From contig WFVH01000003.1 in assembly GCA_015491735.1 (NCBI GenBank), forward strand, positions 1 to 64,000: a stretch of DNA of 64,000 nucleotides, written 5' to 3'. The stretch is from Gammaproteobacteria bacterium (GTDB lineage Bacteria > Pseudomonadota > Gammaproteobacteria > Thiohalospirales > Thiohalospiraceae). Position 1 is the first letter of the stretch. Every line of letters begins with the position of its first letter. The notes under the pieces are model-generated. The model made no database searches. It worked only from the letters and a program-made list of their open reading frames with translations, and was not told where the DNA came from. The position numbers were made by a program, and so were the translations under genes. Positions 1 through 64,000 of the stretch are shown in pieces.

Positions 1-21
1 CAATTTGATTTTAGAGGACAG

Positions 22-119
22 GCCGTCGTGTGCCGGTCTGCTGGCTGTGTTGGCAAAACTTGTTGGAGGGTGGCTCCAGCGGCGTTTTGCCGCCTTGCAG
101 CAGACCGGCACACGACGGC
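22..119. repeat. Large palindrome with 22-bp perfect inverted arms
   Basis: Positions 22-43 are the exact reverse complement of positions 98-119, with a 54-base spacer. Inside the spacer GGCAAAAC (52-59) faces GTTTTGCC (84-91), so the structure has an outer and an inner stem. It lies just past the 3' end of ubiB, where a bidirectional terminator or a repetitive palindromic element could sit. The stem is unusually long for a simple terminator, and no clear T-run follows it. No second copy is visible in the window. Confidence 0.85.
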
Positions 120-175
120 TGAATGCGACATATAGTGTTGCTGGGTTAATAAGAACAGATCCATCTGCTCCAGGT

Positions 176-1843
176 TCACTCCGCTTCGTTCAGCGGCCAG
201 GAGACAAGCAGCAGAATGGCTCCGGCGCCGCCCAGCAACCAGGTTGCCAGCGGCAGATCGCCGAGGCTGTGTAGTTCGCTTCCATTCATTCCCAGCAACA
301 GGATTGCGCTGATAATCAGGCTGCTGCCAGCGATGGCGCTGACGGTGCGCCGGTTGGCTTGGCGGATCTCGCGGCGCAGTTTGATCAGCTCATCGGGTTT
401 GGACTCCAGCTTGAGCGTTCCCTGCTGCAACTGTTTCAGTACCGAATGGGCCAGGATCGGGATCTCCGGGGTAAGTTCGAGAATCCGTGGTGCCTGCTGT
501 TTGAGGTTGCGGACAAAGGCGCGTGTTCCCACCTGGTTGTGCATCCAGCGCTCCAGGAAGGGTTTGGCGGTCTGCCACAGATCCAGATCAGGGTAGAGCT
601 GACGCCCCAGTCCTTCGATGTTGAGCAGGGTTTTCTGCAGCAGCACCAGCTGGGGCTGAATCTCCATGTTGAAGCGGCGTGCGGTCTGGAACAGGCGCAG
701 CAGCAGGTGGCCGAAGGAGATATCCTTCAGTGGCCGTTCAAAGATAGGTTCGCATACCGAGCGGATGGCGGACTCGAACTCATCCACCCGGGTATCACGT
801 GGCACCCAGCCGGACTCCACGTGCAGCTCGGCCACCCGTTGGTAGTCGCGCTGGAAAAAGGCCAGAAAGTTCTCTGCCAGATAGCGCTGGTCCTCCGGGT
901 TAAGGCTGCCCATGATGCCGAAATCCACGGCGATATACTGGCCGTTATCGGCGACAAAAATGTTGCCGGGGTGCATGTCGGCATGGAAGAAGTTGTGCTG
1001 GAACGCCTGGGTGAAAAAGATCTCCACGCCGCGTTCGGCCAGCTGTTTCAAGTCGATGCCGGCAGCCTTGATGGCCTCGATGTCGGAGACCGGGATGCCG
1101 GAGATGCGCTCCATCACCATGACGTTACGCCGCACATAGGGCCAGTAGATCTCGGGGATGTAAATCAGTGGAGAGTTTTCAAAATTGCGCCGCAGCAGAG
1201 AGGCGTTGGAGCCTTCGCGCATCATGTCCAGCTCGTCGAAAATGGTCTTTTCGTACTCACGCACCACATCCACCGGCCGCAGCCGTTTGCCTTCGGACCA
1301 GTAGCGTTGCACCATCCCGGCCAGCAGATACATCAGCTCCAGATCGCGGCGGATGGTCTGTTCGATATCGGGGCGTACCACTTTCACCACCACATCGCGG
1401 CCATCGTGCAGTTTTGCGGCATGAACCTGCGCGATGGAGGCGGAGGCCAGAGGGGTGTCTTCGAACTGCTGAAAAACTTCGCCAACCGGTTTGCCGTAGG
1501 ATTTCTCGATGATGGCGCGGGCCTGCTCGCTGGGGAACGGTGGAACGTTGTCCTGCAGGCGGGCGAATTCGACGGCGATGTCGTCGGGCAGCAGATCGCG
1601 GCGGGTGGAGAGGATCTGGCCGAATTTGACGAAGATGGGTCCCAGCTCCTCCAGCGATTTGCGCATGCGCACGGCCCGCGGGGCATCCTTGTCCCGCAAC
1701 CAGTAGCCGGGCACCAGATAGATAAACAGTTGCAGGCGGCGGAACAGCGGGATAGTGAATACTAACTCATCAACACCGTGACGGGAGAGAACCCAAGCGA
1801 TCTTGAACAGCCGCAGGGTCCGCGCCGGGCGCAGTCCCATCAT
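176..1843 (-). CDS. ubiB: UbiB, ubiquinone biosynthesis atypical kinase
   Basis: This 555-residue protein belongs to the ABC1/ADCK/UbiB family, membrane-associated atypical kinases or ATPases needed for aerobic ubiquinone synthesis. The family KxGQ motif is visible as KFGQ at about residues 73-76. The alanine-rich nucleotide loop ASASIAQVH is at about 132-141, and the catalytic-loop and metal motifs appear as HADMHPGN and AVDFGIMG near 285-310. Two hydrophobic segments at the C-terminus (about 500-520 and 530-550) match the two membrane helices of UbiB. The start overlaps the ubiJ stop by four bases, so the two are probably translated together at the end of an hslV-hslU-ubiE-RDD-ubiJ-ubiB run. 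Confidence 0.95.
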   Translation of the reverse strand: MMGLRPARTLRLFKIAWVLSRHGVDELVFTIPLFRRLQLFIYLVPGYWLRDKDAPRAVRMRKSLEELGPIFVKFGQILSTRRDLLPDDIAVEFARLQDNVPPFPSEQARAIIEKSYGKPVGEVFQQFEDTPLASASIAQVHAAKLHDGRDVVVKVVRPDIEQTIRRDLELMYLLAGMVQRYWSEGKRLRPVDVVREYEKTIFDELDMMREGSNASLLRRNFENSPLIYIPEIYWPYVRRNVMVMERISGIPVSDIEAIKAAGIDLKQLAERGVEIFFTQAFQHNFFHADMHPGNIFVADNGQYIAVDFGIMGSLNPEDQRYLAENFLAFFQRDYQRVAELHVESGWVPRDTRVDEFESAIRSVCEPIFERPLKDISFGHLLLRLFQTARRFNMEIQPQLVLLQKTLLNIEGLGRQLYPDLDLWQTAKPFLERWMHNQVGTRAFVRNLKQQAPRILELTPEIPILAHSVLKQLQQGTLKLESKPDELIKLRREIRQANRRTVSAIAGSSLIISAILLLGMNGSELHSLGDLPLATWLLGGAGAILLLVSWPLNEAE

Positions 1844-2478
1844 GGTTGTTCCTCCCCGTTCGCACGCTCCGCCAGGTGCCGCTGCAGCCGTTTGATGCGT
1901 GCCTCCAGCCGCTCGGTATCGTCCCGCAGCCTGTCCACCTCATCCATGAAGGGGGTGATTTCTGTGCGGCCGGGCAGAATCCGGCTCTCCTCCTGCAGGT
2001 ATTCGGTGACATCCTGCTGCAGGCTGTCCAGCAGCTGCCTGCCCCACTGCAGTCCGTCCCGCACCAGGTTGCCGGTGCGGTGGGCAATCATGTCGCCGGT
2101 GAAGTTCGCCAGCTGCTCTTCCCAGTCGATATCGATACTGTCCAGAATGCGTTTGAACTGTTGGCCTGTCTCCACATCCCCGCTGATGGTGACATCACCG
2201 GAAAACAGTGCCCGGCTGGAATCTCCAAGTCCCATCCGGGTCATCGCCAGGGGAGTGCCGCTGATGGTGGTATCAACCGGATCCTCCCAGCTGGAGTGCA
2301 GGCGCAGACCGTAACTGCCGGGTAGGGCGTAGAAGGTGGTGTCCAGTCCGCGCAGTTCGATGGCGATCACCTTGTCCTGCAGCCTGCCGAGCCGTTTCAG
2401 GGTCTCCGGATCGAGATGGAGATAGTAGTTGAGTGCGGTTTCAAGCGTGGTCAGCAGGGCGGAGGAGAGCATGTTCAT
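1840..2478 (-). CDS. ubiJ: UbiJ, SCP2-domain ubiquinone biosynthesis accessory factor
   Basis: This 212-residue protein has an N-terminal SCP2-like lipid-binding region (about 15-115) and a C-terminal helical segment rich in charged heptads (about 170-205) that looks like a coiled coil. This is the build of UbiJ, which with UbiK scaffolds the soluble ubiquinone-synthesis complex and binds its lipid intermediates. The order ubiE, ubiJ, ubiB is the conserved gammaproteobacterial order, although here an RDD protein gene is inserted after ubiE. Start and stop overlap the neighbouring genes by four bases each. Confidence 0.88.
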   Translation of the reverse strand: MNMLSSALLTTLETALNYYLHLDPETLKRLGRLQDKVIAIELRGLDTTFYALPGSYGLRLHSSWEDPVDTTISGTPLAMTRMGLGDSSRALFSGDVTISGDVETGQQFKRILDSIDIDWEEQLANFTGDMIAHRTGNLVRDGLQWGRQLLDSLQQDVTEYLQEESRILPGRTEITPFMDEVDRLRDDTERLEARIKRLQRHLAERANGEEQP

Positions 2479-2966
2479 TTTGTTTCGCCGATCAGCTGTT
2501 CAAGGGACTTGTCTGCCTCGCTGGGGATGGCATGGAGCACCACGGTCCCGGCAATCTTGTCATGGAACCCCTGCTTGCGTTTGTCCCAGGCGATCCACAG
2601 GAAGCCCAGCATCAATGGCAGGGTGGAGACAAGATAGGCAAAATAGCGCAGTATCGACTGGCCCGCTCCCGGCAGTTGCCCGGTGGTGGCATCCACCACC
2701 CTGCAGTTGAGCAGCATCTTGCCGGGTGTTGCTCCCAGTTTTACCCACAGCAGTACCACAATGATGAGGGGTAACACATAGTTGATCAGAATATCTGCCG
2801 GTCCGGCAATCAGTGGCGCGGTTGCCGAATCGAGGCTGAAGTAGCCGGATCCATACGCAATATAGAGCAGGGGCAGGGTCAGCAGCGAGAAAAGCGCGGT
2901 ATCAATCAGGGTCGCAGCCGTGCGCCGCCAGAAGCCGGCGTAATTCGCCTGCCCCTCTGCTCTCAT
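2475..2966 (-). CDS. RDD family membrane protein
   Basis: This 163-residue protein begins with the RDD-type pattern, an Arg-Arg near residue 14 and Asp at about 22 inside the first hydrophobic segment. It has three to four predicted membrane spans and a late cytosolic [15 protein letters not shown] motif that is typical of the family. RDD proteins are small inner-membrane proteins; some have been linked to ion exchange, but most have no known role. It overlaps ubiE and ubiJ by four bases on each side, so it is fully built into the ubiquinone operon. A link to ubiquinone synthesis is only inferred from this position. Confidence 0.85.
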
Positions 2967-3724
2967 AACTTGAACCCCCGATGTACGGCGACAATTCCTC
3001 CGGTCAGGTTATGGTAATCGCAGCGCTCGAAGCCGGCCTGTTCCATCATCGCCCGCAGGGTCTCCTGATCCGGGTGCATGCGGATGGATTCGGCCAGGTA
3101 GCGGTAGCTGTCGGCATCGTTGGTGACCAGCTTGCCCATCAAGGGCAGCAGAGTGAAGGAGTAGGCATCATAGAGCTTGTTCAGCCCGGGAACCACCGGT
3201 TTGGAGAACTCCAGCACCAGCAGCCGTCCACCGGGCTTGAGGACGCGGTACATGGAGCGCAATGCAGCCTCCTTGTCGGTGACATTACGCAGGCCGAAGG
3301 CGATGGTGATGCAGTCGAAGTGGTTGTCGGGAAAGGGCAGGCACTCGGCATTGGCCTGCACATATTCCACGTTGCCCACTACCCCCCTGTTGGTCAGATT
3401 TTCGCGACCCACCTTGAGCATGGAGTCGTTGATATCTGCCAGCACCACCTCGCCCTGCGGCCCGACGATGGAGGCGAAGCGGGCGGCCAGATCGCCGGTT
3501 CCCCCGGCCAGATCAAGCACCCGTTGGCCGCGGCGTACACCGGCCAGCTGGATGGTGAAGTGCTTCCATATCCGGTGGACGCCAAACGACATGAGATCGT
3601 TCATCAGATCATATTTGGCGGCCACCGAGTGGAACACACCGGCAACCCGTTCAACCTTCTCTTCCACCGGTACCTGCTGGTAGCCGAAATGGGTGGTGTC
3701 AGACTGTTTTTCGTGATTTGTCAT
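2963..3724 (-). CDS. ubiE: UbiE, demethylmenaquinol/2-methoxy-polyprenyl-benzoquinol C-methyltransferase
   Basis: This 253-residue class I SAM-dependent methyltransferase matches UbiE in length and motifs. The SAM-binding motif I DLAGGTGD lies at about 71-78, and the family signatures [14 protein letters not shown] (about 38-51) and [14 protein letters not shown] are present. The enzyme adds the C-methyl group to the quinone ring in ubiquinone (and menaquinone) synthesis. Its start codon shares bases with the end of hslU, and it overlaps the RDD gene downstream, so it is cotranscribed with both. Confidence 0.96.
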
Positions 3725-5064
3725 TACAATATATACCGTGTCAGGTCTTCGTCTTCCGCCAGTTCACCCACATGCTTGTCCACATAGGCGGCATCTACCG
3801 AGACCACGTTTTCCACCTGATCGGAGGCGCTGAAGGAGATCTCCTCCAGCAGACGCTCCATTACCGTATGCAGACGCCGGGCGCCGATATTCTCGGTGCG
3901 CTCATTGACCTGCCAGGCCACCTCGGCAATGCGCCGGATACCGTCTTCGGTAAACTCCAGCGTTACCCCCTCGGTGGCAATCAGGGCGGCATACTGTTCG
4001 GTGAGCGATGCGTCCGGCTCGGTCAGGATGCGGACGAAATCATCCACATCAAGGGCGCTCAGTTCGACCCGGATCGGCAGGCGGCCCTGCAGTTCAGGAA
4101 CCAGATCCGAAGGTTTGGCCAGGTGGAAAGCGCCGGAACCGATGAACAGGATATGATCGGTTTTTACCATGCCGTATTTGGTGGAGACTGTACACCCTTC
4201 CACCAGCGGCAGCAGATCCCGTTGTACTCCCTCCCGGGAGATATCCGGGCCGCCGCTTTCGCCCCGTTTGGCGATCTTGTCCAGTTCATCAAGGAAAACA
4301 ATACCGTTCTGCTCGACGCTGTTGAGTGCGCTGGATTTTATCTCGTCATCATTGATCAGTCTGGCGGCCTCTTCATCCGCCAGTACCTTGAAAGCCTCAC
4401 TGATGGGTAGCTTCTGGGTCTTGGTGCGACCGCTGCTCATATTCTGAAACATGCTCTGCAGCTGACTGGTCATCTCCTCCATTCCCGGTGGTGCCATGAT
4501 CTCTACCCCGAGCGGTGCGGCGGACACCTCAACCTCGATCTCCTTTTCATCCAGCTCGCCCTCGCGCAGCATCTTGCGGAATTTCTGCCGGGTGGCTGAC
4601 TCCTTTTCCCTGTCGGGTGCGGGTTCATTGTCAAATCCCACGCTACGCGCCGGTGGCAGCAGGATATCCAGGATGCGCTCTTCGGCGGCATCCTCGGCGC
4701 GATGCCGCACTTTCCGCACCGCCTGCTCCCGGGTCATCTTGACTGCTGTCTCCATCAGGTCGCGGATAATCGATTCCACGTCGCGTCCCACGTAGCCCAC
4801 CTCGGTGAACTTGGTCGCTTCCACCTTCAGGAAGGGAGCATTGGAGAGTTTTGCCAGCCGGCGGGCGATCTCGGTTTTACCCACCCCGGTGGGCCCGATC
4901 ATGAGAATGTTTTTGGGGGTGATCTCGTTACGCAGCTCTTCGCTGACCTGGCTGCGCCGCCAGCGGTTACGCAGGGCGATGGATACCGCCCGTTTGGCCT
5001 CTTTCTGACCGATAATGTGTTTGTCCAGCTCCTGGACGATCTCTCTCGGGGTCATCTGGGACAT
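3724..5064 (-). CDS. hslU: HslU, ATPase subunit of the HslVU protease
   Basis: This is a 446-residue AAA+ unfoldase of normal HslU length. Walker A is GPTGVGKT at about 57-64. Walker B is [10 protein letters not shown] at about 254-263. The C-terminal tail ends in DLTRYIL, the segment that docks into HslV. The HslU-specific I domain lies between the Walker motifs. It unfolds substrates and feeds them to HslV in the cytosol. It directly follows hslV with no gap, the standard arrangement. Confidence 0.97.
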
Positions 5065-5607
5065 CTAGTTGGTCTCCAGCTCTTCAATGGTCAAATTGTT
5101 ATTGGTATAGACACAGATCTCGGCGGCGATACCGAGCGAGTGCTCCACAATTTCGCGGGCACCGAGTTTGCTGTGTGTCAGCAGGGCGCGCGCCGCAGAT
5201 TGAGCAAAAGCGCCACCGGAACCGATGGCGATTAGATCATGTTCCGGCTCAACCACATCGCCATTGCCGGTAATGGTCAGCATGGCGTCCTTGTTGGCGA
5301 CAATCAGCAGTGCTTCCAGACGGCGCAGCATGCGATCGGTACGCCAGTCCTTGGCCAGCTCCACTGCGGAGCGCAGCAGATGGCCCTGGTGTTTTTCCAG
5401 CTTGGCTTCAAAGCGTTCAAACAGGGTAAAGGCGTCGGCGGTACCACCGGCAAATCCGGCAATCACCTGGTCCTTGTAGATGCGGCGTACCTTGCGCGCA
5501 TTTCCTTTCATTACCGTATTCCCCATGGAGACCTGTCCGTCACCACCAATAACCAGTTTGCCGTCGCGGCGGACGCAGAGAATAGTTGTACCACGATACT
5601 GTTCCAC
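5065..5607 (-). CDS. hslV: HslV, peptidase subunit of the HslVU protease
   Basis: This 180-residue protein is a proteasome-beta-type threonine peptidase. The N-terminus reads [14 protein letters not shown], so the catalytic threonine is at position 7 and a six-residue propeptide must be removed. Escherichia coli HslV has only the initiator Met before its Thr. GDGQVS and the GSGGAFAQ segment near residue 125 match the family. It forms the double-ring peptidase core with HslU and heads the minus-strand operon that continues into ubiE. Confidence 0.96.
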
Positions 5608-5800
5608 GGATGAATTCCTTTACTCGCCGGGGCGCTCATGCCGATCGGGCGCCAAGATATGGATGTGGGATTGTAACATCAACTGGCATGGCGGCCCAAA
5701 GGGGATGAGCCACGCTTGAGTGACTCCTGGATCAGTTTGGTGATCTGCAACAAGAGAGACGAAAGCTCTGGCGGCTAAAACCCGGTGGAGCATCCATTAT

Positions 5801-5850
5801 CATGTTTTTCGCCTTGAACTGGCAATTTCAGGGGCAATCCGAGCGGTCAC
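5801..5850 (+). repeat. Decayed right half of the 152-bp MITE
   Basis: This stretch follows the right half of the intact element (TTTTTCGCCTTGAACTG, then AATTTCAGGGGCAATC) and ends in a mutated terminal motif, GAGCGGTCAC instead of GAACAGTTAC. No left half is visible. It lies between hslV and the FG-GAP gene, some 190 bp before an intact copy. Confidence 0.7.
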
Positions 5851-5862
5851 TCCCAACGGTTT

Positions 5863-5901
5863 ACCCGGCAACATGATATATCATTGCCGTGTTAACAATA
5901 C
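5863..5901. repeat. Hairpin with CCCGGCAAC-type arms
   Basis: The sequence TTACCCGGCAACATGATAT is followed by a near-exact inverted copy ending in TTGCCGTGTTAAC, giving a stem of about 16 pairs with almost no loop. The arm carries the CCCGGCAAC core also found at 19621-19655, 22812-22888, 29728-29945 and 32551-32582. It may be a terminator for an upstream transcript or a minimal repeat unit. Confidence 0.6.
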
Positions 5902-6036
5902 GACTTGATGAGTAGTTGCTTTTCTCATGAATTCAGCCGCCGATTTGACACTGTTATTTGTAAAACCAACAATGGTGCTGTCATATTGCAGATATACTTT
6001 CTCTTCCTTGCGGCAAAGAAAATTAAAATAACAGGT

Positions 6037-6188
6037 GTAACTATTCAGCTTACCCCTGAAATCCGCCATTTCTGCGTTGAAAAATGGTCATTTACACGCG
6101 TAAACTCCCATTTTCGCCTTGAACTGACGGATTTCAGGGGCAATCTGAAACAGTTACCGGCTTGTTTCATACTATGCTGAAACGTTAC
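6037..6188 (+). mobile_element. 152-bp MITE, intact copy 1, with target-site duplication
   Basis: The element starts GTAACTATTCAGC and ends GCTGAAACGTTAC. Most of its length is a long imperfect palindrome centred on TTTACACGCGTAAA, followed by a tail with a third copy of the terminal motif. The 8 bases before it (TAACAGGT, 6029-6036) are repeated exactly after it (6189-6196), the footprint of a transposition event. It encodes no protein. It lies about 100 bp upstream of the FG-GAP gene and may alter that gene's promoter region. Confidence 0.9.
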
Positions 6189-6286
6189 TAACAGGTTAAA
6201 ATTTTTAAAATCGCATGCTGCGCGCTTGGCGTTGCGCTATATAGAGTTAATCCGGCTGTTTTGTGCCCATATCGAGGAGTTTTGGA

Positions 6287-7783
6287 ATGAAAGCTCGACA
6301 AACCTGGTTGTATCTTGCGCGGATAGGCGTGCTGCTGGCTTTTCTTTTTCCGGTCTGCGGTGCGGCGGCACCGTTTGTGGAGGAACAAAAACTGCTCCCC
6401 GGCAACAACGCCGAGGAGGAGGCGTTCTTTGGTGTGGCCGTGGCTGTTGATGGCGATACCGCGGTGGTTGGTTCTATGGAAAACAGGGGACGAGGAGCCG
6501 TTTATGTGTTTGAGAGAGAGGCTTCAGTGTGGGAGTTGAGAGCCCGCTTGACAGCGTCAAACAGAGAACTCGACGACATGTTCGGGAGTTCAATCGCCAT
6601 CAAAGGGGATCTCATTGCGGTAGGGAGCGTGATTGATGACAACGACGGCGGGGTTGATGCCGGCGCTGTCTATCTGTTTGCCAAGCCGGCAGGTGGTTGG
6701 AAGGATATGACAGAGTCTTCGATAATCACCGCCGGTGATGGTGTGGACAATCGGGCTTTCGGCCGGGATCTTGTCATGACGGAAACCACTCTCGTGGTTG
6801 GTGCGCCCGGCCACGACAATGGCGATTTGGCCGGAGCAGTCTACATTTTTGAGGCTTCGGGCTCGAACTGGATTCAGGTGGCCAAGCTGACAGCCTCCGA
6901 TGGCAGCAAGGGGGATCTGCTGGGGTACTCCGTGGATCTTTATGGTGATACGGTTGTGGCCGGCGCCTATGGCAAGGCGGGGAAAAGGGGAGCCGTTTAC
7001 CTGTATGACAAACCGGTCGCGGGGTGGAGCGATGTGACGGAAACCATCAAGCTGATGGCCGAGGATGGCGCTGCCGGCGATCAGTTTGGTTACGATGTGG
7101 CAATCGATGGTGGAAACGTCCTGGTTGGAGCAGACATGGATGACGATATGGGTGCGGATGGTGGCGCCGTGTATCTGTTTTCGGGCGCAAACTGGGCGCA
7201 ACAGCGAAAAATTACCGCCGATGATGGTTTTGCCGATCAAGGATTTGGTTACGCTGTTGATCTTGTTGGCGATACGGCGGTCGTTGGGGCTCTGCTGGAC
7301 GATGACATGGGAGAAAATTCCGGTTCGGTCTATGTATACCGGACCACCTCTGCCGCAATGGTTTATCAGGACAAGCTGGTTGCAGCGGATGGAGATGCGG
7401 AAGACCGGTTTGGCAGTACGGTCGCAGTGACGGGCAGTTACCTGTTGGCCGGCGCCTACAAAGATGCAGTTGATGGCAAACAGCGAAGTGGCTCAGCCTA
7501 TCTTTTCCATCGGCCAGGTAATGGTGGTGGTAGTAGCGACAACGGCGGCGACAACGGCGGCGATAACGGTAGCGATAACGGTAGCGATAACGGTAGCGAT
7601 AACGGTAGCGATAACGGTAGCGATAACGGTAGCGATAACGGTAGCGATAACGGTAGCGATAACGGTAATGATGACAGTAGTGGCGGTGGAGGGGGAGTAG
7701 TGGCTCCCTGGTATCTGCTATTCTTCGCCATGTTTACGCGGTTTATGTCCAGAAAGCGCCTCGCCAATCTTGTGAGGCGGTAG
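6287..7783 (+). CDS. Secreted FG-GAP repeat protein with C-terminal sorting-like tail
   Basis: The 498-residue product starts at the ATG preceded by GAGGAG (6274-6279); an in-frame start 24 bases upstream has no ribosome site. A signal peptide ends near the AAA at about residue 28. Seven repeats follow, each with a D/E-G/D-x-F/L-G core and a GDTxVVGA ending, so a seven-bladed integrin-alpha-like propeller is likely. Ca-binding-like DDDMG loops occur in several. A linker of SDNG units (about 418-462) leads to a glycine run, a hydrophobic segment and a basic end (RKRLANLVRR), the build of GlyGly-CTERM tails processed by rhombosortase. Function unknown; surface adhesion or ligand binding is a guess. 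Confidence 0.8.
   Translation: MKARQTWLYLARIGVLLAFLFPVCGAAAPFVEEQKLLPGNNAEEEAFFGVAVAVDGDTAVVGSMENRGRGAVYVFEREASVWELRARLTASNRELDDMFGSSIAIKGDLIAVGSVIDDNDGGVDAGAVYLFAKPAGGWKDMTESSIITAGDGVDNRAFGRDLVMTETTLVVGAPGHDNGDLAGAVYIFEASGSNWIQVAKLTASDGSKGDLLGYSVDLYGDTVVAGAYGKAGKRGAVYLYDKPVAGWSDVTETIKLMAEDGAAGDQFGYDVAIDGGNVLVGADMDDDMGADGGAVYLFSGANWAQQRKITADDGFADQGFGYAVDLVGDTAVVGALLDDDMGENSGSVYVYRTTSAAMVYQDKLVAADGDAEDRFGSTVAVTGSYLLAGAYKDAVDGKQRSGSAYLFHRPGNGGGSSDNGGDNGGDNGSDNGSDNGSDNGSDNGSDNGSDNGSDNGSDNGNDDSSGGGGGVVAPWYLLFFAMFTRFMSRKRLANLVRR
7538..7668 (+). repeat. 12-bp tandem repeat (minisatellite) coding SDNG units
   Basis: About eleven head-to-tail 12-bp units lie inside the FG-GAP gene. The first two read as GDNG (GACAACGGCGGC type), then nine near-identical units (GATAACGGTAGC) give SDNG. 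The near-identity at DNA level points to recent expansion by slippage, and the length is a multiple of 3 per unit so the frame is kept. It forms the flexible acidic linker between the propeller and the C-terminal tail. Confidence 0.9.
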
Positions 7784-8132
7784 ATCCAAACGGAGTGAAC
7801 CAACCTCAAGGCAGGTGAAACAAGCAGAATCTGGCCGGATCGTTGCAGTGAACCAACGATAAATTGCGTTATCGCGGAGTTGTGGCGTTTGCACCAAAAA
7901 GGTGCTCCACCGGTTTCCGGTCCCTTTTTCGCTCATTAATAGTGCGCCTTTTGTCTCCGCACAGTGAAAGAACATCTTCGCGTGATTCGGGATCTCTGTA
8001 ATTGAATCAACACGTTAATCTCCTCTGTTTCAATAGAACGGGGCGTGGTTTGAATCTTGCTTGGCCTTGCGTGGGAGGTGAGACTGCTGTGCGTCTCGAT
8101 TCGGTAAGATAATCACGCGAGGAGAACAAGCC
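7784..8132. other. Intergenic region with no recognised gene
   Basis: This 349-bp stretch separates the FG-GAP gene from the octaheme cytochrome gene. I see no convincing ORF, RNA or copy of the two repeat families. A ribosome binding site GAGGAGA (8119-8125) precedes the GTG start at 8133. A promoter for the cytochrome pair should lie here, but I could not pick out a clear one. Confidence 0.5.
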
Positions 8133-9719
8133 GTGAGTAATAAAAGACCGGCGAAACCAAGGGCGCCCCGTCCTGGTTTTTTGTTGTTGGTGGTGTTGGC
8201 GTCCCTGTTTCCGGTGCTTGCCTTGGCAGGGGAGATGTCGTTGTCGAAAGAGCAGGAGGTGGTGGCTGAAAGATCACCGATCAGCGAGGTTCCGCAACCA
8301 AGCCGTAGCACCGGGACCGGTTCGGTCGGCTCCCCGGAAACGGTGGTTGAGGAAGAGGAGCCGGTTGAAATTCTGGAGGGGTTCAAAAATCTCAGCAGGG
8401 AGAGCGCCGAGTGTGTTTCCTGTCATCGGGAAAAAACACCCGGTATCTACGAGATGTGGGGTGATTCCAAGCACTATGCCGCCAATGTGGGGTGCTACGA
8501 ATGTCACAAGGCGGATCCTTCCGACAAAGATGCGATAAAACACAAAGATCACATCATTTCCATTATTGTGTCGCCCGAGGATTGCGGGCGTTGCCATGAA
8601 AAAGCAGCCGCCGAGTTCGATGCCAGCCACCACGCCTCAGCGGGGAATATACTCGGTTCGCTGGACAATGTGTTGGCCGAGGTTGTATCAGGGGCGCCTC
8701 TGATGAGCGGGACTTCGCCCGTGGTGACCATGGGGTGCGCCGGTTGCCATGGTTCCATCGTTCGAGTCGAGTCGGACGGCTCGCTCAACCCGTCTACCTG
8801 GCCCAATACAGGTATCGGCCGGATTAATCCTGATGGCTCCAAAGGCGCTTGTTCCGCTTGCCATTTGCGTCACAACTTCGATGTGGCCCAGGCACGTCAG
8901 CCGGAAAACTGTGGTCGTTGTCATTTGGGGCCGGATCATCCACAAAAGGAGATTTACGAGGAGTCCATTCACGGTATCAACTACCGGGCGCACAAAGACA
9001 AAATGAACCTGGATTCCGACAAATGGATCGTCGGGGAGGATTACAGCGCGGCGCCTACATGCGCCACATGCCATATGTCCGCCACCAAGGATTTGCCGAT
9101 TACGCATGACATTGGCGCGCGCATCTCCTGGAATCTGCGTGCACCCATCTCGACCAAAATCGATGCCAAGGCGATTGCAGAAGGTAAGCAAGTCAAGCCC
9201 TGGCTGGAGCGGCGCAAGGACATGAAGAATGTCTGCACCTCCTGTCATGGCCGGGCGATGATTGACAATTTCTATATGCAACTGGATTCCGCCGTAGAGT
9301 TGTACAACGAGAAATATGCCAAGCCCGGTCAGCGGTTGATGAAGCTGATGAAAGCTGAAGGACTGCTTACAGACACCAAGTTTGACGATGAGCTGGAGTG
9401 GACCTGGTTCCATCTGTGGCACCATGAAGGGCGGCGGGCGCGTCATGGTGCAGCCATGCAGGCGCCGGATTATGTTCAGTGGGAGGGTTTCTATGAGATG
9501 GCGCACCGCTTCTATATGGAGATGGTGCCGCAGATCAAAGAGATCATCGAAAAAGCTGAAAAGGATGGCAAACACGAGTCTGCCAAAAAGGTACAAGCTG
9601 CGCTGGATGATGTGCTGAACTCAGAGATGCACCGCTGGTTTCTGGGTAAGGAGCCGCCGAAGTCCTGGTCGCCTGCCGATGATGATAATCACGGCTTCAA
9701 TCTCAAACCAAAAGAGTAG
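8133..9719 (+). CDS. Octaheme c-type cytochrome, hydroxylamine oxidoreductase (HAO) family
   Basis: The 528-residue protein starts at GTG after GAGGAGA. A signal peptide (about 1-33) is followed by a linker with an EEEE run. There are eight CXXCH heme sites: CVSCH, CYECH, CGRCH, CAGCH, CSACH, CGRCH, CATCH and CTSCH, the last near residue 370. The C-terminal helical part with HEGRRARHGA and PDYVQWEGFYE fits the HAO fold, more like the epsilonproteobacterial type than nitrifier HAO. In HAO a tyrosine crosslinks the catalytic P460 heme; I cannot tell by eye whether it is kept. It is periplasmic and probably oxidises hydroxylamine or reduces nitrite or hydroxylamine. A tetrathionate reductase of the octaheme type is the main alternative. 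Confidence 0.78.
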   Translation: MSNKRPAKPRAPRPGFLLLVVLASLFPVLALAGEMSLSKEQEVVAERSPISEVPQPSRSTGTGSVGSPETVVEEEEPVEILEGFKNLSRESAECVSCHREKTPGIYEMWGDSKHYAANVGCYECHKADPSDKDAIKHKDHIISIIVSPEDCGRCHEKAAAEFDASHHASAGNILGSLDNVLAEVVSGAPLMSGTSPVVTMGCAGCHGSIVRVESDGSLNPSTWPNTGIGRINPDGSKGACSACHLRHNFDVAQARQPENCGRCHLGPDHPQKEIYEESIHGINYRAHKDKMNLDSDKWIVGEDYSAAPTCATCHMSATKDLPITHDIGARISWNLRAPISTKIDAKAIAEGKQVKPWLERRKDMKNVCTSCHGRAMIDNFYMQLDSAVELYNEKYAKPGQRLMKLMKAEGLLTDTKFDDELEWTWFHLWHHEGRRARHGAAMQAPDYVQWEGFYEMAHRFYMEMVPQIKEIIEKAEKDGKHESAKKVQAALDDVLNSEMHRWFLGKEPPKSWSPADDDNHGFNLKPKE

Positions 9720-9730
9720 TTGAACTGAAT

Positions 9731-9758
9731 CGCCGTCTGCCCGTTTGCCGGGTGGGCG
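9731..9758 (+). terminator. Hairpin after the octaheme cytochrome gene
   Basis: GCCGTCTGCCCG can pair along its full length with CGGGTGGGCGGC, with three G-T wobbles and a four-base loop, followed by TTGCTGTCTTTTT. It lies between the octaheme gene and its nonaheme partner, so it could limit read-through and make the second gene less expressed than the first. Confidence 0.6.
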
Positions 9759-9895
9759 GCTTGCTGTCTTTTTGCCGTTGGATCCGGAACCCGGGATAGT
9801 CGTTTATCAGGAGTTCACCCATTTGATACGGGGTCTGCACCCGGTTTCTCAGTGTTTCGCGGCAAAACAGGTGCTGCTTCAGCGGGTTTGTCATC

Positions 9896-11824
9896 ATGCA
9901 CGAACGGTTTTTTCTCTTCCTGGCCTTTTTATTCTCCTTTGGTGCCTATGGCACAGAGTTGTCGGATGACGCTTGTCTGGATTGTCACGGTGTTGCGGGC
10001 TTTGCTGTGCCGATCGGAGAAACCGGCGGTGGTGCAATGCGTTCTCTTGATATCAATGCGCATGCGCTGAAACAGAGTGTTCATGGAGAACTGCCCTGTA
10101 TAGAGTGTCATGCAGGCATTGAAAAGCTGCCACATGATAAAGATGGTCTGCAGGCGGTGGATTGCGTTACCTGCCATAGCCGGTTGGAAAAAGGTGGACT
10201 GTCCGGTAAGCGCCGGGGTCATCGCGTCCGGGGTGAGCTGAGCAGTCGGCAGAAAACGGTGGTGAACAATGCGCGCTACCAGACATCGATTCATGCAGAT
10301 ACCGCAGTAGAAAACAATGCCACCTGTGACCGCTGCCACACGGCTCACTATGTTTACCGTTCGGATGATTCGCGTGCTACAACCTATTCCGGCAACTCAC
10401 CGCAGATGTGTGGCGCATGCCATACCAAAGAGCTGCAGGAGTACCGGTTTTCGGTTCATGGCGCCAATCTGAAGCGCCCCTGGCGTGGAGAGAGCGCCAC
10501 CTGCAGCGATTGCCATACCTCTCACCGGATAAGTGGTGAAAAGCTGACCGCACACCGGATTGTGACCGACTCTTGTGGTGATTGTCATGAGCTGGAGGTG
10601 GAGGCCTATCTCTCCACCACTCATGGCGCACTGGCCTGGCTGGGAAACAGTGATGCCGCCAAATGCGCCAACTGTCACCGCGCTCATGCCATGCGTGCCG
10701 TCGATGATCCCCTCTCCCTTGTCAGCAGCGAAAGCAAGTTAATCACCTGCAGGGAGTGTCATGAGGACGCTAACGAAAATTTTATTCAGTACCGCGTGCA
10801 TGGCAATACCCATGATTATGAAAAATATCCCTATATGTGGCTGGCTGCCCGTATCATGGTGGGAATCGTGCTTTTTGTGCTGATATTTTTCTATGCACAT
10901 TCGATGCTTTGGTTTTATCGGGAGATTCATTCGCGGGTGATTGAGTGGCGCATTGTGGATTCCAGGCGTTACCCATTCCGCGTGAAGCGGCCACATAAAA
11001 AGAGCGGCAAGCATTTTCGCCGCTTCTCCTGGCAGTGGCGGCTCAACCACTGGGCGGTAGCGCTGTCAGTGATGACGCTGGTATTTACCGGCATGTCGGT
11101 TATGTATGCTAACGCGTCCTGGGCGGTGTGGGCGGTCGAGGCGGCCGGTGGTCACGGCCTGTTCACCACGATTCACCGTTTTGCGGCGGTGGTGTTTCTG
11201 GGGGCGATCATCGGTCATGCGGTGGCGGTAATCTACAATATTCGTCGTAATCCTGATTTCGATTGGTTTGGCCCCGATTCGCTATTGCCACGCAAAAAGG
11301 ATTGGCAGGATATGGTTGGGCAGTTCAAGTGGTTTTTTGGCAAGGGAGAGCAGCCCCGCTTCGACCGCTGGACCTATTGGGAAAAATTCGATTACTGGGC
11401 GGTCTACTGGGGTGCATTGGTTATTGGCGTATCCGGCATGATGTTGTGGTTCTCCGATACCGTTGGCAACCTGTTGCCCGGCTGGGTGTTGAACGTGGCC
11501 ACCATCGCGCACGGGGTCGAGGCCTTTCTGGCTGTCATGACGCTGTTCGTCGTTCATTTTTTCAACAATCATATCCGTCCCGGAAAGTTTCCGCTGGATA
11601 TTGTCATGTTCAGTGGTAGCTGGGATCTGGAGGAGTTTAAAGAGGAGCGCCCGGAGGAGTACCGCCGGTTGGTGGAGAGCGGTGAACTGGAAAAATATTT
11701 GGTAGCGCCCCCTTCTCCCGCCCGCTCGCGTCTGTATCACATCCTGGGATTCATTTTGCTGGGGATCGGTTTCGTGCTGTTAGCGCTGGTTGTCAGGAGT
11801 TTTATTCATGGCGGGTTGGTATAA
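9896..11824 (+). CDS. Nonaheme cytochrome c fused to a membrane cytochrome b-type domain
   Basis: The 642-residue protein has a signal peptide, then nine CXXCH sites (CLDCH, CIECH, CVTCH, CDRCH, CGACH, CSDCH, CGDCH, CANCH, CRECH) within the first 300 residues. A C-terminal half with about six membrane helices follows. Helices carrying LNHWAVALS, TTIHRFAAVVFLGAIIGHA and IAHGVEAFLA supply histidines placed like the heme-b ligands of cytochrome b561/FdhI-type proteins. The design suggests electron transfer between the quinone pool and periplasmic hemes. Placed 176 bp after the octaheme HAO-like gene on the same strand, it is probably its membrane redox partner. The direction of electron flow cannot be read from sequence. 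Confidence 0.8.
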   Translation: MHERFFLFLAFLFSFGAYGTELSDDACLDCHGVAGFAVPIGETGGGAMRSLDINAHALKQSVHGELPCIECHAGIEKLPHDKDGLQAVDCVTCHSRLEKGGLSGKRRGHRVRGELSSRQKTVVNNARYQTSIHADTAVENNATCDRCHTAHYVYRSDDSRATTYSGNSPQMCGACHTKELQEYRFSVHGANLKRPWRGESATCSDCHTSHRISGEKLTAHRIVTDSCGDCHELEVEAYLSTTHGALAWLGNSDAAKCANCHRAHAMRAVDDPLSLVSSESKLITCRECHEDANENFIQYRVHGNTHDYEKYPYMWLAARIMVGIVLFVLIFFYAHSMLWFYREIHSRVIEWRIVDSRRYPFRVKRPHKKSGKHFRRFSWQWRLNHWAVALSVMTLVFTGMSVMYANASWAVWAVEAAGGHGLFTTIHRFAAVVFLGAIIGHAVAVIYNIRRNPDFDWFGPDSLLPRKKDWQDMVGQFKWFFGKGEQPRFDRWTYWEKFDYWAVYWGALVIGVSGMMLWFSDTVGNLLPGWVLNVATIAHGVEAFLAVMTLFVVHFFNNHIRPGKFPLDIVMFSGSWDLEEFKEERPEEYRRLVESGELEKYLVAPPSPARSRLYHILGFILLGIGFVLLALVVRSFIHGGLV

Positions 11825-11842
11825 ATGGCGTAATTTATTGGC

Positions 11843-11872
11843 TGTAAACACACCTTTTTCGCTTTGATCTGG
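11843..11872 (+). repeat. Possible relic of the 152-bp MITE
   Basis: GTAAACACACCTTTTTCGC followed by TTTGATCTGGC resembles the centre-right of the intact element (GTAAACTCCCATTTTTCGC then CTTGAACTGAC). The similarity covers only about 30 bases and no termini remain, so this is tentative. It lies between the nonaheme cytochrome and mgtE, which converge. Confidence 0.4.
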
Positions 11873-11914
11873 CTGTGTACACATTCTGCAACTTGCTGGG
11901 TCGTTACGCGGTAT

Positions 11915-13267
11915 TCAGATCAGGAACAGTGTTGCCAGGCCCAGAAATGACAGGAAACCGATGACATCGGTGACCGTGGTCAAAACCACTCCTCCGGCGA
12001 GCGCCGGATCGGCGCCGAGTTTGCGCAATATCAACGGAATCGTCACGCCGGCCAGGGCGGCAATGAGAAGATTTATGGTCATCGCTGCGGCAATGATAGC
12101 TCCCAAACCAGGGTTGCCGAACCAGAGATAGGCGACCGTGGCAATGACCAGTGCCCAAACGATACTGTTGAGCAGGCCGACCGTTATCTCCTTGAGCAGC
12201 AGTTTGCGCGCGTTGTGGTTGCTAACCTGATCCAGCGCCAGGCCGCGAATGACCAACGTCATGGTCTGGCTGCCCGCGATGCCACCCATGCTGGCGACGA
12301 TTGGCATCAGCACCGCCAATGCCACCAGTTTCTCGATGGTGGCATCGAACTGTCCGATTACCCAGGAAGCGAGAAAAGCGGTAAGCAGATTGATCCCCAG
12401 CCACAAGGCTCTACGCCGGGCGCTGGGAATGACGGGAGCAAACAGATCCTCCTCTTCATGCAGGCCGGCCATGCTCATCAAGGAGTGCTCTCCTTCATCA
12501 CGGATAATGTCTACAACATCATCAATGGTAATGCGCCCGAGCAGGAGGCCGTTGTCATCGACTACCGGCGCGCTCACCAGGTCGTGGAGTTCGAACAGTT
12601 TTGCCACTTCATGCGCGGGCATGTCTGCCGGGATCGCTTCCACATCACGCTGCATGATCTCCTCAACAGTGGCGTTGGGGGCGCTGGTCAGCAGCGTGGT
12701 AAGCGGGACTGTGCCCATGAACCTTCCCTCGCGATCGACCACCATCAAGGTATCGGTATGCCCCGGAAGTTCTTTGTGGCGCCGCAGGTAACGCAACAGC
12801 ACATCCACGGTAATATCGGCGCGTACCGTGATGGTGTCCATGTTCATCAAGCCGCCGGCAGAGTCCTCGGGATACGAGAGGGCAGACTCCAGGCGCTGCC
12901 GGTTCTGCTCATCCATCGACAACAGGACTTCGTTGAACACCTCGTCCGGCATATCCGGTAGCAGATCGGCGAGATCGTCGGTTTCCAGGCCGCTGGTTGC
13001 AGCTACCAGCTCATGGGGCTCCATCTTGCGGATGAGTTCGGCTCGCAGGTTGTCGTTGACGTGAACGAGCACATCTCCCTCGAGCTTGGTGCGAACCAGA
13101 TCCCAGGCCAGGTCGCGCTCATCGGCAGGCAGAGACTCCAGCAGGTGCGCTACCTCGGCCGAGTTCATGTCGTTGAGTAACTGAAGCGCTTTGCCGTAGG
13201 CGTGTGAACGCAAGGCCTCGCTGAAGGCTTGCTGTTCGGTAACGATGGACTCGCTGGTTTCTGGCAT
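11915..13267 (-). CDS. mgtE: MgtE-type magnesium transporter
   Basis: The 450-residue protein has the MgtE order: an N-terminal helical MgtE_N domain (about 30-130), a pair of CBS domains (about 140-255) and five membrane helices (about 285-450). The acidic residues of the N and CBS domains sense cytosolic Mg2+ and close the pore in the family. The pore region shows the conserved PIVASMGGIAGSQTM segment (about 325-340). It is a single gene, convergent with the cytochrome pair and divergent from the molybdenum hydroxylase genes. Confidence 0.93.
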   Translation of the reverse strand: MPETSESIVTEQQAFSEALRSHAYGKALQLLNDMNSAEVAHLLESLPADERDLAWDLVRTKLEGDVLVHVNDNLRAELIRKMEPHELVAATSGLETDDLADLLPDMPDEVFNEVLLSMDEQNRQRLESALSYPEDSAGGLMNMDTITVRADITVDVLLRYLRRHKELPGHTDTLMVVDREGRFMGTVPLTTLLTSAPNATVEEIMQRDVEAIPADMPAHEVAKLFELHDLVSAPVVDDNGLLLGRITIDDVVDIIRDEGEHSLMSMAGLHEEEDLFAPVIPSARRRALWLGINLLTAFLASWVIGQFDATIEKLVALAVLMPIVASMGGIAGSQTMTLVIRGLALDQVSNHNARKLLLKEITVGLLNSIVWALVIATVAYLWFGNPGLGAIIAAAMTINLLIAALAGVTIPLILRKLGADPALAGGVVLTTVTDVIGFLSFLGLATLFLI

Positions 13268-13618
13268 AGTAAGGTCTCAAGCGGTTGCCGCAACGGCAGG
13301 GGTAATAAATCTGTGCAAGATTCTAACAGAGGCGCATTGGGAGAGGAGCCAAAAGTTGTTCTTGGGGGAAAATATTCCGGATGTTTTCCCCGAGCTTCGG
13401 TAACGGGTAGAAGCGAGAGTGTGAAATGGCCTAAACTATGCGCATACCAACCCGAGCATAAGCTACCCGATAATACAGGAGTACGAGACCGGCCCGGACC
13501 AAGGCGCGGTCTGCAGGCAATGGCAAGGGCCGCGCCGCTGTTGAAAACCGGAATGCGGCAAGTATCGTTGCCGGGCTGGATAATGATAGATAAGCCGCAA
13601 AACTGATCAGGAGAAAGC
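13268..13618. other. Divergent intergenic region, no recognised gene
   Basis: This 351-bp gap holds the promoters of mgtE (minus) and of the molybdenum hydroxylase operon (plus). A CAGGAGA ribosome site (13608-13614) precedes the ATG at 13619. I see no Mg2+ riboswitch or leader I can defend, and no repeat copy. ORFs crossing it lack family features. Confidence 0.5.
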
Positions 13619-14086
13619 ATGGCGCGTTGGTCATTGACAGTAAATGGAAAGCCGTATGAGGTCGAAGCAGAGGCAGACATGCCGCTTTTGTGGGTGCTGC
13701 GGGATCTGTTGGGGTTGACCGGCACAAAATTTAGTTGTGGCATTGGCGTTTGTGGTGCCTGCAATGTTCATCTTGGGGGTGAGCTGGTGCCGTCCTGCTC
13801 GATTTCTGTCTCGGCGGTGAATGGCCGGAAAGTCGTTACCATAGAAGGGCTATCGAAAGAGACCACACACCCGGTTCAGCAAGCCTGGCTGGAAGAGCAG
13901 GTATCGCAGTGCGGGTATTGTCAACCGGGACAGATTATGGCGGCGGCAGCGTTGCTGGAAAAAATACCGCGTCCCACCGATGCGGATATCAACAGGGTCA
14001 TGGCGCGGACACTGTGCCGCTGTGGTAGCTATCCCCGCATTCGCAAGGCCATTCAGCGGGCGGCGGCCTTGGGTGGCAAGCCATGA
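13619..14086 (+). CDS. (2Fe-2S)-binding small subunit of a molybdenum hydroxylase (IorA-like)
   Basis: This 155-residue protein has the two-domain build of xanthine oxidase-family iron-sulfur subunits. The plant-type ferredoxin cluster site is CGIGVCGAC (about 41-49) with a further Cys at about 60. The second, helical [2Fe-2S] site has CGYC near 99-102 and CRCG near 134-137. It passes electrons from the molybdenum centre of the large subunit to an outside acceptor. Its stop overlaps the start of the large subunit (ATGA). No FAD-binding subunit is next to it, which fits the isoquinoline 1-oxidoreductase/aldehyde oxidase type. Confidence 0.9.
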
Positions 14087-16200
14087 ACAGCGATCATAGC
14101 CCGGCGCGCCGGGAGTTTCTCGTTACCACGGCCGCGGCGGGAACAGGGTTGCTTCTGGCTTTTTCTCTGGCGTCCTGTGCTCGTTCAGCCTCATCGGACA
14201 GGGGCAGTAAGGATTTCCAGCCTAATGGTTGGTTGAGAATAACGCCCGACAACCGGATTACAGTGTTCGTCGATGAGGCAGAGATGGGGCAAGGTGTGCA
14301 TACCGCCCTGCCACAGCTATTGGCTGAAGAGCTGGAAGTGGATCTGACAATGATCGAGGTTGAACAGGCTCCCGTGGATAATTCGGTTTACGGATGGCAG
14401 TCTACGGGCGGTAGCACCAGTATCCGGGAGGGCTGGGAGCGTTTTCGCCAAGCGGGCGCTGTCGCCCGAGAGATGTTGATTGCAGCCGCGGCGCAAACCT
14501 GGCAGACTCCAGCCGAAGCGTGCGTCGCCCGCGACGGAGTGATTACTCACATAGCTGGCGAGCGGCGGGCAACCTATGGTGAGCTTGCTGCAATGGCTGC
14601 ACAAATGCCGGTTCCCGGGAATGTCCGGCTCAAAGAGCCGGGTGATTTTCGGCTCATTGGCAAATCACAGCCCCGGGTGAGGGGGGAAGATGCTCTCAAC
14701 GGCAGTGCACGGTACGGTGTCGATGTCGACATACCCGGCCTTCTTGTTGCCACTATCGTGCACTGTCCGGTGTTTGGTGGCAGGGCGCGGGAAATCGATA
14801 GCAAAAAGGCATTGGCCGTTTCCGGCGTGCGCCAGGTGGTCGAGATAGATTCAGGTGTTGCCGTGGTCGCCGACCATTTCTGGGCAGCGGCAAAAGGGGC
14901 CGGGGCGCTCGATATCGTGTGGGATTTTGGTGCAAACGCAGATATCAGCTCACGAACCATCCGCCAGCTTTTTTCCCGTCACGCAGATGATTTTGCAGGA
15001 ATGGAGCAGGAGTTGGCCGTGGCTTTGGCCGGTGCGGATCGAAAGATAGAGGCCGAGTATCATCTCCCCTATCAGGCGCATGCCACCCCGGAGCCAATGT
15101 GCTGCACCGTCCACATACATGATGGTATCTGTGAGGTGTGGTCGCCTAGCCAGAAGCCCAGTGAGGTGCAAGCGGTTGCCGCGCGGTTTTCCATGTCCAG
15201 TGCCGAATATTTGCTGCAACGGGCAAAAAACAAACTGCTGAAGCACTCGTTCGATTCCGTAAGAGTCCACAATACGCTGCTGGGGGGCGGGTTCGGGCGG
15301 CGCCTGAAAAGTGATTTTGTCATGGAGGCGGTGCAGATAGCGAAGGCGGCTGAAGCCCCGGTCAAGCTGATTTGGTCGCGGGAGCAGGACATTCAGCATG
15401 GTTACTACCGGCCTGCCAGTCTGCATCGCATGACGGCTGGTGTGGACGAAAACGGCTCGCCCGTCATGTGGCACCAGTTAGCGGTGGGAGCATCGGATTA
15501 TGGCTCTCCCTACTATGATATTCCGGTCAGTGGCGGGAGTACCGTTGATGTGAATACCGGGGTTCCCACTGGCCCCTGGCGCTCCGTGAGCCACTCCTGG
15601 AATGCATTCGTCGTGGAGGGGTTTATCGATGAGTTGGCGGCGCATGCAGGGGAAGATCCGTTGGCATTCCGGCTGCGGCTGCTGAAGCGGCAGCCGCGCT
15701 TGAAGGCGGTAGCCGAAATGGCCGCGGAAAAAGCGGGCTGGGGTGAAGCACTGCCCCAGGGACATCATTTGGGAATCGCCATTCACCCGGGGTTTGGCAG
15801 CTATGTAGCGCAGGTGGTGGAGTTGTCCGCTGATAAAACAGATGGCATCCGGATCCATCGAATTGTTTCTGTTATCGATTGCGGCCGGGTGGTCAATCCT
15901 GATACGGTTCTGGCTCAAATGGAAGGGGGAATCCTGTTTGGATTGACAGCGACCCTGACCAGTGCGATTACCATCCGTAAAGGACGGGTCGAGCAGAGCA
16001 ATTTTCACGACTTTCCCATCTTGCGGATAGATGAGACCCCTCCGATTGAGGCGTATATCATGCCTGGCGAAGAGTCTCCGGGCGGGGTTGGCGAACCTGG
16101 TGTGCCGCCCATCGCTCCGGCGGTGGTTAATGCCCTTTATGCCGCATCCGGTGTACGGATTCGCGAGTTACCTGTTACGATGGACAAGCTGTTTTCATAA
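14083..16200 (+). CDS. Molybdopterin-binding large subunit, aldehyde oxidase/isoquinoline 1-oxidoreductase type (IorB-like)
   Basis: The 705-residue protein starts with [20 protein letters not shown] (residues 8-27), a twin-arginine signal, so the enzyme is probably exported folded to the periplasm; the Cys at about 32 could also be a lipobox. [18 protein letters not shown] and [10 protein letters not shown] are molybdopterin-site motifs, and the Glu in GEPGVPP matches the catalytic base of the family. It likely hydroxylates an aldehyde or N-heterocycle. The substrate cannot be read. No XdhC-type maturation gene or cytochrome c subunit is adjacent. Confidence 0.88.
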
Positions 16201-16220
16201 TGTCGGAATCTCAACGATAG

Positions 16221-16709
16221 ATGGCTGAAAAAATAAAGATTCTGTTTGTCTGTATGGGCAATATCTGCCGTTCCCCCACCGCGCAGGGTGTGTTCCGGAC
16301 AATGGTCGAACTGGCGGAGCTGGGCCACCTGGTCGAGATCGATTCTGCGGGAACGCACTCCTATCATGTTGGCAAGGAGCCGGATCCCCGTGCCCGGGAG
16401 GTTGCGGAGCTGCGAGGTTATGATATGTCCAACCTGCAGGCCCGCCGTGTGACGGCCGAGGACTGTGAGCAGTATGACTATGTTATTGCCATGGATGAAG
16501 AGAACTTGATGGTGCTTCAGGAGCTTTGTCCTGACGGTCACGAACACAAGTTGTGTCTGTTTCTCGATTTTTCGGCTGATTCGCTGCTACGGGAGGTGCC
16601 CGACCCCTATTATGGCGGGAAAAAAGGGTTTGAGAGAGTCCTCGATCTGGTTGAAGATGCTTCGAAAGGGTTGTTGCAACATATCGTCAGGGAGCATTTT
16701 TGTTATTAG
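16221..16709 (+). CDS. Low-molecular-weight protein tyrosine phosphatase
   Basis: The 162-residue protein carries the phosphate-binding loop VCMGNICRSPTA (about 10-21), with the nucleophilic Cys and the Arg of the C-x5-R-S signature. The general-acid DPYYGG loop is near 129-134. It is of normal family length. In bacteria such enzymes act on tyrosine kinases of polysaccharide export or other phosphoproteins; no kinase is nearby, so the substrate is unknown. It starts 20 bp after the molybdenum hydroxylase gene and may be cotranscribed with it. Confidence 0.93.
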   Translation: MAEKIKILFVCMGNICRSPTAQGVFRTMVELAELGHLVEIDSAGTHSYHVGKEPDPRAREVAELRGYDMSNLQARRVTAEDCEQYDYVIAMDEENLMVLQELCPDGHEHKLCLFLDFSADSLLREVPDPYYGGKKGFERVLDLVEDASKGLLQHIVREHFCY

Positions 16710-16718
16710 CCCGGCATC

Positions 16719-16767
16719 TACTCTTTCAAGGCGCGGATTCAGCGTCATTTATTATCTTGAAAGAGTA
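16719..16767. terminator. 12-bp perfect inverted repeat between convergent genes
   Basis: TACTCTTTCAAG (16719-16730) is the exact reverse complement of CTTGAAAGAGTA (16756-16767), with a 25-base spacer. It lies just past the phosphatase gene, facing the HPr operon. A bidirectional terminator is plausible, although the loop is long and there is no T-run. Confidence 0.45.
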
Positions 16768-16810
16768 CGGGTCTGTTCAGCGAGTAGCATCTGAGAATGT
16801 GGAGAGGGTG

Positions 16811-16837
16811 AATATCAGGGGCTGGCTGAGTAGTCAC
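16811..16837 (-). repeat. Possible end fragment of the 152-bp MITE
   Basis: ATCAGGGGCTGGCTGAGTAGTCAC resembles the end of the element in reverse orientation (TTCAGGGGTGAGCTGAATAGTTAC). Only this end is recognisable, so the call is tentative. Confidence 0.35.
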
Positions 16838-16868
16838 CTGCAGGGGCCTCAGCAGCCGGGCCAGGGCG

Positions 16869-17138
16869 TTACTCCGCTTCCCCGAACCGTTCCGCTATCA
16901 GCTTTTCGAGTTGTTGCAGCGCCTGGGCTTCGTCTGGCCCATCCGCGCTGATGACCAGCGTGGTGCCGCGTGATGCAGCCAGCATCATGATCCCCATGAT
17001 ACTCTTTCCGTTGACGCATCGGTGGTTTGCCAATAGCCGGATCTCGGCATCAAACTCTTTGGCCAGATTGACGAATTTTACGGCTGCCCGAGCGTGCAAT
17101 CCCAGTTTGTTGATAATGGTCAGCTCTTTGTCAATCAT
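16869..17138 (-). CDS. HPr-family phosphocarrier (Npr-like)
   Basis: The product is 89 residues from the chosen Met (MIDKELTI); the frame extends six codons further upstream to 17156. The active-site His is in GLHARAAVKF (His15) and the regulatory serine region is GKSIMGIMML. It receives phosphate from enzyme I and passes it to EIIA proteins. With EIIA-Man, RapZ, HprK and PtsN encoded upstream and no sugar permease, this is a regulatory PTS. The serine may be the target of the HprK-like kinase in the same cluster. Confidence 0.9.
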   Translation of the reverse strand: MIDKELTIINKLGLHARAAVKFVNLAKEFDAEIRLLANHRCVNGKSIMGIMMLAASRGTTLVISADGPDEAQALQQLEKLIAERFGEAE

Positions 17139-17200
17139 GATATCGTACCCCGCCAACGCTATCGATGTTCAGAATCCGGGGTGTACCGGTGGCCCGGCGG

Positions 17201-17593
17201 CTATCGGGAACTGCTCCAGATGATGCCATCGTGTCCGCCACTGGTCGCTTTGTGCGCCAGCTCCGCAAGTCCCAGGTGAGGGTAGTTGAGTACCCGAATG
17301 AGCATTGGCAGATTGATCCCCGTTACCAACATGATATGGGGTTGATCCAGCAACGAAGTCGCAATGTTACTGGGGGTGGAGCCAAAAATATCGCTAAGAA
17401 TCAGTACCCCATCACCCTGATTCAACGCCTGGAGCTGTTTTCGCGCCTGCTGCGTGATTCGTTTCAGGTCCGAGTGCGGTGCCACGGCTATGGTTCCGGT
17501 CTGCAACGGTGCATTTCCTATGAGGGCGATGGCGGTATCGAGCAGCGTCTCGCCAATCTGGTTGTGGGTAATGATCAACAGTCCAATGCTCAT
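17201..17593 (-). CDS. PTS EIIA component, mannose/sorbose family
   Basis: The 130-residue protein starts at MSIGLLIITH, which overlaps the end of rapZ by four bases; the open frame runs on upstream but without family similarity. His10 in IITHNQIGE is the phosphorylation site, and DIFGSTPSNIA near 70-80 is the conserved EIIA-Man loop. No EIIB, EIIC or EIID gene is adjacent, so it probably acts as a phosphorylation-state sensor rather than in sugar uptake. Confidence 0.9.
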   Translation of the reverse strand: MSIGLLIITHNQIGETLLDTAIALIGNAPLQTGTIAVAPHSDLKRITQQARKQLQALNQGDGVLILSDIFGSTPSNIATSLLDQPHIMLVTGINLPMLIRVLNYPHLGLAELAHKATSGGHDGIIWSSSR

Positions 17594-18447
17594 GACAGCT
17601 CCCGGTGACGCACCTGTACGTTGACACGTATCCGCTGGAAGTGTCTGGCGAGCCGCTCCACCAGATATACGGAACGGTGCTGTCCGCCGGTACAACCGAT
17701 GGCAACGGTCATGTAGCTGCGATTATCGGCTTCGAAATGTGGAATCCAGGTGTTCATGAATTCGCACAGCTGTTTGCTCATCTGATCCACCAGTGGCTCA
17801 GCCTCCAGAAAGTCGATAACCGGTTTGTCCCGCCCGCTGAAAGGGCGCAAGCGGGGCTGCCAGTGTGGGTTCGGCAGGCAGCGAACATCGAAAACAAAAT
17901 CGGCATCCGCAGGAATTCCATTCTTGAAGCCGAATGATTCGAACAGTATCGACATGGTGCCGGGATGCAGATCCTGCAACCGCTCCACGATCAAATCGCG
18001 TAATTGATGGACGTTGGTGTGGCTTGTTTCAATGCGCAGATCCGCACTGGCTGCGATGGGTTCCAGCAGAACCCCTTCCCGTTTGATGGCATCGGCGAGT
18101 GGAACTGTTTGGGAGGTCAAAGGGTGTCTGCGCCGGGTTTCGCTGAATCTCTTCAGCAGCGTATCCTCATCGGCTGTCAGAAAATAGATTTGGCATTCAA
18201 TCGCCTGCTCCTTGAGTCTGGAGATGATTTCAGGAAATGAGCTCAAATCGCCTGTCAAATTACGGGCATCGATTCCAATGGCTGCCTTGTTGACCCGGGA
18301 GCGACTGTTGATCAATACGCGCTCGGCAAAAGCGGGGAGCAAGGAGACTGGCAGATTGTCAAGGCAGTAGTAACCGAGATCTTCCAGGACATTCAGGGCG
18401 ACACTTTTCCCTGAACCGGACATGCCACTGATGATCAGTAGTCTCAT
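17590..18447 (-). CDS. rapZ: RapZ, RNase adapter / nucleotide-binding protein
   Basis: The 285-residue protein has Walker A GMSGSGKS at residues 8-15 and the family motif GCTGGQHRSV near 257-266. RapZ binds small RNAs and the metabolite glucosamine-6-phosphate and controls GlmS synthesis in enterobacteria. In other bacteria its homologue YvcJ has only partly known roles. It overlaps hprK upstream and the EIIA gene downstream by four bases each, the usual place in the rpoN-ptsN cluster. Confidence 0.95.
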   Translation of the reverse strand: MRLLIISGMSGSGKSVALNVLEDLGYYCLDNLPVSLLPAFAERVLINSRSRVNKAAIGIDARNLTGDLSSFPEIISRLKEQAIECQIYFLTADEDTLLKRFSETRRRHPLTSQTVPLADAIKREGVLLEPIAASADLRIETSHTNVHQLRDLIVERLQDLHPGTMSILFESFGFKNGIPADADFVFDVRCLPNPHWQPRLRPFSGRDKPVIDFLEAEPLVDQMSKQLCEFMNTWIPHFEADNRSYMTVAIGCTGGQHRSVYLVERLARHFQRIRVNVQVRHRELS

Positions 18448-18986
18448 TCTTCTCTCTCCAAAAAGGAGCGCTGACTGTTGATGAAGGCCTCGGATGCGTT
18501 ATAGCCCGTCATGCGCAGCGAATGGTTTCGGGCAGCGCACTCTACAATGACGGCCATATTTTGTCCTGGCATGACCGGAAGTTCCACCGCGGGAATCGCC
18601 ACATCGAGAACGGTTTGTTGTCGCCACCGGCCTGTCAGGTATTCATCTCCCATCCGTTTGAATCGATCTGCCGCTATCAAAGATATCAGTAGTCGAAGCG
18701 GACTGTTTCTCTTGATGGCGTCTGTTCCAAACATGGCGGGGATATTTAACACCCCCAGACCAAAAACCTCAATAAAATCTTGTAGCGGGGGGGGACACCT
18801 GCCAATGACGGCTGAGGTGGAGCCGCGGTAAAACTCCGGTGCATCATCTGCGATCAGTTTATGGCCACGGCTGACGAGCTCCAGTGCCAGGGCGCTTTTC
18901 CCAACCTCATGGGAGCCTTCGATAAGGATACCCAAACCAAGTATCTCCATAAAGACTCCATGACGTATCTCCGTTTTGGCGGACAT
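18444..18986 (-). CDS. hprK: HprK-type HPr kinase/phosphorylase, catalytic domain only
   Basis: At 180 residues this lacks the roughly 130-residue N-terminal domain of full-length HprK (about 310). Walker A reads GSHEVGKS (24-31), less glycine-rich than the usual GDSGIGKS. ADDAPEF and EVFGLGVLNIPAMFG correspond to the ADDxVE and EIRGLGIINV signatures, but the Arg of the second is Phe here. The gap to ptsN is only 122 bp, too short for a lost N-domain by frameshift. It may phosphorylate Ser of the HPr encoded downstream. Whether phosphorylase activity remains is open. Confidence 0.82.
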   Translation of the reverse strand: MSAKTEIRHGVFMEILGLGILIEGSHEVGKSALALELVSRGHKLIADDAPEFYRGSTSAVIGRCPPPLQDFIEVFGLGVLNIPAMFGTDAIKRNSPLRLLISLIAADRFKRMGDEYLTGRWRQQTVLDVAIPAVELPVMPGQNMAVIVECAARNHSLRMTGYNASEAFINSQRSFLEREE

Positions 18987-19108
18987 GCTCTATTCGGCTT
19001 GCCAAGCAGTTGCTTACGATATTTTTTCAGCCATCTCCGGCCATTGCGCAACCGATGACGGGAGTCGATGGCCTGTTCCGGAAAACGGATTGAACAGGAT
19101 ACTGCCGA

Positions 19109-19591
19109 TCAATGTTTGTCTTCCGAAGCGTGGCCTGGCGGCCGCCAGTGTGTCAACTCCTGGTAGAGTTTGTCACTGGTGGGGGCTGTGCGAAGCCGCT
19201 CACAGAGATTTTGGTCACGAAACATTTCCGCCAGGGCGGCAAGAACCTGGAGATGTTCGTCGGTGGAGTGCTCTGGAACCATCAAGGCGCATAACAGGTC
19301 GACCGGCTGGTCATCATTGGCGTCAAAATCGATGCCTTTGCGCAGCTGGAGAAGCGCACAGCGCGTTTGGTCAATGTTTTTTACCCTGCCATGAGGCAGT
19401 GCAACGCCCTTGCCCAGACCGGTGCTACTGAGTTTTTCACGGGCTAGCAGGCTATCGAAAACATCGGCGCTGGATATCTGTTCCGTATGGCTGGCAAGCA
19501 TGTGACTAAGCAACTCCAGCGCCCGCTTTTTGCTGGTAACATCGGCTTGCGAGCTGACGTTCTCAGGAGAGAGTATTTCCGGGATATTCAT
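19109..19591 (-). CDS. ptsN: PtsN, nitrogen-regulatory PTS EIIA-Ntr
   Basis: The 160-residue protein carries the EIIA fructose/Ntr fold with the active-site His67 in GVALPHGR. In proteobacteria PtsN accepts phosphate from NPr and regulates potassium transport and other targets in response to nitrogen and carbon. Its location between hpf and hprK in the rpoN cluster is the standard one. Confidence 0.95.
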   Translation of the reverse strand: MNIPEILSPENVSSQADVTSKKRALELLSHMLASHTEQISSADVFDSLLAREKLSSTGLGKGVALPHGRVKNIDQTRCALLQLRKGIDFDANDDQPVDLLCALMVPEHSTDEHLQVLAALAEMFRDQNLCERLRTAPTSDKLYQELTHWRPPGHASEDKH

Positions 19592-19620
19592 CAGGGTTCT
19601 GGCCGCAGTCCATTGGATTC

Positions 19621-19655
19621 CAACCCGGCAACCTTAATACTGGATTGCCGGGTTG
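19621..19655. repeat. Hairpin with perfect CAACCCGGCAA arms
   Basis: CAACCCGGCAA (19621-19631) is exactly inverted as TTGCCGGGTTG (19645-19655) with a 13-base loop. It lies between hpf and ptsN on the minus-strand operon and could act as an internal terminator or processing site. Its arm shares the CCCGGCAA core with the other members of this hairpin family. Confidence 0.75.
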
Positions 19656-19668
19656 ACAGATACTGTTG

Positions 19669-19959
19669 TCAATGATGGCTGGTAATTTTTTCCTTGTGTT
19701 TTTTGAGTTGACGATACAACTTGTCGCTCAGGGCATCAATTGCCGCGTACATGTTTTCATCCTCGGCATTTGCAAACAGATCGGCACCGTTCACATGCAT
19801 GGTCGCTTCGGCTTTCTGCCGGTTTTTCTCTACGCTCAGTATGACATGTACATTTCCCACCTTGTCGAAAAAACGCTCCAGTCTGCCCAGCTTCTCTTCA
19901 ACATAGTTGCGCAGGGCTTCGGTCAGATCGACATGGTGTCCGGTGAGATTCAATTGCAT
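19669..19959 (-). CDS. hpf: Ribosome hibernation promoting factor (short HPF/RaiA family)
   Basis: The 96-residue protein is of the short HPF type: it begins MQLNLTGHHVDLTEALRNYV and ends in KKHKEKITSHH, a basic tail. It binds the 30S decoding region in stationary phase and promotes 100S dimer formation. It is encoded directly downstream of rpoN, as in most gammaproteobacteria. Confidence 0.95.
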   Translation of the reverse strand: MQLNLTGHHVDLTEALRNYVEEKLGRLERFFDKVGNVHVILSVEKNRQKAEATMHVNGADLFANAEDENMYAAIDALSDKLYRQLKKHKEKITSHH

Positions 19960-19991
19960 GATAGAGTTACTCCAAAAAATAACGAAAAAAT

Positions 19992-21476
19992 TTATGCTAA
20001 CCGTTTGCGTTCGCTGGATGGAGGTATGTTCATTATTTCGCGATATTTGGCTACCGTTCTTCGGGCCACCTTGATTCCCCGCTCCGAAAGAATCTGGGCG
20101 ATTTTGCTGTCGCTCAGGGGTTTTTTTGGCTCTTCTCCAAGAACCAGCTTTTTGATGTGTGCCTGGATGGCGGTTGATGATACCTCCCCTCCCCCGCTGG
20201 TTTTTACATGGCTGGAGAAGAAATATTTCAGCTCAAAGACACCCCTGGGTGTATGGATATATTTGCGGGTGGTCACGCGAGAAATAGTGGACTCGTGCAT
20301 ATCGACGGATTCGGCGATATCATGCAGCACCATCGGTTTCATGCCCAGTTCGCCATGCTCGAGAAAGTCACGCTGACGCTCGACGATGGTGCTGGCTACC
20401 TTGAGCAGCGTTTCACTGCGGCTTTGCAGGCTTTTCAGGAACCAGCGGGCTTCCTGCAGGTGGTTTTTAAGACAGACATTGTCCGTCGTGTTGTCCCCCC
20501 GGCGAACCATGCTGGCGTAGTGAGCATTGATGCCCAGCCTGGGGGCATTTTCCGGATTCAATTCTACCCGCCAGTTGCCGTTCACTTTGGTGACGAAAAC
20601 ATCGGGAACGACATACTCCGGACTGCTGCTGGAGATATGACCGCCAGGCCGGGGGTTGAGAGACTGTATCAGCTGGATGACCTGGTGCAGGCTCTCTTCA
20701 TTCAGTTGGCTGCGCCGCATCAGCTGGGTATAGTCCCGTTTGGCCAGCAGATTGAAGTGCCGTTGGATGACCATCTTTGCTTCGCTGAGCCAGGGCGCGT
20801 CGTCGGGTAGCTGCCGCAGTTGCAACAAGAGGCTCTCTTGCAGATTCCGCGCGCCGACGCCAGGAGGATCAAAGTTCTGAATGCGGTGCAGTACGGCAGT
20901 CAGCTCATCGCTCTCCAGCTCGGGCAGATCAGCGCTCAGCAGCTGATGTATCTCCTCTAACGGGGTAGCCAGGTAACCATCGTCACTGATTGCATCTATA
21001 ATTGCTTCGGCGATGATCTGGTCGGTTTGGCTGAAGTTGCCCATCTGCACCTGCCAGCGCAGGTGCTCGCCCAGATTCTCGGTAGCTGTGTTGCCTTGAA
21101 ACTCAAACTCCCGGTTTTCCTCGGTGGCGCCGCCCCCGCCAGAGGGGAATCCCGGCTCGTAGACATCCTCCCATCGGGTATCTACCGGAAGTTCGGAAGG
21201 GATGGCTTCCCCCTCTTTGCTGATATCCAGGGCTTGTAAATCGCTGTCAGCGGCGCTGGCGGGTTCAGACGGCTGGTTTTGCTGTTCGGCCCTGTCGCCG
21301 TGGCTGGCTTCACTCTCCTCATCTTGCCGTTCCAGCATGACATTGGATTCCAGTGCCTGCTGGATCTCGGCCTGCAACTCCACAGACGAGAGCTGTAGCA
21401 GACGTATCGCCTGCTGCAGCTGCGGCGTCATGGCGAGTTGTTGCCCGAGACGAAGATGTAATGTCTGTTTCATCAA
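19992..21476 (-). CDS. rpoN: RpoN, RNA polymerase sigma-54 factor
   Basis: The 494-residue protein has the glutamine- and leucine-rich N-terminal activator-interacting region (LRLGQQLAMTPQLQQAIRLL from residue 7), an acidic linker, the core-binding region and the C-terminal RpoN box ARRTVAKYRE (about 471-480). It directs polymerase to -24/-12 promoters opened by NtrC-type activators. Such a promoter and the activator are both found in this window, at glnA (50045-50060) and ntrC (53919). Confidence 0.97.
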   Translation of the reverse strand: MMKQTLHLRLGQQLAMTPQLQQAIRLLQLSSVELQAEIQQALESNVMLERQDEESEASHGDRAEQQNQPSEPASAADSDLQALDISKEGEAIPSELPVDTRWEDVYEPGFPSGGGGATEENREFEFQGNTATENLGEHLRWQVQMGNFSQTDQIIAEAIIDAISDDGYLATPLEEIHQLLSADLPELESDELTAVLHRIQNFDPPGVGARNLQESLLLQLRQLPDDAPWLSEAKMVIQRHFNLLAKRDYTQLMRRSQLNEESLHQVIQLIQSLNPRPGGHISSSSPEYVVPDVFVTKVNGNWRVELNPENAPRLGINAHYASMVRRGDNTTDNVCLKNHLQEARWFLKSLQSRSETLLKVASTIVERQRDFLEHGELGMKPMVLHDIAESVDMHESTISRVTTRKYIHTPRGVFELKYFFSSHVKTSGGGEVSSTAIQAHIKKLVLGEEPKKPLSDSKIAQILSERGIKVARRTVAKYREIMNIPPSSERKRLA

Positions 21477-21624
21477 GTGTTGGTAGTGGAATATATGATC
21501 TTATTTTACCTTAGGCGACTGTTTGAGAATAGAGAAGTCTGCTGCAGAAATACCACTTTGGCCGGATTACCCGCTTATTCTTGTCGGAACGGCAGAAAAA
21601 CCCCCTTGTTTGAGGCCGCCGGGA

Positions 21625-22368
21625 CTAAAGGGTGAAGTTGTCGCCAAGATAGACCTTCCGCACCTGCTGATCATTCAGCAGTTCTGAAGGGGAACCCTTG
21701 GCGATGACCTTGCCTTCGCTAATGATATAGGCCCTTTCGCAAATCCCGAGGGTTTCGCGTACATTGTGATCGGTTATCAATATACCTATGCCGCGATCAC
21801 TGAGTTGCCGGATAATACCCTGAATATCCAGAACGGAGATGGGATCGACCCCGGCAAACGGTTCGTCCAAAAGGATGAAACGGGGTTCTGTGGCCAGCGC
21901 GCGCGCAATTTCCACCCGCCGCCGTTCACCGCCGGACAAGCTGACTCCGGCCGTGGTGCGCAGGTGACCGATATGAAAATCCTGGAGCAGTTGCTCCAGA
22001 AGCTGTTGACGTTGAGTACGACTCAGCTGTTTGCGGGTTTCCAGAATGGCCAGGATATTCTCCTCCACGGTGAGTTTGCGGAATACGGAGGCCTCCTGGG
22101 GCAGGTAGCCGATACCAAGCTGTGCCCGTGTGTGCATGGGATAGGCGGTGATATCCCGATCGTCCAGAGTGATGCGGCCTTCGTCGCAGGGAATCAGGCC
22201 AACAATCATGTAGAAACTGGTGGTTTTACCTGCCCCGTTGGGACCTAACAGCCCAACGATTTCGCCACTATCAACCTTGAGGGAAAAGCCGTTGACCACC
22301 CGCCGATCGCGGTACTGCTTGACCAGTTGGTGTGCGGCGAGGGAGTGGCCTGGTTCTGGCCTGTTCAT
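21625..22368 (-). CDS. lptB: LptB, ATPase of the LPS export transporter
   Basis: The 247-residue ABC ATPase has Walker A GPNGAGKT at about 42-49, signature LSGGE near 144, and Walker [13 protein letters not shown] near 167. This is the LptB type that with LptF and LptG extracts lipopolysaccharide from the inner membrane. It overlaps lptA and completes the kdsD-kdsC-lptC-lptA-lptB run before rpoN. Confidence 0.96.
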
Positions 22369-22931
22369 GGGTTTTCGTCGGGATAGATGGTGGCGCGTAC
22401 GCGCTTGTCGCCGCCGCTGCCATTGGCCAGCACCCTGTTTGAGGTGATGTGGTAGATGATTCGTTCACCGATGAAACGGTTTTTCTCATGCCATAAACGC
22501 GCTTTGCCAGTCATGTGCAGCTCTTCCGTGGCGGCAAAATATTCGATCTTTTCCGCTTCAGCGCGAATGTCGCCGCCCTTGTCCAGTTTTTGCGAATAAT
22601 GGGCTGGATGACCTTCGGCGACGGTTCGCTCAAGGCGTTTGTTGACCCGGTACAGTGTTATTTTATCGGCGGTTATGGACAGGGTTCCGCGCTGAAGCCG
22701 GACATCGCCCTGGAAGATGCTGGTGCCACTGCGTTCGTCGAACTCGGCCTGATCAGCTTCGATATCGATCGGCTCATCTGCCGCGGCTGCTCCACAAATG
22801 AAACACAATACCAACCCGGCAGCCAGATAGAGCGGCGCCAGCCGCCATGTTCGCTGCCCAAGGGCTGGTTTGTTTGGCTGCCGGGTTGACCGTGGCAGGC
22901 AGGCGATTTTCCAGTCAACGGGAAGGCGCAT
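22365..22931 (-). CDS. lptA: LptA, periplasmic LPS transport bridge protein
   Basis: The 188-residue protein has the OstA-like domain from about residue 52 ([14 protein letters not shown]), which forms the periplasmic LPS bridge between LptC and LptD. The signal-peptide hydrophobic segment lies at about 31-48, so about 30 residues precede it. Residues 15-40 are encoded by a segment with 14-bp perfect inverted ends (22812-22888) of the CCCGGCA family. The extra N-terminus and part of the hydrophobic core thus come from a repeat. The annotated start overlaps lptC; a later start inside the segment cannot be excluded. Confidence 0.92.
22812..22888. repeat. In-frame inverted-repeat segment inside the lptA signal region
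   Basis: CAACCCGGCAGCCA (22812-22825) is exactly inverted as TGGCTGCCGGGTTG (22875-22888). In the lptA reading frame the two ends encode STRQP and LAAGLV, matching LTRQP and LVAGLV at the ends of the similar segment in mlaC. This supports one repeat family entering coding sequence in the same frame and orientation twice. Confidence 0.7.
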
Positions 22932-23556
22932 AGTATCTTCCTCGGGTTTGGCGCAGGAAATTGAGTTTACCCTGCGCCAGATTGATCCGGAAGCCGGTGG
23001 CCTCGATCACCGCACCGTCTGTTTCCATCACTACCCTGGCCGCTGTTTCAGCACGTTTCAGCGCTGGAAGAACGAACAGATCGGTTGTTTCTACCCGCAG
23101 CGCCTCTCCTTTGGATCCCGGGAGCTGTTCCAGAACGACCTCTCCTTTCATCAAGATCTGCTTTCCCTGTTCGGTAATATTTGCCTGTTCTCCCGTAATG
23201 GCCCAGGTCGAGAGCGCTTCGTTGTGGAAAAGCAGTTTTGGCCGGAGAAAGGTGACGCTCTTCTGTCCCGCCATGTAGGCCATGTAGCTCGCCTCGATGA
23301 CGTACCGTGGCAATCCATCCATGCCGGTGGCTGTAATTATGAAATTTCTCAAATAGTAGTCGGGCCCCGGCGTGGCTGTTTGCGCAGGGGCTGCCGGCGG
23401 TTTGCTGTACCATTTCATCCAGGTGCTGAACGCCGCCAGCACGAGCAGCGTGATGAACAGGAGCGGTGCCCGATAGCCGTAACGGCGGGCGATCCCTGGC
23501 AGCGCTCTTCGAAGGGGCTTCATTGTCTCAGCGGAGGTAGCGGGTGAGCTGCTCAT
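22915..23556 (-). CDS. lptC: LptC, LPS export inner-membrane protein
   Basis: The 213-residue protein has one membrane helix (about 28-45) followed by a periplasmic OstA-like domain containing DYYLRNFIITATGMDG. LptC takes lipopolysaccharide from LptBFG and hands it to LptA. The frame overlaps kdsC upstream by 29 bases; Met12 (MKPLRRALP) would remove most of that overlap and is a plausible true start. Its end overlaps the start of lptA by 17 bases. Confidence 0.9.
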   Translation of the reverse strand: MSSSPATSAETMKPLRRALPGIARRYGYRAPLLFITLLVLAAFSTWMKWYSKPPAAPAQTATPGPDYYLRNFIITATGMDGLPRYVIEASYMAYMAGQKSVTFLRPKLLFHNEALSTWAITGEQANITEQGKQILMKGEVVLEQLPGSKGEALRVETTDLFVLPALKRAETAARVVMETDGAVIEATGFRINLAQGKLNFLRQTRGRYYAPSR

Positions 23557-24052
23557 CCAGTGTTCCCTGGGCGCGCATGATCATCTCGCACAGATCCCTG
23601 GCTGCACCCCGCCCTCCTCCGTTGGGGGTGCACCAGTGAGCATGCTCCTTGACCAGCGGATGTGCATCCTGCACGGCAACGGCCAGGCCGGCGCGCCGCA
23701 TTACCGGCAGATCGACCACATCGTCTCCGACATAGGCGGCAAGGCTGGCGCTGATGCCAAGTTTCCGCAACAGCGCTTCAAATGCTGGCAGCTTGTCCAG
23801 TTGCCCTTGATAGATATGCCGAACTCCGAGATTGTCCATACGGTGCTGGACCACCCGGGAGGTGCGCCCGGTAATGATGGCAATGTCTACACCGCTGGCC
23901 TGGAGCATTTTCATCCCGTGCCCATCCCGTGAGTGGAACGCTTTGTACTCCTGGCCGTCATCGCCGAGAAACAGGCTGCCATCGGTCAGGACGCCGTCGA
24001 CATCGAAAACGGCCAGTTTGATGGAGGTGGCTTTTTCCAGGATGTCCCGCAT
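23528..24052 (-). CDS. kdsC: KdsC, 3-deoxy-D-manno-octulosonate 8-phosphate phosphatase
   Basis: The 174-residue HAD-family phosphatase has the DVDGVLTDG motif at residues 17-25, TGRTS near 61, and GDDVVDLPVM near 108-117. It has no cap domain, as in KdsC. It releases KDO from KDO-8-phosphate for lipid A-core synthesis. It lies between kdsD and lptC in the conserved order, but a decayed repeat separates it from kdsD. Confidence 0.95.
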   Translation of the reverse strand: MRDILEKATSIKLAVFDVDGVLTDGSLFLGDDGQEYKAFHSRDGHGMKMLQASGVDIAIITGRTSRVVQHRMDNLGVRHIYQGQLDKLPAFEALLRKLGISASLAAYVGDDVVDLPVMRRAGLAVAVQDAHPLVKEHAHWCTPNGGGRGAARDLCEMIMRAQGTLDEQLTRYLR

Positions 24053-24084
24053 ACCCCTTTCCTCTCTGCAATTGCCCGGCCAGT

Positions 24085-24191
24085 CTCAGAAATCTGCGCC
24101 CCATTTGTGCGCTGAAAAATGGCCATTTACCTTGTACAAACACACATTTTCCGCCTTGAGCCGGCGAATTTCAGGAGCTATCCGGGCAGTG
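24085..24191 (+). repeat. Decayed copy of the 152-bp MITE between kdsD and kdsC
   Basis: The order of blocks matches the intact element with many substitutions: AGAAATCTGCG, GCTGAAAAATGGCCATTTAC, ACACATTTTCCGCCTTGAG, CGAATTTCAGGAGC, then a mutated inner terminal motif. Both outer ends are lost. It marks an old insertion inside a gene run that is otherwise tightly packed. Confidence 0.75.
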
Positions 24192-24212
24192 ACTTTCAGA
24201 TTCTGCAGCTCG

Positions 24213-25187
24213 CTAAACAACGCCGGCGCGCAACAGATCATGCATGTTGAATGCCCCAATCAGTTTGCCACTATTATCTGCGACCAGCAGCGCGTTGATT
24301 TTATTGGTTTCCATTACCTGCAGCGCTTCTGCCGCCAGTATATCAGGTTGAACGGTTTTTCCATTGGGCGTCATTATCTCTCCAATCGGGGTGGTGTGCA
24401 CATCCACCTGCCTGTGTTCGAGTACCCGCCGCAGATCGCCATCCGTAAAGATGCCCTCTATTTTGTCGTTCTTGTCCACGATAGCGACAAATCCCAGTCT
24501 CTTGTTGCTCATTTCCACAAGGGCATCGCTGAGCGGAACCGTTCTCTGGACACTGGGAATGTCCGCTCCGGCGTGCATGATATCGGAGATCAGCAGCAAC
24601 AGGCGGCGGCCCAGGCGGCCTCCGGGGTGAGTGCGGGCAAAGTCGTCGGCGGTAAAGCCCCGCGCTTCCAGCAGAGAGACGGCCAATGCATCACCCATGG
24701 CCAGAGCGGCGGTGGTGCTGGAGGTGGGCGCCAGCCCCAGGGGGCAAGCCTCCTGGGAGACGCTGACATCGATATTGATATCGGCAGCTTGCGCGAGGCG
24801 GGAGCATGGATTGCCGGTCAAGGTGATGAGGGGTACATTCAGCCGCTTGATAAGCGGCAGAATGGTCAGCAGTTCATCGGTTTCGCCTGAGTTGGAGAGG
24901 GCGATGACGACATCTTGCGCGGTAAGCATCCCCAGGTCGCCGTGGCTGGCCTCACCGGGGTGAACGAAAAAGGAGGGGCTGCCGGTGCTGGCCAGCGTCG
25001 CGGCGATCTTGCTGCCGATATGCCCCGATTTGCCCATGCCGGTGACCACGATGCGCCCGCGGCAATCGAGCATGTACTGACAGGCGCGGGCGAAGTTCTC
25101 GTCGATGCGTGGAATCAGTTCGGAGACTGCCTGGGCCTCCACTTTCAGCACGGCACGTCCCAGCCGTTGCAGTTTTTCGGTATTCAT
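24213..25187 (-). CDS. kdsD: KdsD, arabinose-5-phosphate isomerase
   Basis: The 324-residue product is read from MNTEKLQRLG; the open frame continues upstream through unrelated sequence. It has an N-terminal SIS sugar-phosphate isomerase domain (GMGKSGHIGSKIAATLAS near 50-67, SNSGETDEL near 98-106) and two C-terminal CBS domains (about 205-320). It makes D-arabinose-5-phosphate, the first precursor of KDO. The start codon overlaps the stop of the small metal-binding protein gene upstream. Confidence 0.95.
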   Translation of the reverse strand: MNTEKLQRLGRAVLKVEAQAVSELIPRIDENFARACQYMLDCRGRIVVTGMGKSGHIGSKIAATLASTGSPSFFVHPGEASHGDLGMLTAQDVVIALSNSGETDELLTILPLIKRLNVPLITLTGNPCSRLAQAADINIDVSVSQEACPLGLAPTSSTTAALAMGDALAVSLLEARGFTADDFARTHPGGRLGRRLLLLISDIMHAGADIPSVQRTVPLSDALVEMSNKRLGFVAIVDKNDKIEGIFTDGDLRRVLEHRQVDVHTTPIGEIMTPNGKTVQPDILAAEALQVMETNKINALLVADNSGKLIGAFNMHDLLRAGVV

Positions 25188-25393
25188 CCGGATCCCGCTT
25201 CGGGATAGCCCAGTGCAGCCAGCTTGCCGGACAGGAGCTGACGGTTGATCCCCTCTCCTTGCACAGTAACACAAGCGTCTTCGATGGTTACCGTCACCTG
25301 GTCTACCTGAGGAAGGGCGGACAGGCCGTCGACGATGGCCTTGACACAACCTGCGCATTTTACATTTTGTACGTTGAATTGTTCAGTGCTCAT
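25184..25393 (-). CDS. Small heavy-metal-associated (HMA) domain protein
   Basis: The 69-residue protein, read from MSTEQFNV, is a single HMA fold with the metal-binding CxxC as KCAGCV (about 12-17) and the usual beta-alpha-beta pattern ending in GYPEAGSG. Such proteins carry copper(I) or other soft metals to a P-type ATPase. None is nearby. The stop shares bases with the kdsD start, so it is cotranscribed with KDO synthesis genes, an odd setting for a metallochaperone. Confidence 0.85.
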   Translation of the reverse strand: MSTEQFNVQNVKCAGCVKAIVDGLSALPQVDQVTVTIEDACVTVQGEGINRQLLSGKLAALGYPEAGSG

Positions 25394-25470
25394 GATCGGC
25401 TCCGGATAAGCAAGAGGGCAGACGGATCGAACCAGCGGCATAACATACCGGGTGAATAACAAATAGTATC

Positions 25471-25635
25471 GTAACTACTCAGCGAGTTGTAGAGCTTGAA
25501 GGTATAACTGCCCGGATGGCCCCTGACGTTCGTCAGTTCAAGCGCAAGGCAAAAAGGTGAGTTTGCACAAGATAGGTGGCCATTATTTCAATGCAGGAAT
25601 GGCGCGCGGCTTTCAAGGGCGAGCCGAGCAGTTAC
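25471..25635 (-). mobile_element. Decayed full-length copy of the 152-bp MITE, reverse orientation
   Basis: It begins GTAACTACTCAGC (one mismatch from the intact end) and ends GAGCAGTTAC, with recognisable inner blocks GGCCCCTGACGTTCGTCAGTT and GAGTTTGCAC in the right order. The flanking 8-mers ATAGTATC and ACCGTATC match at six of eight places, a weathered target duplication. It fills the 342-bp gap between the HMA gene and the exchanger gene; nothing else is seen in that gap. Confidence 0.75.
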
Positions 25636-25735
25636 ACCGTATCAACACAAAACTGCCGCCATCTTCCGTGCCGGACCGCGAAACCGGGGACAATGGACTC
25701 TGCAAAATCAATTCATCAGGAAATTCCGGGCTGGG

Positions 25736-26713
25736 CTAAACCGGCGAACCGCTGTTCAACCCCAGTACCGAGAGATAACCAATGTAGACGGTTAGCAGCA
25801 GCGCACCTTCGATGCGATTCAGTGAACCGGGTTTGCGAAACCCGTAGGCCATGGCGAACAGGGCGATGGAGAGTCCAATCATGACCGGGAAGTCCCGGCT
25901 CAACACGTTTATATCGATCGCATGGGGAAAGATGATGCCGGAAATCCCGAGCACCCCCAGTATATTGAAGATATTTGAGCCAATGACGTTGCCGATGGCA
26001 ATGTCATGCTCGCCTTTTATGGCGCTCATAATGGAAGCGGCGAGTTCGGGCAGGCTGGTGCCAATGGCGATGATGGTCAGGCCGATGACCAGATCACTGA
26101 TCCCGAAAGTCCGCGCAATATCGGTAGCGCCCCACACCACCATGCGGGAGCTGATCAGCAGAATGGCCAGGCCGACAGCCAGCCAGAGCAGCGCTTTTCC
26201 GGTAGACATCTCCGGTGGCAGTTCCGCCTCGAACTCGGCTGCCATGGGATCCAGCCCGTTCAGTTCGCGGCGCCCCATGCGCACCATCCAGTAGAGAACC
26301 AGGCTCAGGCCGGCCATGAGCGCCAAACCATCCAGGAACCCCAGGTTACCATCCAGTATCACCAGCAGCGCGAATATCATGGCGATGAACATGATGGGGT
26401 ACTCCCGCTGCAGCGTTCCGGAGTGCACTTGCAACGGCTTTATCAGGGCCGTGGCGCCCAGGACGAGTCCCATATTGGCGATATTGGAACCCAATGCATT
26501 CCCTACGGCAATGCCGGGGTTTTCATCCCATGCCGACATGGCCGAAATGAGCATCTCCGGTGCGGAGGTGCCAAAGCCGACAATCGTGAGTCCGATGACC
26601 AGCGGCGAGATATCCATGTTGCGCGCAGTGGCCGCAGCGCCCTCCACGAAGCGGTCGGCGCCCCAGACCAGCAACATGAACCCGGACAATACGGCAAGAG
26701 AGGATAGGAGCAT
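25736..26713 (-). CDS. Calcium/sodium antiporter (YrbG family)
   Basis: The 325-residue membrane protein has about ten helices in two inverted halves. Each half carries the ion-binding alpha motif: GFGTSAPEMLISAMSA (about 46-61) and AIGTSLPELAASIMSA (about 209-224). This is the K+-independent Na+/Ca2+ exchanger family of bacteria. In E. coli yrbG lies beside the kdsD-lpt and mla operons, and the same neighbourhood is seen here. It is followed upstream by mlaA with a 3-bp gap. Confidence 0.93.
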   Translation of the reverse strand: MLLSSLAVLSGFMLLVWGADRFVEGAAATARNMDISPLVIGLTIVGFGTSAPEMLISAMSAWDENPGIAVGNALGSNIANMGLVLGATALIKPLQVHSGTLQREYPIMFIAMIFALLVILDGNLGFLDGLALMAGLSLVLYWMVRMGRRELNGLDPMAAEFEAELPPEMSTGKALLWLAVGLAILLISSRMVVWGATDIARTFGISDLVIGLTIIAIGTSLPELAASIMSAIKGEHDIAIGNVIGSNIFNILGVLGISGIIFPHAIDINVLSRDFPVMIGLSIALFAMAYGFRKPGSLNRIEGALLLTVYIGYLSVLGLNSGSPV

Positions 26714-26716
26714 CGG

Positions 26717-27478
26717 TTATTCGTTTTCTTCGTCGAACAAGAAATCTTCTTCCTGCTCCAGAGGGGGGTTGCCATCGAAAATCAGATTTCTGCGTTGTTG
26801 CAGGTAGGCGCCGCGGACAAAAGCGTAAGGGTCGAAGCTGGATTGCTCCAGAATCCGGGTAGCTGAAAGCAGATCGGCGCGCGTATCGACAATCTCCAGT
26901 GCACCCAATCCATAGAGGGTTGCCCGATCCTCAACATGGGTGTAAGGCTCTGTAAAATAGTCTCCCGCCAGGCCAAAGCTGTCACGTACAGTGCTTGGCC
27001 CCCAGAACGGCAGTACGATGTAGGGGCCGGAACCCAACCCCCAGTACCCCAGCGTCTGGCCAAAGTCCTCCTCGTTCCGGTACAGATTGAAGGCGGTTGC
27101 CACATCCACCAGGCCGAAGAGGCCGAGCGAGCTGTTGATGGTAATCCGTCCCAAATCCGACATGGCGGCCGCTGGTTTGAGCTGCAGCAAGTTGTTTATC
27201 AGGGTCGTGACATCATCGAGATGGTTGAAAAAATTGGTAACTCCCTTGTCCACGAACGCTGGAGTGACAGCCTGATACCCTTTGGCAACCGGTTTCAGCG
27301 CGTAGGTATCGAGCTTTTCGTTGAAAGCATACATGGCGCGATTGTAGCGCTCCAGGGGATCGCCGGTTTCTCCGTTCCCAGGTGTACTGGCACAGCCGGC
27401 AAGCAGCAGAAGCACCATGGACGCAGCCAGGGCGGTGGCGCGGTTCAGGATGACAATATCGTGGTTTTTCTGCAACAA
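26717..27478 (-). CDS. mlaA: MlaA (VacJ), outer-membrane phospholipid transport lipoprotein
   Basis: The 253-residue protein has a lipoprotein signal with lipobox LLAGC, Cys at about 29. The MlaA core follows (DPLERYNRAMYAFNEKLD, FFNHLDDVTTLINNLLQ, GPYIVLPFWGPSTVRDSFG). MlaA sits in the outer membrane with porins and removes misplaced phospholipids, passing them to MlaC. It is transcribed away from mlaFEDCB, so the whole pathway is together here. The C-terminal tail is acidic (EEDFLFDEENE). Confidence 0.94.
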   Translation of the reverse strand: MLQKNHDIVILNRATALAASMVLLLLAGCASTPGNGETGDPLERYNRAMYAFNEKLDTYALKPVAKGYQAVTPAFVDKGVTNFFNHLDDVTTLINNLLQLKPAAAMSDLGRITINSSLGLFGLVDVATAFNLYRNEEDFGQTLGYWGLGSGPYIVLPFWGPSTVRDSFGLAGDYFTEPYTHVEDRATLYGLGALEIVDTRADLLSATRILEQSSFDPYAFVRGAYLQQRRNLIFDGNPPLEQEEDFLFDEENE

Positions 27479-27601
27479 TGACCCGCTCCGATAGATGAAA
27501 AGAGAACATTCTATCCAAATTCAGGTGGTGCCAGCCAGTGGTTATTTTGAACAGGAGGGGAATCTGCGTACAATGCCGGTCTCGGGTTGGGCTGGTTGCG
27601 G

Positions 27602-28423
27602 ATGGCGGGGAATATGTTGCAGGACTCACCACTGGTAGAGATTCGGGGGCTTCATTTCGGTTATTCCGGGCGGATGATTTTCGATGAAGTCGATATCGAT
27701 ATCCAGCGCGGCAAGATCACGGCAATCATGGGGCCGAGCGGAACAGGGAAAACGACCCTGTTACGTTTGATTGGGGGACAGGAGCGTCCGGTCAGGGGCA
27801 CCATTCGCGTGGATGGCGCAAATGTTCCCGGGCTTTCCCGCAAGCATCTGTATCAACTGCGCAAAAAGATGGGAATGCTGTTTCAAAGTGGTGCACTGCT
27901 GACCGATTTGAACGTATTCGACAATGTGGCCTTTCCCCTGCGCGAGCACACGGATCTTCCCGACATAATGATCCGGGATTTGGTGCTGATAAAGCTCCAG
28001 GCCGTCGGTTTGCGGGGTGCCCGGGAACTGATGCCCTCGGCTCTGTCCGGCGGCATGGCGCGCCGTGTCGCGTTGGCGCGGGCAATTGCGCTCGATCCGA
28101 TGATCATGATGTACGACGAGCCCTTTTCCGGTCAGGATCCAATATCCATGGGGGTGTTGGTCAAGCTAATCCGTGAACTCAACGATGCACTGGGAATGAC
28201 TACGATCATCGTCTCGCATGACGTGAATGAAACCGCAAGTATCGCAGACTATCTCTATTTGCTGTCAGAAGGGAAAGTGGTAGAGCATGGCACTCCCGAA
28301 CGGCTGCGCCAGGCAGGCTCCGAGTGGACCCGGCAGTTTCTCGAAGGGCTGCCTGATGGCCCGGTACCTTTTCATTATCCTGCTCCTGATTTTGTGGAGG
28401 AGCTGTTGCAGTTTCCGGCGTAG
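27602..28423 (+). CDS. mlaF: MlaF, ATPase of the phospholipid ABC transporter
   Basis: The 273-residue ABC ATPase has Walker A GPSGTGKT near 44-51, signature LSGGM and Walker B IMMYDEPFSGQDP. This is the MlaF pattern, with methionine-rich Walker B. I chose the ATG at 27602; a TTG 15 bases upstream and an ATG 12 bases downstream are also possible. MlaF drives MlaE in moving phospholipids between the inner membrane and MlaD. It heads the mlaFEDCB operon. Confidence 0.92.
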   Translation: MAGNMLQDSPLVEIRGLHFGYSGRMIFDEVDIDIQRGKITAIMGPSGTGKTTLLRLIGGQERPVRGTIRVDGANVPGLSRKHLYQLRKKMGMLFQSGALLTDLNVFDNVAFPLREHTDLPDIMIRDLVLIKLQAVGLRGARELMPSALSGGMARRVALARAIALDPMIMMYDEPFSGQDPISMGVLVKLIRELNDALGMTTIIVSHDVNETASIADYLYLLSEGKVVEHGTPERLRQAGSEWTRQFLEGLPDGPVPFHYPAPDFVEELLQFPA

Positions 28424-28458
28424 CGGCGCAAAAAGACAACAGGTTGATCGGCTCAATA

Positions 28459-29244
28459 ATGATTACACAGTTGCAGCATCTGGGGCAGTGGACACTTAAA
28501 CGGTTTGAGCGGCTTGGCCGCAGCCATCTGTTCTTGCTCCGTGTTTCGAGCGGGTCGTGGGGGGTGCTTGCCCGTCCCGGCCTGGTGATTCAGCAGATAT
28601 TTGCTGTAGGTGTGTTGTCGTTGCCAATCATTCTCGTTGCGGGCCTCTTTGTCGGCATGGTGTTGGCGTTGCAGCTGTACAACACCATGGTGGATTTTGG
28701 GGCGGAGCAGTCTTTGGGTCCTGTTGTCGCGTTGAGCCTGGTTCGGGAGCTGGGGCCGGTAGTGACGGCGCTGCTGTTCGCTGGACGGGCAGGCTCGGCC
28801 CTTGCGGCGGAGATCGGGCTGATGAAGGCGACCGAACAGCTCTCCAGCATGGAGATGATGGCGGTGGATCCGCTGCGGCGTATTGTTGCGCCTCGCCTGG
28901 TGGGTGGGCTTCTCTCTCTGCCGCTGCTTGCCGCCCTGTTCAGCGCTGTCGGAATCAGCGGCGGTTTTTTTGTGGCAACCGGCCTGCTCGGTGTTGACAG
29001 CAACGCTTACTGGTCGCAAATGCAGGCGAATGTGGATCTGTTCGATGATATTGCCAATGGCGTAATCAAGAGTGTCGTGTTTGGCATGGTCGTTACCTGG
29101 ATTGCGGTATTCGAAGGGTATGACGCCGCGCCAACTTCGGAGGGGGTGGCGCGGGCAACGACACGCACCGTGGTAAACAGTTCGCTGGCCGTGTTGGGTC
29201 TGGATTTTATTTTGACCGCGTTGATGTTTGGAGATAACGAATGA
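28459..29244 (+). CDS. mlaE: MlaE, permease of the phospholipid ABC transporter
   Basis: The 261-residue permease, read from MITQLQHL, has about five membrane helices and the MlaE core: LVRELGPVVTALLFAGRAGSA (in the middle of the protein) and the EQLSSMEMMAVDPLR coupling region. It forms the inner-membrane channel with MlaF, MlaD and MlaB. A TTG start 15 bases earlier is possible. It overlaps mlaD by four bases. Confidence 0.94.
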   Translation: MITQLQHLGQWTLKRFERLGRSHLFLLRVSSGSWGVLARPGLVIQQIFAVGVLSLPIILVAGLFVGMVLALQLYNTMVDFGAEQSLGPVVALSLVRELGPVVTALLFAGRAGSALAAEIGLMKATEQLSSMEMMAVDPLRRIVAPRLVGGLLSLPLLAALFSAVGISGGFFVATGLLGVDSNAYWSQMQANVDLFDDIANGVIKSVVFGMVVTWIAVFEGYDAAPTSEGVARATTRTVVNSSLAVLGLDFILTALMFGDNE

Positions 29245-29711
29245 GACAGTCAAGAGCTATCGAGATCTGGGTCGGCATTTTTGTTGCCCTTGGTTTCCTG
29301 GCACTGTTGATGCTGGCGATGAAAGTCAGCAATATCACCGGCTATGTTGACAACAAGGGTTATGAGATCAGCGCCGCTTTCGAGAATATCGGCGGCCTGA
29401 CGGTTCGGGCGCCCGTGCGCATAGCGGGCGTGCGCATTGGCAGGGTAAGCGGTATCCGTTATGACAGCGACACCTTTCAGGCCATTGTATCGATGCGTAT
29501 CGATGCCCGGTATAACCGGCTGCCGCTGGACAGCTCGGCCAGCATTTTTACCGATGGATTACTGGGTGAAAACTACGTTGGCCTGGAGCCAGGTGGTGAT
29601 GAGGAGAGTCTGAAAGAGGGAGACCGCATCGAGATCACCCAGTCCGCGCTGGTATTGGAGAAACTGATTGGCCAGTTTTTGTTCAGCCGTTCGCAGGAGA
29701 GTGACCAGTAA
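29241..29711 (+). CDS. mlaD: MlaD, MCE-domain subunit of the phospholipid transporter
   Basis: The 156-residue protein has one N-terminal membrane helix (about 9-28) and one MCE domain (about 39-118), including FENIGGLTVRAPVRIAGVRIG. MlaD forms a hexameric ring with a hydrophobic pore on top of MlaFE. Length is close to the usual 150-180. It overlaps mlaE, and its TAA is followed directly by the mlaC ATG. Confidence 0.94.
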   Translation: MRQSRAIEIWVGIFVALGFLALLMLAMKVSNITGYVDNKGYEISAAFENIGGLTVRAPVRIAGVRIGRVSGIRYDSDTFQAIVSMRIDARYNRLPLDSSASIFTDGLLGENYVGLEPGGDEESLKEGDRIEITQSALVLEKLIGQFLFSRSQESDQ

Positions 29712-30548
29712 ATGAGACGTTATCCATTAACCCGGCAACCAGCCATACCGGCTGCGCGTCTGTCTGCAGCAAGTTCCGGTAACACAGCCTGCCGGCGCAT
29801 GCACGGCGGCCCTTCCTCGAAAAAATGGCTGGTTGGAGGCCACGGCCCATCTCTGCGTCGCGGCTCGAAACCACTTCCCGCGAGCCGTACCTCGATTCGC
29901 GCCCTGTTCGTTGTCCCGAGGCCGGCCTGTCTGGTTGCCGGGCTGGTAATGGCGCTTATGCTGTTGTTTTTGCCCGCAGCCATGGCCTCTGCCGCGGCTG
30001 GTGGTGAAGATCCCCGGGCTTTGGTGAAAGTCACTACGGAGCGCCTGTTGTCCATCATGCAGGAACAGCGCGAGCAGTTGGAACGCGATCCCGAGCAGAT
30101 TTACGGATTGGTCAATGAAATCGTTATTCCTCACTTCGACTTTACCCGCATGTCCCGTTGGGTACTGGGAAAGTATTGGCGTCAAGCTACGCCCGAGCAG
30201 CGCAGGCGGTTTGAAAAGGAGTTCCGGACGTTGCTGGTAAAATCCTACGCAACCTCGATACTTGAGTTTGTCGATGACGAGTTCAGGTACCCCCCCTTGC
30301 GGATGAAGCCCGGTGCCAAACGGGTTACCGTAAGAACCGATGTCATTCGTGGCGGTGCAGCTCCAGTCAAGATAGAGTACCGCCTGTTCAAGACCAAAGA
30401 TGGCTGGAAGGCTTATGACGTGTTGGTGGAGGGCGTCAGCCTGGTCACCAATTACCGCAGCTCGTTTGCCGAGGAGATCCGCCAGGGAGGACTCGACAAA
30501 CTGATTGCCAGGCTCGAAAAGCATAACAGCAAGGTGACAGCCAATTGA
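29712..30548 (+). CDS. mlaC: MlaC, periplasmic phospholipid carrier, with unusual N-terminal extension
   Basis: From the ATG directly after mlaD the product has 278 residues, longer than the usual 190-215. The MlaC domain starts near residue 96 (DPRALVKVTTERLL), after a signal-like hydrophobic stretch MALMLLFLPAAMASA at 80-94. The preceding 79 residues are rich in Arg, Pro and Ser and look non-native. Residues 6-78 are coded by a 218-bp segment with inverted ends (29728-29945). The true start may be the ATG at 29949, or the insertion may be translated as part of a long leader. MlaC shuttles phospholipid between MlaA and MlaD. Confidence 0.88.
   Translation: MRRYPLTRQPAIPAARLSAASSGNTACRRMHGGPSSKKWLVGGHGPSLRRGSKPLPASRTSIRALFVVPRPACLVAGLVMALMLLFLPAAMASAAAGGEDPRALVKVTTERLLSIMQEQREQLERDPEQIYGLVNEIVIPHFDFTRMSRWVLGKYWRQATPEQRRRFEKEFRTLLVKSYATSILEFVDDEFRYPPLRMKPGAKRVTVRTDVIRGGAAPVKIEYRLFKTKDGWKAYDVLVEGVSLVTNYRSSFAEEIRQGGLDKLIARLEKHNSKVTAN
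29728..29945. repeat. 218-bp inverted-repeat segment inserted in the 5' end of mlaC
   Basis: CCCGGCAACCAG (29731-29742) is exactly inverted as CTGGTTGCCGGG (29931-29942), and the arms extend to about 28 bases with roughly 22 matches. The frame stays open across it, giving LTRQP at one end and LVAGLV at the other. It has no protein-family features. It is most simply read as a mobile or recombinogenic repeat that landed between the mlaC start and its signal peptide. Confidence 0.7.
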
Positions 30549-30856
30549 GCGGAACCCGCATCGGAAAAATGCCGGATGGGGGGTGGCAGGTTTGCGGCGA
30601 GCTCAGTTTTGCCAGCGTCCCCGATTTGTTGAAACGCAGCGAAGCTCTTTTCGAACCCGGCCACAACGGGCTGTTGCGCATCGATCTTTCCGGTGTGTCG
30701 CGGGCGGATAGCGCGGGATTGGCCCTGCTCGTCTGCTGGATCCGCCAGGCCAGGCGGCGAGATATCCCCATTGAGTTCCATCATGTTCCCGGCCAGATGC
30801 TCAAGATAGCGCGTGTCAGCGGGCTAAGCCGTGTTCTGCCGCTGAACGCGGGCTGA
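30545..30856 (+). CDS. mlaB: MlaB, STAS-domain subunit of the phospholipid transporter
   Basis: The 103-residue protein is a STAS domain with the core DLSGVSRADSAGLALLV (about 42-58), as in MlaB, which binds MlaF and is needed for its activity. The start is a TTG that overlaps the mlaC stop; the next Met (MPDGGWQV) would leave 94 residues. It is the last gene of mlaFEDCB. Confidence 0.88.
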   Translation: MSGTRIGKMPDGGWQVCGELSFASVPDLLKRSEALFEPGHNGLLRIDLSGVSRADSAGLALLVCWIRQARRRDIPIEFHHVPGQMLKIARVSGLSRVLPLNAG

Positions 30857-31048
30857 TCGAGCTGATTTTATCGACGAAAAAACGCACCAGCCCGAACAAT
30901 CTTTCATATTCTACAGTCCGCTGAGCGGGTACAAAAAGCGAAGGGCGTGTCAAAAACAGAGAATAAGCTATAATTAGCAGGCCTAGCCCTATAGAATAAA
31001 AAGATATTTGCCTTTAGATGCCATACGAATGGAGGCAAAGCAAGAGCA

Positions 31049-32365
31049 ATGAGACTTTTTACCGCCATACTCTTTGTGTTGTTTTCGATGGTTTTGCCAG
31101 CAGCGGAGCAGGTGCAAGTTGGTGATGTGCGCCTGTGGCAGTCTGCTGAAAAGTTGCGCCTGGTCTTCGATGTCAGTGCCCCGCTGGAATACGATCTGTT
31201 CCGGCTTTCCGATCCGGAGCGGCTGGTTGTGGATCTGAGCAATGCCCGAATTGCCCCCCGGCAGCCAAGCCTCTCCGCCGAAGGCTGGTTCAAGCAGATT
31301 CGCACAGCATCCCGGAATGGCGGCGATCTGCGTCTGGTGCTGGATCTCGAGCGCCCGGTCAGCCCGGCCAGCTTTATTCTCAAGCCGGATCGAAAGCGTG
31401 GCCATCGGTTGGTTATCGACCTGTTTGCCAATACGGCTGCTCCGGCCGGGGACTCTTTTGCAAGCGTTAAACCCGGATCTGCACCGCGGGAAGGCAGGGA
31501 TATCGTCGTCGCCATCGATGCTGGGCACGGGGGAGAAGACCCCGGAGCGATAGGAAAGGGAAAAACCCGTGAAAAAGAGGTGGTGCTGGCCATTGCCCGT
31601 AAACTGCAGGGGTTGGTGGATCGTGAACCCGGTATGCGGGCGGTGATGATTCGCGAAGGCGACTACTATATCGGTCTGCGGGATCGAATAAAAAAGGCGC
31701 GTCAGCACAAGGCGGATCTGTTTATCTCCATTCATGCCGACTCGTTCAAGCGGAGCAGCGCCCGAGGCTCCTCCGTGTTCACACTGTCGGCGCACGGTGC
31801 CACCAGCGAGGCTGCGCGATGGCTGGCCGAAAAAGAGAACGCGGCGGATTTGATCGGCGGTGTCAGTCTGGATGACAAGGACGATATCCTTGCTTCGGTG
31901 CTGCTTGATCTCTCCCAGACGGCAACCATCGAAGCCAGTACCACGGTGGCTGCCAAAGTGCTCGACCAGCTGGGAAAGGTGAATGAACTGCACAAGCGGC
32001 ATGTGGAGCAGGCTGGTTTTGCGGTGCTCAAATCGCCAGATATCCCCTCTATTCTGGTGGAAACAGCCTTTATCTCGAATCCCAGCGAAGAACGCAAGCT
32101 GAACAACAAGGCGCACCAAAAAAAGCTTGCTCGCGCCATTCTGTCCGGTGTGCGCGCCTATTTTCTCAAGTACCCTCCTCCCGGAACCGCCCTGGCGCTG
32201 CGTTCCGCTGGAGAACGGTATGTCATTCAACAGGGTGATACCCTATCCACCATAGCCCGGCGTTATCGTGTACGGATGGATGATATACGCCAGACCAACG
32301 GACTGGAGAGTGATCTGTTACGTGTTGGCGACGTTTTGCTTATTCCCGGCACCCTTGGGGGCTGA
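31049..32365 (+). CDS. N-acetylmuramoyl-L-alanine amidase with AMIN and LysM domains (AmiB/AmiC type)
   Basis: The 438-residue protein has a signal peptide (about 1-20), an AMIN domain (about 22-120) for septal targeting, a zinc Amidase_3 domain (about 150-370; IDAGHGGEDPG, FISIHADSF, VETAFISNP) and a C-terminal LysM (about 390-433). It cleaves peptide crosslinks from glycan strands during cell separation. Like amiB in E. coli it precedes mutL. The stop codon lies inside a 13-base copy of the MITE end (32361-32373), so the 3' end of the gene may have been shaped by an insertion. Confidence 0.94.
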   Translation: MRLFTAILFVLFSMVLPAAEQVQVGDVRLWQSAEKLRLVFDVSAPLEYDLFRLSDPERLVVDLSNARIAPRQPSLSAEGWFKQIRTASRNGGDLRLVLDLERPVSPASFILKPDRKRGHRLVIDLFANTAAPAGDSFASVKPGSAPREGRDIVVAIDAGHGGEDPGAIGKGKTREKEVVLAIARKLQGLVDREPGMRAVMIREGDYYIGLRDRIKKARQHKADLFISIHADSFKRSSARGSSVFTLSAHGATSEAARWLAEKENAADLIGGVSLDDKDDILASVLLDLSQTATIEASTTVAAKVLDQLGKVNELHKRHVEQAGFAVLKSPDIPSILVETAFISNPSEERKLNNKAHQKKLARAILSGVRAYFLKYPPPGTALALRSAGERYVIQQGDTLSTIARRYRVRMDDIRQTNGLESDLLRVGDVLLIPGTLGG

Positions 32366-32398
32366 ATAGTTACGGTTCTGTTTGAGTAACTATTCAGC
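32361..32398. terminator. Hairpin formed by two facing MITE-end sequences at the amidase stop
   Basis: GCTGAATAGTTAC (32361-32373) is exactly inverted as GTAACTATTCAGC (32386-32398), the left end of the MITE, with a 12-base loop. The upstream half contains the amidase stop codon. It can act as a transcript hairpin; whether it ends transcription is unknown because no T-run follows. Confidence 0.55.
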
Positions 32399-32537
32399 TC
32401 ACCCCTGAAATCCGCCATTTCTGCGTTAAAAAATGGTCATTTACACGCGTAAACTCCCATTTTTTGCCTTGAACTGACGAATTTCAGGGGCAATCTGAAC
32501 AGTTACCGGCTTGTTTCATACTATGCTGAATAGTTAC
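32386..32537 (+). mobile_element. 152-bp MITE, intact copy 2, with exact target-site duplication
   Basis: Ends are GTAACTATTCAGC and GCTGAATAGTTAC, exact inverted repeats. The 8 bases on the left (CTGTTTGA, 32378-32385) are repeated exactly on the right (32538-32545). It lies between the amidase gene and mutL. Confidence 0.93.
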
Positions 32538-32550
32538 CTGTTTGATTGCT

Positions 32551-32582
32551 TTACCCCGGCAACAAACCGTGTCGCCGGGTTA
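32551..32582. repeat. Hairpin with CCCGGC arms upstream of mutL
   Basis: TTACCCCGGCAAC faces TCGCCGGGTTA with a short loop. The arm matches the CCCGGCAAC family. It could terminate transcripts entering mutL from upstream. Confidence 0.6.
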
Positions 32583-32633
32583 GTCATGGTGAAGGGTGCC
32601 GGGGCGGTGTCCCCTTGCTGATATAATGCCGGA

Positions 32634-34382
32634 ATGTGCGCATCTCCCCGTGTTCACCGTCTTTCCAACCGTTTGGCCAATCAGATTGCCGCCGGCGAAG
32701 TGGTGGAGCGTCCCGCTTCCGTTCTCAAGGAGCTGCTGGAGAACAGCCTTGACTCCGGTGCCACCAGTATCCGTGTTGATATCGAAGGCGGTGGGGTTCG
32801 CCTTATTCGAGTACAGGACAACGGCTGCGGGATTCACAAGGAGGATATGGCACTGGCGTTGAGCCGCCATGCAACCAGCAAAATTGGCAAACTGGCGGAT
32901 CTGGAAAAGCTGTCCAGCATGGGTTTTCGAGGCGAGGCGTTGGCAAGCATAACCTCGGTTTCCCGTTGCAGGGTTGTATCAAAAACAGTCGAGTCCAGGA
33001 CGGGATACGCCGTTGAGGTGGCGGGCAGCGAGTTGCAGGGTGAGCCTGTTCCCCAGGCCCACCCGTCGGGAACGACTGTGGAGGTGCGGGATCTTTTTTT
33101 CAATACGCCTGTGCGGCGGCGTTTTCTGCGCAGTGAGCGCACCGAGCAGGGTCATCTGGAAGATGTATTCAAGCGGATGGCGCTGAGCCGGTTCGGCATC
33201 CGCTTTTCTTTGCATGTTGGTCAGCGGAATATCTATAGATTACCTGCTTCACAGGATGTTGGCGGGCAAGAGCATCGTGTGATGCGGCTGTGTGGCAAGG
33301 CTTTTCTGAGTCATGCCCTGTTCATCGAGTTTGAAGCAGCCGGGATGTGTTTGCGGGGGTGGATTGCTACCCCGGATTTTGCCCGTAGTCAGACAGATCT
33401 GCAATATTTTTTTCTTAACGGACGTGCTATCCGGGACAGGCTGGTTAACCATGCTATCCGCCAGGCTTATCAGGATCGTCTCTACCACGGGAGGCATCCA
33501 GCCTACCTCCTGTTTTTGGAGATGGCGCCCGAACAGGTGGATGTGAACGTCCACCCAACGAAGCATGAAGTCCGGTTTCGAGAAGCCCGGTTGGTGCACG
33601 ATTTTTTGCTTGATACGCTTCAACGCGTTCTGGACGGGAGAGCTGAACGCGTGCCGGAACCCTCTGCCGGGAGCGGGAAGAGCTCTGCCCTCCCCCCGTG
33701 GGGAAAGAGGCCTGCCGCACCGGAATCTCCGGCCATCGACAGAGTCAACGAGCAGATGGCTGTCTACAAAAAGTTGCACGGGCCGCCGCAATCAGCGTTG
33801 ACAGACGCCCGCGGGGGCTTATCGGGTTCTGCACTGGCCGCGCTGTATGATCGTTATGTTCTTGTCCGGCAAAAGGAGAAGCTGTTATTGATCGATTCGG
33901 TGCGGGCGCGTGAATGCTTAATCAAGGAGCGATTGACGATATCCCTGAACAAGGGAGCCATATCCGCTCAGCCGCTGCTGCTGCCGGTTAGAGTCGAGCT
34001 GGAGGCGGGCCGCCGATACCGGAACGTGGAGCGGCTTGGCAAACAGCTGTACAGGTTTGGTATCGATATTTCGCTTGCCGGCCCGAAGCAGATTCTGGTG
34101 CGGCAACTTCCGGAGACAATACGCAACTGCAAACCCGATACCTTTATCACCACCCTGTTATCGGAAATAGAGCAAACGGGGGGAAAGGAGAATGAGCAAC
34201 GGATGATTAAAATGATAGCCCGGCATGCCGCACGAACCATCGCGCTGCCCGCGGCGCTCGATGAACTGAACGCCTTCTTGCGGGAAATCGAGCCATTGGC
34301 CGAGTACCGGCAGGGTGGAGCGGGTGTCAGCGTCGAGTTGGATCAGCCGGCTCTGGCGCGGTTATTTGTTAACCGGGGGTGA
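32634..34382 (+). CDS. mutL: MutL, DNA mismatch repair ATPase
   Basis: The 582-residue protein has the GHKL ATPase N-terminus: ELLENSLDSG (33-42), QDNGCGI and GFRGEALASI, all well kept. The C-terminal dimerisation domain begins near 395. The metal-binding DQHAxxER motif of endonuclease-type MutL is replaced by DSVRARECL, and no CPHGRP motif is seen, so it probably lacks nicking activity, as in E. coli, which would imply a MutH-type partner elsewhere. Its stop codon lies at the edge of a MITE fragment. Confidence 0.95.
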   Translation: MCASPRVHRLSNRLANQIAAGEVVERPASVLKELLENSLDSGATSIRVDIEGGGVRLIRVQDNGCGIHKEDMALALSRHATSKIGKLADLEKLSSMGFRGEALASITSVSRCRVVSKTVESRTGYAVEVAGSELQGEPVPQAHPSGTTVEVRDLFFNTPVRRRFLRSERTEQGHLEDVFKRMALSRFGIRFSLHVGQRNIYRLPASQDVGGQEHRVMRLCGKAFLSHALFIEFEAAGMCLRGWIATPDFARSQTDLQYFFLNGRAIRDRLVNHAIRQAYQDRLYHGRHPAYLLFLEMAPEQVDVNVHPTKHEVRFREARLVHDFLLDTLQRVLDGRAERVPEPSAGSGKSSALPPWGKRPAAPESPAIDRVNEQMAVYKKLHGPPQSALTDARGGLSGSALAALYDRYVLVRQKEKLLLIDSVRARECLIKERLTISLNKGAISAQPLLLPVRVELEAGRRYRNVERLGKQLYRFGIDISLAGPKQILVRQLPETIRNCKPDTFITTLLSEIEQTGGKENEQRMIKMIARHAARTIALPAALDELNAFLREIEPLAEYRQGGAGVSVELDQPALARLFVNRG

Positions 34383-34426
34383 GCTGAACAGTTACCGGCT
34401 TGTTTCATACTATGCTGAATAGTTAC
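34378..34426 (+). repeat. Truncated MITE fragment at the mutL stop
   Basis: GCTGAACAGTTACCGGCTTG to the end GCTGAATAGTTAC matches the last 44 bases of the intact element. The left part and palindrome are missing. The flanks TAACCGGG (34370-34377) and CAACCGGG (34427-34434) match at seven of eight places, suggesting the deletion happened within an inserted copy. It supplies the sequence just after and around the mutL stop codon. Confidence 0.75.
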
Positions 34427-34435
34427 CAACCGGGG

Positions 34436-36313
34436 TTAATAGCGGGCGTATTTCTGTAACGGTCCTGGTACATACCACTCTATGGGGACGCTGTGCAGAT
34501 TGAGACCAAGGGAGGTGATCTGGATGTTTTTCATCCGGTTATCGACGAACACCATGGACTTGCGCCGCATGAGAAAGGTATAGGGCTGATCCTCGTACAG
34601 GATCCGTTCGCACTGCTGCCAAAGCGGCATACGCTTTTCCTCGGCTACCGTGGCGCGGGCCTGATCGATCAGCTTGTCGAGCTGCGGGTTTTTATAGTTG
34701 ATGAAGTTGTCTCCTCCCGGCACGATCTGGCTGCTATGGAACATTTGATAGATATCGGTTTCCACTCCACTTGACCAGCCAAGGGTAATAGCGTCGAAGT
34801 TTTTATTGTTCAGCAGATCGAGCATTACTGACCACTCGGTGGGCCGGGGGTGCATCAGGATGCCGGCACGGGCGTACATGTCCTTGAGGAACAGGACGAT
34901 ACGTTTCGTGTCTTCACTGTCCTGGGAATATACCAGTTCGAACTCAAATGGTTCGCCTTCGGCATCTTCAAGCAAACCATCGTTGTTTCGATCCTGATAA
35001 CCGGCATCGGCCAGAAGCCTTATTGCTTCGTCTGCGTCGAACGGGCGGGCGAGCAGCGCTGTATCATGCTGCTTGCTGCGCGGATTAAATGGGCTGATGG
35101 CCGGTTCAGCGTAGCCCAGCATCACCTCTTCGATGATACGTTGCCGATCTGTCAGCCAGGTCATCGCCTGCCGAACCCGTTTGTCGGCAAAGCGGGTTGG
35201 TTTCCCGTCACGCAACTGGTTCCAGCCAATGTAGGAGTATCCGGCGGTGGGACTCATATACTCGAAATTATCCGTGCGGGCGGAAAGTGCTTTATCCTTC
35301 AGCAGCGTCTGATATTCACGAGGCCGGGCACTGTAGACATCAATATCGCCATTACGGAAAGTAGTGAGACGGGCGCTGTCATTTTCGACTACTTTCCACA
35401 ACAGTTTGTCGAAGGAAGGTTTTACCGGCCCCCAATAGCGCGGGTTACGTTCCAGCTCCACCATTCCCAGATCCGGCGTCCAGTTGCTGGGATCCGCTAA
35501 CCGGTAGGGGCCTGAACCCAGCAACAATCCTTTGGACTGGTTGAACGCCTGCGGGTTTTCCAGATAGGGTTCGTAGAAGTGTTTGGGCAGGATGGACATA
35601 CCTCCAGCCAGCGCCAGAGCGTCGAAGTAGGGTTCCTTGAACTGAAATGTCACCTCATGTTCGTCGTTGGCGGTAACGCGGGCTATTTTTTCAAAATAGG
35701 CGCGGGCGCGGGGCGCGGCGATGGACTCATCCATGATGAACCGGAAGGTGAATGCCACATCTTCCGCGGTCAACGCCTTGCCGTCGGAAAATTTTACCCC
35801 TTTGCGGAGCTGGAACGTAAAGCGCAAGCCGTCATCGCTGATTTGCCAGTCGCGGGCGATCAACCCCTCCCATTGCAGGGTTTCGGGGTTGCGCAACAGG
35901 AGTGATTCCTGCACATAGCCCTGAACCTGAGAAGCATACACATCAGCGGAGATCAACGGGGTAATGGTTTTCAGGCCGATGCCAAAAGCCAGCACACGCC
36001 AGTCACCCGATTGATAATCCGGTTGCCGGGTCGATAGCCAGGCGCGCTTGAAGGCTGCGGGTATATTATCATCGGTCGATTCCGGGATGCTGCTCTGCGC
36101 CGGGATCCGTTCATCGGTAATACGTTGTCCAAGCTGGTGAACAGCATCGCGAACACTGCGCAGGTCTTCTGCTTGCTCCTGCATGATCTGTTGCATCTGC
36201 TCCAGCTTGAGCCATTGACGATCCACCATATACATTGCCAGAAGGATCATTCCCCCCAGCGCCGCCAGCAGAACAAACAGCAGCAGATCGTTAGCTGTGA
36301 AACGCCGTTCCAT
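34436..36313 (-). CDS. Membrane-anchored extracellular solute-binding protein, family 5
   Basis: The 625-residue protein starts with a cytosolic tip and a membrane helix (about 10-29) that lacks a cleavage site. A predicted coiled coil follows (about 33-65), then an SBP_bac_5 domain of peptide/nickel-binding type (about 105-600; LRKGVKFSDGKALTAEDVAF near 165-184). No permease or ATPase gene is adjacent. The coiled coil suggests oligomers or a tether in the periplasm. A ligand-sensing or scavenging role without its own transporter is possible; the ligand is unknown. Confidence 0.85.
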   Translation of the reverse strand: MERRFTANDLLLFVLLAALGGMILLAMYMVDRQWLKLEQMQQIMQEQAEDLRSVRDAVHQLGQRITDERIPAQSSIPESTDDNIPAAFKRAWLSTRQPDYQSGDWRVLAFGIGLKTITPLISADVYASQVQGYVQESLLLRNPETLQWEGLIARDWQISDDGLRFTFQLRKGVKFSDGKALTAEDVAFTFRFIMDESIAAPRARAYFEKIARVTANDEHEVTFQFKEPYFDALALAGGMSILPKHFYEPYLENPQAFNQSKGLLLGSGPYRLADPSNWTPDLGMVELERNPRYWGPVKPSFDKLLWKVVENDSARLTTFRNGDIDVYSARPREYQTLLKDKALSARTDNFEYMSPTAGYSYIGWNQLRDGKPTRFADKRVRQAMTWLTDRQRIIEEVMLGYAEPAISPFNPRSKQHDTALLARPFDADEAIRLLADAGYQDRNNDGLLEDAEGEPFEFELVYSQDSEDTKRIVLFLKDMYARAGILMHPRPTEWSVMLDLLNNKNFDAITLGWSSGVETDIYQMFHSSQIVPGGDNFINYKNPQLDKLIDQARATVAEEKRMPLWQQCERILYEDQPYTFLMRRKSMVFVDNRMKNIQITSLGLNLHSVPIEWYVPGPLQKYARY

Positions 36314-36429
36314 TCTCTATAGACCACACCTGTTTGTTTGTATCACGGCTACCCCGGTCTTCCCGACAGGCGGTTGGGGTTTTACCTCCCTGGCGGGAGA
36401 GAATCGGGAAAAGAGCGGGGCGAAACGGC

Positions 36430-36789
36430 TTATTCATCATCCCGGGGTGGAGTGGCATTCGAAGCGACTGGCTGGCTTTCATCAGGGTGGGCATCTCCGC
36501 GGGTGTGTGTCAGGCGGCCATCCTTGAAATAGACCTGCAGTGAATGACGTTCAAATGGCGTATTCTTTTTTTTCAGGCTGTAATAATAGTCCCAGCGATC
36601 AAGGTGAAATGGATCACGCAATAGCGGTGTGCCAAGAATGAGCTGAACCTGCCGTTTGTCCATACCGGGTTTCAACCGTTTTACCATCTCCTGGGTGACA
36701 AGATTTCCCTGCTGAATATCTACTCGGTGAATACTGCATCCGGCGGTAATCAGCGCTGACAAGAGCAATAAACCAATTATCTTTCGCAT
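36430..36789 (-). CDS. bamE: BamE, outer-membrane protein assembly lipoprotein
   Basis: The 119-residue lipoprotein has lipobox ITAGC (Cys18) and the BamE/SmpA fold motifs LKPGMDKRQVQLILGTPLL (about 40-58) and WDYYYSLKK. It stabilises the BamA-BamD complex. It is divergent from fur, the standard gammaproteobacterial arrangement. The C-terminus carries a Pro- and Asp-rich tail of unknown use. Confidence 0.94.
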   Translation of the reverse strand: MRKIIGLLLLSALITAGCSIHRVDIQQGNLVTQEMVKRLKPGMDKRQVQLILGTPLLRDPFHLDRWDYYYSLKKKNTPFERHSLQVYFKDGRLTHTRGDAHPDESQPVASNATPPRDDE

Positions 36790-36843
36790 TTGCCTGCTTC
36801 ACTATATAATCGGGTTTCTGCATATTACCGCTGAGAGACCGGC
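36790..36843. promoter_or_regulatory. Divergent bamE-fur promoter region
   Basis: Only 54 bp separate the bamE and fur starts. TATAAT at 36805-36810 is a good -10 candidate for fur; I cannot assign a matching -35. No clear Fur box is visible by eye. Confidence 0.4.
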
Positions 36844-37281
36844 GTGAAAAGTCAAAATCTGAAAAAGGTCGGACTGAAAGTCACCCTGCCCCGCCTGAAA
36901 ATTCTCGAAATTCTGGGTAAATCCACCCAACGCCATATGAGTGCGGAAGATGTATACAAAGCCCTGCTGGGGGCCGGTGAGGAGATCGGTCTGGCCACGG
37001 TGTACCGGGTACTGACCCAATTCGAAACAGCGGGGTTGGTGGAGCGTCACAACTTTGAAGGGGGGCAGGCGGTTTTCGAGTTGAGCGAGGGCGATCACCA
37101 CGATCACCTGTTATGCATCAACTGCGGCCGTGTGGATGAGTTTGTTGATGAGACGATTGAAATGCGCCAGCGGGATATTGCCGAGAAGTTTGGCTATGAA
37201 ATCACCGACCATTGTCTTTATATCTACGGGGTTTGCCCGAACTGCCGGGGGTCGCGGCTCCAAAACGAAAAAGCTCCGTGA
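36844..37281 (+). CDS. fur: Fur, ferric uptake regulator
   Basis: The 145-residue protein starts at GTG. The winged helix covers about 1-83 with the recognition region LATVYRVLTQFE. Metal ligands are in the HHDHLLCINCGRVDEF stretch (about 87-102) and CPNC near the end, matching the structural zinc Cys pairs. It represses iron uptake when Fe2+ is bound. Convergent with the ferredoxin gene, sharing a bidirectional terminator. Confidence 0.96.
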   Translation: MKSQNLKKVGLKVTLPRLKILEILGKSTQRHMSAEDVYKALLGAGEEIGLATVYRVLTQFETAGLVERHNFEGGQAVFELSEGDHHDHLLCINCGRVDEFVDETIEMRQRDIAEKFGYEITDHCLYIYGVCPNCRGSRLQNEKAP

Positions 37282-37293
37282 AGGCGCTTTTTC
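37267..37293. terminator. Bidirectional terminator between fur and the ferredoxin gene
   Basis: GAAAAAGC (37267-37274) is inverted as GCTTTTTC (37286-37293) with an 11-base loop. The A-run on one side and T-run on the other make it usable in both directions. The first arm overlaps the end of fur. Confidence 0.7.
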
Positions 37294-37317
37294 ACCTGCA
37301 AGCCATGATACCGCCCA

Positions 37318-38696
<1,379 letters not shown>

Positions 38697-38700
<4 letters not shown>

Positions 38701-40208
38701 CCGCTGCCCCCCACCCTGATGGTCGCCATCTTCTCCGGATCGGTACGGCGCTGGAATGCGTCGCGGATCGCCTCCCGGCTTACCGCCTCGACTCGCTGGC
38801 TGAAGGTGTCGAGATAGTCCAGCGGCAAGCCGTAGAAGCCGATCATGGCGATGTATTCGAGAATGTCCTTGTTGCTGTCGATGCGCAGCGGGAAGCCGCC
38901 AGTGATGTTTTTCTTTGCCGCTTCCAGCTCCGCGGCGGTCGGTCCCTGCTCGATGAATTTCCGCAGAGTCTCCTGCAGTACCCGGTCTGCCTCGGCGGCC
39001 TTGTCATTGCGTGTCTGCAGTCCGATCTGGAATGGCCCCTTGCGGCGCATCGGCATGAAGAAGCTGTAGGCGCTGTAGGCCAGGCCGCGCTTTTCACGGA
39101 TTTCCGCCATGATCCGCGAGCCGAAGCCGCTGCCCCCCAAAATATGGTTGCCCACATAGAGCGCCATGTAGTCGGGATCGGTGCGGCTCATTCCCGGCTG
39201 CCCGACCAGAATATGGGTTTGGCTGGAGGGGAAGGAGATGGTTTCCCGCACCGCTTTGGCCAGCGGTTCAACCTCTGCCAGCTCCGGAGCCGCTTGGCCG
39301 GCGGGAAGTCTTGCCACCAGCCGACCGGCCAGTTTTTCCGCCTGCTCCCGCGACAGGTCGCCCACCAGGGCAATAACAGCATTGGCTGCGACATAGTACT
39401 GTTTATGGAATTTCCCCAGCGCTTCCCGCCGCAGGGCCTGGATACTCTCTACCGTTCCGTTGCTGGGCGAAGCGTAGGGGTGATCACCGTAAATCGCGCG
39501 GTAGAACGCCTTGCTGGCGATGCTGGCCGGTGACTGCTTCTCTGCTTGCAGGCCGATTAGCATTCGCTTGCGCTCCCGCTGGAATATCTCTTCGGGGAAG
39601 CGGGGCTGGCTGAGCAGGGTGCCCAGGATCTCCAGGGCCGGCTCGAGGTACTGGTGGTCGCTCAGCGTGCGCAAGCTGACCAGCGCCATATCGCGCAGGG
39701 CGGCGCTGCCGAGCTGTGCACCCAGGCTTTCCAGCCGCTCGGCAATCTGCTCTTCGTTGAGCTCACCCGCACCGGCGTCCAGCAGGGCATTGGTCATTAT
39801 CGCAAGCCCCGGCTGCTCACCGTCGCGGGCGCCGCCGGCATCGAACACCACCCGGATATCCACCATGGGAAGTTGGGGAGCAGGGACAAAGTAGACACGG
39901 GCGCCGTTGGCGGTTTTCCAGTGCTGAATCTCCGGCCCGGCAGTGGCGGCCGCCATGGGCAGCAGGATGGCGCCTATCCAGACCAGGGTAACCCAGCCTC
40001 TGAACAGGGGGGCCACCGCGGTTGTGTGTACACCTGCAGCCAGCCTCGATAACGCAACCCGCAGGCCCGCACATGGCAGCGCTTCCTTTCTGCGTTGCTG
40101 CTCCTGGCAAGTGGTTAACCTCCCCCCTGTGAGCCACATCTTGATATGTGCCTTGCCAGCTGTTCTGTGGCCCCTGTGTTTAGTGGCCGGATTAATGGCG
40201 AGCCGCAT
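38697..40208 (-). CDS. M16 peptidase-family protein lacking the zinc motif, with inserted N-terminus
   Basis: Read from the Met at 40208 the product has 503 residues; that start overlaps the upstream M16 gene. The M16 fold begins near residue 90 (PEIQHWKTANGARVYFV), after a hydrophobic stretch WVTLVWIGAILLPMAAATA. The catalytic HxxEH is missing (GLAIMTNALLD in its place), so this is the inactive partner of the next gene's zinc peptidase. Residues 5-73 come from a 206-bp segment with 28-bp inverted ends (39989-40194). The real start may lie downstream of it. Confidence 0.87.
39989..40194. repeat. 206-bp inverted-repeat segment in the 5' end of the M16 gene
   Basis: Positions 39989-40016 (TAACCCAGCC...GGCCAC) match the reverse complement of 40167-40194 (TAATCCGGCC...GGCCAC) at about 22 of 28 places. 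The end sequence TAAYCCRGCC resembles the TAACCCGGCA ends of the mlaC segment. Inside is a further pair CTTGCCAG/CTGGCAAG. The reading frame is open across it. Confidence 0.6.
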
Positions 40209-41571
40209 GATGTTTGCCTCCGTCGTTGTTGGTTCCTTTTTCCAGCGGCAACGGTTCAAGCTGCGCGATGGTCAGGTGATCGTCGATAAGATACTTGCGG
40301 GCCACCACCTGCAACTGCTCCGCCGTGATGGCCAGCACCTTGCTGCTGTATTCATCCATGCGCTGCCAGCCAAGGCCGATGGTTTCCAGCGTACCCATCT
40401 GCATCGCTTGATAAAAAGGGGAGTCCTGCTCATAGGTTTTTCCCGCCACCACCTGCGCCTTGATGCGCGCCAGCTCCTGCTCGCTGACCGGCTCGGTTTT
40501 CAGCCGTTCTATCTCGGCCCGCAGCGCCTGTTCCAGTTCGGCTACGGTGCGGCCCTGCGCCGGCGTGCCATCGAGCAGGAACAGATCCTGACGCATGGAG
40601 TAGAGGTTGTAGCCTGCTCCGGCGCTGGCTGCCAGTTGCTGTTTGCGCACCAGGTTTTTGGCCAGGCGGGCACTGTCGCCGCCATCGAGAACGCCGGCCA
40701 GCACCTCCAGTGCATAGGGCTCCCACTCTTCCGCGGTCGTTTTCAGTACCGGCACCTTGTAGCCCATCAACAGATAGGGAAGCTCTGCCGGGGCGCGAAC
40801 GGTGATGCGCCGGATCCCCCGCTGTTTGCTTTCGGTACGTGGTTTGGGCTGCTTCAGTTCGCTGGGTTCGAGCGGACCGAAATGCGTTTTGGCCAGCGCG
40901 AACACCTGCTCGGGAACCACGTCGCCCACCACCACCAACGTGGCGTTGTTGGGGGCGTACCAGCGCTGATACCAGGTGGCGAGATCCTCAGTCTGCAGAC
41001 TCTCCAGATCCTGCATCCAGCCGATGATGGGGTGGTGATAGGGGCTGTTGACGAAGGCGGCGGCGTTGAGCTGCTCGTAGGTCAGCGATTGTGGTTTGTC
41101 TTCGGTGCGCAAGCGCCGTTCCTCCATGACCACCTTGACCTCTTTGGCGAACTCGTCAGCCGGCAGCAGCAGGTTGCGCATCCGATCCGCTTCCATCTCG
41201 AAACTGACCTTCAGGCGGCTCTTCTCCAACTGCTGAAAATAGGCGGTGTAGTCGCGGCCGGTAAAGGCGTTCTCCTCTCCGCCGTTCTCGGCGATGATCC
41301 GAGAGAACTCTCCCGGGCCGTGTTTTTTGGTTCCCTTGAACATCATATGCTCCAGTACATGGGAAACACCGGTGATGCCGTCGTGTTCGTAGCTTGAGCC
41401 CACTTTGTACCAGATCTGCGAAACCACTACCGGAGCGCGGTGATCCGGTTTGACCAGAAGCTTCAGTCCATTGTCCAGCGTGAACTCATGTACCTGCGCT
41501 GCCAGTACCGGGGTAGCTGCCAGCATGGCATAAAACAGCAGCAGCGAGAAAATTGGTTTTATCTGTTTCAT
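40192..41571 (-). CDS. M16 family zinc metallopeptidase
   Basis: The 459-residue protein has a signal peptide (about 1-24) and the inverted zinc motif HVLEH (about 66-70) with the downstream Glu in GGEENAFTGRDYT. This is a pitrilysin-family periplasmic or lipid-exposed peptidase. It is paired with the non-catalytic M16 protein encoded next, the usual active/inactive heterodimer. The substrate is unknown. It is divergent from ftsY, an arrangement common in gammaproteobacteria. Confidence 0.93.
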   Translation of the reverse strand: MKQIKPIFSLLLFYAMLAATPVLAAQVHEFTLDNGLKLLVKPDHRAPVVVSQIWYKVGSSYEHDGITGVSHVLEHMMFKGTKKHGPGEFSRIIAENGGEENAFTGRDYTAYFQQLEKSRLKVSFEMEADRMRNLLLPADEFAKEVKVVMEERRLRTEDKPQSLTYEQLNAAAFVNSPYHHPIIGWMQDLESLQTEDLATWYQRWYAPNNATLVVVGDVVPEQVFALAKTHFGPLEPSELKQPKPRTESKQRGIRRITVRAPAELPYLLMGYKVPVLKTTAEEWEPYALEVLAGVLDGGDSARLAKNLVRKQQLAASAGAGYNLYSMRQDLFLLDGTPAQGRTVAELEQALRAEIERLKTEPVSEQELARIKAQVVAGKTYEQDSPFYQAMQMGTLETIGLGWQRMDEYSSKVLAITAEQLQVVARKYLIDDHLTIAQLEPLPLEKGTNNDGGKHHAARH

Positions 41572-41645
41572 TGTTGTTTCCGTTTCCGTGGCAGAAGTGG
41601 ATAATGATAAGATAAACGGTCAGGCGATACTAACCCGGCTTGGCA

Positions 41646-41727
41646 GGCTGTTGAAAAGGTTTCCAAAAAGGCGAAATCAGGTAAAGCCTCGGTGGACACG
41701 CCTGCGCATGAGGATTTTTCAACAACC
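41646..41727. repeat. Imperfect inverted repeat between the M16 gene and ftsY
   Basis: GGCTGTTGAAAA (41646-41657) is inverted with one mismatch as TTTTCAACAACC (41716-41727). The spacer is 58 bases. It may be the remains of a small repeat or a regulatory hairpin in the divergent promoter region of ftsY. Confidence 0.5.
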
Positions 41728-41766
41728 CGTCAATTGTGAACAGCCCCGATTGAGACTGTCAAAATC

Positions 41767-42765
41767 ATGTTTGGTTTCATCAAGAAAAAATCTTCCGAGC
41801 AGAGCGGTGCTTCCAAAAAGCCCGGCTTCGTCGGCCGCCTTCGCGAGCGTTTGTCACGCACTCGCTCTGGCTTGACCGAGGGACTCTCCAGCCTGTTGCT
41901 GGGGAAAAAGGCCATTGATGACGAATTGCTGGAGGAGCTGGAGACGCGGCTGCTGCTTGCCGACGTGGGCGTGGACGCCACCCAGGCGATCATCGGCCGG
42001 CTGACCGAGCGGGTATCGCGCAAGCAGCTGACTGATGCCGAGGCGCTGCTCGATGCCTTGCGCGGGGAGTTGCTGGCGATTCTTGAGCCGGTGAGTCAGC
42101 CACTGGCCATCCCGCAATCCAGTCACCCCTTCGTCATCCTGATGCTCGGGATCAACGGCGCAGGCAAGACCACCACCATCGGCAAGTTGGCCAAGCAGTT
42201 GCAGGGCCAGGGCTGCAGTGTGATGCTGGCGGCAGGTGATACCTTTCGTGCCGCTGCGGTGGAGCAGCTTCAGGTTTGGGGGGAGCGCAACAACGTTCCG
42301 GTAATCGCCCAGCACAGCGGTGCCGACTCCGCAGCGGTGATTCACGACGCGCTGCAGGCCGCCCGCTCTCGCGGTTTCGACGTGCTCATCGCCGATACCG
42401 CCGGCCGACTGCATACCCAGCAGGGGTTGATGGACGAATTGGCCAAGGTCAAGCGGGTGATGCGCAAGATTGATCCGGATGCTCCTCATGAGGTGATGCT
42501 GGTACTGGATGCCGGTACCGGCCAGAATGCGCTCTCCCAGGCGGTGCAGTTTCACGAGCTGATGGGGTTGACGGGGATCACCATCACCAAGCTGGATGGT
42601 ACTGCAAAGGGTGGCGTTCTGTTTGCCATTGCCAACCGGCTCGGAGTGCCGATCCGGTTTATCGGGATTGGTGAAGGGATCGATGATCTGCGGGTATTCG
42701 ATGCGGGCGAGTTTGTGGATGCGCTGTTCGACAAGCCGTCGAATTCATCCGATGATTCTGTTTGA
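41767..42765 (+). CDS. ftsY: FtsY, signal recognition particle receptor
   Basis: The 332-residue protein has a short basic N-terminal A region (about 1-30) and the NG domain. GTPase motifs are GINGAGKTTTIGKLA (about 128-142), DTAGRLHTQ and TKLDGTAKGG. It receives SRP-ribosome complexes at the membrane. The acidic A domain of E. coli FtsY is absent, as in many bacteria. Its end overlaps ftsE by 14 bases. Confidence 0.97.
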   Translation: MFGFIKKKSSEQSGASKKPGFVGRLRERLSRTRSGLTEGLSSLLLGKKAIDDELLEELETRLLLADVGVDATQAIIGRLTERVSRKQLTDAEALLDALRGELLAILEPVSQPLAIPQSSHPFVILMLGINGAGKTTTIGKLAKQLQGQGCSVMLAAGDTFRAAAVEQLQVWGERNNVPVIAQHSGADSAAVIHDALQAARSRGFDVLIADTAGRLHTQQGLMDELAKVKRVMRKIDPDAPHEVMLVLDAGTGQNALSQAVQFHELMGLTGITITKLDGTAKGGVLFAIANRLGVPIRFIGIGEGIDDLRVFDAGEFVDALFDKPSNSSDDSV

Positions 42766-43426
42766 CAAGGTCAGTAAACGCTATCCTGGGGGGCAGGAGG
42801 CGCTCTCGGCGGTCAGTTTTCATCTGGAGCGGGGTGAAATGGCTTTTCTTACCGGCCATTCCGGTGCGGGAAAAAGCTCCTTGCTCAAACTGATTACACT
42901 CATCGAACGGGCCAGCGGTGGTCAGATCCTGATTAATGGTCAGAATCTGGCGCGCTTGGGGCGGCGGGGCATTCCGCATTTGCGCCGTAACATCGGCACG
43001 GTTTTCCAGGACTACCGGTTGCTTCACGACCGCACCGTGTTCGACAATGTTGCCCTGCCATTGATTATTACCGGCCTGCAGCGGCGCGATGTGGCGCGGA
43101 GGGTGCACGCAGCACTGGATATGGTGGATCTGTTGAGCAAGGAGAAGCGCTATCCGATTACCCTCTCAGGGGGAGAGCAGCAGCGGATTGGCATCGCCCG
43201 CGCCGTGGTCAACAAACCGCCACTGCTGCTGGCCGATGAGCCTACCGGCAACCTGGATCCGGAACTCTCGCGGGAGATAATGGCGCTGTTCGAGCTGTTC
43301 AACCAGGTCGGTGTGACGGTTCTGATCGCCTCCCACGATCTGGAGTTGATTTCACATCTTTCCTACCGGGTGCTGACACTGGAAAAGGGGTGTCTGGTAC
43401 ATGACGGCAAGGTAAGCGGCGCATGA
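42752..43426 (+). CDS. ftsE: FtsE, cell-division ABC ATPase
   Basis: The 224-residue ATPase is read from MILFDKVSKRYPGG; the frame extends upstream within ftsY. Walker A GHSGAGKS (about 36-43), signature LSGGE and Walker B LLLADEPTGNLDP match FtsE. With FtsX it controls septal amidase activation through EnvC. It overlaps both neighbours in the ftsYEX order. Confidence 0.97.
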   Translation: MILFDKVSKRYPGGQEALSAVSFHLERGEMAFLTGHSGAGKSSLLKLITLIERASGGQILINGQNLARLGRRGIPHLRRNIGTVFQDYRLLHDRTVFDNVALPLIITGLQRRDVARRVHAALDMVDLLSKEKRYPITLSGGEQQRIGIARAVVNKPPLLLADEPTGNLDPELSREIMALFELFNQVGVTVLIASHDLELISHLSYRVLTLEKGCLVHDGKVSGA

Positions 43427-44409
43427 GATCCGGCGGCGGCAGCCAGACGAACAAACCACCGCGCAGCGGTGCTTCCCGCAGCGCTGGCCGCTGGGGAGTG
43501 GGCAATTACCTGGAGCGCCATCTGCAGGTGCTGATACATACCCTGGGCCAGTTGAACCGCGCACCGCTCTCTGCGCTGATAACCGCCACGGTAATCGGTA
43601 TTGCTCTGGCGCTGCCGGCAGGTCTGTACGTGCTGGTGGACCATGCCCGGCAACTGGGCGGTCACTGGCAGGAGACGACGCGGATCTCGCTGTTTCTCAA
43701 ACAGGGTGTCGACAATGCGCAGGGAGAGATGTTGGCGGATAAGCTGGCTGGCGGAGAGGGGGTCGTGTCGACGGAGTATATCTCTCCGCAGCAGGCGCTG
43801 GCCGAGTTCCGGGAGTTTTCCGGTTTTGGTGATGTGCTGGATGGTCTGGAGAGCAACCCGCTGCCTGGCGTCGTTGTGGTTCAGCCGGATCCCGCCTATC
43901 GGCCCGAAGCGATCCAGCGTTTGCTGGGGCAGCTGCGGACGTTGCAGGAGGTGGATGTCGCCCAGCTCGACATGGAGTGGGTCAAGCGGCTGCACTCCAT
44001 TGTCGATATCATCCAGCGGGGAGTGGTGACGCTGGCGGTGCTGCTCGCCCTGGCAGTGTTGTTGATTATTGGTAACACGATTCGCCTGGATATCGAGAAT
44101 CGCCGGGAGGAGATTGTCATAACCAGGCTGATAGGTGCGACCGACGGGTTTATCCGCCGGCCCTTTCTCTACACCGGTTTCTGGTATGGTCTGGCCGGGG
44201 CGCTGATCGCCCTGGTGCTGGTGAATGTCTCTCTGGCCCTGTTGCAGCAGCCGGTAAGCCGTCTGGCCGGGCTGTATGGCAGCGATTTCCGGCTGGGCTT
44301 CACCTCGCTGGAAATGGTGCTGCTGCTGTTGCTGGCCGGCGTCGTTCTTGGCCTGCTGGGAGCGCTGTTGGCGGTAAGCCGGCATCTGCGTGCAGTTGAG
44401 CCGGGATAA
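43423..44409 (+). CDS. ftsX: FtsX, cell-division ABC permease
   Basis: The 328-residue protein has a basic cytosolic N-terminus, four membrane helices (about 60-80, 205-225, 255-275, 300-320) and the large periplasmic loop between the first two. It pairs with FtsE. In many gammaproteobacteria rpoH follows; here a Nudix gene follows instead, sharing bases in TAATG. Confidence 0.95.
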   Translation: MRSGGGSQTNKPPRSGASRSAGRWGVGNYLERHLQVLIHTLGQLNRAPLSALITATVIGIALALPAGLYVLVDHARQLGGHWQETTRISLFLKQGVDNAQGEMLADKLAGGEGVVSTEYISPQQALAEFREFSGFGDVLDGLESNPLPGVVVVQPDPAYRPEAIQRLLGQLRTLQEVDVAQLDMEWVKRLHSIVDIIQRGVVTLAVLLALAVLLIIGNTIRLDIENRREEIVITRLIGATDGFIRRPFLYTGFWYGLAGALIALVLVNVSLALLQQPVSRLAGLYGSDFRLGFTSLEMVLLLLLAGVVLGLLGALLAVSRHLRAVEPG

Positions 44410-45263
44410 TGGGTTTTCTCCACCACCTGCAGCGCTGTAACCGGCATGATCTGTCCGGGTATCTCCCGTTTCGGGTGGATGGCCTGGTCGTCGGCCGGAT
44501 CAGGCCGGTATTCGCTGAGCTGTTGTCTGCCTGGCCAGCGGTGTTTTCGGTTTCTCCGGACAGGGTCGATCTGGCGGTGGAAACCTCCGATGTGGCGGAG
44601 CGCAGCGCGGCTGTAGCCGGAGTTTTGCAGGCGCTCGTGGCGCAGGGGGCAATCTCTCGCCTCCACGGCGAGCAGTACGGAGTCACCACGGATTCGCGGG
44701 ATGACGCCCTGTTGCTGATCGATCGGGCGGCCGCTCCCTGCTTCGGGATCCGCGCTTTCGGTCAGCACCTCAACGGCTATGTCAGGGATGGTGGCAGTTA
44801 CCGGATGTGGATCGGGCGGCGCGCGGCGGATCGGATGATCTATCCAGGCAAGCTGGATCATCTGGTGGCCGGCGGGCTGCCTCACGGTATCGGCCTGGCA
44901 GAAAATCTGGCAAAAGAGTGCTGGGAGGAGGCGGCCATTCCCCCAGAGCTTGCTCTCCGGGCCATCCCGGTTGGCGCCGTCAGCTATATCACCGAGTCGG
45001 AACGCGGGCTGAAACCTGACACGCTCTACTGTTACGACTTGGAGCTGCCCATGGATTTCCAGCCGCGCTGCATGGATGGCGAAGTGGATGCGTTCTATCT
45101 TTGGCCGGTGGAGCAGGTGATGGAGGTGGTAAGAGACAGCCAGGAGTTCAAGCAGAACTGTAACCTGGTGATCATCGACTTTCTGATCCGTCATGGATTC
45201 ATCAAGCCGGAACACGACGAGTATCTGGATCTGGTCGTTGGGCTGCATCCCCCTCTGCCCTGA
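44409..45263 (+). CDS. Nudix hydrolase with N-terminal DUF4743-like domain
   Basis: The 284-residue protein has an N-terminal domain of the DUF4743 type and a C-terminal Nudix domain. The Nudix box is GGLPHGIGLAENLAKECWEE, near 157-176, with the EExx catalytic pair kept. Relatives with this layout resemble the C-terminal part of fungal thiamine pyrophosphokinase Tnr3, which hydrolyses damaged thiamine diphosphate; that function is inferred only. Its start overlaps the ftsX stop, so the two are translationally coupled. Confidence 0.88.
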   Translation: MGFLHHLQRCNRHDLSGYLPFRVDGLVVGRIRPVFAELLSAWPAVFSVSPDRVDLAVETSDVAERSAAVAGVLQALVAQGAISRLHGEQYGVTTDSRDDALLLIDRAAAPCFGIRAFGQHLNGYVRDGGSYRMWIGRRAADRMIYPGKLDHLVAGGLPHGIGLAENLAKECWEEAAIPPELALRAIPVGAVSYITESERGLKPDTLYCYDLELPMDFQPRCMDGEVDAFYLWPVEQVMEVVRDSQEFKQNCNLVIIDFLIRHGFIKPEHDEYLDLVVGLHPPLP

Positions 45264-45332
45264 TGGTTTTCCCCTTCGAGAAGGGTCTCAAGCCGGGCGA
45301 CACAGACAGGGCCGATTTGATATACTCGCCAG

Positions 45333-46142
45333 ATGCTGGCTTACCCTGAAATCGATCCGGTTGCGTTGCAGCTGGGTCCGCTCAAAATTCACTGGTACGG
45401 TTTAACCTACCTGATAGGGTTCGCTGCGGCCTGGTGGCTGGGGCGCCTGCGGGCGCAGCGGCCCCATTCCGGCTGGACGGCGCAGCAGGTGGGTGATTTG
45501 GTGTTTTACGGAGCGCTGGGAGTCGTGCTGGGTGGGCGAATCGGTTATATACTGTTCTACGATTTCGCCACCTACATGGAGAACCCGATCCGGATTCTTC
45601 AGGTGTGGCAGGGGGGAATGTCGTTTCATGGTGGCTTGATCGGTCTTTTGATAGCCATGTGGTTCTTTGGCCGGCGTTATGACAAAACCTTCTTTGAGGT
45701 TACCGACTTTCTCGCACCGATTGCTCCTGTCGGGTTGGGCGCGGGGCGAATCGGCAATTTTATCAACGGGGAGTTGTGGGGCAAGGTGAGCGATGTTCCC
45801 TGGGCAATGGTCTTTCCCGGCGCCGGCCCGCTGCCGCGCCACCCCTCCCAGCTCTACGAGTCATTCCTGGAAGGGGCTGTCTTGTTTGTTATTGTGTGGC
45901 TGTTTTCCAGCAAGCCACGCCCCATCCGCGCGGTATCGGGAATGTTTCTGTTTTTCTACGGGGTATTCCGTTTTTTGGTGGAGTTCGTGCGTATGCCGGA
46001 TCCGCAACTGGGCTATCTGGCGTTTGGCTGGGTAACCATGGGGCAGATTCTCTCCTTGCCGATGATCGTTGCCGGACTCATTCTTCTCTGGCTGGCTTAT
46101 CGAAACCGCGCAGCTTCTGTAAAAACGGCCGGAACCGAATAG
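45333..46142 (+). CDS. lgt: Lgt, prolipoprotein diacylglyceryl transferase
   Basis: The 269-residue integral membrane protein has about seven helices and the Lgt signature [13 protein letters not shown] (about 137-149). FHGGLIG (about 102) carries the essential His region. It transfers diacylglycerol to the lipobox Cys of lipoproteins such as the BamE and MlaA encoded here. thyA follows directly, with one base between, the common lgt-thyA pair. Confidence 0.97.
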
Positions 46143-46143
46143 C

Positions 46144-46938
46144 ATGGAGCAGTACCTGCAGTTGATGCGCCATGTGTTGAATACCGGCGTTCGCAAACAG
46201 GACCGAACCGGAACGGGAACGCTAAGTGTGTTCGGGTATCAGATGCGCTACGACCTTGGACAGGGGTTTCCTCTCGTAACCACGAAAAAAATCCACTTGC
46301 GTTCTGTTATTCACGAACTGCTATGGTTTTTACGGGGCGACACCAACATTCAGTATCTGCATGACAACGGAGTCTCCATCTGGGATGAATGGGCGGATGA
46401 GCACGGTGAGCTTGGGCCGGTTTACGGGCGCCAGTGGCGCTCATGGCCCACCTCCGGCGGAAAGCATATCGATCAGATAAGCGAGGTGATCGAGCAGCTC
46501 AGAAACAACCCCGACTCCCGGCGTATTGTCGTCAGCGCCTGGAACGTGGCTCAGCTTGAAGAGATGGCGCTCCCGCCCTGCCATGCATTCTTTCAGTTTT
46601 ACGTGGCGGAAGGGAGACTGTCCTGCCAGCTATACCAGCGTTCTGCCGATATTTTTTTGGGAGTGCCGTTCAACATTGCATCGTATGCGCTGCTGACGAT
46701 GATGGTGGCGCAGGTTGCTGGCCTTGAACCCGGGGAGTTTGTGCATACTCTTGGTGACGCCCATCTTTACCTGAACCATCTGGAGCAAGCGGAACGGCAA
46801 CTGTCCCGGACGCCTTATCCGTTGCCGACGATGAAAATCAACCCGGAGGTGAATGATATTTTCCAATTCGTCTTCGGTGATTTCGAGCTGGTGGATTACC
46901 GGTGTCACCCCCACATAAAAGCCCCGGTTGCAGTGTGA
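46144..46938 (+). CDS. thyA: ThyA, thymidylate synthase
   Basis: The 264-residue protein has exactly the length of E. coli ThyA. The nucleophile Cys146 is in [10 protein letters not shown], and [17 protein letters not shown] is the dUMP-binding signature. It makes dTMP from dUMP and methylene-tetrahydrofolate. The next gene, folA, regenerates the folate product. Confidence 0.98.
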
Positions 46939-46945
46939 ACCGGTG

Positions 46946-47473
46946 ATGAGAATTTCGCTGATCTGGGCCATGTCCGATGATCGCGTGATCGGCATTGGCA
47001 ACCGGTTGCCCTGGAGGTTGCCTGCTGATATGCGCTGGTTCCGTCGTCATACGTTGGGCAAGCCGGTCATTATGGGGCGCAAAACCTATGCATCTTTTGG
47101 TGAAACCCCCCTGCCCGGACGTAAAAACATTGTTGTTACTCATGACCATGGCTATCAGTCCCAGGGGGCAGAGGTGGTCTTTTCCATCGATGAGGCCTTG
47201 GCAGTTGCCGAACCAGCAGAAGAGGCCATGATTATCGGCGGTGCGCTGCTGTATCAGCAGCTGTTGCCACACGCTGACCGCCTTTACATGACCAAAGTGC
47301 ATGGGAAGTTCAGGGGGGATACCTGGTTTCCCGCGTTTGACCCGGATGAGTGGCAGGAGATGGAAAGCCACGCCTTTGGCACTGACGACAAGAATCGCTG
47401 GCCGTACAGTTTTTATATTCTGGACAGGAAAAGCAGCATGGCGAAACCACCGGTAATCCCGGCTTCAGAGTAG
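46946..47473 (+). CDS. folA: FolA, dihydrofolate reductase
   Basis: The 175-residue protein is read from MRISLIWAMSDDRVIG; six more codons are open upstream without similarity. It has NRLPWRLPADMRWFRRHT (about 18-35) with the acidic Asp of the active site and GRKTYASFG. It reduces dihydrofolate made by ThyA. It starts 7 bp after thyA. Confidence 0.96.
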   Translation: MRISLIWAMSDDRVIGIGNRLPWRLPADMRWFRRHTLGKPVIMGRKTYASFGETPLPGRKNIVVTHDHGYQSQGAEVVFSIDEALAVAEPAEEAMIIGGALLYQQLLPHADRLYMTKVHGKFRGDTWFPAFDPDEWQEMESHAFGTDDKNRWPYSFYILDRKSSMAKPPVIPASE

Positions 47474-47509
47474 CTGTTGTCGGGTCAATACGTGGGTAGA
47501 AATGGGGTT

Positions 47510-48553
47510 ATGACGATACGACGCAGGGCGCTGGCCCTGATTTCAGGCGGGCTGGATTCCCTGCTGGCTGCTCGCGTGGTGATGGAGCAGGGAATTCATG
47601 TCGAGGGAATCAATTTCTATACCGGTTTCTGCGTGGAGGGGCATACACACGCCATCCGCAAAAAAGACCGCACCCGGCCCCGGCGCAACAATGCGCTCTG
47701 GGTGGCCGAGGAGCTTGGCATCAGGCTGCATATTGTTGATGTGAGCGAGCAGTATAAAAATGTGGTGATCAACCCGAAGCACGGTTACGGCGCTAATCTC
47801 AACCCCTGTCTGGATTGCAAATGTTTTATGGTTGGCAAGGCGGTGGAATGGATTGAAAAACAGGGTTTCGACTTCATCATTACCGGTGAAGTGATCGGGC
47901 AACGGCCGATGTCTCAACGCCGTGATACCATGCGGATAGTGGTTAGAGAGTCAGGTGTAGGTGAGCGCTTGCTTCGTCCGCTGTGCGCAAAAAACCTGTC
48001 GCCGACGCTGCCGGAACAGAAGGGATGGGTCGATCGGGACAAGCTGTTCGGCTTCAGTGGCCGTTCGCGGAAGCCACAGATGGCATTGGCACGGCGGTTT
48101 GGGTTGACCGATTATGCCCAGCCCGCCGGTGGTTGCTGCTTTCTCACTGACGAGGCCTATTCCCGCAAGCTGGCGGATCTCTGGCAGGCACGCGGTTCGC
48201 GGGAATACGAGCTTGATGACATCATGCTGCTCAAGGTGGGCCGGCATCTTCGCCCCCGCCCCCATTTCAAGCTGATTATTGGCCGCGAGGAGGGGGAGAA
48301 CAACTTTCTGCAAGGTTATCGCCACCAGTTTATCCAGTTGCGCATAAACAGCCACCCGGGGCCGTTAACGTTGATTGATGGGGAGGTCACTCCAGACGAT
48401 TGCGGGCTGGCGGCTCGCATTGCAGCCCGTTTTAGCGCCGGGCGGGATGCGGAGGAGGTGGAGATGCTGCTGCTGGACAGGGACGGTTCAGAACAGTTGT
48501 TGCGCGTGGCTCCGCTGCCGGTGGCGGAGATACGGCCGGAATGGTATCTGTGA
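47510..48553 (+). CDS. PP-loop ATPase, MnmA/ThiI-like, with DUF814-type C-terminus
   Basis: The 347-residue protein is read from MTIRRRALALISGGLDS. The PP-loop SGGLDS is at 12-17, typical of enzymes that adenylate tRNA bases before sulfur insertion. Conserved cysteines occur in NPCLDCKCFM and AGGCCFL. The C-terminal part (about 240-347) resembles the DUF814/NFACT-R fold. With a TusA-like sulfur carrier encoded next, overlapping by 13 bases, a tRNA or cofactor thiolation role is likely; the target is unknown. It is not MnmA or ThiI itself, judging by length and motif order. Confidence 0.8.
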   Translation: MTIRRRALALISGGLDSLLAARVVMEQGIHVEGINFYTGFCVEGHTHAIRKKDRTRPRRNNALWVAEELGIRLHIVDVSEQYKNVVINPKHGYGANLNPCLDCKCFMVGKAVEWIEKQGFDFIITGEVIGQRPMSQRRDTMRIVVRESGVGERLLRPLCAKNLSPTLPEQKGWVDRDKLFGFSGRSRKPQMALARRFGLTDYAQPAGGCCFLTDEAYSRKLADLWQARGSREYELDDIMLLKVGRHLRPRPHFKLIIGREEGENNFLQGYRHQFIQLRINSHPGPLTLIDGEVTPDDCGLAARIAARFSAGRDAEEVEMLLLDRDGSEQLLRVAPLPVAEIRPEWYL

Positions 48554-48780
48554 AATACCGCCTGGATGCCCGCCGTCTCTTGTGTCCACTGCCGGTGATA
48601 CGGGTTCAGGACCGGATGAACAGCATGGTGGCGGGAGAGATGCTGGAGGTAATCTGTACCGATCCCGGGGCTGCCAGTGATATCCCGGCATGGTGCCGGA
48701 TCAACGGCCACAAAATTCTTGATATGGAGGAGCGGGAGGGGGAACTGGTGATTGTCATCGAGGCAGGTAAATCAGGTTGA
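48541..48780 (+). CDS. TusA-family sulfurtransferase
   Basis: The 79-residue protein has the TusA core: LDARRLLCPLPVIRVQDRM (about 8-26) with the persulfide-carrying Cys in the CPxP motif at about 15. It probably passes sulfur to the PP-loop protein encoded upstream. In sulfur oxidisers TusA-like proteins also act in cytosolic sulfur oxidation, but no dsr or hdr genes lie here. The stop shares bases with the TTG start of the transporter gene. Confidence 0.9.
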   Translation: MVSVKYRLDARRLLCPLPVIRVQDRMNSMVAGEMLEVICTDPGAASDIPAWCRINGHKILDMEEREGELVIVIEAGKSG

Positions 48781-49943
48781 AGCGTACCGAACCTTCGTCT
48801 CAATCCGCTGTGGAGGGGCAGCGCTACCATCAGATCCGCAAGGTCACCCTGATCGGTTCGGCAATCGATCTGGGGCTGGCGATAGTCAAACTGGCTGCGG
48901 GTTTCTTCGGGCAGTCTCAGGCCCTGATTGCGGATGGCGTACACTCACTGTCCGATCTGGCTACCGATTTCATCGTGCTCTATGCAGCCAGGCACTCCAG
49001 CCGGGAAGCCGATGAGAGTCACCCGTATGGCCATGGCCGGTTCGAGACTATCGCAACGGTTGTTTTGGGAATGGCATTGATGCTGGTTGCATCGGGTATC
49101 GTTTGGGACGCTGTCAAGCGCTTGTTTCACCCAGACGAGCTGATGCAGCCTGGCGTGCTGGCGCTCCTGGTTGCGGCGGTATCGGTCGTGACGAAAGAGT
49201 GGATATACCGTTACACAAAACGGGTGGCCGATCGATTACGATCGCAATTGTTGGCGGCGAACGCCTGGCACAGCCGGACCGATGCCATCTCTTCCGTTAT
49301 CGTCATCGTGGGCGTGGCCGGCACCATGGCCGGTCTTCCCTACATGGATGCGATTGCCGCTGCTGCCGTGGGTTTGTTCATCGCCAGGATTGGTTGGGAG
49401 CTGGTTTGGTGCAGTGTGCGCGAGCTGGTTGATACGGGGCTTGAAGAAGCGCAACTGAACAAAATAAGGGAGATCATCCGCGGGGTGGATGGCGTACAGG
49501 GTCTGCACAGTTTGCGTACCCGGCGAGTGGGAGCGGATGCTTTGGTCGATGTGCATATCCTGGTTGAATCCCATGTCAGCGTTTCCGAAGGGCACCATAT
49601 TGGCGAGGTGGTTCGTATCCGGCTGTTGCAGGAGCATGATGAGGTCAACGATGTGCTGGTGCATATCGATCCGGAGGATGACGAGCAGAACCGGTACAGC
49701 TGCCAGTTGCCGCTGCGCAGGGAGCTGTTGACCCGTTTGCACGGGTGCTGGGCGGATTTTGACGCGGCAAAACAGGTTGAGGAAGTAACGCTCCACTACC
49801 TGCACAACAGGATCCAGGTTGTGTTGTTGCTGCCCTTGTCAGTGCTCGAAAAAGGGGCTTCAGTTGACGAATTGAGCGCAGGATTCAGATCCCTGTCAAG
49901 CGAGATAGAGGTCATCGATAGTATTCAACTGGTATTTCACTAA
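48777..49943 (+). CDS. Cation diffusion facilitator (FieF-like) metal transporter
   Basis: The 388-residue protein starts at a TTG that overlaps the TusA-like gene. It has about six membrane helices with the metal-site residues in DGVHSLSDLATDF (about 52-64), HPYGHGRFE and the second Asp pair region HSRTDAIS. A long C-terminal cytosolic part (about 205-388) exceeds the usual CDF regulatory domain by some 80 residues. It exports divalent metals such as Zn2+ or Fe2+; specificity cannot be read. Confidence 0.9.
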   Translation: MKRTEPSSQSAVEGQRYHQIRKVTLIGSAIDLGLAIVKLAAGFFGQSQALIADGVHSLSDLATDFIVLYAARHSSREADESHPYGHGRFETIATVVLGMALMLVASGIVWDAVKRLFHPDELMQPGVLALLVAAVSVVTKEWIYRYTKRVADRLRSQLLAANAWHSRTDAISSVIVIVGVAGTMAGLPYMDAIAAAAVGLFIARIGWELVWCSVRELVDTGLEEAQLNKIREIIRGVDGVQGLHSLRTRRVGADALVDVHILVESHVSVSEGHHIGEVVRIRLLQEHDEVNDVLVHIDPEDDEQNRYSCQLPLRRELLTRLHGCWADFDAAKQVEEVTLHYLHNRIQVVLLLPLSVLEKGASVDELSAGFRSLSSEIEVIDSIQLVFH

Positions 49944-49944
49944 T

Positions 49945-49989
49945 GCACCATAATGAGTCTTGCCTTGCCCCTGCGGATCATAATGGTGC
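49945..49989 (+). promoter_or_regulatory. Two candidate NtrC binding sites upstream of glnA
   Basis: Site 1 is GCACC-ATAAT-GAGTC (49945-49959); site 2 is GGATC-ATAAT-GGTGC (49975-49989). Each keeps one perfect half of the GCACC-N5-GGTGC palindrome. They are 30 bp apart centre to centre, about three helical turns. Relative to the predicted start at 50071 they lie near -119 and -89, like the glnA enhancer of E. coli. Confidence 0.65.
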
Positions 49990-50044
49990 GTACCGGGGCG
50001 TCAGGATTCAACTAACGGTCTGTTTTTCAAATGTCCAACAGGCA

Positions 50045-50060
50045 TGGCATATTTAATGCT
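50045..50060 (+). promoter_or_regulatory. Candidate sigma54 promoter of glnA
   Basis: TGGCATATTTAATGCT has GG at 50046-50047 and GC at 50058-50059 with exactly the -24/-12 spacing. It is close to the TGGCAC-N5-TTGC consensus. It predicts a transcript start near 50071. RpoN (19992-21476) and NtrC (53919-55313) are both encoded in the window. Confidence 0.7.
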
Positions 50061-50077
50061 TTTATGGTAGAACAGTT

Positions 50078-50229
50078 GTAACTATTCAGCATGGCATGAA
50101 ACAAGCCGGTAACTGTTCAGATTGCCCCTGAAATTCGTCAGTTCAAGGCGAAAAATGGGAGTTTACGCGTGTAAATGACCATTTTTCAACGCAGAAATGG
50201 CGGATTTCAGGGGTGAGCTGAATAGTTAC
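50078..50229 (-). mobile_element. 152-bp MITE, intact copy 3, in the glnA leader
   Basis: Reverse orientation, ends GTAACTATTCAGC and GCTGAATAGTTAC. The flanking 8-mers GAACAGTT (50070-50077 and 50230-50237) are identical. It lies directly downstream of the predicted sigma54 start site, so almost the whole glnA leader would be this palindrome. The element also brings an ATG (50197) that opens a 23-codon reading frame ending at 50268, 18 bases before glnA. Confidence 0.93.
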
Positions 50230-50286
50230 GAACAGTTTTTTCGAGTGGACTTTGGACTTAAACAATAATTGCCCGGAGGCGAGCAG

Positions 50287-51693
50287 ATGGCCAATAATGT
50301 GTTGAAGCTGATTGAAGATAAGGAAGTAAAGTTTGTCGATTTCCGTTTTACTGATACCCGGGGCAAAGAGCAGCATGTTACCTACCCCGCGGCAACGGTG
50401 GACGCGGATACCCTTTCGGAAGGGAAAATGTTTGATGGATCCTCCATCGCCGGCTGGAAGGGGATCCAGGAGTCCGACATGATTCTCAAGCCGGATCTGG
50501 ATACGGCCGTGCTGGATCCATTTACCGATGAATCCACCCTTATCATCCGTTGTGACATCATCGAGCCAAACACCATGCAGGGCTATGAGCGCGATCCCCG
50601 TTCTGTTGCCCGGCGCGCCGAGGCCTATCTGCAATCCACCGGCATCGGGGATACGGCCTACTTTGGCCCCGAGCCGGAGTTCTTCATTCTGGATGATGTG
50701 CGTTGGGGCGCCAGCATCGAGGGGGCTTTCTACAAGGTGAACTCCGAGGAGGCCGAATGGAACTCTGAAACCACCTTTGAAGGCGGTAATATCGGCCACC
50801 GTCCCAGTGTCAAAGGCGGTTATTTCCCGGTACCGCCGGTTGATTCACTGCACGATATCCGCGCCGCCATGTGTCTGGCCATGGAAGAGATGGGATTGAC
50901 CACGGAAGTTCACCATCATGAAGTGGCAACTGCCGGGCAGTGCGAGATTGGCACCGCTTTCAATACTTTGGTGCGCAAGGCGGATGAAGTGCAGATTCTC
51001 AAGTACTGCGTACACAATGTCGCCCACGCGTACGGCAAAACGGCAACCTTCATGCCCAAACCCCTGGTGGGCGATAACGGTACCGGCATGCATGTCCACC
51101 AGTCACTTGGCAAGGATGGGGTAAATATTTTCTCTGGCAACGAGTATGGCGGGCTGTCCGAGACAGCGCTGTACTATATTGGAGGCATCATCAAGCATGC
51201 CAGGGCGCTCAACGCGTTTACCAATGCCAGCACCAACAGTTACAAACGGCTGGTCCCCGGTTTTGAAGCCCCCGTCATGCTGGCCTACTCTGCCCGTAAT
51301 CGCTCTGCTTCGGTGCGCATCCCCTATGTTACCAACCCCAAGGCCCGCCGCATCGAGGTGCGTTTCCCCGATCCAACCGCCAACCCCTATCTGGCCTTTG
51401 CGGCCATGATGATGGCGGGTCTGGATGGTATCCAGAACAAGATCCATCCCGGTGAGGCGATGGACAAAAATCTTTATGATTTGCCGCCAGAAGAAGAGGC
51501 GAACATTCCCACCGTATGCCACTCTTTCGATCAAGCCCTGGAGGCTCTGGATAGCGACCGTGAGTTCCTGACGGCGGGAGGGGTCTTCACCAACGACATG
51601 ATTGATGGTTATATCGAACTCAAGATGGAGGAGATCACGCGTCTGCGAATGACAACTCATCCGGTTGAATTCGATATGTATTACAGCGTTTGA
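50287..51693 (+). CDS. glnA: GlnA, type I glutamine synthetase
   Basis: The 468-residue protein is read from the ATG after GGAGGCGAG. It has the beta-grasp N-domain and the catalytic barrel with [20 protein letters not shown], and [10 protein letters not shown]. The adenylylation Tyr in NLYDLPPEE (about 397) marks the GS I-beta type under GlnE control. It makes glutamine from glutamate and ammonia. Candidate NtrC sites and a sigma54 promoter lie upstream; a strong terminator follows. Confidence 0.98.
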
Positions 51694-51718
51694 TTCAAGT
51701 TCCGCCGGTTGCTTGCCG

Positions 51719-51744
51719 ACAATGCCCCCATCTGGGGGCATTGT
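51719..51744 (+). terminator. Rho-independent terminator of glnA
   Basis: ACAATGCCCCC is exactly inverted as GGGGGCATTGT with the loop ATCT. A T-rich tail follows and is interrupted by a MITE at 51751. Confidence 0.85.
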
Positions 51745-51750
51745 TGTTTG

Positions 51751-51903
51751 GTAACTATTCAGCTCACCCCTGAAATCCGCCATTTCTGCGTTGAAAAAGG
51801 GTCATTTACACGCCGTAAACTCCCATTTTTCGCCTTGAACTGACGGATTTCAGGGGCAATCTGAACAGTTACCGGTTTGTTTCATACTATGCTGAATCGT
51901 TAC
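51751..51903 (+). mobile_element. 153-bp MITE, copy 4, after the glnA terminator
   Basis: Left end GTAACTATTCAGC; right end GCTGAATCGTTAC with one change. Flanks GTTGTTTG and GTTGTTTA match at seven of eight places. It lies in the T-rich tail of the glnA terminator, upstream of the DUF4124 gene. Confidence 0.9.
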
Positions 51904-51968
51904 GTTGTTTATAAGATTGTGACAATGTCTTGTTGCCGTACTCATCCTGCTTGGGATATGCTTTGCAC

Positions 51969-52505
51969 ATGTGGATCGTTCTCATTGCCTTGCTGTTGGT
52001 TTTTGCCCCGTCTCCGTACGCCCAGGAGGTATATCGATCGACGGACTCCGATGGTGTTCCTCTCTTTTCCGATCGCAATCGGGCCGGGGCCGAGAAGCTT
52101 GAAATAGAACCCCTCCCGACGATAAAAACCCATTCTCCAGCCGCGGCACCTCCGGTCACATCTGGAAACAGGCCTGTTTCCCGCCCCGCCAGGCCGGTCC
52201 ATGTCAAGGTTACCATCGACAATCCCGCCGATGATTCCGTCGTGTGGGCTACCGGAGGACCCGTCGCGGTTTTTGTTGCCACCGAACCTGCAATTCGCGC
52301 TGATACTGGCGATACCATCGGGTTGCGCATTGACGGTAGCCTGCTGGCGGAACGTTATAAAAGCGGGAATATTTCGTTAACGGGCATCGAACGGGGCACA
52401 CATACGTTGCAAGCCGTTGTTTTCGATTCTTCCGGTCGTATTGCTGCAGAATCTGAAACCATTACTTTTCACGTCAAGCGTCATTCCATCCTGCATAAAC
52501 GGTAA
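51969..52505 (+). CDS. DUF4124 domain periplasmic protein
   Basis: The 178-residue protein is read from MWIVLIALLLVFAPSPYAQ, a signal peptide cleaved after AQA-like residues near 19. The DUF4124 start EVYRSTDSDGVPLFSD follows. A proline-rich linker (about 55-80) leads to an Ig-like beta domain (about 80-178). This family is often encoded between glnA and ntrB in gammaproteobacteria; its role is unknown. Confidence 0.85.
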   Translation: MWIVLIALLLVFAPSPYAQEVYRSTDSDGVPLFSDRNRAGAEKLEIEPLPTIKTHSPAAAPPVTSGNRPVSRPARPVHVKVTIDNPADDSVVWATGGPVAVFVATEPAIRADTGDTIGLRIDGSLLAERYKSGNISLTGIERGTHTLQAVVFDSSGRIAAESETITFHVKRHSILHKR

Positions 52506-52683
52506 GTTTATCGCATGGCAAGCGCACCAGTTTGGTGCATCAATGCCCCGTTTACGGTAATATTGCTTTCGCCCGGGTTTCCTGTTTCCCTCTCGCTTGG
52601 GGGGGGCTGCCCGTTTTCTTGTTTTTGCCTGCTAAATTGGTTGCCCGATGGGGGTTTGGTTTGGTTTTTGCTTGCTACCTGAT

Positions 52684-53766
52684 ATGGATGCCGTGACAAA
52701 TCAAACCCGTACCGCCGCACCGTATATTCTCGACAATCTGAGCGTTGCTATCTGTCTGCTGGATGCCGGTTTACGAATTCGTTATATCAATCCGGCAGGT
52801 GAAACCCTGTTCGGCGCCAGCGCCCAGCGCCTGCAGCGCCTTCCTGTGGAGCAACTGCTCGACTCTCCCGGTGTGGCGGAACTTCTTGCCAGTACGCTGG
52901 AAAGTGGCTCCCCTTGTATTGAACGTGAATGTCGTTTGGGCACCGGGGGTCATAGTCCGGTAACCGTCGATCTGACGGCAATTCCGCTGAGGGAACCGCC
53001 CGGTTCCCGCGAGCTGCTTGTGGAGTTGGTTCGTGTCGATCATCAGATACGCATGGCGAGGGAAGAAAACCTGCTTGCGCAGCAGCAGATTACGCAGGAA
53101 ATCGTGCGCGGTTTGGCGCATGAGATCAAGAACCCGTTAGGGGGGGTGCGTGGGGCAGCTCAGTTGCTGGAGTGCGAGCTGGATGACACTTCGTTACAGG
53201 AGTACACCCAGGTGATCGTTCATGAGGTCGACCGGCTGCAGACTCTGTTGAACCGCATGCTCGGGCCACACAGGCTTCCGCGCAAGCGGAAGATAAACAT
53301 TCATCAGGTGGTGGAGCGGGTTCGCACGTTGGTGCAGGCGGAGGTGGCGGCTGGAGTTACTCTGCTTTGGGACTACGATCCGAGTTTGCCGGAGCTGAAC
53401 GCGGATATGGATCAGCTAATCCAGGCCGTTCTGAATATCGTGCGTAACGCTGTGCAGGCGTTACCGGAAGAGGGGGAGATCATTCTGCGTACACGTGCGC
53501 ACCGGCGCTGTACAGTAGGGCATGTGTGCCACCGGCTGGTATTGTGTATCGATGTTATCGATAACGGCCCCGGAATACCGGAGTCCATGCAGCAGAAAAT
53601 TTTCTATCCACTGGTTACCGGCCGGGCTGAAGGAACAGGACTGGGATTGTCCATTGCCCAGTCACTGGTAAACCAGCACGGTGGCTTGATTGAGTGCCAT
53701 AGCCGCCCGGGAAGAACCCGGTTTTCGATTTTGCTGCCTGTACGGGAAGAGCAAGAAAATGGGTAA
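52684..53766 (+). CDS. glnL: NtrB (GlnL), nitrogen regulation sensor kinase
   Basis: The 360-residue kinase, read from MDAVTNQTRT, has a PAS domain (about 12-120), HisKA with His146 in GLAHEIKNPLGG, and an ATPase domain with NIVRNAVQAL and GTGLGLSIAQSL. It phosphorylates or dephosphorylates NtrC under PII control. The stop TAA is supplied by the MITE inserted at its end. Removing the element and one target copy restores GAA AAT GAG TAG, overlapping the ntrC start. Confidence 0.95.
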   Translation: MDAVTNQTRTAAPYILDNLSVAICLLDAGLRIRYINPAGETLFGASAQRLQRLPVEQLLDSPGVAELLASTLESGSPCIERECRLGTGGHSPVTVDLTAIPLREPPGSRELLVELVRVDHQIRMAREENLLAQQQITQEIVRGLAHEIKNPLGGVRGAAQLLECELDDTSLQEYTQVIVHEVDRLQTLLNRMLGPHRLPRKRKINIHQVVERVRTLVQAEVAAGVTLLWDYDPSLPELNADMDQLIQAVLNIVRNAVQALPEEGEIILRTRAHRRCTVGHVCHRLVLCIDVIDNGPGIPESMQQKIFYPLVTGRAEGTGLGLSIAQSLVNQHGGLIECHSRPGRTRFSILLPVREEQENG

Positions 53767-53914
53767 CTATCCAGCTCACCCCTGAAATCCGCCATTTCTG
53801 CGTTGAAAAATGCTCATTTACACGCGTAAACTCCCATTTTTCGCCTTGAACTGACGAATTTCAGGGGCAATCTGAACAGTTACCGGCTTGTTTCATACTA
53901 TGCTGAATAGTTAC
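53763..53914 (+). mobile_element. 152-bp MITE, copy 5, inserted between ntrB and ntrC
   Basis: Left end GTAACTATCCAGC (one change), right end GCTGAATAGTTAC. Flanks GAAAATGG (53755-53762) and GAAAATGA (53915-53922) match at seven of eight places. The duplicated target contains the ntrC start codon. The insertion ends ntrB early and places a long palindrome between the two genes. Confidence 0.92.
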
Positions 53915-53918
53915 GAAA

Positions 53919-55313
53919 ATGAGTAGTCAACCACAGATATGGGTTATCGATGATGACCGGTCAATCCGCTGGGTGCTGGAAAAAGCGCTCTGCAAGGCGG
54001 GTATCGGGGTCAGGAGTTTTGAGAGCGCGCGTGGAATATTGGAAGGGCTGGCAAAACAGCCGCCGCATGCCATTGTGTCGGATATCCGCATGCCGGGCAT
54101 CGATGGGCTGAAGCTGCTGGAGAATATCCGTCAGAACTATCCAGCCTTGCCAGTTATCATCATGACCGCCCATTCCGATCTGGAAAGCGCCGTCTCTGCC
54201 TATCAGGGGGGGGCCTTCGAGTATCTGCCCAAGCCCTTTGATGTGGATACTGCCGTTGAGCTGGTACAGCGGGCCATTGTCCATGCCGGCAATCAGGAAG
54301 AGCTGTCAGGGCATACGGATATGCCCGAGATTTTGGGGGAGGCGCCGGCCATGCAGGAGGTATTCCGCGCCATCGGCCGTCTGTCTCGCTCCAATATTAC
54401 CGTATTAATAAACGGGGAATCGGGTACCGGAAAAGAGCTTGTGGCGCGAGCGCTGCACCGGCACAGTCCGCGCCGTAACAAACCTTTTATTGCTCTGAAC
54501 ATGGCCGCCCTCCCCCGCGATCTGTTGGAATCCGAGCTGTTTGGCCATGAACGCGGTGCATTTACGGGTGCCCAAAGTCAGCGTCAAGGGCGCTTTGAAC
54601 AGGCGGATGAGGGCACTTTGTTTCTGGATGAAATTGGGGATATGCCTGCCGAACTGCAAACCCGGTTGTTGCGTGTTCTTGCCGACGGAGAGTTCTATCG
54701 GGTCGGTGGACATGCCCCAATCAAAGTCGATGTGCGGATTATCGCCGCTACCCATCAGAAACTGGAGGCTCTGGTGGCGGATGGGCGTTTCCGTGAGGAT
54801 CTGTTTCATCGTCTGAACGTTATTCGCATTCATATCCCCCCACTGCGCGAGCGGCGTGAAGATATTCCTTTGTTGATGAACCATTTTCTTCAAGCCGCTG
54901 CCGGTGAACTGGATATCAAGAGAAAACGGGCCAGCAGGGATGTTGTGAACTATTTGGCCAGCCTGAATTGGCCCGGCAATGTACGGCAGTTGGAAAATAT
55001 CTGTCGTTGGCTGACTGTCATGTCTCCCGGCCAGGTCATCACCATGGAGGATCTTCCTCCCGAGCTGAGAGCCGAGACAGAAAGCCCACCCACCAGCGAC
55101 GACTGGCAGGCCGGTTTGCGGCGCTGGACTGAACAACGCCTGGCGCAAGGAGAAACCGGGCTGCTGGATGTTGCTACTCCCCTCTTCGAAAAAGTCATGA
55201 TTGAAGCGGCCTTGGAACATACCGGAGATCGGCGCCAGGAAGCCGCAAAAATGTTGGGGTGGGGAAGAAATACGCTGACACGCAAGATCAAGGAGCTGGC
55301 TTTGGAGCGGTGA
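53919..55313 (+). CDS. glnG: NtrC (GlnG), nitrogen regulation sigma54 activator
   Basis: The 464-residue response regulator has a receiver domain (Asp55 in [10 protein letters not shown]), a sigma54 AAA+ domain with GESGTGKE and the sigma54-contacting loop GAFTGA, and a C-terminal Fis-type helix-turn-helix ([20 protein letters not shown]). It activates glnA and other nitrogen genes. The start codon lies in the right-hand target duplication of the MITE, and no strong ribosome site is left in front of it. Confidence 0.97.
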
Positions 55314-55392
55314 TGCGAACGGCTGTTTCTTCCGCCAGACGAAAACCGCTATTATTGGTTTGGTTTTACCAGATAACGTGAAGAGGTTCGAT

Positions 55393-56073
55393 ATGGATGC
55401 CGGAAAATTGCTTGATGGAATTTTGACCACGGGGAGAGTCTACCTGGAAAAAGGCAAAAGATTTGCTGAAGAGCAGATGGATTTGCCAAGGGAGGGCGCC
55501 GAGCGTGATGCCAAGATTGATGGGATGAAAAAAGGGGCTTTGGCGGCAGGCGGCCTGGCTCTTCTGCTGGGAACCCGGGGCGGGCGATGGTTGACGGGGA
55601 GCGCCCTGAAAGTGGGTGGTTTGGCCGCTTTGGGTGGAATTGCTTATCATGCCTATCAGAGCTGGAATACGACGGATCAGGATACACAGCCGGTTCACCG
55701 GCTTGCCGGCGCAGATGCCGAGGCCCGGAGTCTGTTGCTGTTGCGGGCAATGATTGCTGCAGCCAAAGCGGATGGTCATGTTGATGCACAAGAGCTGTCG
55801 CGGATTGAAGCCGGAATTGAAAAAATGGGTCTGGCAGATGCCGATGCCGAATTTCTCAAAAACGAAATCCGGCAGTCGCTGGATATCGACACACTGGTTG
55901 CGGCGGTAAAGGACAAAGAGGTGGCAGCCGAGGTCTACCTGGTTTCCCGCATTATGGTTGATGTGCAGAATAGTGCAGAGAAACTTTACCTGCAGGAACT
56001 TGCGCTGAAGCTGGGCCTCGAGCCTGGGGAGATCGACAGTCTGGAGTCCGGGCTTGAAAATGAAAAGGCCTGA
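55393..56073 (+). CDS. DUF533 (YebE-like) inner-membrane/TerB-like protein
   Basis: The 226-residue protein, read from MDAGKLLDGIL after AGAGG, has a glycine-rich amphipathic or membrane segment (about 50-90) and a C-terminal TerB-like helical domain (about 115-220; MIAAAKADGHVDAQEL). This is the DUF533/YebE family, of unknown role and often stress-induced. It lies between ntrC and cbbR without clear linkage to either. Confidence 0.88.
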   Translation: MDAGKLLDGILTTGRVYLEKGKRFAEEQMDLPREGAERDAKIDGMKKGALAAGGLALLLGTRGGRWLTGSALKVGGLAALGGIAYHAYQSWNTTDQDTQPVHRLAGADAEARSLLLLRAMIAAAKADGHVDAQELSRIEAGIEKMGLADADAEFLKNEIRQSLDIDTLVAAVKDKEVAAEVYLVSRIMVDVQNSAEKLYLQELALKLGLEPGEIDSLESGLENEKA

Positions 56074-56081
56074 GTCTCCGG

Positions 56082-57143
56082 TTACTTGTGCTCGGGTTGG
56101 TATTGCGTACCGTGTGTGTTTTTTGTCGCAGCGGCTGTTGCCGCCGGGGAAGTGGTTCGGGTAATTTGCGGTTTTACGGACTCCGAGGGTGATCGGCCCT
56201 CCTGAATCCGCTGCAAGATGCCCCTCCCCTGTTCCAGGAGAAAATCCAGAAAGGTCCGGGCTACTGTTGACAGTCTTTTTCCCTTCATGTGCACGGCATA
56301 CCAGCGGCGTTTCAGCGGGAACCCTTCCACATTCAATACGGCGATATGGTTCCCCGCCAGCTCCAGCCGCAGATCGTGACGTGACAAAACCGATATTCCC
56401 AGCCCCGCCATGACGGCCTGCTTGATAGCGTCACTGCTGCCCAGATCCATATAGGGTTGAACCTTGAGCGCCTGTTCGGCAAACAGGCTATCCACCGCCA
56501 AGCGGGTTCCCGAACCTGCTTCCCGCACCAGGAAGCGCTCTTCGCTCAGCCGCTTGAGAGAGATGGATTTGCATCGGGTAAGCGGATGGGAAGTGCTTGC
56601 TACCACCACCAGTTCGTTATCGATAAACGGGTAGGCTTCCACGGCAAAGTCGACGGGTACCCGTCCCATTATCAACAGGTCATCTTCGTTGGATCTCAAC
56701 CGTTCCAGTACCCGGGAGCGGTTGGTAACCTTCATTATGGGCTTTACTTCAGGGTGTTGCGTAATAAAAGCACCCAGCAGGTGGGGCATGAAGTATTTGG
56801 CGGTTGTAACCACCGCGACGCGAAGAGGTCCCTGGGTAACGCCTTCCAAAGAGGCTGCGGACTCCCCCAGCGATACCATGCTTCCGAGAACCTCTTGAGC
56901 CGCGGCGTACACATCGAGTCCCAGTGCGGTGGGCTGGATATGGCGGCCAACCTGCTCCAGCAGCGGATAACCCAATGTTCCACTGAGTTTTTTTATCTGC
57001 ATCGAGACGGTGGGCTGAGTGAGATGAAGCGCCTCTGCCGCACGCGTGTAACTGCTCAATCGAACAACCGCCTCAAAAATCTGCAGCTGGCGCAGAGTGA
57101 CATGACGAATAAGGCCATCGGGAGGTATTGGAGGCATAGACAA
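56082..57143 (-). CDS. cbbR: CbbR-type LysR regulator of CO2 fixation
   Basis: The 353-residue protein has an N-terminal helix-turn-helix (TLRQLQIFEAVVRLSSYTRA from about 16) and a LysR substrate-binding domain. Length above the usual 300-320 comes from a C-terminal tail rich in Thr, Ala and Pro. It is divergent from cbbL, the classic place of CbbR, which activates RuBisCO genes in response to metabolites such as NADPH or RuBP. The ligand is not readable here. Confidence 0.9.
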   Translation of the reverse strand: MSMPPIPPDGLIRHVTLRQLQIFEAVVRLSSYTRAAEALHLTQPTVSMQIKKLSGTLGYPLLEQVGRHIQPTALGLDVYAAAQEVLGSMVSLGESAASLEGVTQGPLRVAVVTTAKYFMPHLLGAFITQHPEVKPIMKVTNRSRVLERLRSNEDDLLIMGRVPVDFAVEAYPFIDNELVVVASTSHPLTRCKSISLKRLSEERFLVREAGSGTRLAVDSLFAEQALKVQPYMDLGSSDAIKQAVMAGLGISVLSRHDLRLELAGNHIAVLNVEGFPLKRRWYAVHMKGKRLSTVARTFLDFLLEQGRGILQRIQEGRSPSESVKPQITRTTSPAATAAATKNTHGTQYQPEHK

Positions 57144-57269
57144 CCTCTATGATAAAAATAGAAAAAATTGATTATTATTTATACAGCTATTTCGGCATAG
57201 TGTCCAGCACGCGGCCACTACCGCGCCATAGCTCAATTAATTTGGATCACGGATCACTGGAGACTACTT
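57144..57269. promoter_or_regulatory. Divergent cbbR-cbbL control region
   Basis: This 126-bp AT-rich spacer holds the operator expected for CbbR and both promoters. The stretch ATTGATTATTATTTATACAG has the T-N11-A and ATAA/TTAT features LysR regulators use, but I cannot fix the exact site. GGAG before the ATG at 57270 is the cbbL ribosome site. Confidence 0.5.
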
Positions 57270-58688
57270 ATGGGTAAGACATACGAAGCGGGCGTTAAAG
57301 ATTACCGCGAAACTTATTGGCAACCGGATTACGTTCCTCTTGATTCTGATATTTTGGCCTGTTTCAAAATTACGCCGCAGCCTGGCGTCGATCGGGAAGA
57401 AGCGGCTGCCGCTGTTACAGCCGAGTCTTCAACAGGCACCTGGACCACCGTCTGGACCGACCTGCTGACCGATATGGATTACTATCGTGGCCGTGCTTAC
57501 CGCATCGAAGATGTGCCAGGCGACGACACCTGTTTCTACGCATTTATTGCCTACCCCATTGATCTGTTTGAGGAAAGCTCCGTCGTAAACGTGTTGACCT
57601 CTCTGGTTGGCAACGTGTTTGGCTTCAAGGCCATCCGGGCCTTGCGGCTTGAAGATATCCGTTTCCCGCTCGCGTACATCAAGACCTGCAATGGTCCGCC
57701 ACATGGAATCCAGGTCGAACGCGACAAAATGAACAAATACGGGCGCCCGCTGCTGGGCTGCACCATCAAGCCCAAGCTGGGGTTATCGGCGAAGAACTAC
57801 GGCCGGGCAGTCTACGAGTGTCTGCGCGGTGGCCTGGATTTCACCAAAGACGATGAAAACGTCAATTCTCAGCCTTTCATGCGCTGGCGTGATCGGTTTC
57901 TGTTCGTTCAGGACGCCATCGAAACCGCCCAGGCAGAAACGGGAGAGCGCAAGGGTCACTATTTGAACGTGACGGCACCCTCGCCGGAAGAGATGTACGA
58001 GCGTGCAGAATTTGCCAAGGAACTTGGCACCCCCATCATCATGCATGATTTCCTGACCGGGGGTTTTTGCGCGAACACGGGTCTGGCCCGCTGGTGCCAC
58101 AAGAATGGCGTGCTGCTGCACATCCACCGGGCGATGCATGCTGTCGTTGACCGCAACCCTCACCACGGCATTCATTTCCGGGTTTTGTGCAAGACCTTGC
58201 GCCTTTCCGGCGGTGATCACCTCCACTCCGGCACCGTGGTCGGCAAGCTCGAAGGCGATCGTGCGGCAACGCTGGGCTGGGTTGATCTGATGCGGGAGTC
58301 ATTTATCCCCGAGGATCGTAGCCGCGGTATCTTCTTCGATCAGGACTGGGGTTCCATGCCGGGTGTGATGCCCGTTGCTTCCGGCGGCATCCATGTTTGG
58401 CATATGCCGTCACTGGTTTCCATCTTTGGCGACGACTCCGTACTGCAGTTTGGCGGGGGCACCCTGGGCCACCCATGGGGCAACGCTGCCGGTGCAGCCG
58501 CTAACCGGATAGCCCTGGAAGCGTGCGTGGATGCCCGAAATCGCGGTGTTGATGTCGAGCGCGAAGGAAAAGCAATCCTTACTCAGGCAGCGACTTACAG
58601 CCCCGAGCTGAAGATCGCTTTGGAAACCTGGAAGGAAATCAAATTCGAGTTCGATACGGTCGATAAGCTCGATAACGTTAACCGCTAG
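57270..58688 (+). CDS. cbbL: CbbL, form I (IA) RuBisCO large subunit
   Basis: The 472-residue protein is a form I large subunit. Active-site residues are Lys167 in TIKPKLGLS and the carbamylated Lys193 in [10 protein letters not shown]. Loop 6 reads [12 protein letters not shown]. Sequence style and the csoS context point to form IAc, packed in alpha-carboxysomes. It fixes CO2 onto RuBP with CbbS. It heads the operon cbbL-cbbS-csoS2-csoSCA-csoS4A. Confidence 0.98.
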
Positions 58689-58714
58689 TCAATTAAGTTC
58701 AGGAGTGATTGAAA

Positions 58715-59053
58715 ATGGCAGAGATACAAGATTACAAGTCGAGCCCAAAGTTTGAGACCTTTTCGTATCTGCCCGAAATGACGGCAGATCAGACCCGTGC
58801 CCATATCGCCTATCTCATTCAGCAGGGGTGGAACCCGTCGATAGAACATGTGGAGCCGAATCGCGCTTTCAACTATTACTGGTACATGTGGAAGCTGCCG
58901 ATGTTTGGCGAGCAATCTGTGGATCGGGTAATGGCGGAACTGGAGGCTTGCCACAGGGAATATCCCACCCATCATGTCCGTTTGATTGGTTATGACAACT
59001 ACTCACAAAGTCAGGGCATGTCGTTTGTTGTTTACCGCGGACGTCAGGTATGA
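58715..59053 (+). CDS. cbbS: CbbS, RuBisCO small subunit
   Basis: The 112-residue small subunit is read from [20 protein letters not shown], with AGGAG at 58701-58705. [15 protein letters not shown] and the [16 protein letters not shown] segment are family features. It caps the L8S8 complex and, with CbbL, forms the groove that binds CsoS2 N-repeats. A hairpin follows before csoS2. Confidence 0.98.
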
Positions 59054-59063
59054 GGTAAGGGGG

Positions 59064-59091
59064 TCTTTGTCCTCCTGCGGGGGGATAAAGA
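59064..59091 (+). promoter_or_regulatory. Stem-loop between cbbS and csoS2
   Basis: TCTTTGTCCTCC (59064-59075) can pair with GGGGGATAAAGA (59080-59091): 12 pairs including two G-T wobbles and a four-base loop. No T-run follows, so it may stabilise the upstream RuBisCO message or partly end transcription. Either would give more RuBisCO than shell protein from one operon. Confidence 0.65.
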
Positions 59092-59136
59092 TATCCCGGC
59101 ATGTTCAAAAGGCCTTTTTGATTGAAGGAATTCAGC

Positions 59137-62118
59137 ATGGCAGATCAAATAGATACACCAGCGCAATCAGGGCGTGAGCTGGCGCGTGCAAGGCGGCGCG
59201 CAATGTCTCGCACTGGTGCTGCCAATATCAAGGCTGGTAGCAGCGCTTCCAGGGCGCCGGGCAAGGTGGCCGTTAGCCGTGAAAGCGACTTGTCTGCTGC
59301 CCGGCAAGCGGCAGCGCCCGCAGCGGCGGAAACATCGGGCAAACCGCTTACCGGCAGGGCTTTTTCCATCTACCGGCGGGCGATGTTGGCCAAAGGCGGG
59401 AAGAGCGCCTTGAGAGCTGCGGTTCCGGCCCAGGCGCCCGCCGCCGCTACCACCGGCTCAAACGCCGATGCGCGGCAGCCGGAGGCGTGCTGTGACGCCT
59501 GTGCGAAGGGCAAGCCCTGTACTGGCGGCAGAGAGGAAGGTGTCACCGAGAGCGCTGCAAGCAGTGAAACACTGGACAGCCTGTGTGAAATCGTCGAGAG
59601 CACTCCGCAAGAGACTGGCAGCGTTCCCTCGACTGTTCGGGATTTTTGCCGGCAGCGGCGCAGTATTCTTTCAACAAAAGGCAAGCAGGGGATGCCTGCC
59701 GGGGCCGGGAGGCCAACAAGGCCAACACGTCAGCGGCGCAGATCGACGCAGCAGCGTGACGTGGCTCTGGAGAGGAGCGTTGACAATGAGGCGAGCAGGA
59801 CGGTGATCGAGGATCCTTCAACTGCCAAGGTGGTGGACGGGGTGTGCGAGATAATCGAGAGCAATCCGCGCGAGGCGGCCAGGGCGTCCTCGAGCGTCCG
59901 GGATTTTTGCCGGCAGCGGCGCAGCATGCTTTCCAGGAAAGGCAAGCTCGGCTTGTCCGGGAGGGCCGGGAGTCAGGCGCGCAAATCGGTGTTGCAAAGC
60001 GCGGCTGCCTCTTCGTTGACCGGCAAGGCGTTGGCCAGGCTGCATCGGGAGGCGCGTTGTCAATTTGGCCGGGGCGATGCTCCGTCATGCCGGCCGACTG
60101 GCAGAGTGCGCCCCGGTTCCCGGACTGCACCCGCCAAGGTGGAGATGGGGACGACACTGTCCGGTCAAACTGTCACCGGGACGCAGGTGGAGCAAACGGA
60201 AAAGGTTACCGGCGCGGAGTCCGGTGTGTGCCGATCGGTAACAGGCACGGAGTACCTCGGCGCTGAACAGTTTGAAAAATTCTGCCCTGGCACACCGTCG
60301 CCGGCTGCTGCCAAGGTGGCCGTTAGCGAAACAAGTCACGGCCAGCAGGTAACCGGCACCAATCCAGCCGGCAGCAGCAAGGTCACCGGCGATGAAGCAG
60401 GACACTGTAAATCGATTACCGGAAGCGAATATCTTGGTGTCGAGTATTTCGACTCTTTTTGCGGCTCAAGGGGAGTCAATGCGACCCCGGAAAAAGTCGC
60501 TACCGGCCATAGCGGAAAAAATCTGCGTATTACCGGTGTTGACGAGGCGCGTGATAGCCTGGTTACCGGCTCGGACTATGGCGCAGGGTTGAGTATTACC
60601 GGTACAGAGTATACGAGTACGATATCGGCGAAAACGCCAGCCGAGCCACCCGCCAAAGTGCTGGTAAGCCATACGGTTGCCGGCACCCCGGTTTCGGGGG
60701 GGGATGCGCCTCGCAAGGTAACCATCACGGGAGACGAGCAGGATCTCTGTCGGCGTGTTACCGGCACCGAATATATTTCCAGTGAGCGCTTTCAAACGGT
60801 CTGCGGCACAGTGCCTGAAGGCGCTGTGCCCAAGGTCGGGGTTGATGTCAGCCGGGGCGGCATGAATATTACCGGAAATCTGGTCAATCGCAGCGAGAAG
60901 GTAACCGGGAATGAGCCGGGCGCTTGTCAGCGGGTGACGGGGAGTCAATATGGAGATGCTGCGCGAGATGGATTGTGCGGCCAGCGCTCTGACAAGGTTC
61001 AGGAGATGCACACCTCCCGGGGGCGGCTGCTGACGGGTACGGAGGCGACCCCCTCCCCAAAATCCACAGGTGATGTCCAGGGCAGGTGCGCGGACGTCAC
61101 CGGTACGGAGTATGTCAGCCGGGAGCAATTTGAACAATCTTGCCCCCAGGTGCCCTCGCCGGGTACGAGCAGGGCTGACGCAACAAGCCGCACCTGGAAT
61201 GACCAGATAGTGAGTGGTACTCAGACCGGGCACTCAGACAAGATAACCGGCGATGAAAGAGGTCTTTGCAGAACAGTGACCGGTAGCAGTTATGAAGGGC
61301 GGGAGCAGGTAAGCGAGTTTTGCCCGGCTCCCGCGGTGAGGGAGGCCGAGCAACGGTTGCGCCATCAGGAAGGGGCTTCGGCCAAGCCGGTTTCCGGTAT
61401 GACCCCGGCCGTGGATGAGCGTATGGCCGGTGGTTTTCAGCGCGGTGTATGCCAAAATCTTACCGGGACGCCCTATCAGGGGGCCGGGGAGAGAGCTTTG
61501 TGCGACGCCCCTTCCGTGGAAAGGCGGCCTGCCAGGGGAGTGCACCCTATCGCTCGTCCGCCGGCCGATCAGGCATTGCTCCGCTCCGCCGAGGCTCCTG
61601 ACAGCATGGAGGCGCCGTCCCGCAAAGGGGGGTTCTCTGTCGTTTCGCCAGCAAGAGCCGCGTGGCGGCAACGGGAGAGCAACCCTGTCCACGCCAGCGT
61701 ATATGCGCGCGGGAGTTCTATTACCGGCGTCGTAAACAAGGCGGAAGGTGTTATCTCCGGTACGCCGGAGTTCCGCCATCTCCGCGAGATGGGAGTGCCT
61801 GCCGGCCCGGCCCCGGTGGCTGCGCAGGCGGATGAGGCTGTCCCCCGGGGGAGAATTACCGGAGAAGGCCGTGAAACCGGCGCACCGATAACGGGTGATG
61901 ACTGGTCCCGGAGCGGCTTGGTTACCGGAACAGAGGGGATGTTTTCTGCAAAACGTAACCAGACACAGCAAGGCAGACCGGTGGAGCGAAGGGATGTTGG
62001 CGCACATGCACTGAAAGATCGGGAGCGGCCAGAAAAGAAGATATCCAGGGTGACGGGCAGCAGCGGAGGCACCAGCAGCGAGGCGGTTGTTACGTTGTCG
62101 GGAGGCGCGAGCGGTTGA
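59137..62118 (+). CDS. csoS2: CsoS2, alpha-carboxysome assembly scaffold
   Basis: The 993-residue disordered protein has the CsoS2 build. The N-region has about five basic repeats (ELARARRRAMSRTG; VRDFCRQRRSIL; VRDFCRQRRSML) that bind RuBisCO. The middle region has about seven or eight repeats with VTGTEYLG-type and paired-Cys motifs that face the shell. A C-terminal anchor with ITGxxxE motifs ends it. One middle repeat (about 445-485) lacks the Cys. Eight Gs at 60696-60703 form a possible slippage site for a short CsoS2A form. Confidence 0.97.
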   Translation: MADQIDTPAQSGRELARARRRAMSRTGAANIKAGSSASRAPGKVAVSRESDLSAARQAAAPAAAETSGKPLTGRAFSIYRRAMLAKGGKSALRAAVPAQAPAAATTGSNADARQPEACCDACAKGKPCTGGREEGVTESAASSETLDSLCEIVESTPQETGSVPSTVRDFCRQRRSILSTKGKQGMPAGAGRPTRPTRQRRRSTQQRDVALERSVDNEASRTVIEDPSTAKVVDGVCEIIESNPREAARASSSVRDFCRQRRSMLSRKGKLGLSGRAGSQARKSVLQSAAASSLTGKALARLHREARCQFGRGDAPSCRPTGRVRPGSRTAPAKVEMGTTLSGQTVTGTQVEQTEKVTGAESGVCRSVTGTEYLGAEQFEKFCPGTPSPAAAKVAVSETSHGQQVTGTNPAGSSKVTGDEAGHCKSITGSEYLGVEYFDSFCGSRGVNATPEKVATGHSGKNLRITGVDEARDSLVTGSDYGAGLSITGTEYTSTISAKTPAEPPAKVLVSHTVAGTPVSGGDAPRKVTITGDEQDLCRRVTGTEYISSERFQTVCGTVPEGAVPKVGVDVSRGGMNITGNLVNRSEKVTGNEPGACQRVTGSQYGDAARDGLCGQRSDKVQEMHTSRGRLLTGTEATPSPKSTGDVQGRCADVTGTEYVSREQFEQSCPQVPSPGTSRADATSRTWNDQIVSGTQTGHSDKITGDERGLCRTVTGSSYEGREQVSEFCPAPAVREAEQRLRHQEGASAKPVSGMTPAVDERMAGGFQRGVCQNLTGTPYQGAGERALCDAPSVERRPARGVHPIARPPADQALLRSAEAPDSMEAPSRKGGFSVVSPARAAWRQRESNPVHASVYARGSSITGVVNKAEGVISGTPEFRHLREMGVPAGPAPVAAQADEAVPRGRITGEGRETGAPITGDDWSRSGLVTGTEGMFSAKRNQTQQGRPVERRDVGAHALKDRERPEKKISRVTGSSGGTSSEAVVTLSGGASG
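60696..60703 (+). promoter_or_regulatory. Candidate -1 frameshift site in csoS2
   Basis: A run of eight Gs is read TCG GGG GGG GAT. A -1 slip on GGG GGG adds 27 codons and stops at TGA 60783-60785, giving a product of about 549 residues that ends in the middle region. CsoS2 of Halothiobacillus is known to be made in two lengths by programmed -1 frameshifting. GGTAAC and GTTACC downstream (60717 and about 60758) could form a stimulating stem. Confidence 0.5.
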
Positions 62119-62225
62119 GGTTGCCGCCTGTTTTTCCGAGCGGGTTCCTTGTTGAGCCAGGAGTAACGGATCAAGGAAGAGCCAAGAGAGACAGGCATAA
62201 CCAGACGATGGCTGAGGTTGAGTAG

Positions 62226-63836
62226 ATGAATACGAGAAATACCTACAGGAGAAAAGTTGCCAATGACTTGAGTCATCATCGGCAAGCACCTGTCGGTATG
62301 GCGCAGCCAGGTGTGGGTCGTATCATGGCAGAAGGTTCTCCTCTTGCCCGCGCCGCCAGGCATGATGCCGCGGGAGTGCGCAACGAAGCATCAGCCCCTC
62401 ATCCAGCCTGCACCACGCTGCCCTTGCGGCCGTGCCGCCATCCGCTGGCTGATCGGCGCGCAAATGCGGAACTGGCGCGGTTTGAGGAGAACATAAAAGG
62501 GCGTTTTGAGGCGATTGTGCCCGTACTCAGAAAGCTGGCGAACCTTCAGCATGAAGAAGATTTCGTTGCTCGGGCACAGGCGTATGCCAGAAAGAGTCTG
62601 GGGTACGAACTGCCGCAAACGTTGCTTGAGAATGCGTGGCTGCGAGGACTGGATATGCAGACGGCATACGCGCATTGCGTTTTCGGTGCGTTACGGGCCT
62701 CGATTGAGCAGTGCACGGAAGGCCTTCGCGCTCAGGAAGAAGAGGCGATTGATACGAAAAACTTTATCCTGGATTGCGGTTTTCATTGTGTAGACATTAC
62801 CTCCTGCTCCGATGGCCGCCTGAAGGGTTTGTCCAAATACATCTTGCGGTTGCCGCTGACAGCCTTGACGGCCCGTAATGCGTATGCCGGTGGGCTTTTC
62901 AATGTAGAAGCCAATGTTCGGCGCTGGGAGAGTGTCGAGCTATCCCGTTTCCGCAGTGGTGAGCCGGTTACCGCAGACGCGGGAACACACTATTTGAAGG
63001 TGGTTGTCTATCATCACAGCAGTTCCGACCCGTCTCATCAGGGCTGTGCTGCCCATGGGAGCAACGATCGGGTGGCAGCAGAGGCAGGGCTGGCACGTTT
63101 GCACGAGTTTCGCGAAGCGATAGAAAACAGTTTTTGCTGCGGCGCATCAATCGATATATTGCTGATCGGGGTGGATACCGATACGGATGCCATTCGGATT
63201 CATGTGCCTGATGGCAACGGCGATCTCAACGTTTTTCGCTATATCGACAATGCAAAGATATATCAGGATACCTTGAATCTGGGTGCGGATGAAGCGCGCA
63301 TTGGTGTTTATGAAGCCGTACGCAAAATCAGTGATACGGCGGGCGGTTGGTCAGCGGGCGCTGGGCAGCCTCACGAGGGCATGCGCCGGCTTATCGTTAA
63401 TTTGCTGATCAATAATTTGTCGCAGATAGAGTATGTTAGCGATATGTATGGGGGTCGTTATCCAGACATTGGCCATGCGGAGCGCTATATCAGCGTAGGT
63501 GACGGTTTTCGTGAGGTGCAGGTACGGAATCTAGCCTATTATGCGCATTTGCATACGGTGGAGGAAGGTGCAGCAGATCTCGATATCGGCATCAAAATAT
63601 TTACGGGACTCAATGTCACCAAGGGTCTGCCGGTGCCGGTTGCCATTCATTATCGTTATGATTCCAAGGTGCCCGGTTCCAGGCAGCGCATGCTTGAAAA
63701 ATGTCGGCGGGTGAAAGCAGCGATAGAAAATCGTTATGCCGATCTGGTTGGGCAAAAGCTGCTGATTTGCCAGATGAGTTTGCAGGATCGGGTGCTGGGT
63801 AGCGAAATTGAGATTGTCAACGAGGATTCAGCATGA
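62226..63836 (+). CDS. csoSCA: CsoSCA (CsoS3), carboxysomal beta-type carbonic anhydrase
   Basis: The 536-residue protein has an N-terminal disordered RuBisCO-binding tail (about 1-80), a helical domain, the catalytic domain and a C-terminal pseudo-repeat. Zinc and catalytic residues are CSDGR (Cys194, Asp196, Arg198), His263 or His264 and Cys274 in SHQGC. It turns bicarbonate into CO2 inside the shell. Its stop overlaps the csoS4A start (ATGA). Confidence 0.97.
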   Translation: MNTRNTYRRKVANDLSHHRQAPVGMAQPGVGRIMAEGSPLARAARHDAAGVRNEASAPHPACTTLPLRPCRHPLADRRANAELARFEENIKGRFEAIVPVLRKLANLQHEEDFVARAQAYARKSLGYELPQTLLENAWLRGLDMQTAYAHCVFGALRASIEQCTEGLRAQEEEAIDTKNFILDCGFHCVDITSCSDGRLKGLSKYILRLPLTALTARNAYAGGLFNVEANVRRWESVELSRFRSGEPVTADAGTHYLKVVVYHHSSSDPSHQGCAAHGSNDRVAAEAGLARLHEFREAIENSFCCGASIDILLIGVDTDTDAIRIHVPDGNGDLNVFRYIDNAKIYQDTLNLGADEARIGVYEAVRKISDTAGGWSAGAGQPHEGMRRLIVNLLINNLSQIEYVSDMYGGRYPDIGHAERYISVGDGFREVQVRNLAYYAHLHTVEEGAADLDIGIKIFTGLNVTKGLPVPVAIHYRYDSKVPGSRQRMLEKCRRVKAAIENRYADLVGQKLLICQMSLQDRVLGSEIEIVNEDSA

Positions 63837-64000
63837 GAATCATGCAGGTAGACACAACCCTGGTTTCGACAAACCGGATTGACGGCCTGGGTCATCGCCC
63901 GCTGCTCGTCGTACGTGACAAGCCCGGCGGTACGCCATTGGTCGCTGTCGATGCAGTCGGCTGTATTCCCGGTGATTGGGTCATCTGTGTCGGTAGCTCG
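63833..64000 (+). CDS. csoS4A: CsoS4A, carboxysome vertex pentamer (5' part)
   Basis: The first 56 codons lie in the window: MRIMQVDTTLVSTNRIDGLG and GDWVICVGSS are typical of the CsoS4/CcmL/EutN pentamer family. Such pentamers close the vertices of the icosahedral shell. The gene runs off the window; csoS4B and csoS1 genes would be expected next. Confidence 0.93.
   Translation, partial: MRIMQVDTTLVSTNRIDGLGHRPLLVVRDKPGGTPLVAVDAVGCIPGDWVICVGSS

Follow-up and report, generated by a model that had tools for sequence, protein, structure and literature searches.

A 152-bp repeat family with 8-bp target duplications in a gammaproteobacterial genome is probably a MITE, very likely moved by IS66-family transposases

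We investigated a family of short repeats in a 64-kb stretch of a gammaproteobacterial genome (contig WFVH01000003.1); the whole stretch that was analyzed is referred to as the window. All five copies of the original prediction were found at the positions and with the flanks that it had given. The window additionally holds a decayed copy, three fragments, and a lone end, which had been overlooked (last five lines below).

6037–6188, forward strand: MITE copy 1; duplication TAACAGGT at 6029–6036 and 6189–6196, perfect
32386–32537, forward strand: MITE copy 2; duplication CTGTTTGA at 32378–32385 and 32538–32545, perfect; inner end 32494–32506, tail 32507–32537
50078–50229, reverse strand: MITE copy 3; duplication GAACAGTT at 50070–50077 and 50230–50237, perfect; inner end 50109–50121, tail 50078–50108
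51751–51903, forward strand: MITE copy 4, 153 bp; GTTGTTTG/GTTGTTTA at 51743–51750 and 51904–51911, 7/8 match; inner end 51860–51872
53763–53914, forward strand: MITE copy 5; GAAAATGG/GAAAATGA at 53755–53762 and 53915–53922, 7/8 match; inner end 53871–53883
25471–25635, reverse strand: old decayed MITE copy, 165 bp, ~72% identity; ends GTAACTACTCAGC/GTAACTGCTCGGC; flanking octamers agree at 6/8
24101–24193, forward strand: MITE fragment, element positions 30–121, 79% identity
5805–5850, forward strand: MITE fragment, element positions 75–121, 87% identity
34376–34426, forward strand: MITE remnant 3′ of mutL, comprising the inner end and the 31-bp tail with the outer end
32361–32373, reverse strand: lone 13-bp end, which provides the TGA stop of the amidase gene at 31049–32365

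As predicted, three of the duplications are perfect and two match at seven of eight positions. The predicted length of 152 bp holds for four copies, but the copy at 51751 has 153 bp. Likewise, the common 13-bp ends are exact at both termini only in the copies at 32386 and 50078, whereas the other three have one or two mismatches at one end.

Genes in the window were named from Pfam domains and gene order. Copy 2 is flanked by the amidase gene (31049–32365) and mutL (32634–34382), and glnA (50269–51693) has copy 3 upstream and copy 4 downstream. Copy 5 sits between a histidine kinase gene (ntrB-like, 52648–53766) and a sigma-54 response regulator gene (ntrC-like, 53919–55313): its left end gives the ntrB-like gene its TAA stop, and the right duplication preserves the ATG of the ntrC-like gene. 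The flanks suggest that the two genes overlapped before the insertion (GAAAATGAGTAG), as they apparently do in the related genome G007; the element entered between two probably overlapping regulatory genes with neither frame destroyed. Promoter-like and terminator-like sites in the glnA–ntrBC stretch were no commoner than in shuffled sequences. Elsewhere in the window (57270–62118), genes for the RuBisCO large subunit and CsoS2 (carboxysome) were present, suggesting a chemolithoautotrophic host.

Each element has a single left end but two right ends in tandem. The first 121 bp form a core that closes with the end motif, as an inner right end, and the tail carries a second, outer right end, usually 31 bp further on (21 or 34 bp in some). 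Elements mostly terminate at the outer right end (152 bp) and occasionally at the inner one (121 bp). Tail sequences vary between genera, whereas the core is conserved, with up to 92% identity between families.

The 13-mer end, allowing up to two mismatches, matched 741 sites in the 2.43-Mb genome, far above chance, whereas the reversed control matched 26. In the 1.06 Mb examined (~43% of the genome, in stretches including the window), we found 103 near-full-length copies, and extrapolation from the end counts (342 of 741 in the examined part) would give about 220 for the whole genome. Copies diverge from the consensus by a median of 2%. Many contigs of this genome begin or stop within a copy, and 30 of the 103 copies lay close to or at a contig end or the limit of an examined stretch; the MITE accounts for assembly breaks in the genomes that carry it. 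Among the 73 copies with both flanks, 8-bp duplications were exact in 53 and had at most one mismatch in 64 (mispaired flanks: 0.02% and 0.2%, respectively), and lengths of 4–7 and 9–12 bp gave nothing comparable in the same copies. The duplications were thus not confined to the five copies on which the prediction had been based. Shorter or longer derivatives (62, 100, 121, and 176 bp) also occur within matching duplications. In one copy (L110:6923–7098), GTAACTATTCAG occurs three times in tandem at the outer end, inside an intact 8-bp duplication.

Insertions lay outside called genes in 55 of 64 cases, though a simple ORF caller marked 84% of the sequence as coding; most of the other nine were close to the 5′ end of a called gene, whose start may have been miscalled. 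The distance to a gene 3′ end was 30 bp or less in 20 of 49 cases, and that to a 5′ end in 4 of 45. Rather than the same loci being occupied in all relatives, four window sites were empty in same-genus genomes. At the 50078 site, six related genomes align across without the MITE, and the alignments break at the element borders; G003 and G004 read TAGAACAGTTTTTT, in which GAACAGTT occurs once rather than twice; the reading in G006 is GAACGGTT. Relatives covering the 51751 and 32386 sites have no MITE there, and in G007 the 53763 site is unoccupied. Furthermore, G001 and the host genome carry independent insertions beside the same gene end, with different duplications. A separate observation concerns a 6.9-kb stretch shared with G007 (L082, host contig C5, 3438–10338; L161, G007 contig C145, 124–7025), which is 99.3% identical and includes one MITE copy, against ~78% identity in aligned blocks between the two genomes. 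It reflects either recent transfer or cross-contamination of the draft assemblies.

The family therefore has the properties by which a MITE is recognized: it is short (152 bp), lacks coding capacity, has 13-bp terminal inverted repeats and target duplications of constant length (8 bp; 64/73 with at most one mismatch), and occurs as many near-identical dispersed copies at sites that are empty in relatives. The duplications, empty sites, and near-identical copies bear out the predicted MITE reading, and the family is real and probably recently active.

Elements of 152 bp with 8-bp duplications were also present in several other families, and one element of G212 is 121 bp long and framed by a perfect duplication of its own. 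Matches to the MITE were obtained in 24 of 369 genomes sampled across the class; in a phylum-wide sample, further matches came nearly all from two families of another class, whose elements have the same layout and perfect duplications (152 bp in L300, 155 bp in L302). A first look at G477 (2.0 Mb), from another class of the phylum, gave 446 candidates for the 121-bp core, which may represent a still larger expansion. A longer element with both ends like the MITE left end lies beside a MITE copy at a contig start (L120:158–378). As for a vector of spread, plasmids, phages, and viral contigs (the last in one pattern scan) gave no MITE match.

We then considered which transposase could move the family. 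IS66 elements bearing the same 13-mer occur in the host genome and in relatives. One IS66 relic of the host has the left end GTAACTATTCAGC, followed by a TnpC gene interrupted by an insertion with a Y1 transposase gene (IS200-like, PF01797; L077:1740–2700), which lies beside short direct repeats ACACATGGGGTCAGGTCT. A second has a right end with the same 13-mer at a contig end, and in G002 the 3′ end of TnpC is followed by that 13-mer. A full IS with the same ends, as the original prediction had proposed to look for, is intact in an uncultured Ectothiorhodospiraceae MAG and was the one relative of these IS66 elements that a search of public genomes found, whereas the host has only broken copies. 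The intact element (L157:375–2101, 1727 bp; ends GTAACTATTCAGC and GTAACCATTCAGC) is occupied for the most part by a single 475-aa TnpC ORF (PF03050, E = 3.1e-47; NF033517, IS66 transposase, E = 1.7e-90), with neither TnpA nor TnpB. No duplication was seen at its flanks, and the MITE was not detectable in its genome. No intact TnpC gene was found in the host genome, both IS66 copies seen being truncated or cut by a contig end. In its examined part, pairs of ends separated by up to 6 kb and flanked by a matching duplication delimited no element longer than 176 bp. Several MITE-bearing genomes had no TnpC match; these are draft assemblies, in which IS copies often get lost.

In the MITE-rich relative G020, IS66 ends lie at contig breaks (22 left and 27 right), and 13 of the 22 left flanks had an exact 8-mer partner among the right flanks, where 0.009 would be expected by chance and none was found at other offsets. 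The IS66 family of G020 is collapsed, numbers no fewer than 22 copies, and has 8-bp duplications; its ends begin with GTAA, the combination that characterizes the ISBst12 group. The base just outside the duplication was A/T in 73% of cases for IS66 (G020) and 83% for the MITE (G000), and the second base in 94% and 95%, respectively. At end position 8 (T or C), the MITE left end agreed with the resident IS66 in the eight genomes where both were readable. G006, however, also has a C-type IS66, the outer MITE ends of G020 are mixed, and the agreement is suggestive only. Taken together, the same 13-bp ends at IS66 transposase genes, the 8-bp duplications in G020, the common target preference, and the ends and duplication of ISDge4 (PMC12898284) bear out the IS66 relationship that had been inferred from one stretch of DNA.

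Based on these sequence comparisons, the repeats very likely form a family of non-autonomous transposons (MITEs) that ISBst12-type transposases of the IS66 family move in trans. The mover would be encoded by one TnpC (DDE) gene, without TnpA or TnpB. We infer that TnpC recognizes the 13-bp ends GTAACT[AG][TC]TCAGC, cuts there, and moves the MITE; staggered cuts of the target would leave 8-bp duplications in A/T-bordered sites (WW-N8-WW).

Other origins fit less well. REP/REPIN elements are short palindromes that depend on a Y1 transposase and leave the target unduplicated. A REP/REPIN origin with a RAYT was rejected in view of the 8-bp duplications and IS66-matching ends, the only Y1 gene encountered being the one inserted into the IS66 relic. 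The MITE has only ~13 bp in common with the IS66 elements examined, and we therefore also rejected an origin as a simple deletion product of them. The same short overlap, together with the presence of only broken IS66 copies in the host genome, might point to a different, unrecognized transposase family with 8-bp duplications, the IS66-like ends being due to coincidence or convergence. We give this very little credence, since the identical 13-mer sits on IS66 in the same genome, duplication length (8 bp) and target preference are equal, and the ends of an active ISBst12-group element have been published (PMC12898284).

The core folds into a long hairpin. For 22 core sequences, 38 pairs were predicted, 22 of which showed compensatory two-sided changes, compared with 7.3 (sd 1.8) in shuffled controls and at most 12 in slid controls; relatedness is accounted for by the latter and not by the former. 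Nine second-class sequences folded separately gave compensatory changes at 9 of 39 pairs. In addition, the unpaired GCGTT / CCTTG internal-loop stretches are conserved in sequence between genera and also in the other class, and these stretches and the compensatory changes indicate that the 121-bp hairpin is maintained. Its upkeep may serve transposition or an RNA, or may result from arm-to-arm correction. A preponderance of two-sided changes (57, against ~21 one-sided changes of the G–U type) is what a process or constraint at the DNA level would give, and the complementarity of the arms might stem from template-switch (quasi-palindrome) correction in replication rather than from hairpin function. 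This account concerns the fold only and is compatible with movement by IS66, but it is somewhat unlikely, because correction alone would tend to erase the mismatched loops that are kept.

The strongly covarying core, an RNA fold z-score of −8.6, and the mostly intergenic position of the copies, often near gene 3′ ends, could also mean that the element is primarily a domesticated structured repeat (an ERIC/REP-like RNA hairpin, mRNA 3′-end, or regulatory element) kept by selection, with mobility past or incidental. We regard this as improbable: relatives do not share the window sites, the duplications are mostly still exact, copies lie within ~2% of the consensus, two genomes have separate insertions beside the same gene end, and no Rfam family matches the window. 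Moreover, selection against gene disruption already predicts an intergenic bias. Returning to the IS66-driven MITE, we infer that the hairpin is important for transposition. A tentative extension is that one old MITE lineage runs through both classes, its 121-bp hairpin and doubled right end having been favored by selection because they make a better substrate for ISBst12-type transposases. The fold would then be a working part of transposition (or have an RNA or cruciform function), so that the element could outnumber and outlive its parent IS instead of being a passive deletion product. The role of the conserved fold is open to direct testing, and the MITE, present some two hundred times per genome and paired with a matched TnpC, offers a compact natural substrate. 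This is of interest because the mechanism of IS66-family transposition has been described as insufficiently characterized (PMC12898284).

The closest known system on the transposase side is ISDge4 of Deinococcus geothermalis (IS66 family, ISBst12 group), which has nearly identical ends (GTGACTACTCAGCA/GTAACTGCTCAGCA) and was observed transposing, with an 8-bp duplication (CCTCGATG) as the result (PMC12898284, 2026). The end motif, the 8-bp duplication, and the single TnpC of the matching IS elements agree with ISDge4 and its group, whereas the 152-bp element encodes nothing and has at most the ~13-bp end in common with the examined IS66. A literature search for an IS66-family MITE found none, with ISfinder and most subscription papers lying outside its reach, which is not proof of novelty. 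The family resembles Correia, ERIC, Chunjie, and MITEAba12 (reviewed in PMC10969869) in being short, palindromic, high-copy, intergenic, and geneless with duplicated targets, but differs from the bacterial MITEs of that review, which does not mention IS66, in its IS66 parentage and two tandem right ends. By description only, it can also be likened to QMITE2 of Coxiella burnetii (PMC5896051), which is 150–190 bp long with 7–11 bp duplications, often lies at gene 3′ ends, and has long and short versions and relatives in another class; that paper gives no IS66 connection for QMITE2. The kind of element, a bacterial MITE, is therefore known, and this variant stands out by its IS66 parentage, its doubled right end, and a covarying core of wide distribution. 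Most described bacterial MITEs are known from a genus or family, whereas the folded core of the 152-bp element spans two classes, an unusually wide distribution for a bacterial element of this kind.

Follow-up and report, generated by a model that had tools for sequence, protein, structure and literature searches.

The window analysed here is a stretch of 64,000 nucleotides from a gammaproteobacterium of the Thiohalospiraceae (contig WFVH01000003.1, positions 1 to 64,000), and it contains glnA together with the regulatory genes ntrB and ntrC downstream and rpoN elsewhere on the opposite strand. The region before glnA extends from the stop of a cation-efflux gene (49943) to the glnA ATG and holds two NtrC-like sites, a sigma54 element and a miniature inverted-repeat transposable element (MITE) at the predicted transcript start; two further copies of the MITE lie in the same nitrogen cluster (Table 1).

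Table 1 Features of the nitrogen cluster and of the MITE copies within it (positions in the window).
Feature	Positions	Strand	Remarks
rpoN, sigma54	19992..21476 (about)	-	PF04552 at 20001-20471, E 7.6e-69; 502-codon open frame
NtrC-like site 1 TGCACCATAATGAGTCT	49944..49960	+	centre -119; 10/14 of dyad consensus
NtrC-like site 2 CGGATCATAATGGTGCG	49974..49990	+	centre -89; 10/14 of dyad consensus
sigma54 -24/-12 element TGGCATATTTAATGCT	50045..50060	+	GG-N10-GC, conserved in six same-genus genomes
target site duplication GAACAGTT, left copy	50070..50077	.	perfect 8/8
predicted transcript start (+1)	50071	+	from the -12 position (promoter geometry)
IS66-type MITE, 152 bp	50078..50229	+	2 differences from 85-copy consensus
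outer left terminal inverted repeat GTAACTATTCAGC	50078..50090	+	13 bp, 100% complementary to 50217-50229
imperfect palindrome, 121 bp (inner repeat and right end)	50109..50229	+	folds as long hairpin (predicted)
upstream frame, 23 codons (MADFRGELNSYEQFFRVDFGLKQ)	50197..50268	+	judged incidental: ATG in stem, no Shine-Dalgarno
target site duplication GAACAGTT, right copy	50230..50237	.	perfect 8/8
remaining native glnA leader, Shine-Dalgarno GGAGG	50238..50286	+	aligns with relatives; GGAGGCG conserved
glnA, glutamine synthetase	50287..51693	+	PF00120, PF03951
second MITE copy, T tail of glnA terminator-like hairpin	51751..51903	-	duplication 7/8 (GTTGTTTG/GTTGTTTA)
ntrB (glnL), sensor kinase	52648..53766	+	PAS, HisKA, HATPase_c
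third MITE copy, ntrB/ntrC junction	53763..53914	-	duplication 7/8 (GAAAATGG/GAAAATGA)
ntrC (glnG), sigma54 activator	53919..55313	+	PF00158, PF00072, PF02954

An earlier note on this DNA had proposed two NtrC-like sites 30 bp apart and a correctly spaced -24/-12 element before glnA, and our analysis bears out both. Each NtrC-like dyad consists of one good and one degraded half, and a pair this good occurred in 0.1% of randomised copies. Comparable sites recur at roughly these distances in most same-genus relatives, the distal one near -115 to -119 in most of them and the proximal one near -86 to -89 in several. The sigma54 element, with GG at 50046-47 and GC at 50058-59 (GG to GC spacing 12), was the top match of the region by consensus score, which is modest by itself, as 1.8% of copies randomised by a first-order Markov model reached that score. 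The decisive evidence for the putative sigma54 promoter is conservation within the genus rather than score: the same element occupies the same place in six other genomes (L123-L127, L152), where the conserved block around it runs as far as the point of insertion. Of 107 regions upstream of glnA in other bacteria, 98 also had a well-scoring GG-N10-GC site. The NtrC of the window carries the sigma54-interaction domain, and with rpoN and ntrC both encoded in the window, control of glnA by a putative NtrC/sigma54 promoter is supported. Counting from the -12 position places +1 at about 50071, so the insertion would leave the promoter as it was and would not change the first seven nucleotides of the mRNA either. 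On the 3' side of the -12 part, the block TTTTGTGGTAGAAC (50060-50073) resembles an extended -10 box and shows more conservation across the genus than a sigma54 promoter would need.

The MITE that the same note had recognised, with its target at 50070-50077, is delimited by a perfect 8-bp duplication and perfect 13-bp ends. It is absent from each of the six other genomes of the genus in which the DNA upstream of glnA could be read, and in two of these (L123 and L124) the empty site, GGTAGAACAGTTTTTT, equals the window minus the element and one GAACAGTT, of which it has a single copy. The glnA copy is young, because just two of its positions differ from the consensus. On these sequence comparisons, in which the species is represented by one genome, the MITE insertion at the predicted sigma54 transcript start is real, well defined and recent. 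A second sigma54 promoter within the element (TGGCATGAAACAAGCC, 50092, score 7.32) was considered and rejected, as its -12 part is poor and the variant also occurs in another copy; the motif arises from the sole two differences between the glnA copy and the consensus. A 9-mer, GCATGGCAT, is found both at 50089-50097 and at 50042-50050 in the -24 region, giving a weak second sigma54-like motif in the element.

Copies of the MITE number well over a hundred in the 2.43-Mb genome, where 161 exact right ends of the element were counted, as were 348 exact 13-bp ends, compared to none with the reversed control. The element is short, multi-copy and non-coding, has terminal inverted repeats and a target duplication, and corresponds to empty sites in relatives. 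Among the 85 copies with both flanks, 72 have an 8-bp duplication (63 perfect, 9 matching at 7/8), and these 85 copies show a palindromic target preference, with A/T pairs immediately outside the duplicated 8 bp. In a target model built without the glnA site, that site ranked 5th of 175 intergenic positions, above 99.5% of background, and since the target preference of the family fits the landing site, the position at +1 needs no special explanation. Using gene predictions from a simple codon-usage gene caller, we found none of the 85 copies within a predicted gene, while five extend four bases into the 3' end of a neighbouring gene, the ntrB case included. Targeting of sigma54 promoters by the MITE was also considered; there is no sign of it among the 170 flanks sampled, because none of the other 169 has a sigma54 site this strong. 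Elsewhere in the window, a solo left end of the element (34376-34426) overlaps the stop of a gene ending at 34382.

Copies are present in same-genus genomes in varied numbers, and relatives of the element were found in 12 of the 274 genomes sampled from the class (own genome included; ten genera by tally), often as the 121-bp core lacking the first 31 bases, which is a stand-alone form in other genomes. G020, G173, G282 and others carry the family at roughly 73-91% identity, often as this core, with a patchy occurrence in distant families of the class. Such patchiness suggests, from sequence similarity, an old or horizontally spread element. The plasmids and phages searched gave no match to the MITE, and Rfam families gave none above the gathering threshold. 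Published Thiomargarita MITEs were rejected as members of the same family, the described ones having a 10-bp direct repeat or TATA ends (PMC4853749).

The GTAA ends and the 8-bp duplication are features of the IS66 family, whose ends start with GTAA and typically continue with GCG, and which duplicates 8 bp of target (PMC11946415). A 13-bp end identical to that of the MITE is also found upstream of an IS66-type transposase remnant in the same genome, but the MITE differs from IS66 elements in lacking coding capacity and in ends that continue with CTATTCAGC rather than GCG (PMC11946415). The remnant is a truncated gene and the only match to PF03050 (IS66 transposase) in the genome, with an exact copy of the 13-bp MITE left end about 240 bp upstream; a right end was not found there. 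It is located at G000:C39:10823-12766 (L240:2324-4266) and the gene after it looks like a REP-associated (Y1) transposase. The remnant is a probable dead parent element of the MITE. A search of the genus by transposase similarity found no intact autonomous IS66 partner, and seven same-genus genomes gave no match to the transposase of the remnant.

The insertion extends the predicted glnA leader to 216 nt compared to 56 nt for the empty site (216 - 160). Leaders in the genus measure 50-62 nt, and those of the relatives compared are without the element, in agreement with the figure of about 60 nt previously given for the leader before insertion. Predicted folding energy is -95 kcal/mol with the element and -19 kcal/mol without it, and nearly all of this gain comes from the 121-nt palindrome, such that the leader is indeed mostly a long hairpin, with mismatches in its predicted stem. 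The suggestion that initiation at glnA might be changed fared less well. Such a change is unlikely, since the insertion left the native Shine-Dalgarno untouched, along with the final 49 nt of leader that follow the duplicated target, and since the element makes little difference to how accessible the Shine-Dalgarno and start codon are predicted to be. Because accessibility is predicted to be similar in both leaders, GlnA translation is expected to be largely insulated, with any effect arising at the mRNA 5' end; the direct effect on translation would most likely be little, as judged from the folding models. An effect on glnA mRNA stability is plausible by analogy with Correia and ERIC elements, and the leader hairpin is probably, by similar analogy, a substrate for RNase III.

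Both further copies in the nitrogen cluster are species-specific. The second lies beside the terminator-like hairpin after glnA (about 51722-51741), and the third supplies the ntrB stop codon with its GTAA end, its target GAAAATGA having held the ntrC ATG. Both genes could be read in four relatives, and in these ntrC starts at or very near the ntrB end, such that the genes adjoin or overlap, and the region has no MITE copy. Here, 152 bp of hairpin now stand between the likely ancestral Shine-Dalgarno (GGGAAGAG, about 53745) and the ntrC ATG (53919), beside which no Shine-Dalgarno is evident. The ntrB/ntrC copy may matter more for nitrogen control than the copy in the glnA leader. It is conceivable, if unlikely, that the three species-specific insertions jointly rewired nitrogen control, with the leader hairpin resetting glnA mRNA half-life, the ntrC ATG parted from its ancestral Shine-Dalgarno, the ntrB-ntrC overlap broken and the NtrB:NtrC ratio altered. 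The hairpin at this junction could then act as a ribosome binding site in two parts, in the manner of T4 gene 25; RNA structure bridges split sites of this kind in T4 genes 25 and 38 (PMC3014915).

Several other accounts of the leader insertion were weighed. The element could stabilise glnA mRNA through a 5'-terminal stem of the ompA kind, which would impede removal of pyrophosphate and access of RNase E; we regard this account as unlikely. Stem-loops at the 5' terminus are established stabilisers (Emory 1992 and Arnold 1998, as cited in PMC3997798), the near-palindromic duplication (AACAGTT, 6/7 self-pairing) extends the outer-repeat stem to the first nucleotide, and a fold pairing the first nucleotides comes within 1.4 kcal/mol of the best (-74.4 vs. 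-75.8). However, the inner-repeat fold is slightly favored, leaving the 5' end mostly free, and a cut by RNase III in the stem, if made, would create a new 5'-monophosphate end. That the hairpin and the T6 run (50236-50241) instead act as a partial terminator or attenuator, resulting in less glnA expression, is quite improbable: a long stem is followed by a T run, and by only four T once the outer fold is extended through the duplication, but the stem of the best fold stops 6 nt before the run, its base is A/U-rich, and a terminator scan detected no plus-strand terminator at the glnA leader element.

The element would be absent from the leader, or only partly included, if the main glnA promoter were another one, located in or 3' of the element or formed by a sigma70 promoter over the TGnTAGAAC block (50065-50073). 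Both the conservation of TTTTGTGGTAGAAC in excess of sigma54 needs and the E. coli gene, which has a sigma70 promoter besides its sigma54 promoter, are consistent with this, but the promoter scan returned none convincing within the element, and its plus-strand sigma70-like match at 50269-50298 overlaps the glnA start; we consider such a promoter distinctly unlikely. The 23-codon upstream frame described in the earlier note is present and starts in the element, with its stop 18 nt 5' of the glnA ATG, but a regulatory role for it is highly improbable, as its start codon is buried in the hairpin stem with no Shine-Dalgarno before it, its first codons are MITE consensus common to the copies at 51783 and 53795 (minus strand), and relatives have no counterpart. 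Many contigs end in a MITE repeat, as would be seen if assemblies were joined wrongly at one of many near-identical repeats, yet an artefact of this kind is very unlikely indeed at glnA, because the target duplication is perfect and both flanks are collinear with the empty site of same-genus relatives.

We consider it probable that a recently amplified IS66-type MITE inserted by ordinary transposition at the predicted transcript start of an otherwise intact NtrC/sigma54 glnA promoter, giving a near-neutral leader hairpin. Its target there is of the kind that the family prefers and takes in roughly the first eight positions at +1. Transcription would still begin at about 50071, and the opening seven nucleotides would stay the same. 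The entire element would then form a hairpin of about -70 kcal/mol in the 5' part of the glnA mRNA, where RNase III would probably cut it like the hairpins of Correia (NEMIS) elements. As the native Shine-Dalgarno region lies beyond the element and is unaltered, the synthesis of GlnA would be changed little, or mainly via mRNA half-life, and the insertion would have been tolerated rather than selected. MITE hairpins in leaders and their processing by RNase III are already known as general principles. The locus adds a natural experiment in which a mobile hairpin has landed among the nucleotides predicted to be transcribed first from a regulated promoter that is well understood, and the empty sites of close relatives serve as controls. 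It also draws attention to an apparently little-described family of IS66-type MITEs, whose insertions can change leaders, terminators and gene junctions while sparing the genes themselves.

The promoter resembles E. coli glnAp2, where NtrC sites separated by about 30 bp precede a sigma54 promoter with a short leader, but the sites in the window are centred at about -89/-119 compared to about -108/-140 in E. coli, and the leader in the window contains the MITE. ERIC of enterobacteria is likewise an intergenic palindromic element that folds in mRNA, and it can alter transcript stability (PMC2229807), although its sequence is unrelated and its known effect concerns the transcripts of upstream genes in Yersinia. 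The closest precedent for the glnA insertion is the Correia (NEMIS) element just 3' of the mtrCDE promoter in Neisseria, described by Rouquette-Loughlin 2004 as recounted in a review (PMC10969869). Correia-containing transcripts, mtrCDE included, are cleaved by RNase III (PMC10969869). Both are hairpin-forming MITEs of similar size immediately 3' of a promoter and co-transcribed in the leader, as predicted for glnA, whereas Correia termini carry TA in place of the GTAA ends and 8-bp duplication of the element described here, the promoter here is of the sigma54 type, and the IHF site and cleavage belong to Correia, the hairpin at glnA being known by prediction.
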